From Eretmocerus hayati (Eukaryota; Arthropoda; Insecta; Hymenoptera; Aphelinidae): 64,000 nt of DNA. Of the stretch, positions 1-64,000 are shown piece by piece. Position numbers and translations under genes: made by a program. The notes beneath the pieces are model-generated. The model made no database searches, was not told the origin of the DNA, and saw only the letters and a list, made by a program, of their open reading frames with translations. The stretch is from the NCBI GenBank assembly GCA_029851415.1, contig CM056743.1:77270186-77334185 (forward strand), given 5' to 3'. The stretch's first letter is position 1; each line of letters starts with the position of its first letter.

Positions 1-301
1 CGCCAGCGAAATATTACGAGGGTCAAATCATTTTGTAAATTGGGGCCAGGCAATAAATAATTATTGAGTGATTTACCAGTACCTGTTTTTTGAGATGCGT
101 TGAGCACAACGCGTATCTTTTCAGAATCCTTACAGGAGACTGCGTGATGAGGCAGGTAGCACGATCTGGGGTCTGGCAGGGTGGGATGCGGCAGCAGTCC
201 GATGTGGCCCAGTTGTTCATACTCCACCATGAATCCGGAGTACGCCTTGTCCAACTCGGGATCCCGACGCCGTTGACGCTCAAATCTCAGCAGGCATGCC
301 A
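1..301 (-). pseudogene. BEL/Pao reverse transcriptase, N-terminal fragment
   Basis: Reading 301 to 1 on the minus strand in a frame different from the upstream protease gives the conserved start of the BEL/Pao RT domain: a YSGFMVEYEQLGH segment, then CYLPHHAV, then IRVVLNASQKTGTGKSLNN. These correspond to the fingers region of the RT. The coding sequence is open to the window edge, so catalytic motifs lie outside. A frameshift close to 302-330 separates it from the protease frame. The 86-codon frame on the same strand overlapping here is in the wrong phase and is a shadow. Confidence 0.7.
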
Positions 302-311
302 CAGCTATGTC

Positions 312-1658
312 TCATGAATCTGAAAACGAAGCTCCATTGAAGTTTTTTGCGAAGGGCAAGCGCACTAAAAAACGTCCTTCGTCGGTACGTGTAACGGTAG
401 ACAGAAAATAATCTTCGCAGTATTTTTCTTCTGCCTTTAGGAGACGAATAGCTGGCAGGTCTTCAACTTCAAAATATTTCGAAAGTTGCTCTGATAGGGG
501 TTTATCAGTTGACGTGTGGAACGTTTGAACGACGCGAGATTCTGTAGACTCTACAGTCGACGCAGTGACCCCCGTCAAAATCCAGCCCAGCGCTGTATTT
601 TGAGCAGTTGGAGTTTTGCTCGGACCCTTTCGCAAATCAGCACGAAGAATTTCGCTATATACTTCTGTGCCAAGAAGACAGTCTATTTTTGCCGGTCGGA
701 AAAATTCTGGGTCGGCTAGGGTCAGTCCCTCCAAATGGGACCAGTCCCCACACTGCTGCACTGTGGCACTTGGAAGAAGCGCTGTGAGTTGTGGCAAGAC
801 GAGAGCCTCCAAATGCCAAGAAAATTCACTATTAACTTTCGAAAGAAGTGTGAGAGACACTTCACTTGTAGACACCACTGAACGTTCATTTTCGATGGTG
901 TTTATGCCCAATTTCAATTTCCGGGAGGGTAAGTTCAAAGCCTGTACGACGCGATCAGCAACGAAAGAACAGTCCGACCCGGGATTGATCAGAGCGCGAG
1001 CTTCCAATTTTTGCCCGTGAGGCGCTTGTAAAATAATCCTGGCTGTTGCCAGTAGCCGAGGTTGTTTTGCAAATGCAGCTAAATTATGCACGAAATTGCC
1101 GTTAGTTCTTTGCAAATGAGCGTTTGAATTGTCACCGTCTGTTGGTGGCTTGTGGTGGCCGCCTGATTTCTCCATATGCAATTTTGAATGATGGGGTTGT
1201 TGACAAAAAGTGCACCGAAAAATAGACGAACGTTTATCCGCGAAGTGACCTGGACGTAAACAGTTTATACAGAGTTTGTTCGATTTACAGAACTCAAAAT
1301 GATTAAAAACTGACAGTTTTAAACATTTCTGACACCTATGAAGATGGTGTTTGCCTTTACAACACACACAAGGTGCCATAGTTTTGGCTGCAGATTCACC
1401 CGAAGAATTCCCAAAATTTGTATTGGCAGACCTGTTTCCGAAGTTGCCACGTGATCGGTTATTGTTGGAATTTTGCGACGAATTATTTGAGGAGGTAGGC
1501 TGGCTGAGCCCAAGATGAGCTGTATTTAATGAATCAATACGATCTTCGATGTACTTTTTAATTGATTTGTACGTTGAAAAACCCACAATCGATTCCTGAC
1601 GAATGGTCCAATTTCCCCTAGTAGGTGCATCGAATTTACGGACAATTAAATGGACCAA
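312..1658 (-). pseudogene. BEL/Pao gag-pol middle part: zinc knuckles and aspartic protease
   Basis: Continuation, in the same frame, of the gag segment at 1689-2444. It carries Cys/His-rich motifs (CCKGKHHLHRCQKC and CINCLRPGHFADK) typical of BEL/Pao Gag, followed by an aspartic-protease region. In the protease the catalytic triplet region reads ALINPGSDCSF, where the usual Asp-Ser/Thr-Gly is Asn-Pro-Gly-Ser-Asp, suggesting decay or a divergent active site. The C-terminal part contains the LGTEVYSEIL and LGWILTG signatures of the DUF1758 family. The frame ends at 312 where the RT continues in another frame. Confidence 0.75.
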
Positions 1659-1688
1659 CCAACAATCGTAATGATCTACAGGACATTC

Positions 1689-2444
1689 TCAATCCTTGAG
1701 GCCTTGCACAGCCTCCTCCGCCAAATTCAAAATTTCCGCCAACGACTCAGCTGATTTTTCCTTGATTGAGGGCAAATTGATCAAAGCTTCTAAATGTATG
1801 CGTAACCTAAGACGTGGATTGTCATAGTGACGACTCAATTTTTCCCAAGCTGTATCAAAGTTAGTTTCAGTGAGTCTAGTACCCTTAAGCAATTTAGCAG
1901 CGTCCTCTTTTACAGCGCAAAGTAAGAGCTGAACCTTCACTGAGGAAGCGAAAGGTTTATTGACAACAATAGATTTGAGCTGATCTTCAAACAGCTCCCA
2001 ATCGCTTTGTTTACCTGAAAATTCAGGGACTTCTATATGGGGCATTGACTGCACTTCCGCAGAAGCTTGGATAAATTGCCGGGTGTCAAAAACTGTAGCT
2101 GCTTGGTTGGGATTAGCTGACGAATTTGCATCTGAGGTACGCGGCAGGGTATACTCTATTTTAGCGATTTTTTCTAAGCGCCAAGTGCGAGCATCACAAT
2201 AAGCTTCCTCGGTTACTTGAAACACCTGACTTTTGAAATATCCTTGCTCTTTGAGTGTTGAGCGATGCGGATATAATTCGTCGTGACGCGCAACGAAACT
2301 CGACCAATAACCTTCCAGTACACCGATTCTTGTTTTAAGATACGCGGGCGTGAGCTTGGCTTCGCCACGTTTCTTTGTATTGTCAACAAAGTTCGTGATC
2401 CAGCCGTGCTCGTCCATCTGACGCGACAATAATTCTGAAGTCAT
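1689..2444 (-). pseudogene. BEL/Pao gag, N-terminal part (DUF1759-like)
   Basis: Capsid-region protein of the BEL/Pao element. I place the start at the ATG at 2444 (it begins MTSELLSRQMDE) rather than the longer open frame to 2510, whose extra 22 codons look like leader. The second half matches the usual Gag core of this family: a segment around PEFSGKQSDWELFEDQ, then a stretch ending HYDNPRLRLRIHL and a helical tail. The frame ends at TGA 1689-1691, but the same frame continues directly into the downstream zinc-knuckle/protease segment, so the stop is a nonsense mutation within one original ORF and not a natural terminus. Confidence 0.75.
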
Positions 2445-2510
2445 TTTCGGATGAAAATCCACGGACACTACACAGCAACGAGACGGGCAAACGAATGAAT
2501 TAAATACCAA

Positions 2511-3490
2511 AAATTAAACCAATCAGTTCCCGATACCCAGCTCGAGTTGTAAAATTGACGCAAATACGCTGAAAAGCGAGTCAATTTCACCGTTTCAAAA
2601 TACGTGAACGCGTGCTGAAAAGCTAAGCGAGTCTACTGTATTTTATACCATAAAATAAACGACACAAACGATTAAGTTAGCCAGGCTCTGACAAGTACGC
2701 CGGCATGCACACGCGAATTGGGGATATACTACAAATCGCGATATAACATCGCGCGAGCGAGCGCAATAATGTCAAACCGATATACGCTTCAGTATATGGG
2801 ACCTATCTTGCTCGTAGCAGAGGACTAGAGCGATGCGGTAACAGCTGCGCGAGTCTCAGCTGATGCGCTCGCGGGGGGTATGCAGCGCGGCAACAATGCT
2901 GCCAGCTGCTTGAGATAAGCGGTGGAGCGGGGTTGAGGGGAGAGAAGGAGAGAGAGCGCGCGACAAGTGCTGCGGCTCACCTATACACGTCTATACATGT
3001 ATCTCATGAGACTAATGGGTGAGAGAGAGAGGAACGATACATTCCCCTCCCGCGCTGCCTCTCTGCACTCTGCTCTCGACGACGATGTACTTGCCGTCGA
3101 GCCCCAGCCGATGACTGCTGGGTTGCACCACTGATGGTATGATGGTGCTGCAGATATGCAGGCCAGCTGCCCCGTATGGCCCAAGTGCCAGTGGGCTCTT
3201 CGATGACAATGCCACCCGAGCTCGCCGGCCGGCGAACTCGTAAGTCCGGGGTGCGTCGTCCGCTGGTGCCGGTGCCAGGAAAGCCTAGATGTAGGCTCTG
3301 GTGCTGGCGTCTGCGATGCTGAAGATCCAGATGAGGGCGGGCAAACTCCCGCCAGACGCACAACACTTCACAGCACTAAGTCACTGCACGGCCTCACGAC
3401 ACTCCCGATTTTTGCGCGCGCGCGAAATTCCACACTCGCGGCACACAAAAAAATCACAAATCGAACAAAAATTCCGAGCACGATCCCTGC
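2511..3490 (-). other. BEL/Pao untranslated leader region, no gene recognised
   Basis: Between the gag start and the candidate primer-binding site lies about 1 kb, partly GC-rich (around 2700-3400). Several short overlapping open frames exist on the minus strand but none has recognisable domains. I read it as leader of the retrotransposon. Confidence 0.4.
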
Positions 3491-3504
3491 GCTCTGCTAC
3501 CAAA
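3491..3504 (-). other. candidate primer-binding site of the BEL/Pao element
   Basis: On the minus strand the sequence TTTGGTAGCAGAGC begins right after a possible LTR end (..CCCATCA). The TGG start fits priming by the CCA end of a tRNA; the following bases resemble methionine-tRNA type sites used by several retrotransposons. The tRNA identity is inferred. Confidence 0.4.
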
Positions 3505-3929
3505 TGATGGGACAGGGTGTTCCCATGGAACCCTGCATGTGGATCACTTGTGCTGGATATTTTAAGGATGTGGAAGCGTGGTGAGGTTCCACTGAATGAT
3601 CACTCACTGATTTTATGCTGATAAAATAAATTGAGAATATATTCTCTTTCAAAGTGTGCTTACATTACTGTGAAAAAGATTAATGCGCGAGTGTGGGCGC
3701 GGCGCGGAAAATTAAGGGGCCGGGAAGACGCGGTCACGAGGATGGCACCGGCGCGGTGAATATTTAAATATATGCAAGCAGCACAGCTGATGTTTGCTGC
3801 TTGCCGGACTGTGGCTAACTGCCGAATTTCGAGCTGCGAGAGAGACTCGCAGAGAAGAGCAGGGCGGATGACAAAATCATCAGGTGCCGATTCGGCCAAT
3901 GAGATCTAAATGATGTCACTCGCGTGACA
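3505..3929 (-). repeat. possible 5' LTR of the BEL/Pao element
   Basis: Minus-strand sequence from about 3929 (TGTCACGCG) to 3505 (CCCATCA) has TG...CA ends, contains a TATA-like stretch near 3773, and lies immediately upstream of the candidate primer-binding site. A second LTR copy is not in the window, so the boundary cannot be confirmed by comparison. A short palindrome GATGTCAC-TCGC-GTGACATC occupies its outer end. Confidence 0.35.
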
Positions 3930-3957
3930 TCGAGGGGAAATCGCGGGTCATAGCACC

Positions 3958-4362
3958 GTGCTCCAACTGCTGAATTTCCCTCGAATATTCGCAGGCTCGA
4001 GATACTTCAACAGATTGATTAGAGAGAGGAATGTCCTGATATTTAACATCCCTGAAACTATGAAGGAGCAAGCCATAGATAAGCTTCTTTCTCGTATGTT
4101 CAAACAAGCCCCATTCAAGATATCACAACTATCGTATGAAAGAATTGGGGTTGTTAGAAATGATCAGAATCAGAATAACCCAAGAGCTATGAAAATTGTA
4201 TTGGACTGTACTGATGATGTGAAGTGGGTCTTAGTTAATCAGAAGAATTTCTGCACTGGAAGTATCAAATGTAGTAATGACCGTACTCCTCAGCAATTGA
4301 AATTTTTGGCTAATGTTATTGATGAATGTAAAAAGCGTGAAGGAGAGGGTGAAGATGTTTAG
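3958..4362 (+). pseudogene. LINE ORF1 protein remnant
   Basis: The frame encodes an ORF1-like nucleic-acid-binding segment: an RRM-like stretch (RERNVLIFNIPE) and, towards the end, the conserved element DRTPQQLKFLANVIDECKKR found near the ORF1 C-terminus of Jockey-related LINEs. The frame stops at 4360-4362, but the same frame reads on as coding-like sequence until about 4553, so the stop is probably a disabling mutation. It lies directly upstream of the endonuclease, as expected for ORF1. Confidence 0.55.
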
Positions 4363-4504
4363 ATAAAATACATAAAAGTTATTCCAACTATCATTCCTGC
4401 TACGGATAAAATGAAAGACAATACAAAATTCAGAAAGGGTAAAACCAAACAAGCTAAAAAAGTTTCTACTGTTGAAGGTAATGACGTTTTTGGTACAAAC
4501 TTGA

Positions 4505-5359
4505 ATGGAGCTAGCAATCAAAAAGCGAAGGGGGAAAAAACTGATATCCAAGCATAATTACATGAATCTCTACTTGCAAAATGTGGGCAGTTTGGAAAAT
4601 AAGCTTGATGTTCTGAGAAATAGTATTGGAGCATCATCTATGGACTCTGATTTCATCGATATAGTGGAAATCTGGTGTGATGATTCAGTGTTGGACATTG
4701 ACCTCAGTGTGCCTGGCTATAATTGTGTAAGAGTTGACAGAGACTTTGATCAATGCCAAAAATCTAGAGGTGGTGGCATTGTGTTATATATCAAAAACCA
4801 TATAAATTTCCAAATAGTGAAGAAATTCTCCAGTGGTTTTGAACTGCTATTAGTCAGGGCAACTATCTATGGAAAGAGTGTGCTTATTATACTTTGTTAC
4901 CTGCCTCCAATATCTAGCTAAACAGCTGATAGATTCAGTGCCAACTATGATTACATTCAGGAATGCATTGACTCTGCAACTACAAAATTTCCTTCGGATA
5001 ACATCATACTGTGTGGAGACTTCAATCTACCAGGTGACAAATGGTTTTCGAGTGACAACATAGTATATTCAGCTGGTCAACATCCCAATTTGCATGTGAG
5101 AGATAGTATATCCTCGCTTGAACGAGGAGTGAACCAACTGTCTATGCCGCAGTGCTTTGGCTTTCCAAATGATAGAGGGAATATATTGAACTTGATTTTT
5201 ACTGATAAAAAAAACTGTAAGTGTCAGATAAGTGATGACCCGCTGATTGATGATGTACCTTTCCATTCAGGTTATTCTTTCAGTTTTGGTATTGGGACTA
5301 AACATGCGATAAGAGCTCTTATCTTTCGTCCGTGTTATTCTTATGGAAGACATCACTAG
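4505..5359 (+). pseudogene. LINE endonuclease (APE-type) remnant
   Basis: Starts with NLYLQNVGSLENKLD, the usual opening of Jockey-like endonucleases, then a GGGIVLYIKN segment, and (in a shifted frame around 5010-5045) the catalytic GDFNLPG box. Frames change near 4921, so at least one frameshift separates the two halves. The domain nicks target DNA for target-primed reverse transcription. Not functional in this copy. Confidence 0.65.
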
Positions 5360-5505
5360 CGTCGCCATATTGGCGCTGCAGTCCCATTTAAATTAACACA
5401 GAGGTTTACTCCTAATCCATACAGAAAGCTTGCTCAATTCATCTGATCTTCACTTTGACTACTTTAATGCAGACTTTGGAATGATTAATGATGAATTGAG
5501 CAAAA

Positions 5506-7153
5506 TTGATCGGAGAAATTTTTTTTGGTACTTTGATTAATATTGATACAGCAGTAGATAAGTTCTATACGTTACGATATCAAATCATAGGACGTAGTGT
5601 GCCAACCAAAAAGAGATTTGTATCAAATTATCCCAAATGGTTCTCAAAAAATATTAAGAAAGAGGTAAGAATTAAAAAAATACTCCATTTAAAGTACAAA
5701 AAAACCAATTTCAATGAAGATTATGTTGCATTTGGAACACAGAGGGCCAAATGTAGGAGACTGATTGCACGAGCATACAGAAAATATTTGAACATGATAG
5801 AATCAGAAATCAAAGTAGATAGCCGAAAGTTTTGGGGATATGTCTACCCCAAAGATAGTAATAACAAGATTCTAGCGAGGATGAAGTATGCCACGATGGA
5901 ATCAAAAGATACTTCAGGCATTGTATCTGTATTTGCTGAGTACTTCTCTTCCTTTTACAACTCACAGAGCTTGAATTTTATGAATAGTCCCCAAATTAAT
6001 GAGAGAGTTAATTTACCAATGACTTCTTCCTTGACAATTGGTCGTGATAAAATTCTAAATGCTTTACAAAATACCAAGAGTAGTCTTGGTTCAGGCCCTG
6101 ATGGAGTACATGCTTTTTTCACAAAGAACTGTGCTCTCTATCTCGCTGAACCTTTAGATATTTTGTTTAATTCCTCATTGAGTGTAGAGAAATTCCCTAA
6201 AATTTGGAAAAAGAGCTGGGTGTCTCCCATATCTAAATGAGGAGACCCACATTTGGTGAACAATCATAGACCCACATCGAAAGTTCCAATATTTGCGAGA
6301 ATCCTTGATTCATTGGTAGAGGATCATATTTCCTCTGTTTACTGTCATGCGATAATTCCACAACAACACGGCTTTATGCCCAGAAAATCAACAACCTCAA
6401 ATCTAGTTACTTTTACAGAATATATCGTTGACTCGTTTGATGAAAATATTCAAGTTGATGCTGTCTACTTTGATTTGATGGAAGCATTTGATTTAGTAAA
6501 CCACAACTTACTTGTACTCAAACTAAGTCAATTGGGTATAAGTGGATCATCACTCTCATGGTTTCAGTCTTATTTGACTGGCAGGACTCAGGCTGTCAGA
6601 ATGAATGGCAACACGTCAGACAATTTTGATGTAACTTCAGCTATGCCACAAGGATCCCACTTGGGAGCCCTTTTGTTCAACATATCTGTCAATGATATAA
6701 CCAGTGTGATAAAATATTTACATGCTCTTCTATTTGCGGATGATCTCAAAATCTACAGGAAAATTAGTAGCCACTTTGATGCTGTCTTGCTTCAGGAAGA
6801 TATATAGGCTTTACAAAAATGGTCTCATGATAACTTCATGAATTTTAATGTTGAAAAATGTAATGTCATATCTCTTTATCGCACAGAAAAAAATTCAACG
6901 CGAATATACATTCACTTTGAATGATTCATTTATTCAGAGAGTAAATGATATTCGTGACTTAGGTGTCATGATTGACTCTGGCCTTACTTTTACTTCTCAT
7001 TTGAGACTTATTCGGAATGAAGCATCAAGGATGTTGGCAATAATTCGTAGAAAAGCGCAAAAATTCAAAAACCCTGATACATTATGCACATTGTATTACA
7101 CGCTGGTTAGGTCACAATTGACTTATGCGTCATCCATTTGGGTACCACGATAA
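5506..7153 (+). pseudogene. LINE reverse transcriptase remnant
   Basis: Three open blocks form one RT. 5506-6240 holds the linker and first palm motif (SGPDGVHAFF). 6253-6807 is in the same frame after a single TGA at 6238-6240 and carries HGFMPRKST, AVYFDLMEAFD, MPQGSHLGALLF and the catalytic LLFADDLKIY. After a TAG at 6805 and a frameshift near 6900, 6915-7153 holds the thumb and C-terminal part (RDLGVMIDSGLTF, SQLTYASSIWVPR). The order matches Jockey/CR1 ORF2. The accumulated breaks show an old copy. Confidence 0.75.
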
Positions 7154-7805
7154 AAAGGTGAGATTAAAGAATTGGAAATTGTTCAGCATAAATTCCTGCG
7201 ATACCTAGCATATTTCACTGGCACATCTATGCTTCCTTTCTCACATGATTACTCAGAAATTGCGATTGAATGTGAATTTTGTTTCCTTGAATCATGATGG
7301 CAATATTAAGATATATTATATCTGTATACAATTCTTGGTAATTATGTCGACTCGAGTGAACTTTTATCTAGGGTGGGCTTACGTGTTCCCAATATGAGAC
7401 GGAGACCTCGAAATATTACTTTTTTCGTTGATCAGAGAATCTACAATCATGTTCCTCCGTTGCGCAGAATGTGTGATTTAGCTAATTAATTATGTAGTAA
7501 GCTTGACTCCTTTGCTTCGCCCATAGGCACATTTAAAAAACTTTGCAGAGAGGAAGTTTTTGTTTATGCTTGATAAATTTGTTCTCCATATGAGTAATAT
7601 AATTATGTTGAAATTTTGTTTATTTGATAAGTATAATACTTTATGAAATACCTGTTGTGTATCTCATTGATATATGATATATGGTTTATGATATGATATA
7701 TGATATGATATATAAGGCTCTCGAAGACTCGGTGGTCTTATGGCTGCAACCACGTCCCTTGGCCACTGGAGAGTTGGATGGTAGCAGCCAAGGGGGTGGT
7801 CGTGT

Positions 7806-8440
7806 CTACACGGAAAAATCGTTCTGCTATAAAACATAGCGTCAGATCACAGATGGCGCGGTCGCGCCACGTTTGACGAGTCTTGCGCACAATCAACGCC
7901 GGCTTCCCCGACATTCGTGAGGTGAGAACACGATTTGTGTTCCGACTTCATCTTTGCTGCGGCTGACTGCCTTGTTTGTGCCGCGACGCTCATATGTGAT
8001 TCGCGGGAGCGAGGATCGGGCCAGCACATATATATACGATTTGTTTACGTATCGCGGGTGGACGTAAACAAATCGCTCTATCATTATGATGATGTGGGTG
8101 ATGCATGCATTTCATAGTCCAGTAGTCAGAATTTATCTCGATGATTAACTCTTTTCCAAATCCCAAGCTCTCATGGGCGCGCGGCTTATGTACACCTTTT
8201 GTTCATAAGTTGGTCGATGTGTTGGTAACTGAGTGGTTATCACATCCGCCTATTACCCGGAAGGCTGCGGGTCGAATCCCAGTCGGTCTATTTTTTTTTT
8301 TTTTTTTTTTTTATAATGAGTTTTTTTTAAACATTGTGCAATGAGAATTGATTAACAACTGAATTAAATTCGAATGATATTTTATGAGATTATTTGATTA
8401 CTATCAGCGTTGCGCGATCTCATGAATAGACTCATACTTG
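7806..8440 (+). repeat. left arm of foldback element
   Basis: Inverted copy of 8610-9233. Conserved blocks shared with the right arm include the terminal CTACACGG, a region around 7847-8029, the tRNA-like module and a block near 8345-8440. Small open frames in the two arms are mirror images and are not genes. Confidence 0.7.
8213..8300 (+). ncRNA. tRNA-derived Pol III promoter module, left arm
   Basis: Contains an A-box-like TGGTAACTGAGTGG and a B-box-like GGGTCGAATCC about 30 nt apart, then a run of about 20 T residues at 8290-8312 that would end Pol III transcription. The A box is degraded relative to the right-arm copy. A cloverleaf acceptor stem cannot be formed convincingly, so this is tRNA-derived (SINE-like) and not a working tRNA. 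Confidence 0.5.
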
Positions 8441-8609
8441 TGATATATTCTCGTATATATACTATTACTGTTTGGTGTCCACGAAGACAAAAGGCAAGAT
8501 AAGATTTATTCTTAGAAAATTATTTCATTCGCTCATGTCAATTACAATGCTCATTCTGGAACATTTTTGTAATTTGTTATAACTACCAACTCAATATATT
8601 AAAAATATG

Positions 8610-9233
8610 TGTCTATTCGTGAGATCGCACAACTTTGATGGTATTACAATACACTCATGAAATATCATTCGGATTTAATTTAGTTGTTAATCAATTTTCA
8701 TTGCACAATGTTGAAAAAAAACTTATTATAAAAAAAAAAAAAAACAAATAGACCGATCGGGATTCGACCCGCAGCCTTCCGGGTGATAGACGGATGTGAT
8801 AACCACTCGGCTACCAACCCATCTACCAACTTATGAACAAAAGGTGTACAAAAGCCGCGCGCCCATGAGAGCTTGGGATTTGGAAAAGAGTTAATCAACG
8901 AGATAAGTTCTGACTACTGGACTATGAAATGCATGCATCATCTACATCATCATAATAATAGAGCGATTTGTTTACGTCCACTCGCGATACGTAAACAAAT
9001 CGTCTATATATGTGCTGGCCCGATCCTCGCTCCCGCGAATCGTACATGAGCGTCGCGGCACAAACGAGGCAGTCAGCCGCAGCAAAGATGAAGTCGGAAC
9101 ACAAATCGTGTTCTCACCTCACGAATGTCGGGGAAGCCGGCGTCGATTGTGCGCAAGACTCATCAAACGTGGCGCGACCGCGCCATCTGTGATCTGACGC
9201 TATGTTTTATAGCAGAACGATTTCTCCGTGTAG
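8610..9233 (-). repeat. right arm of foldback element
   Basis: Reverse-complement partner of 7806-8440, with scattered substitutions and small indels. Its outer end abuts directly on the 3' end of the RTE-like LINE. Confidence 0.7.
8748..8830 (-). ncRNA. tRNA-derived Pol III promoter module, right arm
   Basis: On the minus strand an A box TAGCCGAGTGG (8803-8813) matches the tRNA consensus fully, and a B box GGGTCGAATCC (8760-8770) differs at one position. A T-rich run follows (8731-8745 as A on the plus strand). The better promoter of the two arms; transcription would run outward from the arm into the central loop. Confidence 0.5.
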
Positions 9234-9341
9234 GCGAAATTGAGGATTGGTACGCAGCTGCATTCAGATGTTCTTGATGGAGAGGCCCGCTCGCCACGCG
9301 TACGCTCTCGCCTCCGCGACCATAGGAGGGTAAATGGGTTT

Positions 9342-11549
9342 TCATGTTGTTCTTCTTAACGCATCGACGTATTGTCGCCATATAGACCTGTTTCGTACTT
9401 GTGCTGTCCACTCCCTTCTGTTGCACCCTACTCCCGCCAGGTCTTCCCATACGTTATCAATCCATCGCATCCGAGGTCGACCCGGTGATCTTGAAAGTTT
9501 GAGATGACTTTCCATGACATCGCGAGCCATTCTACCCTCCCCCATCCTGGCTACGTATCCCGCCCATCTGGCTCGCTGGATTTTGATCATTCGTACTATT
9601 CGCGGGGTTCGGTACAGTCTGTCGAGTTCATTGTTGTGTAGTCTCCTCCAGCGACCGGTCCTCGTGTCTAATTTCATTCCGAAAATGCTTCTCAGGATTT
9701 TATTCTCGAAGGACGCGAGTTCGCACATTTGTCCCTTCGTTAGTGCCCATGTTTCGCACCCGTATAAAACCACCGGCCGGACTATGCTTTTGTACAAGGT
9801 GAGCTTTGACTCGCGTGTCAGTAGCTTATTTCGCAGTAGTTTTCGGATAAAGTTGTAGCTCATGGAACCCGCGTTGATTCTATTGGCGATTTCTTCGTTG
9901 ATGTCGTTATTCTTATTGATTATCGCACCGAGGTATTTAAAGTTTGGTACGGCTCCAAACGAGAAGTTTCCGGCCTGTAGAAATTCAGTGTCGTGTATGT
10001 CTGGGTTCCTGTCTGATCCCATGTATTTGGTTTTGTCTTCGCTAATCTCCAATCCGACCTCTTTTGCTCCCTCGATGATGATCTCAGCGTTATGTGCCAC
10101 GGCTTCTTCACTATTCCCGATAACGTCCAGGTCGTCTGCGTATCCTAGGACCTGGATGAGCTGGCAAACCCCGATCATTGGGAGACCTTTCGTGCTTTGT
10201 ACTAGTTGTCTGATAACATATTCTAGGATGAAGTTGAACAACGGAGGTGAAATCGCGTCCCCTTGTTTCAGACCGTTCTCAATGATAAATGGCTCCGATA
10301 GGCTTTGCCCGATCCTTACTCTCCCTTTCGTCCCCTCCAGTGTAGCTTCTATCGTTCTCACTAGCTCACTCGGTATACCTAAAAATTTGAGAATGGAGTA
10401 CATTTTGGATCTGTCGACAGAGTCGTACGCCTTCTTAAAATCGATGAATAAGTGGTGCACTGGTTCTCTCCCCTCCCACTTTTTCTCTTGGAATTGTCGT
10501 ACTGTGAAGATTTGGTCTGTTGTCGATCTGTTTTGTCGAAAGCCTGCCTGATATTCCCCTCCTATTGAGTTGACGTACTGAGTAAACCTTGTTATGAGAA
10601 TATTTGACAGAATCTTATAGCACGTGATGAGAAGTGAGATGCCGCGGTAGTTGTTACAGTTTCGTTTATCGCCTTTTTTGAAGGGTGGGATTATGATCAG
10701 GTTTTTCCACTCTTGTGGGATTTTTTCTCCCTCCCAGATCCGTTGAATGAGTATGTGTACTTGGGTTGCAAGCCGGATGCCCTCGTGCTTAAAGAGTTCT
10801 GCAGGTATTGAGTCGATTCCCGACGTTTTGTTATTTTTCAGTCGACGGATCGCATTTCTAACTTCTGCTAGAGATGGGGCTGGGACTAGCGGTTCTACCG
10901 TGTGGACTTCCGCATGGTTCTCGATTCGGCTACGGTTAACGTAGAGAAGACGGTCAAAATATTTTCTCCACTGCTCAAGTATTTCCGATTCATTTGAGAG
11001 TGGTTCTCCCGCGTCGTTTTTTATGACTTTTGTGTCCGATTTCCGAGGGTTCCTCAAAGTATCTAGTTCCCGAAAACCTAACCGCGTGTTTCTCTTCTTG
11101 AGGTGTTCTTGGATTCTCGCGATTTTTCTCTTGAGATGGGCTCGCTTTTTTTGTTTTATAAATTTATTGTATTCTCTTTGTGTTATTGAAGGTTGGACGT
11201 ATTCTGTTCCGTTTCGATTTTCTACCCGTTTTCGCCACGCTTCACTAAGTTCGTTCCGTTTGGCTCTACACTCGTCGTCGTACCAGGGCTGCTCTCTTGC
11301 CTTTTTTGCCTGGCCTATCGTGGATATTGCCGCACCTAGAAATACCTTTTTAAGAGAGTCCCATTGATTGTCGACTGTTTGTACCGCGTTGTGAGAGTTC
11401 TGTTGTTCTGATGTTTGTGATTGGATGTTTTGTGTGATCTTATTTCTATATTCTGCCCTGACTCCCGGCTTCTCTAGAATTTCGAGCTCGAACTTGATGG
11501 GTTTCACGCCATTATCGTTCTGTCTTTGGTGTTTTACTTTGTCTTTCAT
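9342..11549 (-). pseudogene. LINE reverse transcriptase (735 codons open)
   Basis: A long uninterrupted frame with all RT motifs: NNKTSGIDSIPAELF, KKGDKRNCNNYRGISLL, YQAGFRQNRST, FIDFKKAYDSVDR, LKQGDAISPPLFN and the catalytic VLGYADDLDV. A C-terminal region follows with RRLHNNELDRLYRTPRIVR and HVARM-like WAGYVARMGEGR segments. The RT frame itself is open throughout, but it is disconnected by a frameshift between 11549 and 11684 from the endonuclease that should precede it in the same polyprotein, so the copy is probably dead although relatively young. Confidence 0.8.
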
Positions 11550-11683
11550 GTCAACGGTGACTAAATAGTGGTCCGAGTTACCGAAAGCTTCGCGGTATGA
11601 TCTTACGTTAGTGATGGCTGATTGTCGCGTTCTAAAATCATCACATGGTCTATTTGGTTCGCGTCTCTACCATTTGGGTGTGC

Positions 11684-12206
11684 CTATGTGTGCTTATGGA
11701 TATCCTTCTTCTCAAATGCTGTGCTTTTAATCACTATATTCCTAGTGGTTGCAAATTCGATAGCCTTAATCCCATTTCCATTACTTATGTCATGTGAACT
11801 TTGGGTGCCTGTGACCGCTTGATATAGAGGTTCCTTGCCAATTTTAGCATTGAAATCTCCCAGGACGATCTTTGTATTTAGGCTGCCACGAGTGCGATCG
11901 AGGTGTGCCGCTAGGTCTGTGTAGAAGTTGTCTTTATCCTCCTCTTCGGCACTCTCAGTAGGTGCGTGAACATTGAAGATAGTGAGATTAAACGGCCTGG
12001 TTCGCAACAGGAGGACGGATATGCGATTGCTGATGAAAGAGTAGTCTCTAATAAAGGGAAATAGTGTGGTTTTGACCAAGAAACCTGTAACCAGAGCGCG
12101 CTTTGTTGTACCCCCACCGAGGTATGTGTAGCGACCTACTCTCAGTTCTTCCTCATCAGGTCGTCTCGTCTCCTGGATAGCTAGTATATCGATATTATAC
12201 GATTGT
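11684..12206 (-). pseudogene. LINE endonuclease, truncated
   Basis: APE-type endonuclease fragment. From 12206 it reads IDILAIQETR (the first conserved catalytic Glu region), then FNLTIFNVHAPT and LGDFNAKIG. The N-terminal start of ORF2 is missing and the frame ends at 11684, before the RT frame. The box GDFNAKIG is the form seen in RTE-group LINEs. Confidence 0.7.
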
Positions 12207-12348
12207 TGTCATCATGAATCGGACCATCAAGCAGTTGTCCTTCGACAATTTCTGCAACTATTAAATCATTTAATTCTTGCTCAACAACACGATTCACTCG
12301 CTGATCTCTACCTTGCCGAGATAGGTTAGAATACGGTTTTCGATTCAT
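12181..12348 (-). CDS. short unrecognised ORF next to LINE truncation point
   Basis: A 55-codon frame from ATG 12348 starts MNRKPYSNLSRQGRDQRVNR, is rich in charged residues and looks more coding-like than chance, but it runs into the truncated LINE endonuclease near 12206 and stops at about 12181. It may be the first exon of another transposon gene interrupted by the LINE. I do not recognise the family. Confidence 0.2.
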   Translation of the reverse strand: MNRKPYSNLSRQGRDQRVNRVVEQELNDLIVAEIVEGQLLDGPIHDDNNRIISIY

Positions 12349-12913
12349 GATGATCACGAAACAGTTTATCTTATTAGAAAAAACGTAAAAGAGCTGATAT
12401 ATCCCATACTCAACTACTGATCCCTCGATTCCTCGAAGATGGTGGTCGATGCTCGTGGAAGCTGTATAGCTGGAGGAAACTGCTCTGTCAGCGGCGATGA
12501 GCGGTAGCAGGGAGTAAGACTAATGCGTGCGCCCGGTGGTGATATTTTTCTTGTGATGGTGATACACAAAGATAATCAAGAATTTCCAGCGAAGATCTCG
12601 ATGAAGAGGTTCTCCGGCTGCCGCAGAAGAGCTGGTGATGCGGATAAATGAGTCGTAGCCGCCGGTGATGAGGTCTAATGACGGAATGTACGCGGAGATG
12701 AGCTCGCGATGGCCGCACCACGCGTTTACCGCGCTTTTCCACCTCTGCGATAACTTTAAGTCTACTAAAAGTTAACTCGTGAGCGAGAACTTTTCTGATC
12801 GCGCGGGAGAGGAAGAGCGTTGACTTGAAGTTATCTTATAGTTATCGTCCGAGCGATTTCGCTGACGCGATTTCTTTGCGATAAAGACGCGATATCGCGA
12901 AACTTATCGTGCG
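12349..12913. other. no gene recognised
   Basis: Mixed-composition sequence between the LINE/short ORF and the gypsy remnant. Minus-strand open frames here have no recognisable domains. Several GCGAT-rich stretches occur near 12840-12910. Confidence 0.3.
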
Positions 12914-13477
12914 ATGACTGGTGTTCAGAGACTGCACGGGGCTGTCCTACAGTATCTTTCATTGTTTGTTTCGGAAAATCAAAAGGATTGGGACAAGCTT
13001 GTACTTTTCTTATTGTTGGCTTTCCGATCATCGCAAAATGAGAGCACTGGATTCACACCTGCCGAACTACATCTTGGCCAAGACCTTCGTCCACTTCCGG
13101 ATCTGATCCACGGACCACCTCCAGATGACTTGGAGAAGTCAACAACAGAATATAATCAGGAGATCCGAGGAAGACTAGAGAGAGTATACCACATCACTCG
13201 TCAAAGAATGAAAGTCGAATCAGCGGAAACAGAAGCCCGCTATGACTTGGGTGCTAAGGAGAAAGATTTTATTGAAGGACAGAGAGTTTGGTTTTATCCT
13301 CCTCGAAAATCAGTTGGACTAACACCAAAATTGCAATCGTCGTGGGAAGGACCGTACCTGATCCTAAAGAAAATCAACGATAATGTCTTCTGCATCCAAA
13401 AGTCATCGAGACACAAGTCAACGGAGATCGCCTAGCACCCTACTTGGACCGACAAGAGAATTGCCTCGCCTGAGGTT
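12914..13477 (+). pseudogene. gypsy integrase C-terminal fragment
   Basis: Encodes the end of a Ty3/gypsy integrase catalytic core (LQYLSLFVSENQKDWDKL, then FRSSQNESTGFTPAELHLG) and the C-terminal domain with VWFYPPRKSVGLTPKLQ and WEGPYLILKKI, which is the GPY/F-type module. A frameshift near 13410 separates this from the expected last residues (VNGDRLAPYLDRQ in another frame, ending with TGA at about 13470). The upstream DDE residues are absent, so this is a fragment. Confidence 0.75.
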
Positions 13478-13820
13478 TCCGGCTGGTTTTCTCCCCAGAT
13501 TGTGAGACGAATGCCGGGGCAAGGGTTATGATATCCAGCCTACACCATCTCCTATCATAAACCCACTCTCAACATCCCCGTGAGTCCCTCGAGTTCATCA
13601 TGGAACGAGTACTTCTGAACACCTGGAAGCAACAGTTGGATTGGAGATCCTGGAGCCGCTGTTTGAGCGAAGAAGATTGATTCGTATGATAGAACTCTTC
13701 TCTAAATTGGACCCTCCCTGATCCTGGAGCGTCAGTAGGATGAGCAGTCGTGGAGGAGAGAAGACTATCCGATAGAAGAGATTAATTGACGAGGACGTCA
13801 ATCGTTCGAGGGAGAGATAG

Positions 13821-14021
13821 TGTAACATATGTATATATTGTATGCACGTTGCAGCCGATCATGTTCTGTTCGTTGATCGGTTGCTAGTTAGTTTGTATGT
13901 TGACGCTGCGAGGTTAGTCTGCTCGAGGCTGTCACGGGGTTAGGACGTCTGTTGTGATTGCGTCTGAATAAAGTGCGCTAGTTCTTTTTATCATCAGTGT
14001 GTTCTGATTATTATCGTTACA
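13821..14021 (+). repeat. LTR of the gypsy remnant
   Basis: Begins TGTAACATATG and ends ATCGTTACA, giving TGT...ACA ends, with an AATAAA polyadenylation signal near 13967 and a purine-rich tract immediately before it. A partner LTR is not in the window. The end could alternatively be at 14033 (..CGTAACA). Confidence 0.55.
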
Positions 14022-14807
14022 GGTGATCGTAACAATATATTCCGAAGAGCGATTCGATTCTCAGAGTTGAGATCGGAAGGGTTGAGAGGTTTCAATGACG
14101 ATGGAAAGGCGTTCCAACACCAAAGAAAACGTGTTTCGGTCGATATCTTGGGCCCAGATTCGGCTTTTAAAATTTGTCTGCCCAATAGATTTTATAGTTC
14201 AGGAATTAGTGACATGTTTTGTTCCCTCCCAGAGCCGTTTTAATCGATTTTCATTGCCATGTAAACACGATTTTGAGTAAAATATAGTCTTCCATTAGGA
14301 GAAATTGGATTCGGCTCTCAAGGATTGCCTCAAACGGAGTTTCCTGCAACGGATTCTATATGTTCCAAAAATTTAACGTGGATTACATGGAGTTGAAATG
14401 TTTTTAAAGGCTTTTTGAGGATCGAGAATGAGCCTCAAGAAGATGTCATCAATGTGTAATTTTGGGGCTGGACGAGTGAAACGCTGTAGAAGAAAATTGT
14501 ACGTATTGAGATGCTTGCGAAAATAATGGTTGTTCGCGGGAAGACCTCAATGAAGAAGCTGGTGTGCGTTCAAACACGAACTCATCCCCGCCCAAATTAA
14601 CTCTTTGCTCATTTGAAGTTGAGAGACTTTTCAAATAGACGTAGCTGATGACGAGCCTTTGAGTTTTCCTTGTCAAAATGTACAGAGGAATGATTTATCA
14701 CTTACCTATTCAAGTATTATAATATGTATGATATACGTTCATTCCCAAGGATTCATCATGAAGTTATATTCATATACTTACTCGATTATGGAATCAGAAA
14801 GAACATA
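14022..14807. other. no gene recognised
   Basis: Spacer between the gypsy LTR and the Tigger element; small open frames only, none with recognisable motifs. It is the likely host-derived target of the Tigger insertion. Confidence 0.3.
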
Positions 14808-17800
14808 AGGTGAATTGCACTTTAGTGGAACAAACCGTGATTCTTGACCTATAGTGGAATAGACTGAACGCCAGGTCGAATAACTCCAGTAATTTATTTA
14901 GAAATTAGATTCGATAAATATATGTAAATACTTCAAAGCCTCCTCTAAAAAGTGCAATTTGTATTATTTATCTAACTTTACACGGTTATTTGTGAAAATT
15001 CATTGAAAATCACTCCTTGGAGTCTTGCCGGTAGTTGGCTCAAATTCGCTCGGCCGAGCCCGGGCCAAGATTTTTTCAAAAGGCTAGCGTAGTGAATTGA
15101 AGGCCGCTAGGACTGAAATTCTTTTTACTATATTCAAATAAGGTCTCCTAGATTCGATCCCGAGCAATTCTGACTCTAAAACTTCATTATATTTTTTATA
15201 ATTAGCTATTCCACTATCGGTAACAAAAAAACCTGCGTGACCGATAGTGGAACAGAGCTGAGCTCTGCATTCCACGAACGGCAAGCCGCTCGCCTGCGCT
15301 CGCCCAAAGCGGAACATATGCAGACACAGTTGCACAATTATTAATTATCCATTGTTTATTGAACTTGGCACAGGCAGATAAGCTTGCAAGTTATCGGGGG
15401 CTACCGTGCGACTCCGTTTTTATCTTAATCTGACCGCTTTTAATTCAGAAAAAGTGTCTCTTGTACGACGCAAATGTGACAACATACCTAACCTCTGCCA
15501 AGTACTTACTGTATGCAGCTCATGTAAGTGAAAATTGTTATTGATTCCCTAATTACTTGAGAAGTATAAAGTAATCATCCATTTGAGTGATCGAGTACTC
15601 ACTAAGTACTTATTCTTGTATATCTTGGGTCCATTCAACATTCACAATATACTTACAGATACATACATCCTCAAAAATGCCAAAAGTTGCCAAGAATAAA
15701 TTACAGCCATCAGATAAGGAAAAATCCTCTCAAATCAAGAATGAATCTATAGAAAGACAAACGTATGATGTCGAGAGTCTAAAGAATGCTGTGAAAGAAC
15801 TTGGAACTGGAGCTGCGCTCCATGCAATATCCAAGAAATATAATGTTCCAAAGACTACTCTATTCAGGAAATGGAAGGACCCGAGTGGGATTGACTGTAA
15901 AAAGGGCCCGCCAACAATTCTAACTGCTGCTGAAGAACAACAGATTTGTGACTGGATCAAGTATAGAGCTGAGCGTGGATTCCCTGTGACAAAACCCTGC
16001 TTACTTAACTGTGTTAAAAAGTTCCTGGATGATGGGAAGAGAAAAACTGTGTTTAAGAATAATCGTCCAGGATACAGATGGTTTTCAGGATTCATGAAGC
16101 GCCACTCAGATATCAGTGTACGAATGTCTCAGAGTTTGACAATCACTAGAGCTTCAATAGAACAAGAAAAAGTTGACGAATGGTTCAAGAAAGTTGAAAC
16201 TTATCTACGTAGACTGAATCTTTTAAATACATTGAGTGATGGTGGTAATGAGGATGATGCAGGTGGCGAGTACAATGAAGAGGTGGCAAGACGTATATAT
16301 AATTGTGATGAATCTTCTTTTCGCACTAACCCACTAAGTGACAAAGTACTAGCAGAAAAAGGTGCAACAAGAGTCTGTAATCTTATCGGTGCTAATGAGA
16401 AAGAGTGTGTCACCATCCTTGTGACAGCCAATGCTGCTGGAGAGAGAGCTCCAAGCATGGTACTTTTTCCAGGAGAGAATTTGCCAAAAAAACAAGCTCT
16501 TCAGAAAATACCTGCAGACACTTGGTCCTATGGTCTCTCAGAAAATGGATGGATGGATATACCATCATTTTATTGTTATGTAACCAGAGTGCTGTACCCT
16601 TGGTTAAAAGCAAAGAAGATTCCGTTCCCAGTTGTTCTTTTTGTGGATAATCATTCATCTCATGTCACTTTACCACTGGGGAAATTCTGTCAAGCCAATG
16701 GTATTGAGCTTCTTCCACTATATCCCAATGCAACTCATTTTTTACAGCCCTTGGACGTTTCATTGTTTCGTCCACTGAAAGCCAAATATAGGGAAGTGCT
16801 CCTTGAATACAAAATTGCTAATGGAATAATTCATTCGAGAAGAGAAAACTTGCCTGCAGTGTTAGATATTGCTTTTGAAGCAATTGACTTCAAAAATATT
16901 GTTAAAAATGGGTTCAGGGCTTGTGGGCTGTACCCTTTCAGGAAAAATATTGTACAAAGTAATGTGCTCAAGGATTGTAAGAGAAAGAAGAGCATTGAAG
17001 CAGATAATTCAACTCCATCTCCAAATCAAAGCCAGTTAGTCGATGGCCCTTCGAACAAAGTCCAGGAGTTGTTGAGTCTTTTTGAACCTACTTTGATTAC
17101 TCCGGATGTTTTGAGAATGTTTGAATCTAATGCAGAGAATCTTATTATTGAACAACCTCAAGGAATTAGTCTGGAGTCATTGCAAGAAATTTGGAGCGAA
17201 CTGAAAAGAATGAGTGGTACTTTTAAGTCTTAAAACTATTGCTTACTGTGTTTGTCTGTGCTGTCTCAAAATTATGTGTCACTCATAAATCTTGAATGTT
17301 ACTCATTTATTGTGTATTCATTTGTTGTTTGATAACAGGTTCTACTGGAAAAGCAGCCAACACCCCAGTGCAGTTTGCCAGTGACATACCTTCTGATGAA
17401 CATTTGTTCACTTCTTCGAACTCAGATGAACATTCAGTACCTTTCGTAGAAAATGTTTCTTTGCCCAGAGAAGAAGAGAGTATTAATCCTCTCCCTGTCG
17501 GTGACACTTGTCATGTGATTGACTTAGAAATTTCAACTGAATCAGAGATGAGTCCTAGTGTAGTTCAAATAGAATCTTGTCAAGATGAGTCTATGCTCTA
17601 TCGACAAAGAATAGACTCTACGAGTGCTGAAGATGACAGCTCGAAGAGCTTATTTGATCTTGATGATTCGACAATGGGCTTCATTGCATCAAACGCTCAT
17701 GGTACTTGTCACAGTTTTTATATGACATGTTGACAACAATAGTGGAATGATTGAGACTCACAGGCATTAATAAATTCACTCATATTTCAGATGAATTTGA

Positions 17801-19618
17801 GCAAACTGCAGCAGTGGACTTCATTGAAAAAATGCAAATTACTGAAGAACAGCTGTGCGAAACCGTTCCTTCAGCCGTGGATTCTCCTGTAAACCATGAT
17901 CATCTTAGCGCTCATATTACATCATATGACAATCATGCACCAAGAGTGTTGCAGACAGTTGCTGGTAAGGAAGATTCTGGGAGAGATCTTTTACCTTGCA
18001 CAGATAACTCGACAGATATTGTAACAGGTTCTGAATCAGCTAATTCTGTAAAAGAGCCCTCAAAAAATTACCTGGATTTTGAAAGTAAGTTATTCTTTAT
18101 TGATCATCTGAAGTTTTAGCAACCGTTCAACGAAGCTCATCTTTTGCTCATCTTGTTCTCAGACAAAGACAAGGATGAGGGAGTATTGGATCTCTCCATT
18201 AGAAGAGAATGCTTGTCTACGCATAACAAAAATAACAGTCTCGTGCCACTTACTACGACTACTTGTTCTCAGGTGGAAAACTGTGAGAATAAAGTGCTTA
18301 ATGGTATGTTTCTCCTCTTGGGCATCAGTATCTTATCATTTGCAATCAAACTCATCTCCTGAATTTTCCAGAAATCCAAAATACAATTGCTCAGGAATCT
18401 CAAGATCCACCAAAAGAAAATGATCGTCTGGAGATAAATTCAGGTGAACCAGGAATTTTTCTTATGAATTTAATGAGTGCCTTGATTGAGTCGTTCACAA
18501 TTTATACCTTCGATGGTTCTCGTTCCAGCTTGTGCAGTCATACCAGAAGCCAATGTTCAAACGGCATTCATGAACGCTTTTCCCATTCCCAAATTCAATC
18601 TCGGCAAGAAAAAGAAGCTCCCTAAAGTTCCGGCAGCGGGAAGTCTTGCCGAAGCTATGGAAATTCTAGAAGATAAAGAACGAGAAAAAAAAATGGCAGA
18701 GGAGGAAAAACAGCGAAGGAAAGAAGAGAGAGAGAAACAAAAATTTGTAAGAAACGATCAGATAGAGAAAACCAAAGCAAATCAAGAAGAGAGAAAGAAA
18801 TTGAATGAAAGAAAGAGGTCTCTGAGTAAGGAACTTGGTGAATTGAAGAAGGAAATAAAAACTGAAACCAATATGGATACAATACAGACCCTTCATGATG
18901 GAATTACGGAAACGCTTGGCCATATTGATGAAGTGAATAAGATCATCACTAATTTGGATATTGAACGTCAGCTACTACAGTTAAAAGGAAACAAAAAAAA
19001 GAAGTGATTACTTTTCCAAGTTTTGATTTCGTTTGTGTCGAAAATCTCATTAAATTTTACACGGCATTATTAAACAGTATTCAATATGTTGACTACCTTG
19101 TAAAAAGTCATTTCGCCCGGTGATAATTTTGTACTACGTCATTAATGAGACCAACTAGTCGATTTGCACATAAATTCCTAGTTTAGTTGAATTAAATAGG
19201 CGAAAAGTAGAACATATCTTGTGATTCTATTAGTATCAAAACGAATAAATTGTCTATTTTTCATAAGCTAATCAAATACTGAGTTCGTCACAAGTCTATA
19301 ACCCCCTTTGATACCCATAGAGATAGTACCAAAGAGGTATAGGAGAATACACGTTCCTCTTCCGGCAAACAGCCATTCCACTATAGGCAAAAAGTGGACT
19401 CGTGTAGTTCCGAATTAGGCAAAATTTCTCTTTCACTAAATTACCTCTCAAATTCTTTAATCTCAACCTTCCCTCGATTTTCTTTTCTAAAAATGATCCT
19501 GAGACTCTTGCCTTTCAGACACAGTAGTTAAGTTTAGTGCTAAACGAATGGTTTTTTAGGTATATCGCGGTGAACTTTTGGTATACCCAAAAGCGTTCCA
19601 CTATAGGGCAGTTCACCT
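14808..19618 (+). mobile_element. Tigger/pogo-type DNA transposon, apparently intact
   Basis: Bounded by a TA dinucleotide on both sides (14806-14807 and 19619-19620), the target preference of Tc1/mariner/pogo elements. The left end reads AGGTGAATTGCACTTTAGTG and the right end, on the minus strand, AGGTGAACTGCCCTATAGTG. The block TATAGTGGAA also recurs just inside the left end (about 14850), and related TTCCACTATAGG sequence occurs near 19375. The interior carries one gene with a pogo-type transposase. Confidence 0.85.
15677..19007 (+). CDS. Tigger/pogo transposase with spliced C-terminal extension
   Basis: DDE-family transposase that cuts and pastes the element. I start at ATG 15677 (MPKVAKNKLQ); the open frame further upstream has only a GTG. 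Exon 1 (15677-17216) has a psq-type helix-turn-helix (about residues 30-80), a CENP-B-type DNA-binding region, and the DDE core with NCDESSF, VDNHSSH and FLQPLDVSLF. Reading through the first donor gives a 518-residue protein ending at 17233. Splicing exons 17339-17701, 17791-18084, 18163-18303, 18372-18443 and 18529-19007 stays in frame at every junction (all introns phase 1) and gives about 962 residues. It adds an acidic, Ser-rich region and a final charged coiled-coil rich in Lys/Glu. Introns have standard GT-AG ends. The long form is inferred from phase agreement. Confidence 0.8.
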
Positions 19619-19620
19619 TA

Positions 19621-21042
19621 TATGAGTATGAGTAGTTCCATGGAAACTCTGGAATAATGTGTCCCTGCTTGTACGAACCCTAAAAACACTTGAGAAAAAA
19701 CCTGGAAGGTCATTATCGATGTATTCTTTGGTGATCTTTTTGTCGCGATCGTTAGTTTTTCAATTCAGGGCTACTCGACAAAATTATTATCATAAGAGAG
19801 GTCAGAATGTCAGTTCCGTGCCCTGTGGTTTCCCATTATTCCGACAGTTAAGAGTTTGGAACATCGCGGTGGGGCTCGCTCGTGGTTCGGGAGGGCAACC
19901 TCATCAAACATGATGCTATCAAGCACCAAACAGCACTGCTATAAGAGCACAAAGATCACTTATTGTGTGAATGACGAGCACACTGAGAAAAAAGAAACAG
20001 TAATTATTCCAGGAATGCCGAGTTATGAGTGTCGCGAACGCACTCTGACAGTGAATATTCCTGTTTCGTTCAGTAACCGGGAAGGGTAAAGTCTCAAGTA
20101 AAATTGAGGAAATTTTCTGTGTTCATACCGGATTCTTTGCTGAAAGTAAACGGGAGTTATTACTGTGACAGCTAGTAATGAGTGTCGCGAGCGCACTCAC
20201 TTTGTAAAAATTCCTGATTTGTTCAGAAATGTAGAACAGAACATTTTCTGGTATGATTCTGGACTTTTTCATGATGAATTCGGACTTTCTCCAGTGAATT
20301 GCCGTGCTAATACACGATGAATGCTCGTGAATACTTCTGTATAGATCAATACTCATTCCAGAACTTGTCGGTACTTATTCCAGGGACTCAGGCTGGGCCA
20401 AAAAATAAAACCGGACTCTCTCCAGAATTCAAATTTCGGTTTAGAGGGTATGACAATTCATCACAGTGAGAACAGGTGCGGAATTAGTGGAGTGAGTAGT
20501 GGAACAGGAGGGGGGCGGTACAAGGACAACGAGAACCCCTTTAGGGAGGCACGAAGACACCTTAACTGATGTACTTGACTATGCGTTCGCCCCAGTCAGT
20601 GAGGTAGGTTACCACCTTAACTGCTGTACTCAACTACGCGTTCGTCCCAGTCGATAAGGTAGGTTACCACCTCAACTGCCGTACTTAACTACTGTCGGTA
20701 TAGTAGGACTCAGCCCCAGTCGATGAGGTAGGTTACCACCTTAACTGCTGTGGGTGGAACTCAAGACGGCGCCGTAACCCACGGTAAGTGTCGGTATGTT
20801 AGAACTCACCAATATGATAGAAGAAACCGACCACAACGTATAGCAAGGGAGCTGGCGATTATTTTTGTGCCAAATTCCGGGATGGCTGGAAAAGAGATAT
20901 GTTACGTGCGGCAGCTCAACTAAACCTTTGGCGGTGTTCAGCGATCCTGTAAGGGTGCCGAAAAATTGTTATTGCATTTTTTATAATTTTTCAAAAAAAT
21001 TGCTTGTGCTATACGTCGGTGAAAATGAAACTCTCAGGAATG
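19621..21042. repeat. repeat-bearing spacer left of the giant element
   Basis: Two kinds of local repetition. Near 20020-20230 a block around TGAGTGTCGCGA-ACGCACTC is present twice with diverged flanks. At 20558-20755 a 55-68-bp unit containing AGGTAGGTTACCACCT and AACTGCTGTACT occurs about three to four times (16-mer at 20603, 20658, 20726). No protein-coding gene is recognised. Confidence 0.5.
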
Positions 21043-21046
21043 GTAG
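21043..21046 (+). other. target-site duplication, left copy (GTAG)
   Basis: The four bases GTAG precede the 5' LTR and the same four follow the 3' LTR at 59507-59510. Ty3/gypsy-type integrases usually make 4-6-bp duplications. Confidence 0.8.
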
Positions 21047-21629
21047 TGTCAGGAACCCATATAGGTTCCCAACTAGCCCTACATATTACTATAAATACTC
21101 TACACGCTCGCCACTGGATAAATATATCCCATGAGACCACCTGCATCTGCAGCTGCATCCGGCGCACGATCGTAAGTGGGACGCGATCTCGACCCTCCAA
21201 TCACAGCACAAGGACGCTACGATAGAAGACCCTGAATTGCACCAATCCTGGACATGCATCAGAGGGACGCTCGCCTACAGAAGGGTATAAATGGGGCCTC
21301 AAAAGCTCCGTCCAGTGCTTCTAGACGCGCACTCCAACGCGACACCACGCACCCTCCACAGGTGCTTCTAGAAACCCAGTAGAGCTCGTTTCACGATACA
21401 GCCATTTTGAGCCGAGCTTCCTCAGCCCTTGGGGAACTCGTCTCGTAGAATCATTTACGTATTGTACAGTCTCTCTCTCTCATTATTATACTTTGGATCT
21501 AATAAACCTAGCTTACATCAAACCCAGCATTTATTAAGACCACCGCCCATTTTCCACAAACCAATCTGGTTAGTCCTCGGACTTACCAGGCGCAGTACCA
21601 AAGAACCCACTTCGGGGAATCCCGTCACA
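21047..21629 (+). repeat. 5' LTR of the giant element (583 bp)
   Basis: Starts TGTCAGGAACCC and ends CCCGTCACA. Matches 58922-59506 throughout, with the only differences seen in a CT microsatellite near 21470 (2-bp length difference and adjacent bases). Contains TATAAAT at 21286, an initiator-like TCCAGT near 21311, and AATAAA at 21501. Confidence 0.92.
21286..21316 (+). promoter_or_regulatory. LTR promoter: TATA box and putative initiator
   Basis: TATAAAT at 21286-21292 followed about 25 nt later by TCCAGTGC, similar to the arthropod initiator. This would start the genomic RNA; the same module is present in the 3' LTR at 59161. R would then run from about 21314 to shortly after AATAAA 21501. 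Confidence 0.65.
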
Positions 21630-21632
21630 AAC

Positions 21633-21650
21633 TGGTGCTAGGTGTGGGGT
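21633..21650 (+). other. primer-binding site of the giant element
   Basis: Three bases after the LTR, TGGTGCTAGGTGTGGGGT begins with the TGG expected for pairing with a tRNA CCA end; its complement has the layout of a T-stem plus acceptor strand (CCCAC, seven acceptor bases, A, CCA). The tRNA species cannot be named without a tRNA set. Confidence 0.6.
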
Positions 21651-21815
21651 TTCTGCTGTGGAAAATTTGGGGAACAATTTGGGTTTCTGCTGTGGAAAAT
21701 TTGGGGAATAATTTGAGGTTCTGCTGTGGAAAATTTGGAGAACAATTTGGGTTTCTGCTGTGGGAAATCTAGGAAACAAACTGGCTTTTGCTGTCAAAAA
21801 TTTAAGAAACAAACT
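21646..21815 (+). repeat. leader tandem repeat, ~33-35 bp x 5
   Basis: A unit around TTTCTGCTGTGGAAAATTTG recurs at 21651, 21684, 21719, 21752 and, more diverged, 21785. It starts within the primer-binding site and lies in the untranslated leader, where packaging or dimerisation signals usually sit. Function is unknown. Confidence 0.75.
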
Positions 21816-21915
21816 ACTGCAGGGATTTTGAGAATTTTCGCGTCAACCGCGTCGCGCCCCCATTTTGGAGCTTCCCATCAGATATAACGATTGTCAGAAA
21901 GGAAGACAAGGAAGG

Positions 21916-21959
21916 ATGTCCATTGGAATTGCTTTTCTCTCCATCTACGCAGTATCTGG
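21916..21959 (+). CDS. leader exon encoding putative env signal peptide
   Basis: ATG at 21916 opens a 14-codon hydrophobic stretch (Ile, Ala, Phe, Leu, Tyr, Val rich) that ends at a strong donor, GG|GTAAGA at 21959/21960, leaving two bases over. The env acceptor at 55418/55419 needs exactly two bases to stay in frame. Errantiviruses are known to express env from a spliced subgenomic RNA, and the env ORF here lacks its own signal peptide. The join is inferred; the intron would span about 33.5 kb. Confidence 0.6.
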
Positions 21960-22290
21960 GTAAGAAAATTTTTTTTATTATCCCTATATACGTCCTTCGT
22001 GGGGAGAGTCGCGAGGCACAGACTCATTTTATTTTCGCCAGAAGTCAACTATCATTCACCCATTCATTGCAAAATTCAACTCACTTGCTGTGAATAATTC
22101 TAGAATACTATTCTCTCGACGCGATCTGAGATAACTCTATCAAGCAGAGAAGTATCTTCAATCTAAGATTCAATAAAAGTTTGTAACCATTTTTCCCCAT
22201 TCACTGAACTCTGCATTCTTGGCCCTACAAAACGAAAATTAGCTGCTCTACAGTTATTCAAATATACATCTCGATTACACATCTCAACCT

Positions 22291-25167
22291 ATGGAAATGG
22301 CGAAAGGCCGCAAAAACTCCAATAGCTTTAAGTCCACTCATAGTAACAACGGGGATACAGACGATGAACGGACCGTGAATGACCCGGAAATCGCTGGTGG
22401 CAGTCGATCCCCATCCCCAAATAAGGAACCGGTTGATGTTGCTTCGCTCAAGACCCGATATTATAATGAAATGGAAAAAGGAGATGATAGAGCTCGAGCT
22501 GCTTTTCTCGCATTGATGTCCGCGGAATTAGGGCTTCAGCATCGGGGTGAGGTTCACATGAGTATCGCGATACGAGATTTGAGCCAAGTGCTTACAATGC
22601 AACCAGAATATTTCTCTGACACAGAAACTGTCGTGTTAGAAAGTCTAAGGGATCTTCTCGAAAATGCGCAGATTTCAACAGGTGCTCGTTCTAAATTCCC
22701 GGGGGACGTACCTGACACTAATAGCTACGATCAATTTAGAGCATTTCGTATGTTTGCGGAATCTTCGCGATTAGATGGACAGTCCACAATGAAGAAAGAA
22801 TCTTACCCAGGGAACCCTCTTCCTGATGACAATAATGATGCTTGTACTGAGCATTCAACCGGATTAACCGAGTATACCATGGCCGAGGGATACCCGTGGC
22901 CCCTCGTTGACCAAAATAGTAGATCACAAGTTCGATTCGGTGGTAGTCCCAGCAACCGGCTTCAGAAAAGCCTGGATGCTGATGACCAAAACATCTCCGG
23001 CCACCAGCTCTCGAATAACCTTAATGCCGAGATGCGGAACCATACCAGCCGTCGGCTCCCGGGAAGCCTAGACGCTGATTCGCATTACGTAAGCTATAGT
23101 AGGAGTGAACGAAACCAAATCGAACAAAGTAGTAAAAACGAGAAGCCACGCAGTCGGGGTAAGGAAAAACCATCGTTTGGATCGTCCAAACGACGCTCTC
23201 GCGGACCAAACCGGACCAGTGACGTTGATCATCCTAATAAATCAAATGACGATGAAGAAACGGATAGTGAATCACAACAATCAAAACGTTCTCAACGAAG
23301 GCAAACCTCAAACAAAAAATCGCGTCAAAACGGGAAGAAACAGCGTTATGAGCAACCCTCCAGTTCTGACCAAGGGACATCAGACGACACTGACTATGAC
23401 GATGACGATTTCATAGAAATTAATCAGGTCTCAGAAAACGAGACGAATCATTCACGCCGTAACCAAGCCAGCAAACACGCGTCTTATGAATATCAACCCT
23501 CGCGGCAAGGAATTCAAAATCGAGACAGAAGAAGCGACGGAGAATCAAACTGTAGTGGCCGCACTCGCCGCGTAACAGCGCAGAACACTTCGAGACGTTC
23601 TAACACCGATCGGCGTCATGGCTCAAAATTCCGTCTCACACTCAATCAAGCTCTAAATCAAATCACTCCGTACGATGGAAACCCAGACATGTTAGATCTA
23701 TTTTGCCAATCTGTTAGATACGTTGTTGATGAATACGGGCCTGATTCTGAGCCCTGGATTCTTTCGACACTAGCCAGTAAACTCAAAGGCCGCGCAGCTG
23801 AGGGCTATACAGCACGCCTTACACAGTATGCTTCGGTAGAGAAATTGCTAGCCGATATGACGACTCAGTATAGCGGGGTAGGTGGAGCAGATAGAGTTTT
23901 AGCAGAACTGAAACTAGTACAACAAAAGCCGGGAGAAGGAGCAGGAGATTATGGTTTGAGAGTTCAAACACTCCATAATCGCCTTCTCAATGTCTATGAT
24001 TCCGACGCCAAGTTAAAAAAGTGGGAAAGTGAAACATATAAACATAATGCAAATAATGAAGCTCTGCAACAGTTCATGTTTGGATTGTCGGGTCCACTTG
24101 AACACCAAGTCCGCTCAACAAACCCAACAACCCTGCGAGAAGCCATCTCAGAGGCCGTCAATTTTGAAAATAAAACGAGTGCTCGAACCGTATTCTCCAT
24201 TCGACAAACAGATGGAAATTCTGATGATTTTGTGGCAATGGTCAATGCTTGTGTTGAACGAAAAATAAAAGAGTTACGTTCAAACGACCCAACTCCGGTA
24301 GAATCCGCGGCCATCAGATTAGCTACAATCACAGACATCTGCAGATATTGCCAACGCCAAGGTCACATACAGCGCGACTGTTTGAAAAAGAAACGCGATA
24401 CGAAATTTTGCAAATTCTGTCGCATTGCGGGGCATGATCTGAACGAATGCCGATCCTTGGAGGATGCGCTTGAAAAGGGCGCTGTGATCAAAGCACCGGC
24501 GCAAGTATCTGGACAGTCAGGTCAAAACCCAGGACGAAGTGATTATCGCGCGGATGCGATATCGCGAGCAGACAGATCCAGGGAGCAAGGGAATATGAGA
24601 TACGTTACCGGGCGTCGCGACAACTACCGCAATGACAGAGTACCAACGCGAAATTACAATGGAAGTCGATCAACTCCAAATTTCTATGAACCTAATGGTG
24701 GTCGCAGCTATGGCAGCAATTATGGTTATAACAGCAATGACAATCGGAGCAGGAGTTTTTACAACAATAACGCCAATCAGGGGAGAAACTATGAGGGTTA
24801 TAATATGAATCGTAACGGTAATTGGAACAACGGAAACGGCTATAGGGCTCCAGTGCGAAATAATGATGATTACAACAGTCGGGGATACACTCAGAGATAC
24901 AACTCGGGAAACAACGGTCGACAATACAACAACGCTAGATCCAACTATAATGGTCCAAATGGGAACTATCAGGGATCTCGGGATGACAATGGTGGCGGAT
25001 ATATGAATCAAAATGATAAGCGTGATCGTACTCCAGAAGTCCGTAGTAGAGCAAATTCACAATCCAATGACGGACGGTCGTACAATCAAAATTTGAATAA
25101 TCAGACAAATTCTTTAAACTGCGAGGATGCTCGGCACCAACCCGCGGGGCCGAGCACAGCCAACTAG
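22291..25167 (+). CDS. gag: Gag polyprotein (958 aa)
   Basis: Structural polyprotein expected to form the particle. Starts at ATG 22291; residues 1 to about 446 are a long, charged, Ser/Asn/Arg-rich region predicted disordered and not usual in gypsy Gag. About 447-640 look like the retrotransposon capsid domain (RLTLNQALNQITPYDGN near its start). Two CCHC zinc knuckles follow at about 683-720 (CRYCQRQGHIQRDC and CKFCRIAGHDLNEC). The last 240 residues are Asn/Gly/Tyr/Arg-rich low-complexity sequence, which resembles RNA-binding, phase-separating tails. The usual length for this group is 400-500 residues, so this Gag is about twice as long. The frame is intact and leads into pol by a -1 shift. 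Capsid domain assignment is by pattern and moderately sure. Confidence 0.85.
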   Translation: MEMAKGRKNSNSFKSTHSNNGDTDDERTVNDPEIAGGSRSPSPNKEPVDVASLKTRYYNEMEKGDDRARAAFLALMSAELGLQHRGEVHMSIAIRDLSQVLTMQPEYFSDTETVVLESLRDLLENAQISTGARSKFPGDVPDTNSYDQFRAFRMFAESSRLDGQSTMKKESYPGNPLPDDNNDACTEHSTGLTEYTMAEGYPWPLVDQNSRSQVRFGGSPSNRLQKSLDADDQNISGHQLSNNLNAEMRNHTSRRLPGSLDADSHYVSYSRSERNQIEQSSKNEKPRSRGKEKPSFGSSKRRSRGPNRTSDVDHPNKSNDDEETDSESQQSKRSQRRQTSNKKSRQNGKKQRYEQPSSSDQGTSDDTDYDDDDFIEINQVSENETNHSRRNQASKHASYEYQPSRQGIQNRDRRSDGESNCSGRTRRVTAQNTSRRSNTDRRHGSKFRLTLNQALNQITPYDGNPDMLDLFCQSVRYVVDEYGPDSEPWILSTLASKLKGRAAEGYTARLTQYASVEKLLADMTTQYSGVGGADRVLAELKLVQQKPGEGAGDYGLRVQTLHNRLLNVYDSDAKLKKWESETYKHNANNEALQQFMFGLSGPLEHQVRSTNPTTLREAISEAVNFENKTSARTVFSIRQTDGNSDDFVAMVNACVERKIKELRSNDPTPVESAAIRLATITDICRYCQRQGHIQRDCLKKKRDTKFCKFCRIAGHDLNECRSLEDALEKGAVIKAPAQVSGQSGQNPGRSDYRADAISRADRSREQGNMRYVTGRRDNYRNDRVPTRNYNGSRSTPNFYEPNGGRSYGSNYGYNSNDNRSRSFYNNNANQGRNYEGYNMNRNGNWNNGNGYRAPVRNNDDYNSRGYTQRYNSGNNGRQYNNARSNYNGPNGNYQGSRDDNGGGYMNQNDKRDRTPEVRSRANSQSNDGRSYNQNLNNQTNSLNCEDARHQPAGPSTAN

Positions 25168-28100
25168 AAAAGCAAAAATCGCCCCAGCGTCATGTCTCAA
25201 TCCGCCTTCTCGACTCGAACGGTCGTAGACACCCAATCGTCAAACTTAGTAGTGAACATTTCATGGATCGCGAATGTCGATTTTATGCTGATACTGGCGC
25301 GGATGTGACATTGTTAAAAGCGGGGTGCGTTTCAAAGGATGCAAAGATTGACAAAGATCACGTCATAGCGATAACGGGGGTAACCGCTGGGGAATGTTTT
25401 ACTCTCGGAAGATTGAAAATGGACCTAAATGGACTCGAATGTGAAGTTCACATAGTCCCGGATGATTTTGCAATTAATACAGAAGGGCTATTAGGATGGC
25501 AAGAATTCGAGAAGCATGGAGGGATCGTCGATGCCAAAGCAAAGTGTTTAAGGTTTGCAAATTTACAAATACCATTCGTGGAAGAAAAATTCACTATACC
25601 CCCTCGAACAAGGCAAATTATCTATGCACGAGTGAAGAATAATGCTAATGTAGGCTTTGTGGGTCTTCAAGACTTGGGCCCGGGGATTTTGTTCGGGAAT
25701 TTCATAGCAACTAATAATAAAGGAAAAGCTTACGCTGAATGTGTTAATACAAACGAAAAAGAGATCGAAATAGAACCCCCAGAGGTATTACTTGAAGAAT
25801 GCTATACAACAACAGAAGGTAAAGACATTTTTGACCTGAACGAGGAGGAAAATGAAATAAAAGCGTGGAAACGATCTCCGATATTAAGAGTGATGACGGA
25901 GGGAGTCAAAGACCGCGCTACCAGAATATTCGAAATGATTGATCCAAAAACATTGAAGGGGCTGAATGAAGAAGAAATTCAACACATAAAGGACCTTCTA
26001 AAAGAACGTCCACATGTTTTCGGGTTACCCGGGGAAAAATTGAAAGCTACGCATCTGGTTTCTCATAGAATAATTACTACTACCGACAAACCCATCAAAG
26101 CGAAACGCTATCGCATACCATTTGCTATCAAAAAGGAAATGGAGAAACAAGTTGATGAGTTACTCGAGGCAGGCATACTGAAACCTTCACAGTCACCCTA
26201 TTCAAGCCCTTTGTGGATAGTTCCTAAGAAACCAAGACCAAATGGAGAACCCAAGTGGCGGTTAGTGGCTGACTTCCGTCAGTTGAATGAAATCACGGTA
26301 GGCGACAACTACCCCTTACCGTATACGGTGGATATCATCGAAAACGTAGCTAAAGCTCGATATATCACGGCTATTGATTTAAAACAAGGCTTTTTCCAAG
26401 TGCCAATTTACCCTGGAGACACACATAAAACAGCAGTAGTCGCGGACACGAAATTAGTTGAGTTTACAAGGTCACCTATGGGTTTGAAAAACTCGCCATC
26501 GAATTTTATGAGGTTAATGCAATTAGCGCTAGCAGGAATGGTGGGGGTAGATCTGTGGCTGTATCTCGATGATATTATTATCGTGGCTGAGGATCTGGTT
26601 CAGCATTCTATTAGATTTAAAAGGCTCTTAAAGCGACTGGACGAAGCTAATTTAACAATCGAACCAAGCAAGTGCCAGTTTCTCCAAAGAGAAGCGAGTG
26701 TCTTAGGTTACATAGTAGGCAACGGAGAAATAAGACCCGATCCGAAGAAAATAGAGGTGGTAAGAAAATATCCTGTTCCAACAACAACGAAGAAAGTAAA
26801 ACAATTCTTAGGATTAGCATCGTATTACAGACGATTCATTAAAGGTTTCGCAGGGATAGCATATCCACTGAACTTGCTCCTGAGGGGCAACACAAAATTT
26901 TATTGGGGGGATGAACAGCAAAAATCTTTTGAAAAATTGAGGGATGCTTTATGTTCAGAGCCAGTTCTCAAAGCACCTGACCCAGAAGGCGATGAGTTCA
27001 TTTTGATCACGGATGCCAGCGAATTCTGTGTTTCTTCAATTCTGAGTCAAGGGAAACTAGGCCAAGAACACCCCTGTTCTTATTCCAGTCGATGCCTTCG
27101 AGCGAACGAATTGCGTTACAGCGTATACCTTAAGGAGTTAGCCGCCATCTGTCATGGTGTAGAACAAAATCGTTGCTTTTTATTTGGTAGAAAATTCACA
27201 GTGGTCACGGACCACGAACCACTGAAACACTTTCACACCACAAAGAAGCCTGATCTTAGGTTCCATCGTTTAAAAGCATCCCTTATAGGTTATGATTTCA
27301 CTATTCAGTATCGGCCTGGGAGTAAGAACGCCAACGCTGACGCATTGTCTAGGAATCCAGTCTTGGAAGAAGGGGATGAAAATCCAGAAAAATCGAAAGC
27401 GGAGCTATATCAACTAGCAGAAAAACAAGAGGCTGAAATTACGAATATCCCAATTGCTAAAGTATTTGTTGTGACAAGGAGTAAAAAGCGTAAGATAGAA
27501 GAATTAGAAGAGGATGGAGAAGAGGTCAGGATCAATTGGAAAAATCCGATTCAGAGAAGTTCAAGTTGTGATTATTCAACCGATCCATCAGTGAGTGACA
27601 GAAATGACAAGAATTGGAGTGGCACAGAGATGGCAGAACGACAAATCAATAGTCAAGCCTCTAAGGTTCAAAGGGGAGGACGCTTTCCTCCTTGGAACAT
27701 GCTGAAGGAAATAGATGACCATCCACACGCAGAAAAAATACTTAGCCAAGCAAGTAATGAAGCCTATATGTTACCCTATTTGACTGAAAAACGATTAGAG
27801 AAAATGGGCGCAGACATTCAAATAACAAGCACTCCCAAGAAAGATATTATCATCAAAAGACCCGAGAAGGAGCAACGACAGACTCTATCGAGAAAACACT
27901 CATACTTGTATGGGAACACGTTATATGATTCGTCCGAATCCGAGGACGACATCAACGAAGCATTGCAAACAAAATCGAAAACTGGGCAATCCACCAATGA
28001 GACCACCGATCCACTCAACAAGTGCATGGATAACCTTGATTCAACACAATACGCGGAACTCCCAGCCGAAACGACGCGTCAGATAGAATCAAGTCATGCC

Positions 28101-31061
28101 GTCGACGAAAGCACGACACCAATGGAAATAGATGAACTCACGATCAATGTAAGTGAAAGGATGGCTATACATCCATTGTCGTGGAAAGTGAAAGAATTTG
28201 AAACTCAAGGACAAGCTGGTGTCCAAATTTTAGTTTGGGGGAAGGGAAATGAACCAAAGAATGGTGGAAGCATAAGTAACGAAGGAGAGACAATTTTGAT
28301 CAATACAAAGGGTAGCAAATCAAAAAATGAGCTCAGAACGGAAGGAAATGACAAATTGAGTTCAGGAAGGGGCATAATAGAAGAATTTAAACGTGCAAAA
28401 TATCAACCGGTTGTCAATCTTACGCGATTGAAACCACCAGCAATAGATATTTTAGCAACCAATGGAAGTATTACTCGACAGCAGGCGATCGTTCCGGAAT
28501 CAAGAGAGCTCTCTCCAATCCTTGAAATGCAAGAAATAGGTACTGTAGACAATCGCACATGGCCAACAATTACTGCCAACAACGTAAACATGAGCACAAG
28601 TGTCCAATCCCCGGAAACAAATGCATCGAAATTTGGTGAAATGGGCGATGGAACGCCAACTTTTTCCAAATCACCGGAGGCTTCATTTCATAAAACGTTG
28701 GAAAATAGGAAAGATTCGGACGATCATATCTCAGCACAAGACCGAACCGGGAATTTTTCAGACAGTAATCCAGTAGCGAATCTGAGCGTAAGATTCCAGA
28801 ATTATGAAGAGCATGAACAGTGTGCTCAAGCGAATCATGTCCTTGAACAGTATTTAGATATTCCAGGAGACGGCAATTGTTTGTTCCATTCGTTGATAAA
28901 ACTAAAAAGTTGGGATGCAACTCCTCTCGATTTACGTAAATACTTGTTGAATAGCGAATATCTACCAGACTGCGCGGATCCACTAGCAGCCGTAGAGATT
29001 CTCACTTCAGAGAACAAATACGGCGACGTTGACACATTATATATATACTCACGGCAGTTTAATGAAAATATTTGCGTGCATTTACAATGCCAAGATAGAA
29101 TGAGATATGCTCACATAAAAGTTTCTAATCTCCCACAATTTTTACACCTCCACCTGCAAGGGCTACATTTTACCCCATATATTGATAGGGGGCCACGACC
29201 AGTTCAAGAATGTTTGATTGATAATTCTGTTCCATATGACACAGATGATGTCGAGATGCCACAAGTAGAGATTTCAATAAATCCAAACGATATCTCTCAG
29301 CAGCAGGAAGCTTTGAGTAATTTGTCGCAGCCACAGAATTCTTCATACCGAAATGGGGCTTTGGCAAACGCTGATGTAATTCAAGGAAATATGATACAGG
29401 GAAATGATATTGATAGACAGGACGAGGAGCGTGAGTCAGATATTGAAAATTTACCTCCGGAAATACCGCAAAATAAGGATAATGTAATGACTAGATATTT
29501 AGTAGCCGAAGCTCGAGGTCCACGAGAGATACCTGCGTGGGTAATAGACGAGGAAGAAATAGACGTATTCAGAGGGGTAAGATTAATAAACGATCACCCA
29601 TTTGCACATATCGATAATCTCGCTTACACGATTGCCGCGGATTTGCAGACTGAAACAGAAATCTTAAATGCACTGGTCGCGAGGAAATATGTGAGTCAAG
29701 ACGAACTTCTTAGCGCATCGCGATCCATAGGAGAAGTTGTGGTATCCGATTACAAAGACAAGAAAATATTTGGTATGGTTATCAAAAACACATCGTATTC
29801 AAAAGCTCTAAGACCCGATATTACATCAACTGTGAAAGTTCTCAAAGAATTACTCGTCTCTTTCGATATAAAATCATTGGGGATAATCAGGGATTTGGCG
29901 ATGCTTCATAAAAATGAATGGAATTATTTTGTCGAGCAATGCAATCGTATTTTTCGGAACGTTCCAATAGCCATTACTTTGTTTGAGAATAATTTACCTA
30001 TACCACCCACAGAGGAACGGGCACGAATTATCAAGGAGTATCACGAATCTTCAATAGGGGGACACAAAGGAATTGCCAAAACGTACGATAGAGTAGCGAG
30101 CGAATATTACTGGCCTAACATGCATGGCGATGTGAGAATTTTTGTAAGGTCCTGCCCGACTTGTCAAACAGATAAATTGACTCGCGTAAAAACTAGGCTA
30201 CCCATGGTTATAACAGATACACCAGTGATACCATTCGAAAAAATTTCAATGGATTTCGTGGGTCCTAAAACTCCTACAAAACGGGGAAACATTTATATCT
30301 TGACTATTCAGGATTGTTTCAGCAAATACTGCATTCTTACCCCAACGTCTGAAGCAACGACAGTCGTAGTTGCCAGAGTGCTCGTGGAAAAGTTCATAGC
30401 CTACTTCGGATTACCAGTATCAATACTCACCGACCAAGGAACACATTTTACAGGCAAAATTCTTGAAGAATTCGCAAGAATCTTCAGAATTAACAAGTTT
30501 ACTACATCATCGTTCCGCCCATCCTCGAACGGCTCGATTGAGCGCATGCATCATACGCTGAATGAATATTTGATAATGTACCTAAGAGATAATGAAGATT
30601 GGGATACGCTTTTACCTCTGGCTCAGCATTCGATAAATACCACAAAGCATGATATGCTAGGGTATTCTCCGCACCAAATTGTTTTCGGACGAAAAGCTCG
30701 TACACCATCCAGTTTTCCTCCTCGTGATCAGCTCATGACATATGATGAATATTTAGCAGACATAACAGAAGCCTACGCGCATCTCAGAACATTAGCTGCG
30801 ATGAATCTTCTTCAAGGAAAATTCCGATCTAAAAGATCATATGACCTCAAAATAAATTCCAAATTTTTCAGAGTAGGAGAGATGGTTTATTTAATTAAAG
30901 AACCTAGGCACGGAAAAACCGATAAACATTACGTAGGCCCTTGGGAAATTTTAGAAATTGATTATAACACGCATAATGCGAGAATAATAAAAGATGGAAC
31001 TGAACGTATAGTACACATAGATAAGTTGAAAAATCATCACGAAAATGAAGATGCTCAATAA
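25101..31061 (+). CDS. pol: Pol polyprotein: PR-RT-RNaseH-OTU-IN
   Basis: Replication polyprotein, open from 25101 and expected as a Gag-Pol frameshift fusion; residue numbers here count from the first ATG at 25263 (1932 aa). Protease has DTGAD at 10-14. RT has its catalytic YLDD at about 433. RNase H has TDAS near 581 and the end-of-domain NADALSR near 691. About 700-1190 is an unusual charged, disordered stretch. About 1190-1305 is an OTU-type cysteine protease: GDGNCLFHSL with Cys 1206, and a late QGLHFTPY His 1302. Integrase follows with an HHCC finger (H1594, CPTC), and D1664, D1724, E1760, i.e. DD(35)E, and a C-terminal YVGPWEIL GPY/F-like motif. All catalytic motifs seem intact. Gypsy Pol is usually about 1000-1200 residues; the extra length is the inserted region between RNase H and integrase. 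Confidence 0.9.
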   Translation, partial: SDKFFKLRGCSAPTRGAEHSQLEKQKSPQRHVSIRLLDSNGRRHPIVKLSSEHFMDRECRFYADTGADVTLLKAGCVSKDAKIDKDHVIAITGVTAGECFTLGRLKMDLNGLECEVHIVPDDFAINTEGLLGWQEFEKHGGIVDAKAKCLRFANLQIPFVEEKFTIPPRTRQIIYARVKNNANVGFVGLQDLGPGILFGNFIATNNKGKAYAECVNTNEKEIEIEPPEVLLEECYTTTEGKDIFDLNEEENEIKAWKRSPILRVMTEGVKDRATRIFEMIDPKTLKGLNEEEIQHIKDLLKERPHVFGLPGEKLKATHLVSHRIITTTDKPIKAKRYRIPFAIKKEMEKQVDELLEAGILKPSQSPYSSPLWIVPKKPRPNGEPKWRLVADFRQLNEITVGDNYPLPYTVDIIENVAKARYITAIDLKQGFFQVPIYPGDTHKTAVVADTKLVEFTRSPMGLKNSPSNFMRLMQLALAGMVGVDLWLYLDDIIIVAEDLVQHSIRFKRLLKRLDEANLTIEPSKCQFLQREASVLGYIVGNGEIRPDPKKIEVVRKYPVPTTTKKVKQFLGLASYYRRFIKGFAGIAYPLNLLLRGNTKFYWGDEQQKSFEKLRDALCSEPVLKAPDPEGDEFILITDASEFCVSSILSQGKLGQEHPCSYSSRCLRANELRYSVYLKELAAICHGVEQNRCFLFGRKFTVVTDHEPLKHFHTTKKPDLRFHRLKASLIGYDFTIQYRPGSKNANADALSRNPVLEEGDENPEKSKAELYQLAEKQEAEITNIPIAKVFVVTRSKKRKIEELEEDGEEVRINWKNPIQRSSSCDYSTDPSVSDRNDKNWSGTEMAERQINSQASKVQRGGRFPPWNMLKEIDDHPHAEKILSQASNEAYMLPYLTEKRLEKMGADIQITSTPKKDIIIKRPEKEQRQTLSRKHSYLYGNTLYDSSESEDDINEALQTKSKTGQSTNETTDPLNKCMDNLDSTQYAELPAETTRQIESSHAVDESTTPMEIDELTINVSERMAIHPLSWKVKEFETQGQAGVQILVWGKGNEPKNGGSISNEGETILINTKGSKSKNELRTEGNDKLSSGRGIIEEFKRAKYQPVVNLTRLKPPAIDILATNGSITRQQAIVPESRELSPILEMQEIGTVDNRTWPTITANNVNMSTSVQSPETNASKFGEMGDGTPTFSKSPEASFHKTLENRKDSDDHISAQDRTGNFSDSNPVANLSVRFQNYEEHEQCAQANHVLEQYLDIPGDGNCLFHSLIKLKSWDATPLDLRKYLLNSEYLPDCADPLAAVEILTSENKYGDVDTLYIYSRQFNENICVHLQCQDRMRYAHIKVSNLPQFLHLHLQGLHFTPYIDRGPRPVQECLIDNSVPYDTDDVEMPQVEISINPNDISQQQEALSNLSQPQNSSYRNGALANADVIQGNMIQGNDIDRQDEERESDIENLPPEIPQNKDNVMTRYLVAEARGPREIPAWVIDEEEIDVFRGVRLINDHPFAHIDNLAYTIAADLQTETEILNALVARKYVSQDELLSASRSIGEVVVSDYKDKKIFGMVIKNTSYSKALRPDITSTVKVLKELLVSFDIKSLGIIRDLAMLHKNEWNYFVEQCNRIFRNVPIAITLFENNLPIPPTEERARIIKEYHESSIGGHKGIAKTYDRVASEYYWPNMHGDVRIFVRSCPTCQTDKLTRVKTRLPMVITDTPVIPFEKISMDFVGPKTPTKRGNIYILTIQDCFSKYCILTPTSEATTVVVARVLVEKFIAYFGLPVSILTDQGTHFTGKILEEFARIFRINKFTTSSFRPSSNGSIERMHHTLNEYLIMYLRDNEDWDTLLPLAQHSINTTKHDMLGYSPHQIVFGRKARTPSSFPPRDQLMTYDEYLADITEAYAHLRTLAAMNLLQGKFRSKRSYDLKINSKFFRVGEMVYLIKEPRHGKTDKHYVGPWEILEIDYNTHNARIIKDGTERIVHIDKLKNHHENEDAQ
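25113..25156 (+). promoter_or_regulatory. -1 programmed ribosomal frameshift signal between gag and pol
   Basis: The heptamer T TTA AAC (25113-25119) is in the gag frame register required for -1 slippage. Eight nucleotides downstream a perfect 8-bp GC-rich hairpin forms between TGCTCGGC (25128-25135) and GCCGAGCA (25149-25156) with a 13-nt loop. The pol frame is -1 relative to gag and is open from 25101, so slippage at the heptamer fuses Gag to Pol before the gag stop at 25165. Confidence 0.85.
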
Positions 31062-31745
31062 CGGTGAAGTATTTCAGATGCAAATTATTTCAAAATATGC
31101 TCGTTTTAATAACTCAAGTTTATTGTGGCCCGTGAATAACCTTGATCGAATTATGGATAGGTCAGGCACGAAATACACGTCAAATACATATGAAAAATCA
31201 CGCTTTATTCAAAATATGGCTACAAATTCATTACATGACTGCGCGTCGCATTTTTTTTTTAAAAAAAGAAAAAAAAAACAAAAAAGAGAAAGAAAAGCCG
31301 AAATTCTCATGCGAAAAATATATATATGTATATGAAGCGCCGACAGCAAAATTTCAGTGTAATGAGCGTGATAAAAACATAGAGATCATTGATACATATA
31401 AAATATCCGAGACCATTTGTAAACAAAATGAAGGAGAAGAACTTAAGATATTTATAAATTGGGAGCGCGTCTCATTTTTCGAGCGTACTAAAATATATCT
31501 AAAACAATCGAAAAACATCATCGAGCGCTTAATACTGATTGGGCAACTTATCTAAGTAAATTAATATAGCTGAGTGCGTAATTCTCGCGTCGATGAAGAT
31601 GATGCCTGCTCAACACCGAAGGAGCGCGTCGAGTTCTTCGCCTTTCATTCCCTTTATATAATGGTTACGAATCAAACTGGAACAGCGGTAGGCGCTACAA
31701 AACTTCAATGGAGCAGGTTTTGCTAATTTGTACTCTTTGGTGATT
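31062..31745 (+). other. post-pol region, no gene recognised
   Basis: Contains an A-rich stretch (31250-31300) and a 137-codon plus-strand frame (31142-31555) whose last 70 codons look mildly coding-like but have no recognisable motif. It separates sense pol from the first antisense cargo gene. Confidence 0.3.
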
Positions 31746-33908
31746 CTAGCCTAATAGTAAAGCAGCAAGGACATCGCTAGGTGAAGAACCAGCTCGTGCA
31801 TTGATTCGAGCGCGTTCACGTGGTGACATTCTCGAAGGTCGGAAAAGGCACGTCATCGCGTGCTCATACCACTGCGGCGCAAGAATTTTGCGCAACCTAA
31901 ATAATCGTGGCGACATGGAAACGATACCTTTGTTCCGACTCTTTGAAGCAAATTATTTTCGCGGAAATCACAAACAAAGCAATAAGGACATTGACCGTTG
32001 CGCGCCTGACGGCAGCGATTACACAACGGATGCCCGTTGGAGCATAAGAAACATTGAGGATAAATCAGATCGTAACACACCTGGCAAGTAAAAATCTCAT
32101 TTATGGCATCTCGCGCGGACATCTCTTGAGAAGCAAGGACATTATTCTCCTCGGCGAGTTCCTCGTGGGAAAGCAAACGTTTCACGGCGGGCATCAAGCC
32201 ACGACGATCGCGAATGGCGCGCTCATCAGAATTGAGCCTAGTTTTAGCACGACGTATCAAGCGTTTAATTTCCACGACAGCGGGGGAGGAGTCCTCGCTA
32301 GTACTTGAAATCAGTTCATCGATATTGATTTCGTCTGACGATACCTCCTCCTCAGCTAACGGAGCAATAGGCTCTGGGGCGATGACAGGTTCTTGAGGAA
32401 TTACAGGTGGCATAGAAGCTGCTCCCTCGTTAGAGGAAGGCGGTTCAGACTCACGAACTGTAGAATCAGGCTCTGCAGGAGTGGCAACAGGTTGAGACCG
32501 CGCAGGCTCAACGCGAATGACGGATCCGGCCGATACAGCCCGTGCACGTGCCAAGTTGATTTCCGCAACGCGCTGGTAGAGATATTCTCGATCAGCACGA
32601 AACTGAGCAACGTTCATTCGCTGACGCTCACGCAAGCCAGGAAGTTCTCCTTCTATGTAGTCCAAAACATCGGTCAATGTAGTTCCAGGACAGGTGGTCA
32701 AGCTGTCAATGCACCCTAGGAATAAGCTAAGTCCCGACAAGGCAGGACATAAAACGGTGTGGTAAATCTCTCGGCCGGAAGTGTGTTCATAGAGATGGCG
32801 TTCCTCAAACGTGTCCTCGACAATACGCCTCGTTAAATTCATAATCGTGGCAATAACATCCCGTAGACGGCAAGGATCAGAGAGGGCGAAAATGGTGCGA
32901 CGCATCTGTTCATCGGTACGATTCTAAGGATTTTGGAAAGGAGGACACGGAGCGATCCGTATCGGAGGCGCCGTTTCCAGATAGTAAAGATGCTCAAGAG
33001 ATCGTGGATGTTGTGCCTGGAAAAGAGGAAAAATATTTTTGTAATACAGAATCATCGACATTTCCAACGCAATGAGAAAAGACCTACCATTATTAAAGCC
33101 AAGAAACTCTACGGTTGGCCACCGATTGAGGAAAAAGCGGTGACGCCACGGTCGTGAAATAGTCAGGAAAAGAAAATGCCGCATGAGCAAAAGTAGGGCA
33201 AAGAAGATCTGCATCAGATACATAGCCTGAATCGAGAGACGGGCCGTAGCAAGGTGAAATGGGAGTTGAAATAGGGAAATCTAACGCCTCCCCTTGAAAA
33301 CCAAGATATTCTTCACCCTGCATGGATAGAAATACATCAACTTCGGAGTTTAAAAATTCTTGTAAGTCACTGATAGGGGTGTTGGAATTTGTAACGGCTC
33401 GACTATTGAATGCTCCTGTCGCCAATGGATTATTACGAGGAGTGTTGCGAATTAAAACATCTCGCAGCAAAGAAGGCCTCATGCGGCCGCAGGTATTATT
33501 CAATAGCGACCATGGAGGGCGCCAATGCTGGAAAACCGGATAAGAGAGCCTAGTCAGCGACGCAAAATCACATGGGTAGATCGATAAAAATCATCTCACC
33601 TGTACAGATCGACGGGCATCACTCGTGGGGCGTCGAAGCACCACGATATTCTGCACGCAAGCGTCGCAATCGCAAGGCCCAACTTCCTCGAAATGACCCC
33701 TACGCCCAGAGATATGAATACAATCCCCAAGCTGAGCACCGCGTCCAACCGTTGTTGGTGGTGTATGAGGCCGAAAACTAACGGGTTGATGTCCAGACCG
33801 CAGGTTGTAAACGCCCCTTGACGAGTACGGATACACTCTGCTCCCGCGATTTGAGCGAGGAGGAACCCTGGGTCCCGAGGGAACATTATCCGGTGGGCGA
33901 CGGTCCAT
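31746..33908 (-). CDS. SIAH-type RING E3 ligase-like protein 1 (multi-exon, frameshifted 3' end)
   Basis: Antisense cargo gene. Exon with ATG 33908 runs to 33600 (donor CAG|GTGAGA), joins in phase 0 to 33527 (acceptor TTTTCCAG), and a later exon begins at 32923 (acceptor CCTTAG). The donor between about 33100 and 33140 is not settled. The N-terminus is Arg/Pro-rich, then disordered acidic/Pro-rich. The C-terminus has a SIAH-like RING (FTCQVCYDLIYP, CSNGHPLCNRC, CPYC) followed by the start of the SIAH zinc finger (FPCRHDYLGC). The frame closes at 31853, but a +1 change near 31870-31900 restores the expected WYEHAMTCLFRP ending and stays open to 31746, parallel to the second copy. SIAH proteins ubiquitinate targets for proteasomal decay. 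A spliced upstream leader exon is likely (acceptor 33924, donor GTAAGT near 33982). Confidence 0.7.
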
Positions 33909-33981
33909 GATAGCTGCAATGAATCTGAAATTAGGATTCGGAAGCGCTCGAATTCAGAGATATTCCAACGAGAATACTTAC

Positions 33982-35256
33982 ATCAAGATCCAAAAATCTG
34001 AAGTTGACCGATCGAGTACCAGGCTGGCAATGAGCCAAACCGTATCAGGAGCTCGAATATATACCCGTGGTTGAAAGAAGGGACGAAGAATAGAAAAAAC
34101 TTTTGCAAAGGGCAACGTAGTGAATACCCCCGCTCAAGGCCTAAATCACCAAGTCGGCGGTAAATACGATATAAGCAAGACACAGTCGCATATTGAGCAA
34201 GAAAAGGTAGACACGGAAAAAAAAACCACTCGGAAGCACCAACCAGACGAAAACACTTCGGAGTAATAAGAGCGACAAAGTCGTGATCACACCATCGGCA
34301 CAGATATTAAGGACCCAAAAAAAAAACAGAGTAATATAGACGACGATTAGACAGATATTGTGAAGCTCCTCACCACACATGTTGCAATATCAATACAAAT
34401 TAGTCTCGGCTTTGATGGCCGCTGTTTTGATATCAATTAGTCTCTGCTTTGGTAAAGTAACATCTCGGGCAATCTGCAACTATATTAAGCAGCTGGACTG
34501 CATGAAATGGTACAAAAAAAGCCGATAAGCCGGCGCCCTGGCTCGCTCGGTATCTTTTTATGTTTCCTAAGTGTTACAAATCACACTTTAGACCCTAGTA
34601 ACGAGGACCCATGATATACAGATTCAATGCATAGTAATGACAGACGGAGCAATAGTAGCATAGACATGTAAAAAGGAACGAATAATGTATGCATTAAAGA
34701 TAAGAGCTAGAGACTACTTCATGTTGAGGGCTTGAGAAAATTATAAAATTGGTTATTTGAAAGACCACAGTCGCCAAGAAGAAATATGCGATGTATAGAG
34801 CAGTAGTTTCAACTTTTAACAAGATCTAAATTACAAGTTGCATGTAGACATGCTCAAGTACAATTAGCCTCTTGGCATTAAGTCAAGCTTCCAGAATTTT
34901 GGAAATATTGATAAGGCAGACAAATGATAGTTTAATTACCAACTTTGTGGGTAAATACGGTCACATTGGATGACGTATGTACTGCTGTAGAACAACTTGG
35001 AAATTGTACGAAAATGTTGGATTTTCAATCGAATCAAGTTTTGATAGTAGCTGAATAGTAATTCAATGAGTGAACTCGATATATTTTCTACCGCACTTTT
35101 TAAGGTTCAAAGAAAATGAACTCACAGATTGTCAATCAGATGAGAAGAGGATAAAAACATAACAACATGCTGCGTGTACAAATGGATTTATTCAAGAATC
35201 AATATCAAGTATTACATACATTTCTGTAAACATTAACATATATTACATATTGAATA
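33982..35256 (-). other. upstream region of SIAH-like gene 1, possible leader exon, no clear gene
   Basis: The proximal part (about 33982-34180) is a candidate untranslated first exon ending in donor GAT|GTAAGT. A 79-codon very hydrophobic minus-strand frame at 34141-34380 (many Leu, Phe, Val) could encode a small membrane protein, but its composition follows from poly-A/poly-T runs. 34400-35256 shows nothing recognisable. Confidence 0.25.
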
Positions 35257-37658
35257 TCAAATGTCGGGCTGAGCGAGCTCATTGATGGCTCGTCGCCTCT
35301 CATCAGGCAACTCAGGCTCATTGAAAGCGCAACTATCAGAATGTCTGTGCCATTCAGATGCACGCGGAAAAACGCGACACCCGAGAGAGAAATTCCGACA
35401 GGGAAAGTATAAAGTTTCTAATTCGCGTTCTAACACCCGATTGCGCCAATACGGGGTGTAGCCACGGCACTCCGGGCATTCAGTTACTCTTCTCACGCAG
35501 GACTCACACAGAGTATGCCCCTCATCACATTGTCGAATACGGGGATACATAAATTCATCACATACTGGGCAGGAATAGATGTTTCTAATCGCTTCGACAC
35601 AACTCACAACGAACGCCTGAGGCAAGCAAATATTGGAGCCGTCACCTAGAAACCATCGGTTACGATTTAGAGGTAAGGAACACTGAACTATGGGTTCGGA
35701 TCGAATATTACGGAAGCGTCTCATTCCCAAAATTTGACGTATTCTTGGAAGATCGCGTGGAACACTAAGGATCGCTACCGCAGGATCAGTCCCATCATCC
35801 CTACTGGGAGGTACAAGAGGATTCTGTTCTGCGGGGGACTCAATAATTTGCGCAGCACCATTTTGCATCGCGCCTTCGGATTCGTCTACAACATCTGGCG
35901 GTCCAGCTTCATCGTGATCAGGTGGAGAAGGAGGATCGATATTCTCAGGTGCTGACGCTGAAAAATCTGCAGTGGGTGCATTACTATCTGGTGAATTGCT
36001 GTCACTCGGATTAGACAAAATCTCAATTGAAGATCCTGATGTGGAATCAACGTTCTCAGGAGCTATAGCAACATCACGAATTGCAGAAAGGCTATGTGAC
36101 ATTCGAGAAAGGGTCGATAATAAATCAGGAAGGTCGATCGCACCTTCGGCATGACGAACACCATGAAGACCAAAACTTATATCGACTATGTCCGGTAAGT
36201 TCTCAGAATTTCGCTCAGCACCGAGCACCTCAGACAAGACTCGCGAAAATTCATCGGCGGCGTTTCGGAGTCGGTTAAAAGACACAATGGTTATTAAAAT
36301 TCGACTATTACCGGGTTGAGGCACGGCCAGTTTATTGCTAGACTGTGGATTGGAAGTAGCTACAACTTCTTCATATGACGGAGGCGCTGGTGAAATGGGC
36401 CGTGATTCTACAGGTGATGGAGCATTAGACGGTAGAGAGGCGGACAAACCTGTAGTATAAGTTTCAAGTAAAGAATCAGAACTATCCTGACAACCACACA
36501 AGCAGAATGGTCCTTCCACATGTTCAGATAAGCTGAACGGACCGAGCAATGCCAACGGCTCTACAATAATCTCCGGCGAAATCGCAGAGTCAATAGGTAT
36601 AGTCGCAGGACAAACATGTAAAGATGAAGAGTTCCCAGCTGAAGCCGCAGTGTTAACAGCCGCAGCTTCAATAGTATCAGTTGCAGAAACATGTCTCGAA
36701 AACGAAGAAACAGATGTTGGAGGAGCGAAGTCTGCAGGCGGAGCTATCACATCAGCGGGTCTACTTGCAGCTTCAGGTAGTTCAATAGATGCCTCAGTGT
36801 TCGCAAGTGAACGTGTAACACGAGAACCACCTCGGTGACCCTAGAAATTCAAACAAATTTTGTTATTCTAGACGCTACGATGTGCAGGGTTGTCGAGCGC
36901 GCGATTCAAGGATAAGGAAGCAGTCGCGTAAAATCTTTTTGTAAAGCACGACGCATGGAGTGCTCCAGTGGGCAATTGAAAAATTGGATATGAGGCATTC
37001 GCGAACCTAGGAATATGTTTTAATGGGAGAACCCTTTTGGTTTCGCAATGGCGTACCCTAACGCGGGGTTGGTTCAGCGTGGTACGAAAAAAAAAAAGAA
37101 CATTGATGATATTTAAAGAAAATAAGAGCAAATTAGAATTATAATATAAATAGCCTAGAGAATTTCACACACCAAGCCATTTCCAGATCCTGAACCTAAC
37201 TGAAAAAAAAAAGAGAAAAGTTTCCCCATTCCAACTAACAGACTTCTTGCAAACTATGACCGGAAACACACCGATTCAATGCCAACTCGTGTGACGGGGC
37301 TGGTTAATTTCAACACCGCATGAATCGTTCAAATTATGGCACGACAAGAAGATCAAGCCAAACTTACCCGACGACGTCGGTGACCAGTCGCAGGAGCAGC
37401 TGACGCTGACAGAGCGGGACCATGAAATACAACGGGCGCCGACATCAACGGCATCCCCCATGCATGTGGTATCGGAGGTCCAGACGGAATATTTGGTATT
37501 CCCCCCCATGGAAGCGAAGGTGGCGCATACATCGCCAAGTGAGCAGGCAGACCAAGGCCGACAGAATTTGGATACATGGGCCAGCCAGGATAGCTAATAT
37601 GCTGGTTGGGGCCACCAAGCAAAGGTACTTGGTTTGACGTGTAACGTGCTGGATTCAT
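35257..37658 (-). CDS. SIAH-type RING E3 ligase-like protein 2 (two exons)
   Basis: Antisense cargo gene. Exon 1 37658-37368 starts at an ATG placed right behind an acceptor-like TTATCAG, so an untranslated exon may precede it; the donor is CGG|GTAAGT. Exon 2 36840-35257 follows acceptor TTTCTAG, phase 0 at both sides, giving about 624 residues. The middle is long, Ser/Ala/Pro-rich and acidic (disordered). Near the C-terminus is a RING (YSCPVCDEFMYP, CDEGHTLCESC, CPEC) followed by a SIAH-type zinc finger (FPCRNFSLGC then WHRHSDSC). Its ending aligns with that of the first gene, so the two are paralogues. It lacks a full-length SIAH substrate-binding domain. Predicted E3 ubiquitin ligase; targets unknown. 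Confidence 0.75.
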
Positions 37659-37704
37659 CTGATAACACGAAATGAATGAGGATTGCGAGTAAATTTTCCA
37701 AGAC

Positions 37705-38918
37705 CTTTTCACGCTATGAGGTGGATCAGATTGGTGTCAAAAACGGTCGGCATGTATAGAGTCAAAACTCACCCTCAATATCCCAAACTCTTTTTCCAAA
37801 CTAATCCTTCAGAGGCTGGCAGTGGAATGGAAGCTCTAGGTCAAATAGTCGGCTATAAGTTTATCTCCCTCGCCGACGAATGTGCAAAGGGGGACGAAAT
37901 TTAGTGTCAAAAAAACTTTACTCGCTGACGAGACCATAACGATTGGCAGGCCTAAATCGGTAAGCGTCTGGGCACGAAGCCTTTGCCATGCCGATCGCGT
38001 TCTCCTTGCGCGTACCGTCCTTATCCGCTCAACGAGATGAGTCTGGAGTCTGTAGTTTTTTGCCTCAAATCCATTTTATCCGTCGCTCTTTTTTTTTTTT
38101 TTTTTTCAGAAAAAATTGGACGTCATTACTAGTTAGTAATGATACTCTTCCTTTGACTGACTTCGCGACCTTCGTTGGATCTTTAAAACCTAACCAAATC
38201 TATGAACAACACGCATGGGTATAGATTTTGAATTTCTTGGGAACCCGATTGAGACGCTATAAATTAACAATATGTAAGAATAAAACATTTCACGTAACGG
38301 TAATTCTAAAATCTTCAAATGCGGCTCATGGACGCCGCATTTTCTTGTAAAAACGTTTCATACTGCTACGCATGAAAGTTGATGGTTCATCTTAAATAAG
38401 GAAAGAAAATTCCCTCTCTTTACACCTTTCGTTCAAAAATACGGCTGATGGACGAATATTTAAACTACGATGGCAAGGAAAATCTCTCTCCGTTGGAAAA
38501 ATTGTACATGGTCTCTTCGAAACTAGCCACAATACAGTGGGTTACAGGAATGAAATCATCATCATGTGATTTAAGATTTAAATGCCCCCGCAAGTTTAGC
38601 CGGGATAAGATAACGCTGTTTGTATACACAAGCATGTGGTACATTCTCCTTCCATACTCCGGCTGTCGCTCCGCCTTCAATCCCCTCTGATTTTCTCGCA
38701 GCGTGCGGATTGGCCGAAATTCGAAAGCACTCTCGAGGGCAGGGATGAAATTCAGGAAGAGTAAAAAGGAGTAAAAGATTTCAGAATACGCGCGCTGAGG
38801 AGATTCGTTCGCACACTGACTAAATCATTGCTGCAAAAGAAATATACGACAGATTGATCTGAAATAAGTGCAGGGCGCTAACGAAATCAAGCCAAAAGTA
38901 GCGGGAATATAAACTGGA
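37705..38918. other. intergenic cargo region with short repeated motif
   Basis: Divergent promoter region between SIAH-like gene 2 (minus) and the PPP1R15-like gene (plus). The motif ATGCGGCTCATGGACG (about 38319) is repeated as ATACGGCTGATGGACG (about 38440). An 80-codon plus-strand frame at 38448-38690 has no recognisable domain. A T-run lies at 38090-38106. Confidence 0.4.
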
Positions 38919-39176
38919 ATGATGAAGCCGGAAGAAATGAATACTCAAAAGGGTTTGACGGTGAAATTCAACCCAATAATACAAATAAAGCACTTAGCTC
39001 ATTGGAATTATGCTCATAGAGCAGCCCGCCATGGTCCATGGGAAAGATTAGCTCGTGACAGAGAACGATTCAACAGAAGAGTCAAAAATACAGAAGAAAT
39101 ACTTAAACCCACACTCACCGAGCAGCATCGAGAGAAAATGTGGCAGCAAGTTCAGACCAAGACAGGAAAACAGTGA
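38919..39176 (+). CDS. PPP1R15/GADD34-like PP1 regulatory protein (85 aa)
   Basis: Compact sense-strand protein resembling the C-terminal core of PPP1R15 proteins, which bring protein phosphatase 1 to phosphorylated eIF2alpha and so restart translation under stress. It has an RVxF-like PP1-docking element (LTVKF, residues 13-17) followed at family-typical spacing by the eIF2alpha-phosphatase signature GPWERLARDRERFNRRV (residues 39-55) and a helical tail. Cellular members have long N-terminal regions; this one is nearly only the core, as in virus-encoded homologues of the family. An AATAAA follows at 39264. Its neighbours are divergent (SIAH-like 2) and convergent (JmjC). The docking element lacks the usual basic residue before Val. 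Assignment is by motif, without a search. Confidence 0.75.
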   Translation: MMKPEEMNTQKGLTVKFNPIIQIKHLAHWNYAHRAARHGPWERLARDRERFNRRVKNTEEILKPTLTEQHREKMWQQVQTKTGKQ

Positions 39177-39682
39177 TGAAAATTATTAATCAGCAAAAGT
39201 CTGCGTCCAATCATGTATGTTTTGATAAATAATGGTGGTAATATTAATATTTCAATGCTAATCAATAAAGTGTTTCGGGCATAGAATAGCTGGCTGCAAT
39301 TTTTCATTCAGAAATCGAAACATTTTCGATTCCATTTTTAAGCAGAATAAATTTGCGACCCCAGAAATCGAAAAATCAAATATAATACTCATCATATCAA
39401 AATTGATTGAAATAATTCATTGTTCTTAGAGATTATTATTAAATAATTCACAACCAGGGATTCAAATTCAGATATAAGATACAGATCAAACAAACTATGC
39501 CTAACATTTACGCAAAAATGGCACACAGACATCTTTACAATGCATAATCAATTCCACATTAGAACATTTTGTACAGCAGGCGCATTAGAACAATATGAAA
39601 TATCGAACGCACGTATTGAAAAATATCGCTCTCATTTCAAGGAAATAACTGGATTCTATCGCAAATCCACTTGATCAAGAAT
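39177..39682. other. convergent 3' ends, AT-rich, no gene
   Basis: Holds the polyadenylation signal AATAAA (39264) of the PPP1R15-like gene and presumably the 3' end of the antisense JmjC gene. No coding sequence seen. Confidence 0.4.
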
Positions 39683-41854
39683 CTAAAGTAGGCGAGCCTC
39701 TACATGAGGACACTCGTTACGATGTAATTCAAAATCAGAAGCAGTGAAGAAGTTACCCTTACCACATATGCAAATAATCCCAAAACCACAACTGGGAAGA
39801 TGGCCTCGGGCAGAAAAACAACAAGGGCATGGAATCCTTCGTGGTTCGCTGTTCACAGAATCAATATTAATACATTGACTAACAGGGGGCAAGGCACGGT
39901 CCGAAGCATTTTGGGACGAAGCACCAAAAGACGAAACTGTGGATGCATCTAATTTCGCCTGGGCATAATCGAAAGAGTCTGATCGGGCAGGTGTCATAAT
40001 GTGATTTAAATTCATCGAGCTAACGCGTTTCTTGAAAGGTATGGATGGAACAGATTCTGAATTTAGGGAATCATTCGCACCAGGGGTAACAGTAGCTGAT
40101 GGCCGCTGCGAGGTAGTATTGGCAAATCGGGACTGAGTGAAATTGCCTAAGCCAAGTGCTGGAGACAGCACAGGCGCTGGTGACGAAACAAGCATAGAGT
40201 CAAAGATTGATGGAACAGGAGCGGGTTTTGACTTTTTGATCGATCGGGGTCGTTTTCGAGTTTTCTTCTCAACATTAGGCAAAATAGGAACAACAGGTGT
40301 AAGTTCAGCGGTATACTGCTTCCAGGCCAGTTCATCTAGACAGGACGATACATGAGAAGAAAATCCTAAAGGTGGGCATATTTTACCACAAACCAGGCAG
40401 CGTCTTTGACAGAGGGGTAAATGTCGATCAAGGTGAACGAAAGTACGTTCGCACTTCGGGCACTTTTGAACCACTTCCCGCGCAGTGTGTTCAAGAAGGA
40501 TATGCTTGTCCAAACTTATCGGACCATCAAAACACTTCCCACATATACTACAGCTTTCGGGCTTGAGAAGCTTGTGAAACAAGCCGTGTAGTTCTAGATG
40601 ATCCTGAACATCGGAGGTATAATTACATTCTTTAACACTACACTCGTATGCACGTTCAACCTTGGCGGGGAGATACTTTATAGCAGTAATAGGGCACATA
40701 CACCCGAGAAACGCGAAGTGGCATGCCTCCCAACCGGCACTACCGTAATTCTGTGAAATACATTCATTTACATTTATATTCAACACGGCATGAATGCTAT
40801 GATGTGTGACAATTGCAACATCACCTGGCCACTGAACGGCGACCTCAAACCTAATATTGTGATCCCTAAGGAAAGACGGAGTCACCATAAGGCACTTATG
40901 ATTAATGGGCGTGCCACAGTTTTTTGCCCACCCGGAGAATCGCTCATCTTCCTTCAACTCCAGGCAGACTTCTGCCATAAGTCTTTGAAAACGCGCAAAA
41001 TCTTCAGGCGCGATGACGATCCAAATTTTGGCTGCACCCAATCCCCACATCACATAATTTATACTATCTGAGTACCCATCCTCGGGATGGAACTCGGTAA
41101 AAGAGTATCTACCCGCTACATAGCAGGAGGGATGAAGTACTCCTGAAGTTTCTTTGCTCTTCAACTCTCCCCCATCATTGTAAGCAATCTTGTGAGGCAA
41201 CCCCTCAAAAGTTTCGTCGTTTGGGCGAGGGGGTAAGCCAGTAGCATACACGGGTTTGATCTTCTCGTCAGCAATCGCCTCAATTATTTCCTCGGCTAGC
41301 TTGGCTACCTTTTCCAGGCTCCGCAGGTCTTTCTGACTTGGTAACTCCGGAATCTAAGAAAATATTTTCTTTTAGAATAAACTGCAAATATGAATCAAGG
41401 AAACCAGGAAAAGTACATCATGAAACTCACATGCATTCTCTTCAATAAGGTTTCTTGATCGGGTTGAAATTTTTCACCATCCTTGTGGTTAATGAAAACC
41501 CCTGATTTGCTGGTCCTACTCAACGTTTGAGGAGTATTAAACTTACGAGGATCTTTGGTACGCAACCTCAGCCTTGCCTCATACTCTTCCTTACTAAGAG
41601 GCTTTCCAACGTTTCGAAACTGAAATCAAGAACAGAAAATATATAAAATACAATATTTATGACTCTCGCAACCATAAAAAAGAGGGGAAAATAATATTTA
41701 CCATTAGTAAGCCTGCATCTCTATCTCGATAGAGTAAGTCCTTTCCACGGTCTATAACCATTTCCATGGTATGTTCTTTGATATACTTAAGAATATTTTG
41801 ATGCTCAGCTCCCGCAGGAGCTTGATGCTCGGGCAATTGTGGCTTGCTGAACAT
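39683..41854 (-). CDS. JmjC-domain protein with C2H2-type zinc fingers
   Basis: Antisense cargo gene of three or more exons. Exon 41854-41702 (ATG right behind acceptor TTCCACAG, donor ATG|GTAAAT) joins 41619-41431 (donor CAT|GTGAGT), then the long exon from about 41332 to 39683; the exact acceptor of the last one is uncertain. About 660 residues. The JmjC domain shows the 2-oxoglutarate/Fe(II) oxygenase layout seen in histone demethylases: FHPED (first His and Glu ligands), SINYVMWGLGAAKIWIV, QWPGDVAIVTHHSIHAVLN (last His). Cys/His fingers (CSICGKCFDGPISLDKH, CPKCERTFVHLDRHLPLC) and a basic, Ser-rich tail with further Cys follow. No JmjN domain was recognised in the first exons. It could modify chromatin of the provirus or host; substrate unknown. 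More 5' exons are possible (donor AAAG|GTGAGT near 42056). Confidence 0.72.
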
Positions 41855-42413
41855 CTGTGGAATATTTCAGAAAATATTTTAGTCAGTGTTCCCCCCGAGC
41901 ACAAACTCCAAAATCCATCACTAAGTGATTGAAATAAGCCGAATGAAAATAAAAATGACTCTCGTGCTGCCAAAAACGATCACATATCAGACAAAACAAT
42001 GGAAAGAAAAAGAATGTGTAAATTCACCAATGGAAGTTTCTGAACTTCCAACTCACCTTTTTTCAAGATGATATTCGCTTTCAATCTTCAGAGATGTAGG
42101 ATAACGAAAGAAAATCTTCAGGGATGTTTGATTTATAATCTTCAAAGATGCACGAATTTTGACCGACAGAAATTATATATGAAAATTTTACAAACGAGCA
42201 AGCAAAGCGTGAAAAAAAAACACAGCAAATGAATTTACCCGAATAAGTTGTATGGCGAAAATTCTCCATGAATGAAATCGATTTATTATGTAGATTGGTA
42301 ATTTCAACTCGCGTATCAACACAAAGCGCTATCTCTAAGGGTATTTAAATTGAAGCAGAACACCTACGTGATATAGATGTTTAATTAACGTCGAAATTAC
42401 AAAAAGTAAAATA

Positions 42414-42558
42414 TCATCCAATAATGGGATCATAGAACGATACATACGCAGCCATTCTCTTAAAGTACTCCGCCATGTTAGGAATAATCTTCCGGATGTA
42501 CAGCCACCAATCTTCACGAGATGAACCATCACTCAGCAAACTACCACAAGGGTAGATC
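42414..42558 (-). CDS. terminal exon of an unrecognised antisense gene
   Basis: After a good acceptor (TTCACTTTTAG) a 47-codon frame opens, rich in Trp, Tyr, Arg and Lys (EDWWLYIRKIIPNMAEYFKR) and ends with TGA at 42414. The composition is protein-like and not low-complexity. The rest of the gene would lie at higher coordinates, but its exons were not found; alternative reading frames across the same bases are less convincing. Confidence 0.4.
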
Positions 42559-42599
42559 CTAAAAGTGAAAAACAAAAACGAACATAGGAATGAATCTCA

Positions 42600-45500
42600 A
42601 TGAAGGTTTCAAATACACAACCTAGTTACGCTACACATTTTCCAAATTACATTCACAGGACACGAAAGGGAAAAAGAAAAAGACAACATAATAAAAAAAA
42701 AGAAAACTAAAGCTTTGAAACATGCACGTTGCCTGCAGATAAGCTACAAAAATTTACAAGACTAAAATATATGTCAAATTGCTGCTGGTGTATAAGACGT
42801 CTAACGACATTCGAACCCTAATGTGTAAATTTATAGTTCGCCAGTTTAACAGTCTGAGAATGGGAAATCTATTTTAGTGGAAAATTGAAGAAAATAATCT
42901 CTTTCTTAACTTCTGTTCATAATAATAATCTCGGACAGAAAATGACGTGCTATGTGAATCCAAAGAATGTATAAGAATTGCTACAATCTCCTAATCTCGC
43001 AGCGTATTTCGATGTTGGTAAGAATTTCCCACGATAGGCACAAAATGCCGAATCAACTCTCAACATTCTCATTATTTGCGAATGAGATTGTATCAATAGA
43101 TTCTGTAAAATCGATCATCGCTCAGGATTTCAAAAGTTGGTCCATATACCACAATAAAAAAAAAATGAGTCTACCTCCATTCTCAAATATGTAAATTGGA
43201 CTCCGTAATTCATATAAAATATTTTAGGAATTTAAATAAGCATTCTTGAAGCTAAAGATCAGACTTTTTCTGATCCAAACCGGAAATCAACTCTTAAAAT
43301 TCAATCAAAATGTCATGATAAGTTTCACAGATTCCTATGATGAGCATTTTCTTTATAGATACAAATTCACATCTTCACGACTGAACGGATTTGAATATAG
43401 TGCATAACCTTTCAATCTATGAATAAGACTCACAAATACTCATGCAAACTCCACTCATCACAAGACGAGTCTCATTATTCACGTGATAATTGACAAATTT
43501 AATAATTATCAAATGCAACTTTGCACACTCCCGAAAAGTATTTGAAAATGCACGCTGTGCCTATCTATCCTGGACAGGAAATCTCATACATCTCCGGTAA
43601 ATGATGCTATGGGCCAGAATCCTTTAAACGAGCCATGGTGCAAAAGGTATGATTTTCAAAGATAAATTGAAAACTAAAAAGTAAAGACGAGCTCGAGTCA
43701 GTTTGACCCAAAATGCAGTTAAGGCTTAAGGTTCACAATCAAATAAAAGAAGAATCAATAGAATGGAATAATTTTGATAACAAAACACTCAACACTACCT
43801 TGCAAATCAATGAAAAAAATTCCTCTCGACTTTTTCCTGAGTAATCAGAATCTGATTCTCTTTCACAATCCTAACTTCATTCCTAATAAAAAAATAATAA
43901 AAAATGATAAATACACATCGATTATGGACAAAACGTGATCCATACTGGGGTCTCGACATGAACTTCAGTTCTTGATTCAAATTAAGAGGAACCTATTTCA
44001 ATATTCGTCATACTACCAAGTAGAGTTAGAATTCTCGCAATTTTAGGTGCAAAACGAACAATAAATTGAGGGAGCGGGGCCGAAAGATACTTCCCAGTTC
44101 TCATCAAAATAATCTTTCAGCAACAGCTCCTCAAGAATCGACAAAAACGCCAAGCTATACATATAAACCATGATCAAAACGCAATTCTTTAATACAAATC
44201 CAACATATTCAAGTACTCTGGAATAGCAAAAAGAGCACATCGCATATGGCTGAAGCTATTTTTTTTATCCAGCAAAACCAATCCAAAATTCAAAATAAGA
44301 AAAAAAAATCAAACGTACAAGAACAAACGATACTGTGAGCAAATGCTGATCTACTTTATATAAATGAAAATCGTTGTGAATGGAAATCATCAAATGACCA
44401 ACCACCAGCAACTCAATGATCTCATACAATGAAGATCTATCTACCTATCTATATCTATATACCCTGAGGCGCCAGTACAGTTCAGTATCAGTCCGTAAGC
44501 ATCGAGTGGCGTATAGTCATCTAAAAGCAGTAGCTCAGTATCATGGAGTATACAGCGGGCGGGCTGTATGTATCAAGCACAGCAATAGATACAACGCGTA
44601 TTCCTATAGCAGTGACTCAGCAACGGGTCGGTCCATAGCAGCACACGTACACTGAGTGGAGGCACCGCTTATTGTCCTTGGTGCTTCTGTGTGAGTCGCA
44701 TGTTAAAGCATAGGAAGTGCGCGCAAAGAGCGGTCGACGCACAAGCCACTTTTGTCCCGGGTGCTTCTGTGTGCGTTGAACACAGCCAGTATAGGCCTGT
44801 AAAGGCATCGCATAGAGACAAATGTCTAATGAAAAAGCAATAGTTTTGGGGCAACACAGGTGAGCTGTTCTCTGCTCATTATCTCTGATTTAAACTCTTT
44901 TCGAACTTGAGGTTACAAATTTCCTTTATGTGATGCAGCAATAATGACATTAACATTCTCATAACATTTTTAACCTCAATCTTTCAAGTGCCTTTTGGAA
45001 ATTCAAACTGAATAAAAATGTGCAATTTCTTCTATCATGCACTCTTTCATTCAAATTGGACATTAAAAATAGTAACCACATCAAAAACCATAGGTCACAA
45101 CTTACACCCATCATCAAATAAGCAGTAACAGCTATTGTCAAAACTCTGAAATGAATATATATTTTGTGTCAAAAAATTAGCCCAAACTGCCCCTCATCAA
45201 GTACAAGTCCCACATCTTATCAGAATTGTTTGTCGCTCAAAATATTTTTTCTCCACACTACCTTTTTCATCAATCATTAACTTGTGTCCCATGACCACAT
45301 TATGAATGGCAATCCCTTACTCATGCTAAGCATCTTAATTAACAAACCAACTATGCATCAAAATAGACAATCAAGAGAGTCGAGTGGTTGTGAATGAATT
45401 TTTCAGTTAAAACCCAATGATTACTGAGTAAGTTCACAATAGTCATGCTGTACTGGTCAGCAAAAATTAATAAAACTCAAATTGCAACATTGCAAAATTT

Positions 45501-48015
45501 AACAGCTACAACTATACACAAAACAAGCTCTTGATCTAAGAAACTGGACAAGGAATTCAGATCTACTATCCCATCCATCACAAACTGCAGTAAAACTCAC
45601 CAAATGCATCAACGGGTATAAAATTCTTTGATCTCACATACCTTTTCCAATACACCATAAGCTTACAGTTACACTAAAGTTGATTTAGTATGGAAAATGG
45701 GATTCACTTGTCAAAATCACAAACCCTGTCCAGCACAAAAAGTAATCTTACTCATGGTGATTTACTTACATACAATTTCAGCGTACAACAGCATCCATAC
45801 CCCAAAGTTAGAATAGCACACCTTGGGGCAACAGCAAGACTCAGCTTTCTTCAGCATTCTCACTCACAAACAAATTCATCATCCAATTTTGAATTACAAT
45901 TACAGCTGAATCACTCTTGTTAAATTGTTCAAGTGAGATATAGTTTTCTAGCAACAACAACATTACACACATCTAAATTGATGTATGTATGCTTGTCAAG
46001 AGTCAAAGATGAATTTTGTCTGCTTACTCTAACTCTAAGACGCATTGAACACGCTATAGTACAGGCAGAGATCATCATCTGATGTACTTGACTTCCCCTC
46101 CCTGTACTTACTGTCATGATCTTTCCTCTCTCTCACACACATTGAAATAGGGAAAGCCTCCTGCTCAGTGTCAAACGTCAATGCGGCACTCATGCCATTG
46201 ATGCCTAAGCAAAGCCAGAGTGGAGAATCCAAATCTCTTCTGACTGATGGTTGATATTTCAGTAGCAAGAATATGAATGTAGCTTTCATGCTTTGATGAG
46301 ATTTTCCAGGTGAATACTCATGGGTTTATATTTTAAATATTACATCAAAATAATGAAATGAGTTCAACTCATGGAATGGTCATCTTGGAAAGTTTTTGCA
46401 CTACCCAGTTTAAAACATCAACATTGTGGCTAATACATTGTAGACTCTCTCATGATAGAAAATTTCAGTGGGCTCTTTTGTTTTGCTCACAAACCACAAT
46501 GAACAGTCTATCAGTAAGTAATTGAGCTCATGTAAGGAGCTATAGCTTCATAAAAGTCTCTTATAGCCATCAAGTCTATTCTCATTCTCAACATGAATTC
46601 TTATACCGATAGTTCATAAATAAAACTGAAATCCATTAATCGGTGCTTACCCAAAGGGGGATACCCATGTATAGATGTTGAACAACAGCCTTCACACAAT
46701 TAGGATGGTGAATACAGTATTTCAGAAAATACTTACCCACAGTAATAAGGATTCCCAATTTTTCATTCGCCAAAACCTATCACACCTATAGGATATTGCT
46801 CTAACAAAGCAAAATCTTTCAAAGTCATCTGAACTATAGTAATGTGGGAATAGGCCTTTGAATAACATCAATTTATGTTTGATAAACTACCCTGCTAGTA
46901 CTCATTAGGTCTCAGCTTCATTGGTAACCGGATGAAAAATATTGTCATTCTTATAACTGGACCCCAATAGTAGCTTTAAAGTATACCTACTCCACTCAAA
47001 TTCTCACTCACACACTGGTAAATATTCAAACCTTCTGCCATGAAGGGCTAAAACATCAGAATTAGCATTCTTGGTAAATGCCGGGTGAGACCTTCAATGA
47101 AATGGATCACTTTCTCACATCATGCATAGCATCAGTCACAACATTTCACTAATGCATGTGTCAAACTATAAGACCACAGATTCATGATTGGGAAAGAATC
47201 ACAAAATGTCACTATCAAGAGTCGAACAATGCCCACTCAATGTTTCAAGACAGTATGTTTCTAATGACCCTGTATAGATATGAACCAGATATATGTTTGG
47301 ACCACCACAAACTAATGGGATCATTTACCTAGTGTACTTAATATCAATCTATCATGTCAGCAACTGGTATAAAAGAATCTTACAAGTTGACGCATTTTGA
47401 CTGTTCATAAACTTGTGGCTCCCAATGTTTTTAACTCACACCCATGACTTCCAATGGTGGCTCACTCAGGGTTTATACACCTAAAAGTATCACTTCAGTA
47501 CAACACAGAACTTGCACTTTTTGGGGTATATTGATTAGACTTGAGCCGCACAAGAATATTCCATCTGCATAATGCATACCTGAATTCATAACAGGTAAGC
47601 TTATGAGAATAACATGCATAAAGCTTGCTCATGAGCTGAATCATTTGGCATCTTGATTCAATAAAGAAAATTTTCAGCGACTCTTGTCAAATATTATAAA
47701 CAACCACATCACCAAGTTAACCAAATTAGTCAAAATTTCATTTCTGAAACTGTCCAACTGGATGGTGAACTATAACGCCATAAGCTGATCAGCATCACTG
47801 TTAAAGCATTTAATGTTGCAGAATAGTTCATAGTGAGCACTAACTACAAGTACTCATAAGAATCAGCTAAAAAGGGCCAATCATGTCATGCATGAGTGAC
47901 CCCTCAAAACAAGTGTCTTACAGATGAGCAAAGATTGATATTTGAGATACCGGTAAACATCAGACATGATATAGAAGCTTCAAAAATCCATAAACTCTTG
48001 TAGCCATCCAATACT
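42600..48015. other. long AT-rich cargo stretch without recognisable genes
   Basis: About 5.4 kb of AT-rich sequence with only short open frames. A GC-richer island at 44460-44850 has repeated CAGTATCA words and a duplicated block around GGTGCTTCTGTGTG (44680 and 44758), and could be a promoter for leftward transcription. A block near 44391 (ATCAAATGACCA...CAACTCAATGA) recurs near 52592. The rest may be large introns. Confidence 0.35.
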
Positions 48016-49760
48016 CTACCAACATAGGAGAACAAATTCATCATAATCATAACTTTTATTCACTGAGCTATTAAACTGTACTGCTACTATGAATGCTACT
48101 CTGCTGCAGCTGTCAAAATATTTCCTCAATAACCTCATATGGGCATCACCTGTAGAAGAAACATCAAGTTTTCTTTTCAATTGGTCCAAAGATCTCATGA
48201 GAAATCCAGTTTTCATTGACATAAGATTGAATTTATCACAATCAAGGCATTCTCTCTAGCAAGCTGGTCTGCTAGACAAGAATGAGTGACCATATGTAAT
48301 AAAGTAGATTATTGAATCAATCTTACTTTTGGTATGTCTTTAGGTCAGTCTACAATAACAGTGAGTTCCATACTTAAGAAGCAACATGAAAGCAAGTAAC
48401 TCCGACTTACAATGCTTGGATAATAGTGACAAAAGATGGAATCCTTACTGATTGAGAAATGCTCACAAAGAATTTCCAAGGTTTTTTTTGTACTCCTCAG
48501 AAATCATGAATTTGTTGATATTTGTCTAGACAGTCTTTTGCTCACTTTAAAATACATTTAGAACTTCCTGTCACTGCATCTGACTGCTTAAACATGATGG
48601 GCAAAGCCATGAAATAAGTTAAGAAAGCAAAAGAATTTTTTTTTTCTCCCAAGCGAATTTACTTGAAAAATCGGCAAGTATGCGGAGTTTTTTAAAGTTG
48701 AGGGCCGATTACTCGTAAACTATGACTCCAATCGAAATCTTACAAGAGATCAAAAACGTTCTGCTTTGGAAGCTGAGTAATTTTGCTCCGGGACACTTCT
48801 CTGAGAAACCCACCGGTTTTGAACTAGACCTGATGGAAGTTTGACCCACTCCAAACCCAGGAAAATGCATACCAAAATTTCCAAATTTTTTTTTCTCTTT
48901 CTCCTCATAATTCTGGTAGATAGGTGGAGTAAGTATTAAACTGATACAGGAATCCAGCATCTTTTTGAACAATATTTATTGAAAATAATCAGTAGAATCA
49001 GATAAAGTGTGCCATTCATGCTATACATAAATGAGCTACCAAAATTGTTGAATCCAGAACTTATACACCTTATCTGCTGAGCAGTATTTCATCTCCATAG
49101 AGCAATCATAAGAAACAGATCCCATTATTCAATAATTAAGAAAAAATCACAGTCTGACAGAAAAAGAACCACCCAAATTTATCAGCCCACAGTTAAGAAC
49201 AGCTGGAACAGAAAAAAAATCACCCAATCTCGTCATAACTCTGCAAACATCACAAGATGCAGTAATGTCCCACATAAGTCCCATAATCATTTGAATAAGA
49301 TCCACAATATCAAAATCAGTCGAAGTATTCTGCTGAGCAAACTGTTCTACTAGGCGGAGCAAGTGCTTATATGTATGATAACTTTTAGATCAAATATTGG
49401 TATGACTTCAGGTTACTCTACAATAACACCATCAATGCTTATGCAAAGCTACACAAACCGATGATTTGGAGTTAAAATACATGATAAATGCCCATGATGA
49501 ACAAAATAATGGTAGATTGGGAATGCTCACAACAGAAATCCTAGAGATATTTTTATAAACTCAAGATTATTCAAAGAGGGGTTGTGTTATCAAATGCTAC
49601 ATCCATTTAAACACTCACTTTACATTTGGAAACCCCTTTCACTACATAAGTACGAGAGGCAAGGCCGTGAAACAGGTTATGAAAGAAAGCAATGACATTT
49701 TTTCTTGGATGAAATTTCTGGAAAAATCGGCAACTATGCGAAGTTTTGCCAGTAGTACAG
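48016..49760 (-). repeat. diverged tandem duplication with two candidate terminal exons
   Basis: Segments around 48300-48740 and 49400-49760 are related: shared words include TCTACAATAACA, AGAAATCC/AATGCTCACA and GAAAAATCGGCAA-TATGCG-AGTTTT in the same order about 1.07 kb apart. Each block has a minus-strand open frame in similar position (48016-48222 and 49147-49362). The second looks the more protein-like (FDIVDLIQMIMGLMWDITAS) and may be an exon. Both are unrecognised. Confidence 0.35.
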
Positions 49761-49918
49761 AATTAAGCCGTCTAAAAAATGAGCAGTCCAACTCACAATT
49801 TCTCTCCGCAAAATTGTATCGAACCTTTAGTGTAAATTTGGGCATAGATGAGCTAATACATGAATCCAACAAGCATACAAAATTAGTTTGGGTTCGCAAA
49901 TCACAATTTTTTTCAGAA

Positions 49919-51072
49919 TTAGGGGTGGCGAAAGCCATTAGCAACGCGAAAGAAGAGGGCTATAAGTTCTTCCACCGTTTCGCATAGGCTACTCGCTTCA
50001 GCAAAATGAGCTTCGAACTCAGACGGTTGCAACGTTATATATCCTTGACGAAGCGCAGTAGACAAAAACCAACGCATGTCTGCTTCAATTTCAGCTCGAG
50101 CTGAATCCTGTAAGAAAGGAAAGAAAACAAATAAGCTCCAAATCGAAACTTCCTCAAACCGGAAAGCTAACCGCCCTACATTGAGCCTCGAAATCAAAAC
50201 ATCTGTAAAACACTGTAGTCAAAGCGCTCAGGGGTTCTCATCTTGGACAAATGACACATCGACCGGCATCACGCTATAGCAGCATGGCGTTCATACAATT
50301 CATATTAGGTTTACTCGGACGTTACAAGAACTCATTCAAATTTGGGGTAAAAATTGAGATAATCCCAAACACCTCAGCTTCTTGAACAACACCTTTATCT
50401 AATGGAATTATGTTTGCACAAATCAAATCTCATTCACATTCACATTTTCATTGATAGCTCTGGTCACATTACAATCGAAAGTACATTACTATTTGCAGAA
50501 AAATCGAACCATGAACTCTTGGACAAACTGACTAATATCTCTATCAATTACCAGAAGGTCTCCAATCGAATTGAACGAAAACCCCATGCGGTATAGGCGT
50601 GGCACAATATTATAATGAAAAAGGCACGATCAGCTAGATGGAAATTTTAGCCTCTCAGGTTCATATTTCATCTAAGACGGACACGAAAAAAAATTTATTC
50701 ACTCAAGCCTCAAAATTACAACTGTACGCAGCCAAATTATACATATATCTCGCAAATCCTGAATTAAAATTCTGCCAAAGTGTAGTAGAAAACGAAAGAC
50801 GACTCACTTGTTCGGGTTCCATAGGGAGAGCGTCGTCTTCAACAGGTTCGGGAGGCCCGAGCAGCGCTCCTCGCATGAGAGCATCGAAGTCTGCATCGCG
50901 AGCATCATTAACGTAATCAAAGAAATCAGGCTGGTGTTCACCCACATCCAAATCAATATCCTCGAAAATATCGATTAAATCAAGGCTTTCGGAGGCAGAA
51001 TCAGATTCATCCGTCTCCTGGGGGACGTCGATATTGTTATCACCCGGCAATTCCGGAGTAACAAAGTATAAG
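49919..51072 (-). CDS. unrecognised acidic antisense cargo gene (at least two exons)
   Basis: Exon 51072-50808 (acceptor GTTAACAG, donor CAA|GTGAGT) encodes a very acidic stretch (ESDSASESLDLIDIFEDIDL). It joins in phase 0 to the terminal exon 50107-49919 (strong acceptor TTTCTTACAG), which encodes 62 residues with a helical, Glu/Phe-rich sequence ending at TAA. An earlier exon probably lies near 51160-51270 (LVKFIVNHAFYSF) with donor choice uncertain. No domain recognised. The acidic profile suits a nuclear or transcription-related protein, but that is only suggestive. Confidence 0.5.
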
Positions 51073-51798
51073 CTGTTAACACAAAAGTAACATGAATAAG
51101 ATCTCACACATTTCATTGCGTTCAATAAAAATCCAAAAGAACGACTCACAAAAGAATAGAAAGCATGGTTAACTATGAACTTCACGAGAAGATGTCCAAG
51201 GGCATACTGACGGTTCTGGAGAATAGTGCTGTTGGCCAGATTGAAATACCAGAACACATGGACCAATCTATTAGACCATACTAAAGAGAAAAAACTCGGG
51301 GCAAATCCAATAGATAAGAGGATAGATGCTCTACTAAGCGTATGAAGATCAGGCGTCTACTTGCTTCACACCGGGACGCGTAACTCTAGCAATAGCCCTC
51401 GCAGTACCGAAATGGGCTGAAGATTTTTTTTATATAGTGCGAGGATCCTATAGGCAAGCTTTTGAAAGCTAATTGAGACGTTGTGTTATAACCCATCTCA
51501 GAGTCTCTTTTAAAAGGAAACTATACACATACTTTTCACGGTAAAATATTCTAGATTTGTATCAACAATTTATAGCCTCTCAACAAATTTTCAATCACAA
51601 TGTAAACTTTTCTCCCAAATGAGCAATCAAGGAAGACATACTGCGGATGAAAAACCAAATTACGTGCATCGCAAAATTAATCAAGAAAATCAGCTAAGGA
51701 AAATTGTAAAATCGTAGAAAAGTTTTGGGTTTCCGCAATAAAATTACTAACTAAACGTACACGGAATATTCTGTATTGAAGATATTGAGGATAAACAA

Positions 51799-52395
51799 CT
51801 ATCGGCACCAATAATCGTCTTCCTTCATAGCCGACCTAGAGATAGAAAATTTTTATTATCATCAATATCGAAAGAACATGTGTCGAATTCACCATCTTCA
51901 GAATGATAATACTTACAAACACCTTGCGCAGAGCGTAGAGAAATCGTTGTTTGTAAAAGGTCCAGTTGATTCGCAATGTAAACAAACTGTGCTTGCTCCA
52001 ACGGGACAGTCATCAGGTGATGAATGATGTTTAAAGTACTCAATTAGTCCATAGAGGTTCGAGATACGATCGCGGATCCATCTCTCCATACCATTTATTT
52101 CGCTGACAAGGGGTAAGATGGCTTTCTCGTAAGCTATCTGATACTCATACAGGGCAATGATTAAAGAATTTTCTAGCTCGACGTTCGCAGGATTTATAAT
52201 TTCTGGTCGTAGCCTCTGCGAGCGACGTTGGTGGCTCCTCTGCAATCGCTTTGGAAGCTGCACTCGTCGTAACGTTACAACAGGAAGATTTCTAAACGCA
52301 TCAAGGCAGTGCTGATTTTTGTATTGTGAAACTCGATTACGATCCGGATGAACAGAAAGTAGGGCATTAAGGTTTGCAAAAACGTGCGGAGACAT
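51799..52395 (-). CDS. Cys-rich antisense cargo protein, paralogue A (two exons)
   Basis: Exon 1 from ATG 52395 to a GTAAGT donor at about 51917; it ends inside a zinc-ribbon-like motif, CLHCESTGP then LCARC. Two leftover bases join the short terminal exon 51835-51799, which adds 13 codons. About 172 residues: Arg/Gln-rich centre, then helical region, then the CxxC pairs. The neighbouring gene 52890-54634 ends in the same way (CPNC, FCKSC, same splice phase, tiny last exon), so the two are paralogues. Function unknown; CxxC-x(n)-CxxC suggests metal binding. Confidence 0.6.
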
Positions 52396-52889
52396 TGAAG
52401 CAAATTTTGTAAACCAGAAAACTTCAAAATATTGAACAAATCAAATAGAACCACTAACTCGTAAGCGCGGAAACGAAATGACAGCACGATCAAAGTGTAG
52501 CCTCTCGCTTACGCTCGATTAATTTTATCGGCAGAGGAATTAGGAAGGAACGAAGGGGACATAGAAAAATGATGATGAGTGCAGGCTCTTGAGATCAAAT
52601 GACCACCGCAACTCAATACTCAGGCATGTTAGCCCATCTACTGAATAATTTCTCTTGTGTCAAAAAGTTTGGTCGACGACTGATATTTCCTACTATTCAG
52701 AAGGAAACGAGGGGTAAACCTAAGCACGGAGCAAAAGTATTACAGAGAACCAGTACATACTGCAGTTATCTTCGTCCATATTCAGAACACTTATTCTATT
52801 CACCGACAAATAGCTAAAAATGGTGAATCTTTTGAAGTAATGAATTTCGGTCAATAGAGAAAAAGCTTAGCAGCCTGCCGAAAATAACC

Positions 52890-54634
52890 TCAGTGAAGGT
52901 CTCTCTGACTATCCATCTTAGAGCTGTAATTTTGTATAAAAAAAAAAAAAAATTTTTTTTATCACTCGCAAACATTCAATCAAAAATTTGGTTCTTTCCA
53001 TATTTGAAGCTCTACTTACATACAACTTTTGCAGAACCCGTACATATGATCCATCAACTTCCGTTGAACTGTCCAACAATTGGGGCAGCGGCTTGCATGG
53101 GTTTCTGGCCTCTTTTCACCACCATATTTCAGATCATATTGTCGGTCGACAATTAGTTGATGGAGGCGAGCCATTCGCTCGTCGCGCTCGAGACACCGAG
53201 TCCTGCGCCGGGTATCCATGACTCGCAGCCCTGCGATTGACAACTGAAGTTGACGAATGACAGGATCACTGTCTAAATCGGAATCCTCTGGTTCTTCCAT
53301 ATGGAGAGAAAGTCTTCTCTTCTTACAAGACAACAATTTCTCTGACGTATCAACAATATCTCTACCAGCAAGTGGACTATGAAAACGTCGATAATTGTCG
53401 GAATAATGAGTTCAGAAGTAATGCTTAACCCTTCCTTATCAAGTGTAGAATCTACCTCGAGGGTTATGGACGTTTTTCTCTCGGCATCATCAGAGCACTG
53501 TTCTGCTCTGGGGTCTGGTACATCGATCAACGAGGCAGCAGCTCTCGCAGTTCTGCCCCGTGTTTGAATAGGCTCACTGCGAGTTTGCAAGAGGGGTTTC
53601 TTCAATTTTCGCTCGGACTGCGGGCCTGTCTTACGTTTTCCTAAATCTGGACTGTATGCACTATTTTTCATCGGCTGTTTTTTCGACTTTTTGCGAAGTC
53701 TACCACCTCGTTTAGGCGAAGGAAACAAATGTTTATTTAATTGATTATACTTGGAGACGCTAATTCGCTTTTGTCTCACAAGCACAGGAAGCAACGGCCT
53801 CTCATCAGCAGTTATAGTCACACTGTTAAGGTGATTCATTGATGATACCTCACTCTTTCGATTTACATCGGGAAGCGACTCGCTGTCAACCTCAAGAACA
53901 ATTTCTTCCATAAGAGATGGTGGTCTGATGAATACCTTATCATAAATATCCATTTCCGAGTCATCAGCAAGTAAAGGATCGAACTCTTCACTATCTTGTA
54001 AATCACTAGTGGTGACGGTAGGAACGTCCGCCCCCACGCCGGAATCAGATCCAATGCGGCTTGCAAGGGTAGCTACTACACGGTCATCAATGTTCTCGAG
54101 GCATTCGGTCAGTCCTGTACTATGGCTTGTAGAAGAAACGGACGCATCTTGGTTCACAGCCATACTATCACAAGAAATTTCATTGCTACACACATCACGC
54201 ACAGCCTCCTCTTTGAATCTCACCTTACGCTGACGAAATGTCTGAAGTCCGCTCGTTGACGGTACAGCACCGTCAGGTTGCACAAAATCCAAAGGATCCG
54301 AAAACCCTGGTATTTTGACGGCTGGTGACAAACTTGTAACATTTGTAATGATAGGCCCTTGAGACCCGGACTCATTCAAATCTTCATGTTCATTTAGATC
54401 AGTGTCGTGCTGACACATAACTTCGTGCACCCTTTCGTAATGGGCAAATCTACAAGGCCCACTTTCATCATCGTCATCATCGGAAGTGACATAACAATAT
54501 TTGTCGAAATCATAGTCTTCGTCACCGGGACCAGAATGTCTATTATCACTGCCGGTCTCATAATCTTCTTCTCCGTGCTCCAAATAATCATAATCGCCCA
54601 CTTCACAATCGTCACTTTCACGAGCAAAACTCAT
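52890..54634 (-). CDS. Cys-rich antisense cargo protein, paralogue B, long acidic/basic N-terminus
   Basis: Starts at ATG 54634 with a strongly acidic Asp/Glu/Tyr region, then Ser-rich and a basic block (KRGGRLRKKSKKQPMKN) that could be a nuclear localisation signal. Near 53400 the frame changes: a 53-nt intron (donor GG|GTTAAG, acceptor TTTTCATAG) would keep it in frame; a frameshift is the alternative. The next part ends in CPNCWTVQRKLMDHMYGFCKSC at a GTAAGT donor (about 53018), and the last exon 52923-52890 adds about a dozen residues. About 530 residues. Same Cys-pair ending and splice phase as paralogue A. No enzymatic motif seen. Confidence 0.6.
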
Positions 54635-54717
54635 TATGTAAACGTTTTTATGAGGGTGTAAGGGGAAGAAAAATCTACTTCACCAAACCGAGGTAAACAC
54701 GAAACTGCAGACGAGAA

Positions 54718-54724
54718 TTATATA
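54718..54724 (-). promoter_or_regulatory. TATA box for antisense paralogue B
   Basis: Minus-strand TATATAA lies 84-90 nt upstream of ATG 54634, with an initiator-like TGCAGTTTCG about 25 nt downstream of it. This suggests the cargo gene has its own promoter and does not depend on the LTR. Confidence 0.5.
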
Positions 54725-54734
54725 GCTTGCCAGT

Positions 54735-55418
54735 GAAACCAAAAACAGCAGTCTCAAGAGCTCAGATTGACCATAAGGGGCACGCGATAGTTCAAAGTAC
54801 GAGAGAGGGAGGTAAGATGGGTAACGTTTATCAAAATAAAACCGGCGGAATGATCAATCAACAAATCCAGTGCCAACAAGCGTCTGTCTGTCAAGTGCAA
54901 ACTCAAGAAGCAAGTAAAAGCGATGAAATGGCGCTTGACTGATGTCTCGCGATAAGTATACGGCGACGCGCACGAGTCACTCAGCGCCGACACGTCAAGT
55001 GCTCCACACAAGAACCACCATTCAGTGCAGAATTAGGCTTCTTAACAACTTGTCAGGCTAACCAGGTGGTCACCAGATCATCCCAGGCGATACACTTTCT
55101 TATTCAATGCGCGGGAGGAGATACCGCAACAGAGCTACCCTTTTAGAAACCAATACGAAGTCGAGGTTATCTATCGCTTCACACATAAAATTTAAGGCTC
55201 ATTAATTAAGAGGCAGAATGGACACATGGCACACATGGAACACGCACAGCCGAATATATGTGAAATTTCTTATCTGCGCGAGATCATCAGAAATATCAAA
55301 ATCGTAGTAAATAAACATCGAATATTTATCAATATCAGTGGTCGAACCAGAGCATAGCCGACAGAACTCTCCTCACCGGGGATCATAAAATTACTGTCTG
55401 AATTTAATTTTATTGCAG
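54735..55418. other. intergenic region before env, no gene recognised
   Basis: Short frames on both strands but none with motifs. Ends in a polypyrimidine-type tract and acceptor TTTTATTGCAG (55408-55418) feeding env. Confidence 0.4.
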
Positions 55419-57372
55419 AACTCCAGAATTTCCAAAAGATCGAATGGATTTGCGACCTATCAAACACAATCCGGGCTTGATTATGGAAAAACTAGAGCAA
55501 CTGCACACATCTCGAGTAGTGTGGAAAATTGTGAACGAAGTCAACCTTCAGCCATATTTTTCTCAAGGAATGAATCTATACGATACTTGGAATGTGATAA
55601 AACAAAGTTGCGATGAACGGGGTGAAGAATGTAAGAGCAAGGATCAGATTGACAGATTAGGAGAACGAATTCGCGACACACAAAAGAATGCGAATAGACT
55701 GCTAGAACTACTACAAGGAACAGACCCAGATATGCCCCATATGCGAGTTGAGAGGGCACTTTTAAACATCATGGGAAAATTTTACAAATATTTATACGGA
55801 CAACTGGATGAGGATAACGAAATTGAATTGAAAGAGTTGATACAATCAGCATCTAATGACACAAGTCAGCTAGCGGGTCTCTTAGCCAATCAATCAGAAA
55901 TCATTTATAACCAGTTTGGTCTTCAACAAGATAAAATTGACAGATTGAATTCCGTCATACCTAAACTGAAACTCGAAAATGAAAAATTAAGTGACCGTCT
56001 TGATTTCTCTATAGTAATGGAAATTCTCATAGAAAGCGTGCTACAATACGAAATTACAACGGAACAGCTCACAGAATCTATTCTTTTTGGTGTGCAAGGT
56101 ATATTACACCCACGATTCGTCCCACCTTCGATCCTGAAAAATACAAGGAATACAGTGATGGGGACTGTCACTGACGCCAAGTTTCCAGAAATTGGAGAGA
56201 ATGAGCCTCTTCTAGAGCTCTTAAAGATTGCGGATCTGTCTATTATGTTTAGCTACCCAAAACTATTATACTACGTACGACTACCACTACTCGATCGTAT
56301 AGATTTCGATCTCTACAAGGCTTTACCTGTACCGGTACGACAACTTAACACTTCAGTTTTCGCTTACATTTGGCCAGACGCCGTATATACTGCAATCAAT
56401 GTGGAGGCTGGAGTTTATGTGCCTTTCAGCGCAGAAGCTCTTAGCTTGTGCAAGAGATTGAAGAAAACATACATTTGCGAGGGTTCTACTCCGGTACACA
56501 AAATTAGTAATACGTCACCTTGCGAAGTCAAATTTGTTGCGCAAAGATTTATAAAAGATCTGTCTAATTGTGAAATGAAATTAGCTAGAATACAAGAAAC
56601 CTTCTGGGCAAAATTGGAGAAAGAGAACACTTGGGTATACTCCACGAATAGGGCAGACACAATATTTGAATCTTGCGGGAAACAGGTAGACAAGGAAGTA
56701 AATATAAAGGGTATTGGAATAGTTCACTTACCTTCAGGTTGCTCAGCTCGCACAGAGAATGTAAGACTCACAGCATCTCGGAAAATTACAGTAACCTCGG
56801 AAGTATTTGTCTTCAATGATAGAACCCTAGATTTGTCACACTTACTGAACAACGAACTCAAACAAATGTCTGACGATCCAATCAAAAGCGCGGATGTAAC
56901 TCCGAGTATACAACTACACGGAGACGCTCCGCTCAAATCATTAGAGAAAGGAGACGATCTGAAAGATATCATAAACAAAGCTCGGAGCATGAGCCAGCTC
57001 AAGTTCATTTCAAAAAGATTCGAAAGCCTCCAAAATTCATTTAGTATCATGGAATATTCATTTCTATTCGCCATCATGGCATTTATCTTCGCAGCAAGAG
57101 TCTGTTGCCTGGGGGGGTGCCCTTGTTTCACTGTTCGAAGACTTGTTTCAGGTTTTATCCCACACCGTAGAAGACGGGAGCAAGTATTGGAATATGGGAG
57201 GAATGATGTCATTACCTTGCATACAATCGAACGACGAGTTCAACCTCATGTTACAGAAAATTCCCCAAACATTATTGTTGAGGCTACTGCCATAGGCAAT
57301 CCAGAAAATCAACCAACAATGTCATCCCAAGATTTGGAAGGAAACATGGAAATCCCGGGGACATATGTATGA
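55419..57372 (+). CDS. env: Env: baculovirus F/errantivirus-type fusion glycoprotein
   Basis: Membrane fusion protein of the retroelement, expected at the particle surface. The ORF proper begins at ATG 55444 (642 aa); the frame is open back to a splice acceptor at 55418, and a leader exon (21916-21959) would supply the signal peptide that is missing here. Features counted from ATG 55444: conserved NPGL near the N-terminus (residues 9-12); minimal furin-type site RVER at 101-104 followed by a hydrophobic fusion-peptide-like segment (105-122); a long helical region after it; a Cys-containing ectodomain; transmembrane segment about 538-560; a Cys-rich juxtamembrane turn; and an approximately 80-residue cytoplasmic tail. 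Length fits the family. No internal stops, so the gene looks intact. It lies in the usual place upstream of the 3' LTR, but separated from pol by the cargo. Confidence 0.85.
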
Positions 57373-58921
57373 AGGATGTAATTCGCAGTGTTTGGGAAAT
57401 TTCCACAAATCATTCAGCAGAGTGATGGAATATAAACGTCAGGACCATGAAGTTTTTCATAAATCAACAGCCCAGTTGACCAGCAGGAATACATGATGAA
57501 GATTGCAACCATAACCAAACAATGACTCATTCTTGAAAATGATATGAACAATCAATTTTTAGGAACAAGAGAGAGAGACCTAGGTAGACCTGTATTGATA
57601 GGGTAGTATTACACTAGTTATTCATGATCTTAACCACGATTTGTGAATTTTCCATTATCACACTGTAACTATTATCTAAGGTACAGTAATCTCAATAGTT
57701 CATATGAAAACGAGCTACTTTTCTGGTCATACCAAACAGAACCAAATTCATTCTAAATTATTTGCGTTAATGATAAGATTTTAAGCTCAATCCAGTATCG
57801 TACAATTTTGAGTAGTTTTGGTTTCCTCTCTTCTCTTTTTTTTTTTTCTCATACTCACTCATCCAAAAATTATTCAAGAAAATGATTAGGACTGTTGACC
57901 GCTCGAGCAATCTCCAACCTAGCCTATCATAATTTAAACTCCCAAAAACTGTATAAAAATTTGAAAAAAAAAGAAGAAGAAAAATTAGCTCAAATTACTC
58001 TTAACTGTTAGACCTTAGATTGCATACCGTAGTTAATTCAGCTTATCACAATGCTATTCAAAATTTTTTCACAAAATTCACACATATCAAAAAAAAAGAG
58101 AGCTTAACTTCGATATTAAAACTTATATTGTATACCGTAGACAATTTAGTTCATCATAATATCAAGCTCCGACGGAGTTCAGATTCTTCCGTTAAGTGTA
58201 AGCAACCTAGAATTAAGTCATAGTATCAGTATTCCTAACATTTGCCTTGGGTTACCTAGCTAATAGTACATCAAACGGAAGTTGATTCTCTTTCTCTAGT
58301 AAAATACAACACGTTTTTACTCTTTAATATTAAAATTCACACCTTCTCTTATTGCTTCATAAATAACCTAGCTCATTATGAAACAAAGAGGAAATTTTCT
58401 ATTTCAAGAAAAAAAGAGGTCACATTTTCAATAGTTGAACGCTGGAATCAGCACATCTCTCCTCATTGTTGAGATTTTAATTTCTAGAGTACTTAGAATT
58501 CATAATTATTGTAACCAAAATAGAATCTACGTCATTTGAAAATTCACCTAGTTAACAATATGTTCCTCATCCTATCTTATGAATAACTCAGATTCTTCCA
58601 AATATGTATCAATTTCAATCATTGTAATGTTATTGTAGATTCACTAGACCTATTTTTATCATCAATAATCTCCTAGCTTTAGTCAGTATATTTTCTATCA
58701 ATTATCGAGACGAGGCTCATAGTATTACGCAGCTAAAGCATACTCAATACCTTTATCAGTTCATGCCATTTAGTTTGTCAACTACAAGTAGGAATTTTCA
58801 TGTAAAATGTTGATTAGAATACGCGGACAATGGAAATTGTATGGAAAAACAAAAAAAAAATATATTTTTTTTACGATATCCTTGGGATTGCTCAGGAGAG
58901 CAATGAATGCGGCTATGGACG
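57373..58921 (+). other. 3' untranslated region of the giant element; no typical polypurine tract
   Basis: AT-rich, with short repeats such as the ATTGTATACCGTAG-like words (58018 and 58127). No gene recognised. The bases directly before the 3' LTR read ATGCGGCTATGGACG, not a purine run, although plus-strand priming normally needs one. Confidence 0.5.
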
Positions 58922-59506
58922 TGTCAGGAACCCATATAGGTTCCCAACTAGCCCTACATATTACTATAAATACTCTACACGCTCGCCACTGGATAAATAT
59001 ATCCCATGAGACCACCTGCATCTGCAGCTGCATCCGGCGCACGATCGTAAGTGGGACGCGATCTCGACCCTCCAATCACAGCACAAGGACGCTACGATAG
59101 AAGACCCTGAATTGCACCAATCCTGGACATGCATCAGAGGGACGCTCGCCTACAGAAGGGTATAAATGGGGCCTCAAAAGCTCCGTCCAGTGCTTCTAGA
59201 CGCGCACTCCAACGCGACACCACGCACCCTCCACAGGTGCTTCTAGAAACCCAGTAGAGCTCGTTTCACGATACAGCCATTTTGAGCCGAGCTTCCTCAG
59301 CCCTTGGGGAACTCGTCTCGTAGAATCATTTACGTATTGTACAGTGTCTCTCTCTCTTATTATTATACTTTGGATCTAATAAACCTAGCTTACATCAAAC
59401 CCAGCATTTATTAAGACCACCGCCCATTTTCCACAAACCAATCTGGTTAGTCCTCGGACTTACCAGGCGCAGTACCAAAGAACCCACTTCGGGGAATCCC
59501 GTCACA
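58922..59506 (+). repeat. 3' LTR of the giant element (585 bp)
   Basis: Near-identical to 21047-21629; starts TGTCAGGAACCC, ends CCCGTCACA. AATAAA at 59378 would serve for polyadenylation of the genomic and env RNAs. Confidence 0.92.
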
Positions 59507-59510
59507 GTAG
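59507..59510 (+). other. target-site duplication, right copy (GTAG)
   Basis: Identical to 21043-21046, directly following the 3' LTR. Confidence 0.8.
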
Positions 59511-61188
59511 ATTACGATGAGTTATGATTTTAAAAAATGTTCAGCGATTCGTAAACGGTACCGAAAATGTTCAGCGCGGGGGTTAAACAATTTTGTGTTA
59601 ACGACAAAATGACTTTTTCATAGAATTACAAACAAACTTCGCAAATTCATTCTTTCTATTTTGCTCTAACGAAAAATGTTAAACAATAAATTCGCTCACA
59701 GCTGAGACGTCTCATGAAGGTCACAGGACGTTCCGACGCTCGTACAGGTGCGCCACCGAAACCACACACGGGAAAAATCTGAAAAAATTCTAAAATACGT
59801 GTGGAGGCTATACTATTCTATTGACATTTGCTCACTTTGTTGCGAGGTCTCTAAATAGTCTAGATGGATCTATGACCACTACCAACAGGTGCCCTCACAG
59901 CATTCGCATGTTTATTTGCCGTTTGCTCAAAAAATATGGCAGGCACAAATTTTCTTCTGAGGACCTTTTTTGTTCAGCTCAATCTAATCTACGAATTTGT
60001 ATATCATCATATTTCCGCTGAAATGAGTCCTTTTCGAGATAACAGCGTTCAAACGCCGAAAAACTTTATTTTTTGGTATCCATGAAAACAAAGAATGGCA
60101 CGGCCTATATCAATGCATGCAGAAAGATTATTGCTTTTCCCCCATGGTAAGTGGTTAATGCAGTGATTTTCCACACCACTCTACTCAAAATCATCCCAAA
60201 AAAAGGCATGCCTTATTCGATAGCGACAGAGATGCTGCGGTGTAGCGGGCCCTGCGTAATAACTTTTAACTATTGACCCTCTGGAATAAAAAAACAATTT
60301 CTTATCGCACACGTTTGGAATGGGTTTAATGTGATTCTTAGGCCTTGAAAACATGTAAAAAAAGTGGTGCCACTCCCTTCCAAGCCGAGGTATCTGGTTC
60401 AGAACGACATGTACGGAATTTCACACTTGAAACATTCGTAAATCAACTTCAATTGAATAGATTCGATACAAAACATTGTCTATACGATCGATACGGATTA
60501 TATTTTGCCTGACTTGACCTCAAGATGAATTTCATCATCGATTTCTCCGAAATTCGATGTAAATTTCCAAAACCGAGTTGAGAGCTATGAGTCTCATTTC
60601 AATTTCTAGAATACACTGTGGTGTTATTTTGTCCATATTCCAGCCTTATACTATGTAAAAATCAAGAAAATCGCGATACCATCACATTTAGAGGCTTATT
60701 TAGCTTAGCATCCGGATTCAAATATTTCTCCTCAGCTCCTCACAAAAATACCGATCGACAATTACAACTCGAAATAGTGCGGTTATATGCTTTTTGTGAT
60801 GAAGGAAAAAGAGCACAAAGTCCCAACCCTGTGCTTCGCGTCTCCTGAGAAAGAATGACCAATTTCAAAGCCAGTGGCGTACCAGTAACTTTTCAACTTC
60901 GAAAACTCATTGCTAAATTCTCCATTTCGCACAAGGTGTTTCATCATTTTCGTAAACAATAACCAGAGAAAGTTTCCCCACAAAACTCGGTTACATCGAT
61001 AAATGAGAGCTAATATCAGTAGATAGAGCTATGCCGATTCTACGCCAGACACCTGGACATCCCCATCTGGACGAGCGACCCCACGAAGACGGGGACCTCC
61101 CCCAGGGAGTTGCTGTATCAGATAGGAATGCCCAGGGTGGGTAGCCTCGGCATAGCACTTTGTTTGACCTTGATTTGACCCTTTTGCT
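59511..61188. other. right flank of the insertion, no gene recognised
   Basis: Host-like sequence. A segment around TGTTCAGCGAT...GTA-CCGAAAA (59541 and again near 59570) resembles 20936-20975 on the left flank, consistent with one repetitive target locus split by the element. Short open frames only. Confidence 0.4.
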
Positions 61189-62137
61189 CATCGAATAGAG
61201 CTCCAGGTGACTCGCCCTGGCCGAGGATGCGAGCGCAATGATGCAATTCAAGGCTGGCAGCCATCTGCTGCAAAAACTCTATCTCTCTCTCTCTCTCGCG
61301 CGCACTCTGTGTATATGGTCATACACACACACACACACACCTAATACATATGTCACACATTAAATCTCTACCAGTTTTGATTTTATATATATCATCGAAT
61401 AGAGCTCCAGGTGACTTGCCCTGGCCGAGGATGCGAGCGCAATGATGCAATTCAAGGCTGGCAGCCGTCTGCTGCAAAAACTCTATCTCTCTCTCTCGCG
61501 CGCGAACTCTGTGTATATGGTCATACACACACACACACACCTAATACACATGTCACACATTAAATCTCTACCAGTTTTGATCTTATATATATCATCGAAT
61601 AGAGCTCCAGGTGACTTGCCCTGGCCGAGGATGCGAGCGCAATGATGCAATTCAAGGCTGGCAGCCGTCTGCTGCAAAAACTCTATCTCTCTCTCTCGCG
61701 CGTGCGCTCTGTGTATATGGTCATACACACACACACCTAATACACATGTCACACATTAAATCTCTACCAGTTTTGATCTTATATATATATCATCGAATAG
61801 AGCTCCAGGTGACTTGCCCTGGCCGAGGATGCGAGCGCAATGATGCAATTCAAGGCTGGCAGCCATCTGCTGCAAAAACTCTATCTCTCTCTCTCGCGCG
61901 CGCACTCTGTGTATATGGTCACACACACACACATACCTAATACACATGTCACACATTGAATCACTACCAGTTTTGATCTTATACATATCATCGAATAGAG
62001 CTCCAAGTGACTTGCCCTGGCCGAGGATGCGAGCGCAATGATGCAATTCAAGGCTGGCAGCCGTCTGCTGCAAAAACTCTATCTCTCTCTCTCTCTCTCG
62101 CGCGCGCGCGCTCTGTGTATATGGTCATACACACACA

Positions 62138-62177
<40 letters not shown>

Positions 62178-62530
62178 ATACACATGTCACACGTTAAATC
62201 TCTACCAGTTTTGATCTTATATATATCATCGAATAGAGCTCCAGGTGACTTGCCCTGGCCGAGGATGCGAGCGCAATGATGCAATTCAAGGCTGGCAGCC
62301 GTCTGCTGCAAAAACTCTATCTCTCTCTCTCGCGCGCGCGCTTTGTGTATATGGTCATATACACACACGCCTAATACACATGTCACACATTGAATCACTA
62401 CCAGTTTTGATCTTATACATATCATCGAATAGAGCTCTAGGTGACTTGCCCTGGCCGAGGATGCGAGCGCAATGATGCGATTCAAGGCTGGCAGCCGTCT
62501 GCTGCAAAAACTCTTTCTCTCTCTGTCTCT
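61189..62530 (+). repeat. seven-copy ~200-bp satellite with CT and CA microsatellites
   Basis: Units start with CATCGAATAGAGCTC at 61189, 61393, 61593, 61791, 61988, 62227 and 62423 (spacing 196-239 bp). Each unit has a conserved 100-bp block (TGCCCTGGCCGAGGATGCGA within it), a (CT)n(CG)n tract, a GTGTATATGGTCATA element, a (CA)n tract and CTACCAGTTTTGATCTTATA. Length differences come mainly from the CA tract. Open frames across the array are repeat-derived and not genes. Confidence 0.9.
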
Positions 62531-62594
62531 CTGTTTTTCTCATTCCATGTCTGGAGGTGGAATGAAATCAGAATAATGGTTGCATCGATAGCCT

Positions 62595-63107
62595 TTATTC
62601 ATCTTTTTCATTACACAGTACAAAATTGTCGCTATTGCTCGTCGGCCAATCATCCTCTTCAACAATATCAATATTAGATGATTCGATGCAGCGAATGAGC
62701 TCTAATTTGTTCATCTCTCCCCCACACACAATCTCGTTCACTTTACCGAATAATTTACGCAGGAGAGAATATTCAGGCTCAATCTTCCTTGCACAAAGTG
62801 CCCCAACATTCTGAATTATTGAGCCTGAGTAGAAATCGTAATAGTTGCCAGTCTCGAAACTATGAAAATATAGATCATTGATCCATAAATCAAGATGCAC
62901 CATGTTGAATTCAAAGTGAGCACTGTCTACACATTTTTCACACACTTCATCATCATTGTGCAAGTTTATACTGATTTTTGACTCTCCTGGTAGCACTTGG
63001 AAATCTTTAGATACCCTCCGCCATTTGTACGACTGTAATTGTTCAGTCCTCTTTGTCTTGCCACTACTATTGAGAAAATGTATGCAAATATGGGATTCAT
63101 TCCCCAT
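62595..63107 (-). CDS. unrecognised ORF beside satellite
   Basis: Frame of 170 codons from ATG 63107, continuing open for about 35 codons upstream in the same frame, so the true start or an upstream exon may be higher. Encodes a soluble-looking protein with scattered Cys (EVCEKCVDSAHFEF, VGALCARK) and an acidic C-terminus (SNIDIVEEDDW). I do not recognise a family. It lies between the satellite and the divergent exon at 63365. Confidence 0.4.
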   Translation of the reverse strand: MGNESHICIHFLNSSGKTKRTEQLQSYKWRRVSKDFQVLPGESKISINLHNDDEVCEKCVDSAHFEFNMVHLDLWINDLYFHSFETGNYYDFYSGSIIQNVGALCARKIEPEYSLLRKLFGKVNEIVCGGEMNKLELIRCIESSNIDIVEEDDWPTSNSDNFVLCNEKDE

Positions 63108-63364
63108 CACGAGCTTTGGACAGTTCTCAAAAGCGTGTGCAAACGAGCACTTGCTAGCAAAGACTGTTTGCGAGTTGCAAATGAGTCGGTATGCTAGTCA
63201 GATATCCCCTCTCTGCTAGTAACAAACCACTTTTTATTCTGTCTCGCGAGTTTAGTTACGCGCGCGCTTGTGAGATAGAACAGTTGTGTATCAAATCTTG
63301 TCGAAGGTGTACCGAGTGGATAGGAGAAGATTATTCGATCGAGTGTGGAGAAGAAGGAGCGAGG

Positions 63365-63603
63365 ATGGATCATCCTTTCGATGTCCAGGCGGTCACGTAC
63401 CAGGAATACTGCGGAATAAAGAGAGTATTTGTTTCTAAGAACGATCTGATTGCACTAGACCCGCAGCTCAAAGAGCTCAAAAATGTTGACTATTACATAC
63501 GCTTCAACGATCCTCCAGACGCTCGCAAATTTTGGATTGTCGAGAAAGAAACGGACAAAGTATTGTTTAAAATATTTACAAGTGTTCATTCTACGATGAC
63601 TAT
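63365..63603 (+). CDS. probable first coding exon of a host gene
   Basis: ATG 63365 opens about 79 codons of ordinary protein-like sequence (VTYQEYCGIKRVFVSKNDLI, RKFWIVEKETDKVLFKIF) ending at a donor, CTAT|GTAAGT (63603/63604). No domain recognised. The next exon would lie downstream, maybe outside the window. Confidence 0.4.
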
Positions 63604-63948
63604 GTAAGTGTTGAAAAAGTTGAGAATGATTGCGAAGAAAGATAATAAAAAATAATTCATCGACATTATGTTTTGATTGATTCATATTGTTACGCATTTA
63701 CCTCTCCGGATGGCTAATTTTTTGGTGATATTGCAACGGTTGTCGGGAAACAAAATGAGATGAGAAAGAAATGATGTGAATCCAAGTGACTCGTCTCTTT
63801 ATCGACCTTGGATCATTTTACATATCATCGGCCTCGAGACAAAAGAAGAAGAAGAAAAAGGTAAAACTGGAGAGAGAGATGTAAAAGATTTGAGGGGTCG
63901 AGTGTGTATAATAGGACAGTCTTTGCTCTCGAATTCGCAGTTGTGAAA
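63604..63948. other. intron or intergenic sequence
   Basis: No coding sequence recognised. An acceptor-like TTCGCAG occurs at about 63940, just before an ATG at 63949. Confidence 0.3.
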
Positions 63949-64000
63949 ATGGCGAGATCGACTCCAAAGATACCGATTATTCTCATATTAGTTTCCGAGC
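63949..64000 (+). CDS. start of a gene cut by the window end, possible signal peptide
   Basis: ATG 63949 (AAAATGG context) begins 17 codons with a basic start and a hydrophobic run (PKIPIILILVS), as in a secreted or membrane protein. Too short to identify. Confidence 0.3.
   Translation, partial: MARSTPKIPIILILVSE

What the first reader, a model, noticed from the sequence alone, without database searches (positions are those of the whole stretch)
21047..59506. A 38.5-kb LTR retroelement with its own cargo genes
Seen: two LTRs (583/585 bp) with TGT...ACA ends, both flanked by GTAG, and gag-pol at the 5' side plus an F-type env at the 3' side. Known: errantivirus-type elements are roughly 7-9 kb. 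Inferred: the whole interval integrated as one unit carrying about 24 kb of extra genes, a provirus larger than any ordinary retrovirus genome.
Basis: partly seen in the sequence, partly recalled or inferred. Interest (0 to 1): 0.97.

Follow-up and report, generated by a model that had tools for sequence, protein, structure and literature searches.

The report
Giant wasp retrovirus with chromatin genes
A whitefly-killing wasp's genome carries retrovirus-like elements, three of them measured end to end at 38-40 thousand bases, about four times the usual size, whose extra genes run backwards between the replication and envelope genes, recur in the same order in a distant relative of the element, and likely help it escape the host's silencing machinery.

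Summary
A 38,460-bp LTR element (21047-59506, TSD GTAG/GTAG, 1 substitution in 583 aligned LTR bases) carries gag, pol, a 24-kb cassette of antisense genes and a baculovirus-F-type env in Eretmocerus hayati. It is not one freak insertion. A second copy (39.1 kb, TSD CAAG) has the cargo at the same place, and eight more loci hold parts of it in order. A deeply diverged second family (40,186 bp, TSD GTGA, LTRs 640/640 identical; pol 46-77%, env 60%, RINGs 43-44%, JmjC 27% amino-acid identity) has the same gene order. Genome-wide, 36 of 39 RING loci near an env, and 13 of 15 JmjC-env pairs, show this arrangement (about 0.2 expected). Two integrated cDNAs of spliced env RNA use a GT-AG junction whose intron in the window is 33.5 kb and spans gag, pol and the cassette, so LTR transcription likely runs through all of it. 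The cassette encodes two Sina-type RING proteins and a KDM4-like JmjC protein that keeps the Fe(II) triad. Best reading: a lineage of giant errantivirus-like endogenous retroviruses whose conserved accessory cassette likely opposes heterochromatin silencing. The architecture is shown; the function is inferred. Expression, packaging and infectivity are untested.

The parts
21047..21629 (+). 5' LTR, TGT...ACA, preceded by GTAG
21633..21650 (+). putative primer binding site (starts TGG, three bases after the LTR); primer tRNA not identified
   Evidence: sequence read; assignment inferred
21647..21803 (+). 34-bp tandem repeat (4.6 copies) in the leader
21956..21965 (+). splice donor of env RNA (exon ends 21959, then GTAAG)
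   Evidence: junction seen in integrated cDNA copies L009 and L011
22291..25167 (+). gag, 958 aa, CCHC knuckle (Pfam E 0.011, below its cut-off)
25263..31061 (+). pol, 1932 aa: RT, RNase H, integrase, with about 900 extra residues between RNase H and integrase
   Evidence: insert also in family 2
28833..29198 (+). OTU-like motif (GNCLF ... GLHFTP) inside the pol insert; recalled motif, Pfam and AF2 did not confirm
31853..32905 (-). cargo RING1: Sina_RING protein, 350 aa
   Evidence: (E 2e-7), ligands, homolog in family 2 at 44%
33594..33953 (-). small cargo ORF; part of it is the last exon of gene model P0005
35257..36750 (-). cargo RING2: Sina_RING protein, 497 aa
   Evidence: (E 3.3e-12)
37368..37661 (-). 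optional exon of the antisense gene (model P0007)
39683..41353 (-). cargo JmjC + C2H2 main exon, KDM4-like, Fe(II) triad HxE...H kept
41428..41854 (-). 5' exons of the JmjC gene (41702-41854, 41428-41601) with GT-AG sites
50703..51266 (-). cargo ORF, 187 aa, no family
51913..52395 (-). cargo ORF c51, 160 aa, weak homolog in family 2 (35% over 52 aa)
53273..54634 (-). cargo ORF c53, 453 aa, no family
55410..55418 (+). splice acceptor of env RNA (TTGCAG, env exon from 55419)
55444..57372 (+). env, baculovirus-F type, 642 aa
58922..59506 (+). 3' LTR, followed by GTAG

Best explanation
This is one member of a lineage of giant (38-40 kb) errantivirus-like endogenous retroviruses whose pol-env interval holds a conserved antisense gene cassette, with genes for two predicted RING proteins and a KDM4-like JmjC protein, that likely helps the element escape host silencing. 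Shown: LTRs and 4-bp target-site duplications enclose gag, pol, cassette and env as one unit; further copies and a deeply diverged family keep the same order; env RNA has been spliced and reverse transcribed with a junction whose intron in the window is 33.5 kb and includes the cassette. Inferred: the 5' LTR drives a full-length RNA of about 38 kb that is packaged and copied by the element's own enzymes; the cassette is read from its own antisense promoter(s) as spliced mRNAs; the JmjC protein would remove repressive histone methylation (such as H3K9me3) laid down by piRNA or other silencing, and the RING proteins, perhaps with an OTU-like domain in pol, would redirect host ubiquitination, for example to degrade silencing factors.
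For: Unit: TSDs and LTR identity in the window, in copy 2 (C2:62372136-62411269, CAAG/CAAG, 6 substitutions of 581) and in family 2 (C1:96233964-96274149, GTGA/GTGA, 0 of 640). The window's two LTRs differ by 1 in 583 while cargo and env DNA differs 2-6% from copy 2, as expected of reverse transcription rather than segmental duplication. Conservation: family 2 keeps gag, pol, RING1, RING2, JmjC, c51, env in order. RING versus env 36 of 39 in the arrangement, JmjC versus env 13 of 15, RING versus JmjC 32 of 33, random means 0.16-0.18. Splicing: two cDNA copies share donor 21959 and acceptor 55418. Cargo function: JmjC Fe triad invariant in 8 of 8 aligned proteins, 4 of them of the window's own family; best PDB sequence matches to its JmjC part and best fold matches are KDM4 enzymes; RING zinc-ligand pattern kept in both RINGs of both families; JmjC nonsynonymous/synonymous per-site ratio 0.47 at singleton changes, pairwise dN/dS 0.36-0.73. 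Antisense expression: a 3.6-kb LTR copy (L010, TSD CGAG) holds cargo 54037-51826 in mRNA sense between a PBS and the 3' end, with short shared sequence at the junctions.
Against: No RNA, protein or particle was examined. RING2 shows little constraint among recent copies (singleton ratio 0.88), and stops or frame-shifting gaps occur in JmjC in 6 of 6 copies and in RING2 in 4 of 5, although decay after insertion is expected. The few JmjC changes shared between copies show less constraint (0.74; 6 and 15 changes). Annotated gene models that run from the JmjC exon into the RING2 exon end or splice away before the RING finger. The JmjC protein lacks a recognised JmjN domain (only PF02373 is listed for its gene models), so its substrate is open. 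The spliced env cDNAs could descend from cargo-free relatives, since my pol searches for such copies did not complete. The OTU-like domain failed Pfam and gave a useless model. No ORF of 120 aa or more is listed between 41,251 and 50,703.
Confidence: 0.72

Rival explanations
1. Composite: an ordinary errantivirus into which another mobile element or a host segment was inserted once, or an assembly join of two elements.
For: Known errantiviruses are far smaller (recalled); the cassette is antisense and includes host-like genes; the window is repeat-rich.
Against: Unlinked copies carry the same interval, the two whose flanks were compared with different TSDs; a second family with 60-69% protein identity in env and the RT part of pol has homologous cargo in the same order; 36 of 39 RING-env pairs fit. 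The edges of the cassette were not searched for terminal repeats of an inserted element.
Confidence: 0.05
2. Same giant element, but the cassette serves another role: for example keeping out competing elements, controlling the element's own transcription from the antisense strand, or manipulating the wasp or its whitefly host.
For: RING and JmjC proteins have many substrates (recalled); antisense genes exist in retroviruses (HBZ of HTLV-1) and in plant Retand elements, where a regulatory role is suggested (PMC11963269, passages).
Against: None direct. The KDM4-like catalytic core fits removal of silencing marks best, but no substrate was tested.
Confidence: 0.25
3. Moved passively: defective giant derivatives of a smaller autonomous errantivirus, mobilised in trans.
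For: Large non-autonomous LTR derivatives exist (PMC6431247, passages); env-only cDNA copies without gag and pol must have been mobilised in trans here.
Against: The window copy has open gag, pol and env and so, read piece by piece, has the C1 copy of family 2; cargo and retroviral genes have diverged together.
Confidence: 0.08

Closest known systems
Errantiviruses / insect endogenous retroviruses (gypsy, ZAM)
   Same: gag-pol-env, F-type env, 4-bp TSD, env from a spliced subgenomic RNA whose donor lies upstream of gag (ZAM and Beagle subclades, PMC12992720, passages)
   Different: about four times longer (usual length recalled); 24-kb antisense cassette between pol and env; about 900-aa insert in pol; intron of 33.5 kb
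Burro giant Gypsy elements of planarians (PMC6431247, passages)
   Same: giant Gypsy-like LTR elements, over 30 kb in total, with env homology and ubiquitin- or apoptosis-related domains including a RING-type one
   Different: Burro domains sit mostly in one sense polyprotein with env between gag and pol; here separate antisense genes between pol and env, with JmjC
Plant Retand / Grande LTR elements (PMC11963269, passages)
   Same: antisense ORFs downstream of pol conserved across families
   Different: 2.9-6.6 kb pol-LTR region, TRP28 domain, no env; here 24 kb before an env
Polintons/Mavericks (PMC6431247, passages) and Teratorn (search listings)
   Same: giant virus-like mobile elements
   Different: DNA transposon, herpesvirus or PolB based; not LTR retroelements
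KDM4/JMJD2 histone demethylases
   Same: JmjC fold match and HxE...H Fe(II) triad
   Different: no recognised JmjN; followed by C2H2 fingers and, in gene models, by part of the RING2 exon

Membership tests
Errantivirus (insect ERV, Ty3/gypsy) | LTR element with gag, pol and env in that order | tested here: met
   (RT, RNase H, integrase, F-type env; protease only by weak matches)
Errantivirus (insect ERV, Ty3/gypsy) | env homologous to baculovirus F | tested here: met
   PF12259 E 8.7e-41; family 2 E 1.6e-37
Errantivirus (insect ERV, Ty3/gypsy) | 4-bp target-site duplication | tested here: met
   7 of 7 insertions whose two outer flanks I saw, one of them a solo LTR
Errantivirus (insect ERV, Ty3/gypsy) | env expressed from spliced subgenomic RNA | tested here: met
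   two integrated cDNAs with GT-AG junction; not seen as RNA
Errantivirus (insect ERV, Ty3/gypsy) | RT falls in the errantivirus clade of a tree | not tested
   no reference RT set was fetched
Errantivirus (insect ERV, Ty3/gypsy) | typical length of roughly 7-9 kb (recalled; typical, not defining) | tested here: not met
   38,460 bp here, 40,186 bp in family 2
Burro giant Gypsy | env and accessory domains in-frame in one sense polyprotein | tested here: not met
   accessory genes antisense, env a separate 3' ORF
Retand | antisense TRP28 ORF (PF04195) between pol and 3' LTR | tested here: not met
   no PF04195 in any cargo ORF scanned
KDM4 demethylase | JmjC domain with HxE...H | tested here: met
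   which residues bind Fe(II) is recalled
KDM4 demethylase | JmjN domain | tested here: not met
   precomputed Pfam of the JmjC gene models lists PF02373 only
OTU cysteine protease | recognisable OTU domain with D/C/H triad | tested here: inconclusive
   motif kept in two families, D replaced by E in family 2; Pfam none; AF2 mean pLDDT 39.9

The most novel reading that the evidence does not exclude
A radiation of giant retroviruses: 38-40-kb RNA genomes, the largest known to be reverse transcribed, that have evolved a DNA-virus-like host-takeover cassette. It includes their own histone demethylase and a pair of ubiquitin ligases, expressed from the opposite strand, to undo piRNA-guided heterochromatin, and these viruses were active in this wasp until very recently.
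Probability: 0.45. Interest if true: 0.97.

Novelty: new variant of a known kind. Interest (0 to 1): 0.93.

Why it matters
Limits on LTR retroelement length have traditionally been put around 10 kb, from transcription, RT processivity and packaging (PMC6431247, passages). Here 38-40-kb units with near-identical LTRs and open gag, pol and env (window and family 2) show that an env-bearing element can exceed this about fourfold. A cassette conserved across families makes an arms-race idea testable: that an endogenous retrovirus encodes its own chromatin eraser and ubiquitin ligases against piRNA silencing. It may also bear on the recent Gypsy burst reported for this wasp, which has the largest genome among the chalcidoids compared there (PMC13116730, passages).

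Tried and rejected
Assembly artefact or a single odd insertion: rejected by multi-copy recurrence and family 2. Virus origin of the JmjC gene: the one viral-contig scan gave 17 pattern matches and no relative. Homologs of the pol insert (residues 700-1580): none among the 7982 best candidates. Homologs of the JmjC protein: with the window's protein, 5 of 6 hits were E. hayati and one was a zinc-finger match in Anolis; with the two-family alignment, 3 of 4 were E. hayati and one an unnamed ENA protein on a 1,686-bp contig. Single-sequence AF2 of the OTU-like piece was useless. A bacterial promoter scan of the LTR was uninformative. Rfam found nothing at gathering thresholds in the window. Troyka elements were considered and dropped (3-bp TSD, CG...CG ends; PMC12440569 outline and abstract).

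A pre-chosen test on 20 JmjC loci could be run on only 10 of them, with one 3-kb stretch each (plus one overlapping 3-kb stretch of the first locus). In 2 of the 10 a clear gag or gag-pol match lay there, and in 1 a weak integrase match on the strand not expected. Only one (C1:91.784 Mb, gag 45%) fitted the arrangement. At C2:130.03 Mb gag-pol lies on the same strand as JmjC and is a different Gypsy (pol 32%). The other 7 had nothing. The 9 kb following the fitting gag held no pol. The stretches were too narrow for the varied spacing, so I turned to coordinate co-localisation, which is the stronger test. Its exceptions are told: RING-env 3 of 39, JmjC-env 2 of 15 and RING-JmjC 1 of 33 in other configurations. 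Copies within a family are not independent, and the searches scored only the best candidates (env 69 of 1268, RING 85 of 224, JmjC 83 of 218). Of the 74 JmjC loci, 61 have no scored env within 40 kb in the arrangement; the whole P0011 group (about ten loci at 81-100%) is among those. Of the 82 RING loci, 26 have neither env nor JmjC in the arrangement.

Dropped before counts: comparisons with fewer than 60 codons (RING1 and the 33.6-kb ORF had none, as the fetched stretches did not cover them); nearby matches on one strand were merged into loci.
Full report
What it is. The window is Eretmocerus hayati chromosome C3, 77270186-77334185: the four large contig lengths equal those of E. hayati records, and the genome size (692.1 Mb) and scaffold N50 match PMC10482854 (passages). 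The element spans 21047-59506 (38,460 bp). Its LTRs differ by 1 substitution in 583 aligned bases and a 2-base gap, and GTAG flanks both ends. Inside are gag, a 1932-aa pol, a 24.4-kb interval and a baculovirus-F-type env.

The cargo. The four longest cargo frames are antisense to gag-pol-env and longer than any in 200 block shuffles. Two encode Sina-type RING proteins (Pfam E 2e-7 and 3.3e-12), one a JmjC protein with C2H2 fingers (E 2.5e-12), and one has no family. The best PDB matches to the JmjC part are KDM4 enzymes. An AlphaFold model built from 8 sequences is weak overall (mean pLDDT 47.8; best blocks of the core 60-86), but its best Foldseek matches are KDM4D/KDM4A (probability 1.00, E about 2e-8, TM-score about 0.4). 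The Fe(II) ligands H, E and H (recalled from KDM4) are invariant in 8 of 8 aligned proteins; four of these belong to the window's family, and the others are 26-30% identical to the window's. NCBI gene models of E. hayati (P0003-P0007) map to the window as minus-strand exons between 41854 and about 33.7 kb. Four of the five (P0003, P0004, P0005, P0007) join the JmjC main exon to the RING2 exon, but all four end or splice away before its RING finger. The window keeps GT and AG within three bases of the mapped exon borders checked. Whether those models have RNA support I do not know.

It is a multi-copy mobile family. Searching four cargo pieces separately finds at least two of the four at nine further loci in the window's order, at 89-98% identity: C2:62.37-62.41, C1:77.00-77.01, C1:124.85-124.91, C3:78.15-78.18, C3:99.00-99.05, C3:99.63-99.67, C3:107.40-107.41, C4:77.46-77.50 and C4:79.59-79.63 Mb; most are broken up by insertions or deletions. 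More diverged matches (74-91%) lie at C2:74.96-75.00, C3:93.71-93.72 and C1:75.35-75.39 Mb. The C2:62.37-62.41 copy has all four pieces, the start of gag, env and both LTRs over 39.1 kb, with its own TSD CAAG and 6 substitutions in 581 LTR bases. Its pol was not aligned, but the space between its 5' LTR and cargo (9.4 kb) equals the window's. In the window and in family 2 the two LTRs are more alike than the interiors of different copies, which is the signature of reverse transcription rather than segmental duplication.

The architecture is old. The env DNA search led to a second family. At C1:96233964-96274149 it is 40,186 bp long with identical 640-bp LTRs and TSD GTGA, and carries, in order, gag (46% aa identity), pol (46-77% by segment, with the same insert), antisense RING1 (44%), RING2 (43%), JmjC (27%), c51 (35% over 52 aa), a 560-aa ORF and env (60%). 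The 560-aa ORF stands where c53 stands in the window but shows no significant similarity to it (E 0.07). Another family-2 locus on C3 (150.61-150.65 Mb) has the same order. So the cargo has diverged together with the retroviral genes.

It is widespread in this genome. Protein searches gave 74 JmjC loci (from 84 matches), 69 env loci (70 matches) and 82 RING loci (86 matches). Of 39 RING loci with an env within 40 kb, 36 have it on their 5' side in antisense orientation, against a mean of 0.17 (maximum 3) in 2000 random placements. Of 33 RING loci near a JmjC locus, 32 have it on the same strand and the 5' side (mean 0.18, maximum 2). Of 15 JmjC-env pairs, 13 fit (mean 0.16, maximum 3). Thirty-eight of the 69 env loci carry an antisense RING or JmjC in this arrangement, down to about 45% env identity. 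Limits: copies of one family are not independent, only the best candidates were scored, and gag-pol on the far side was seen directly only in the window and the two family-2 loci.

How it likely works. Shown: two insertions, L009 (C1:110342019-110347022, TSD CTAA) and L011 (C4:60514641-60519577, TSD CTAT), consist of LTR, leader, env and LTR, with a junction exactly at 21959|GTAAG and TTGCAG|55419. They are integrated cDNAs of spliced env RNA. [quoted passage not shown] Inferred: in this element the intron is 33.5 kb and contains gag, pol and the cassette, so LTR transcription runs through everything. An older cargo-free ancestor could have given the same cDNA; the close match of L009 to the window (LTR 98.6-99%, env region 96%) argues for a recent giant parent but does not prove it. 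A third derivative, L010 (C4:17920518-17924104, TSD CGAG), holds LTR and PBS, then cargo 54037-51826 in mRNA sense, then the element's last bases and LTR, with short, imperfect shared sequence at both joins. The simplest reading is that reverse transcription switched onto an antisense cargo mRNA and back, the classical route of gene capture; an inversion at DNA level is not excluded.

Function. Among recent copies the JmjC frame shows 76 nonsynonymous and 48 synonymous singleton changes over 1288 and 380 sites (ratio 0.47), with pairwise dN/dS 0.36-0.73 in 6 comparisons. RING2 is weaker (singleton ratio 0.88; shared changes 0.37 on small counts; pairwise 0.51-0.74 in 5). For JmjC the few shared changes run the other way (0.74; 6 synonymous, 15 nonsynonymous). 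Stops or frame-shifting gaps occur in JmjC in 6 of 6 copies and in RING2 in 4 of 5. RING1 was not compared among copies. Constraint is better seen across families: catalytic and zinc ligands survive at 27-44% identity. I therefore read the cassette as working genes. The most economical role is opposing heterochromatin: a KDM4-like eraser would remove H3K9 methylation on the provirus, and RING ligases would remove or redirect silencing factors. This is inference (I put it at about 0.4 on its own); the giant-unit claim itself I hold at about 0.95.

Comparison and novelty. The closest kinds are errantiviruses (same plan, about a quarter the size), planarian Burro elements (giant, but with sense polyproteins) and plant Retand elements (antisense ORFs, far smaller, no env). 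My ten literature searches (several lists were capped, for example 25 of 40 and 12 of 154) listed no paper whose title or abstract start describes a giant env-bearing LTR element with an antisense RING/JmjC cassette. PMC13116730 (passages) reports a recent Gypsy burst in this wasp without this structure in the passages seen. Chary and Hayashi 2025 on metazoan errantiviruses, cited in PMC13172572 (passages), did not turn up as a held paper and I have not read it, so prior notice there cannot be excluded.

Noticed in passing
39536-39546: Five other copies have about 323-325 bp at this point that the window copy lacks; an 11-bp overlap of the matches suggests a short repeat at the join.
   Followed up: no
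L010 (C4:17920518-17924104): LTR element with TSD CGAG carrying only the antisense cargo segment 54037-51826 in sense orientation, plus a 166-bp stretch absent from the window.
   Followed up: partly
L008 (C4:40657580-40658160): Solo LTR of the family flanked by ATAA on both sides.
   Followed up: no
L033-L042, such as C3:86663044 (P0011 group): About ten JmjC loci at 81-100% identity to P0011 with no scored env in the usual arrangement; possibly another carrier or a host-domesticated group.
   Followed up: partly
P0012: Related JmjC protein (33% to family 2) on a 1,686-bp ENA contig of unnamed origin: possible relative of the cassette outside this genome.
   Followed up: no
C4:79617723 and C4:79628733: JmjC and env on the same strand, against the usual arrangement; probably a nested fragment of another family.
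   Followed up: no
61188-62524: Minisatellite with a 200-bp unit, 6.5 copies, just outside the element.
   Followed up: no
7806-9233: About 640-bp inverted repeat (93% identity) with short spacer.
   Followed up: no
15587-17233: DDE_1 / Tc5-type transposase ORF of 548 aa; also a DUF1759 ORF (1689-2510) and an RVT_1 ORF (9342-11549): repeat-rich flank.
   Followed up: no
C1:91784065-91786736: gag at 45% to the window's on the expected strand near an antisense JmjC locus, but no pol in the next 9 kb: a likely third, broken family.
   Followed up: partly
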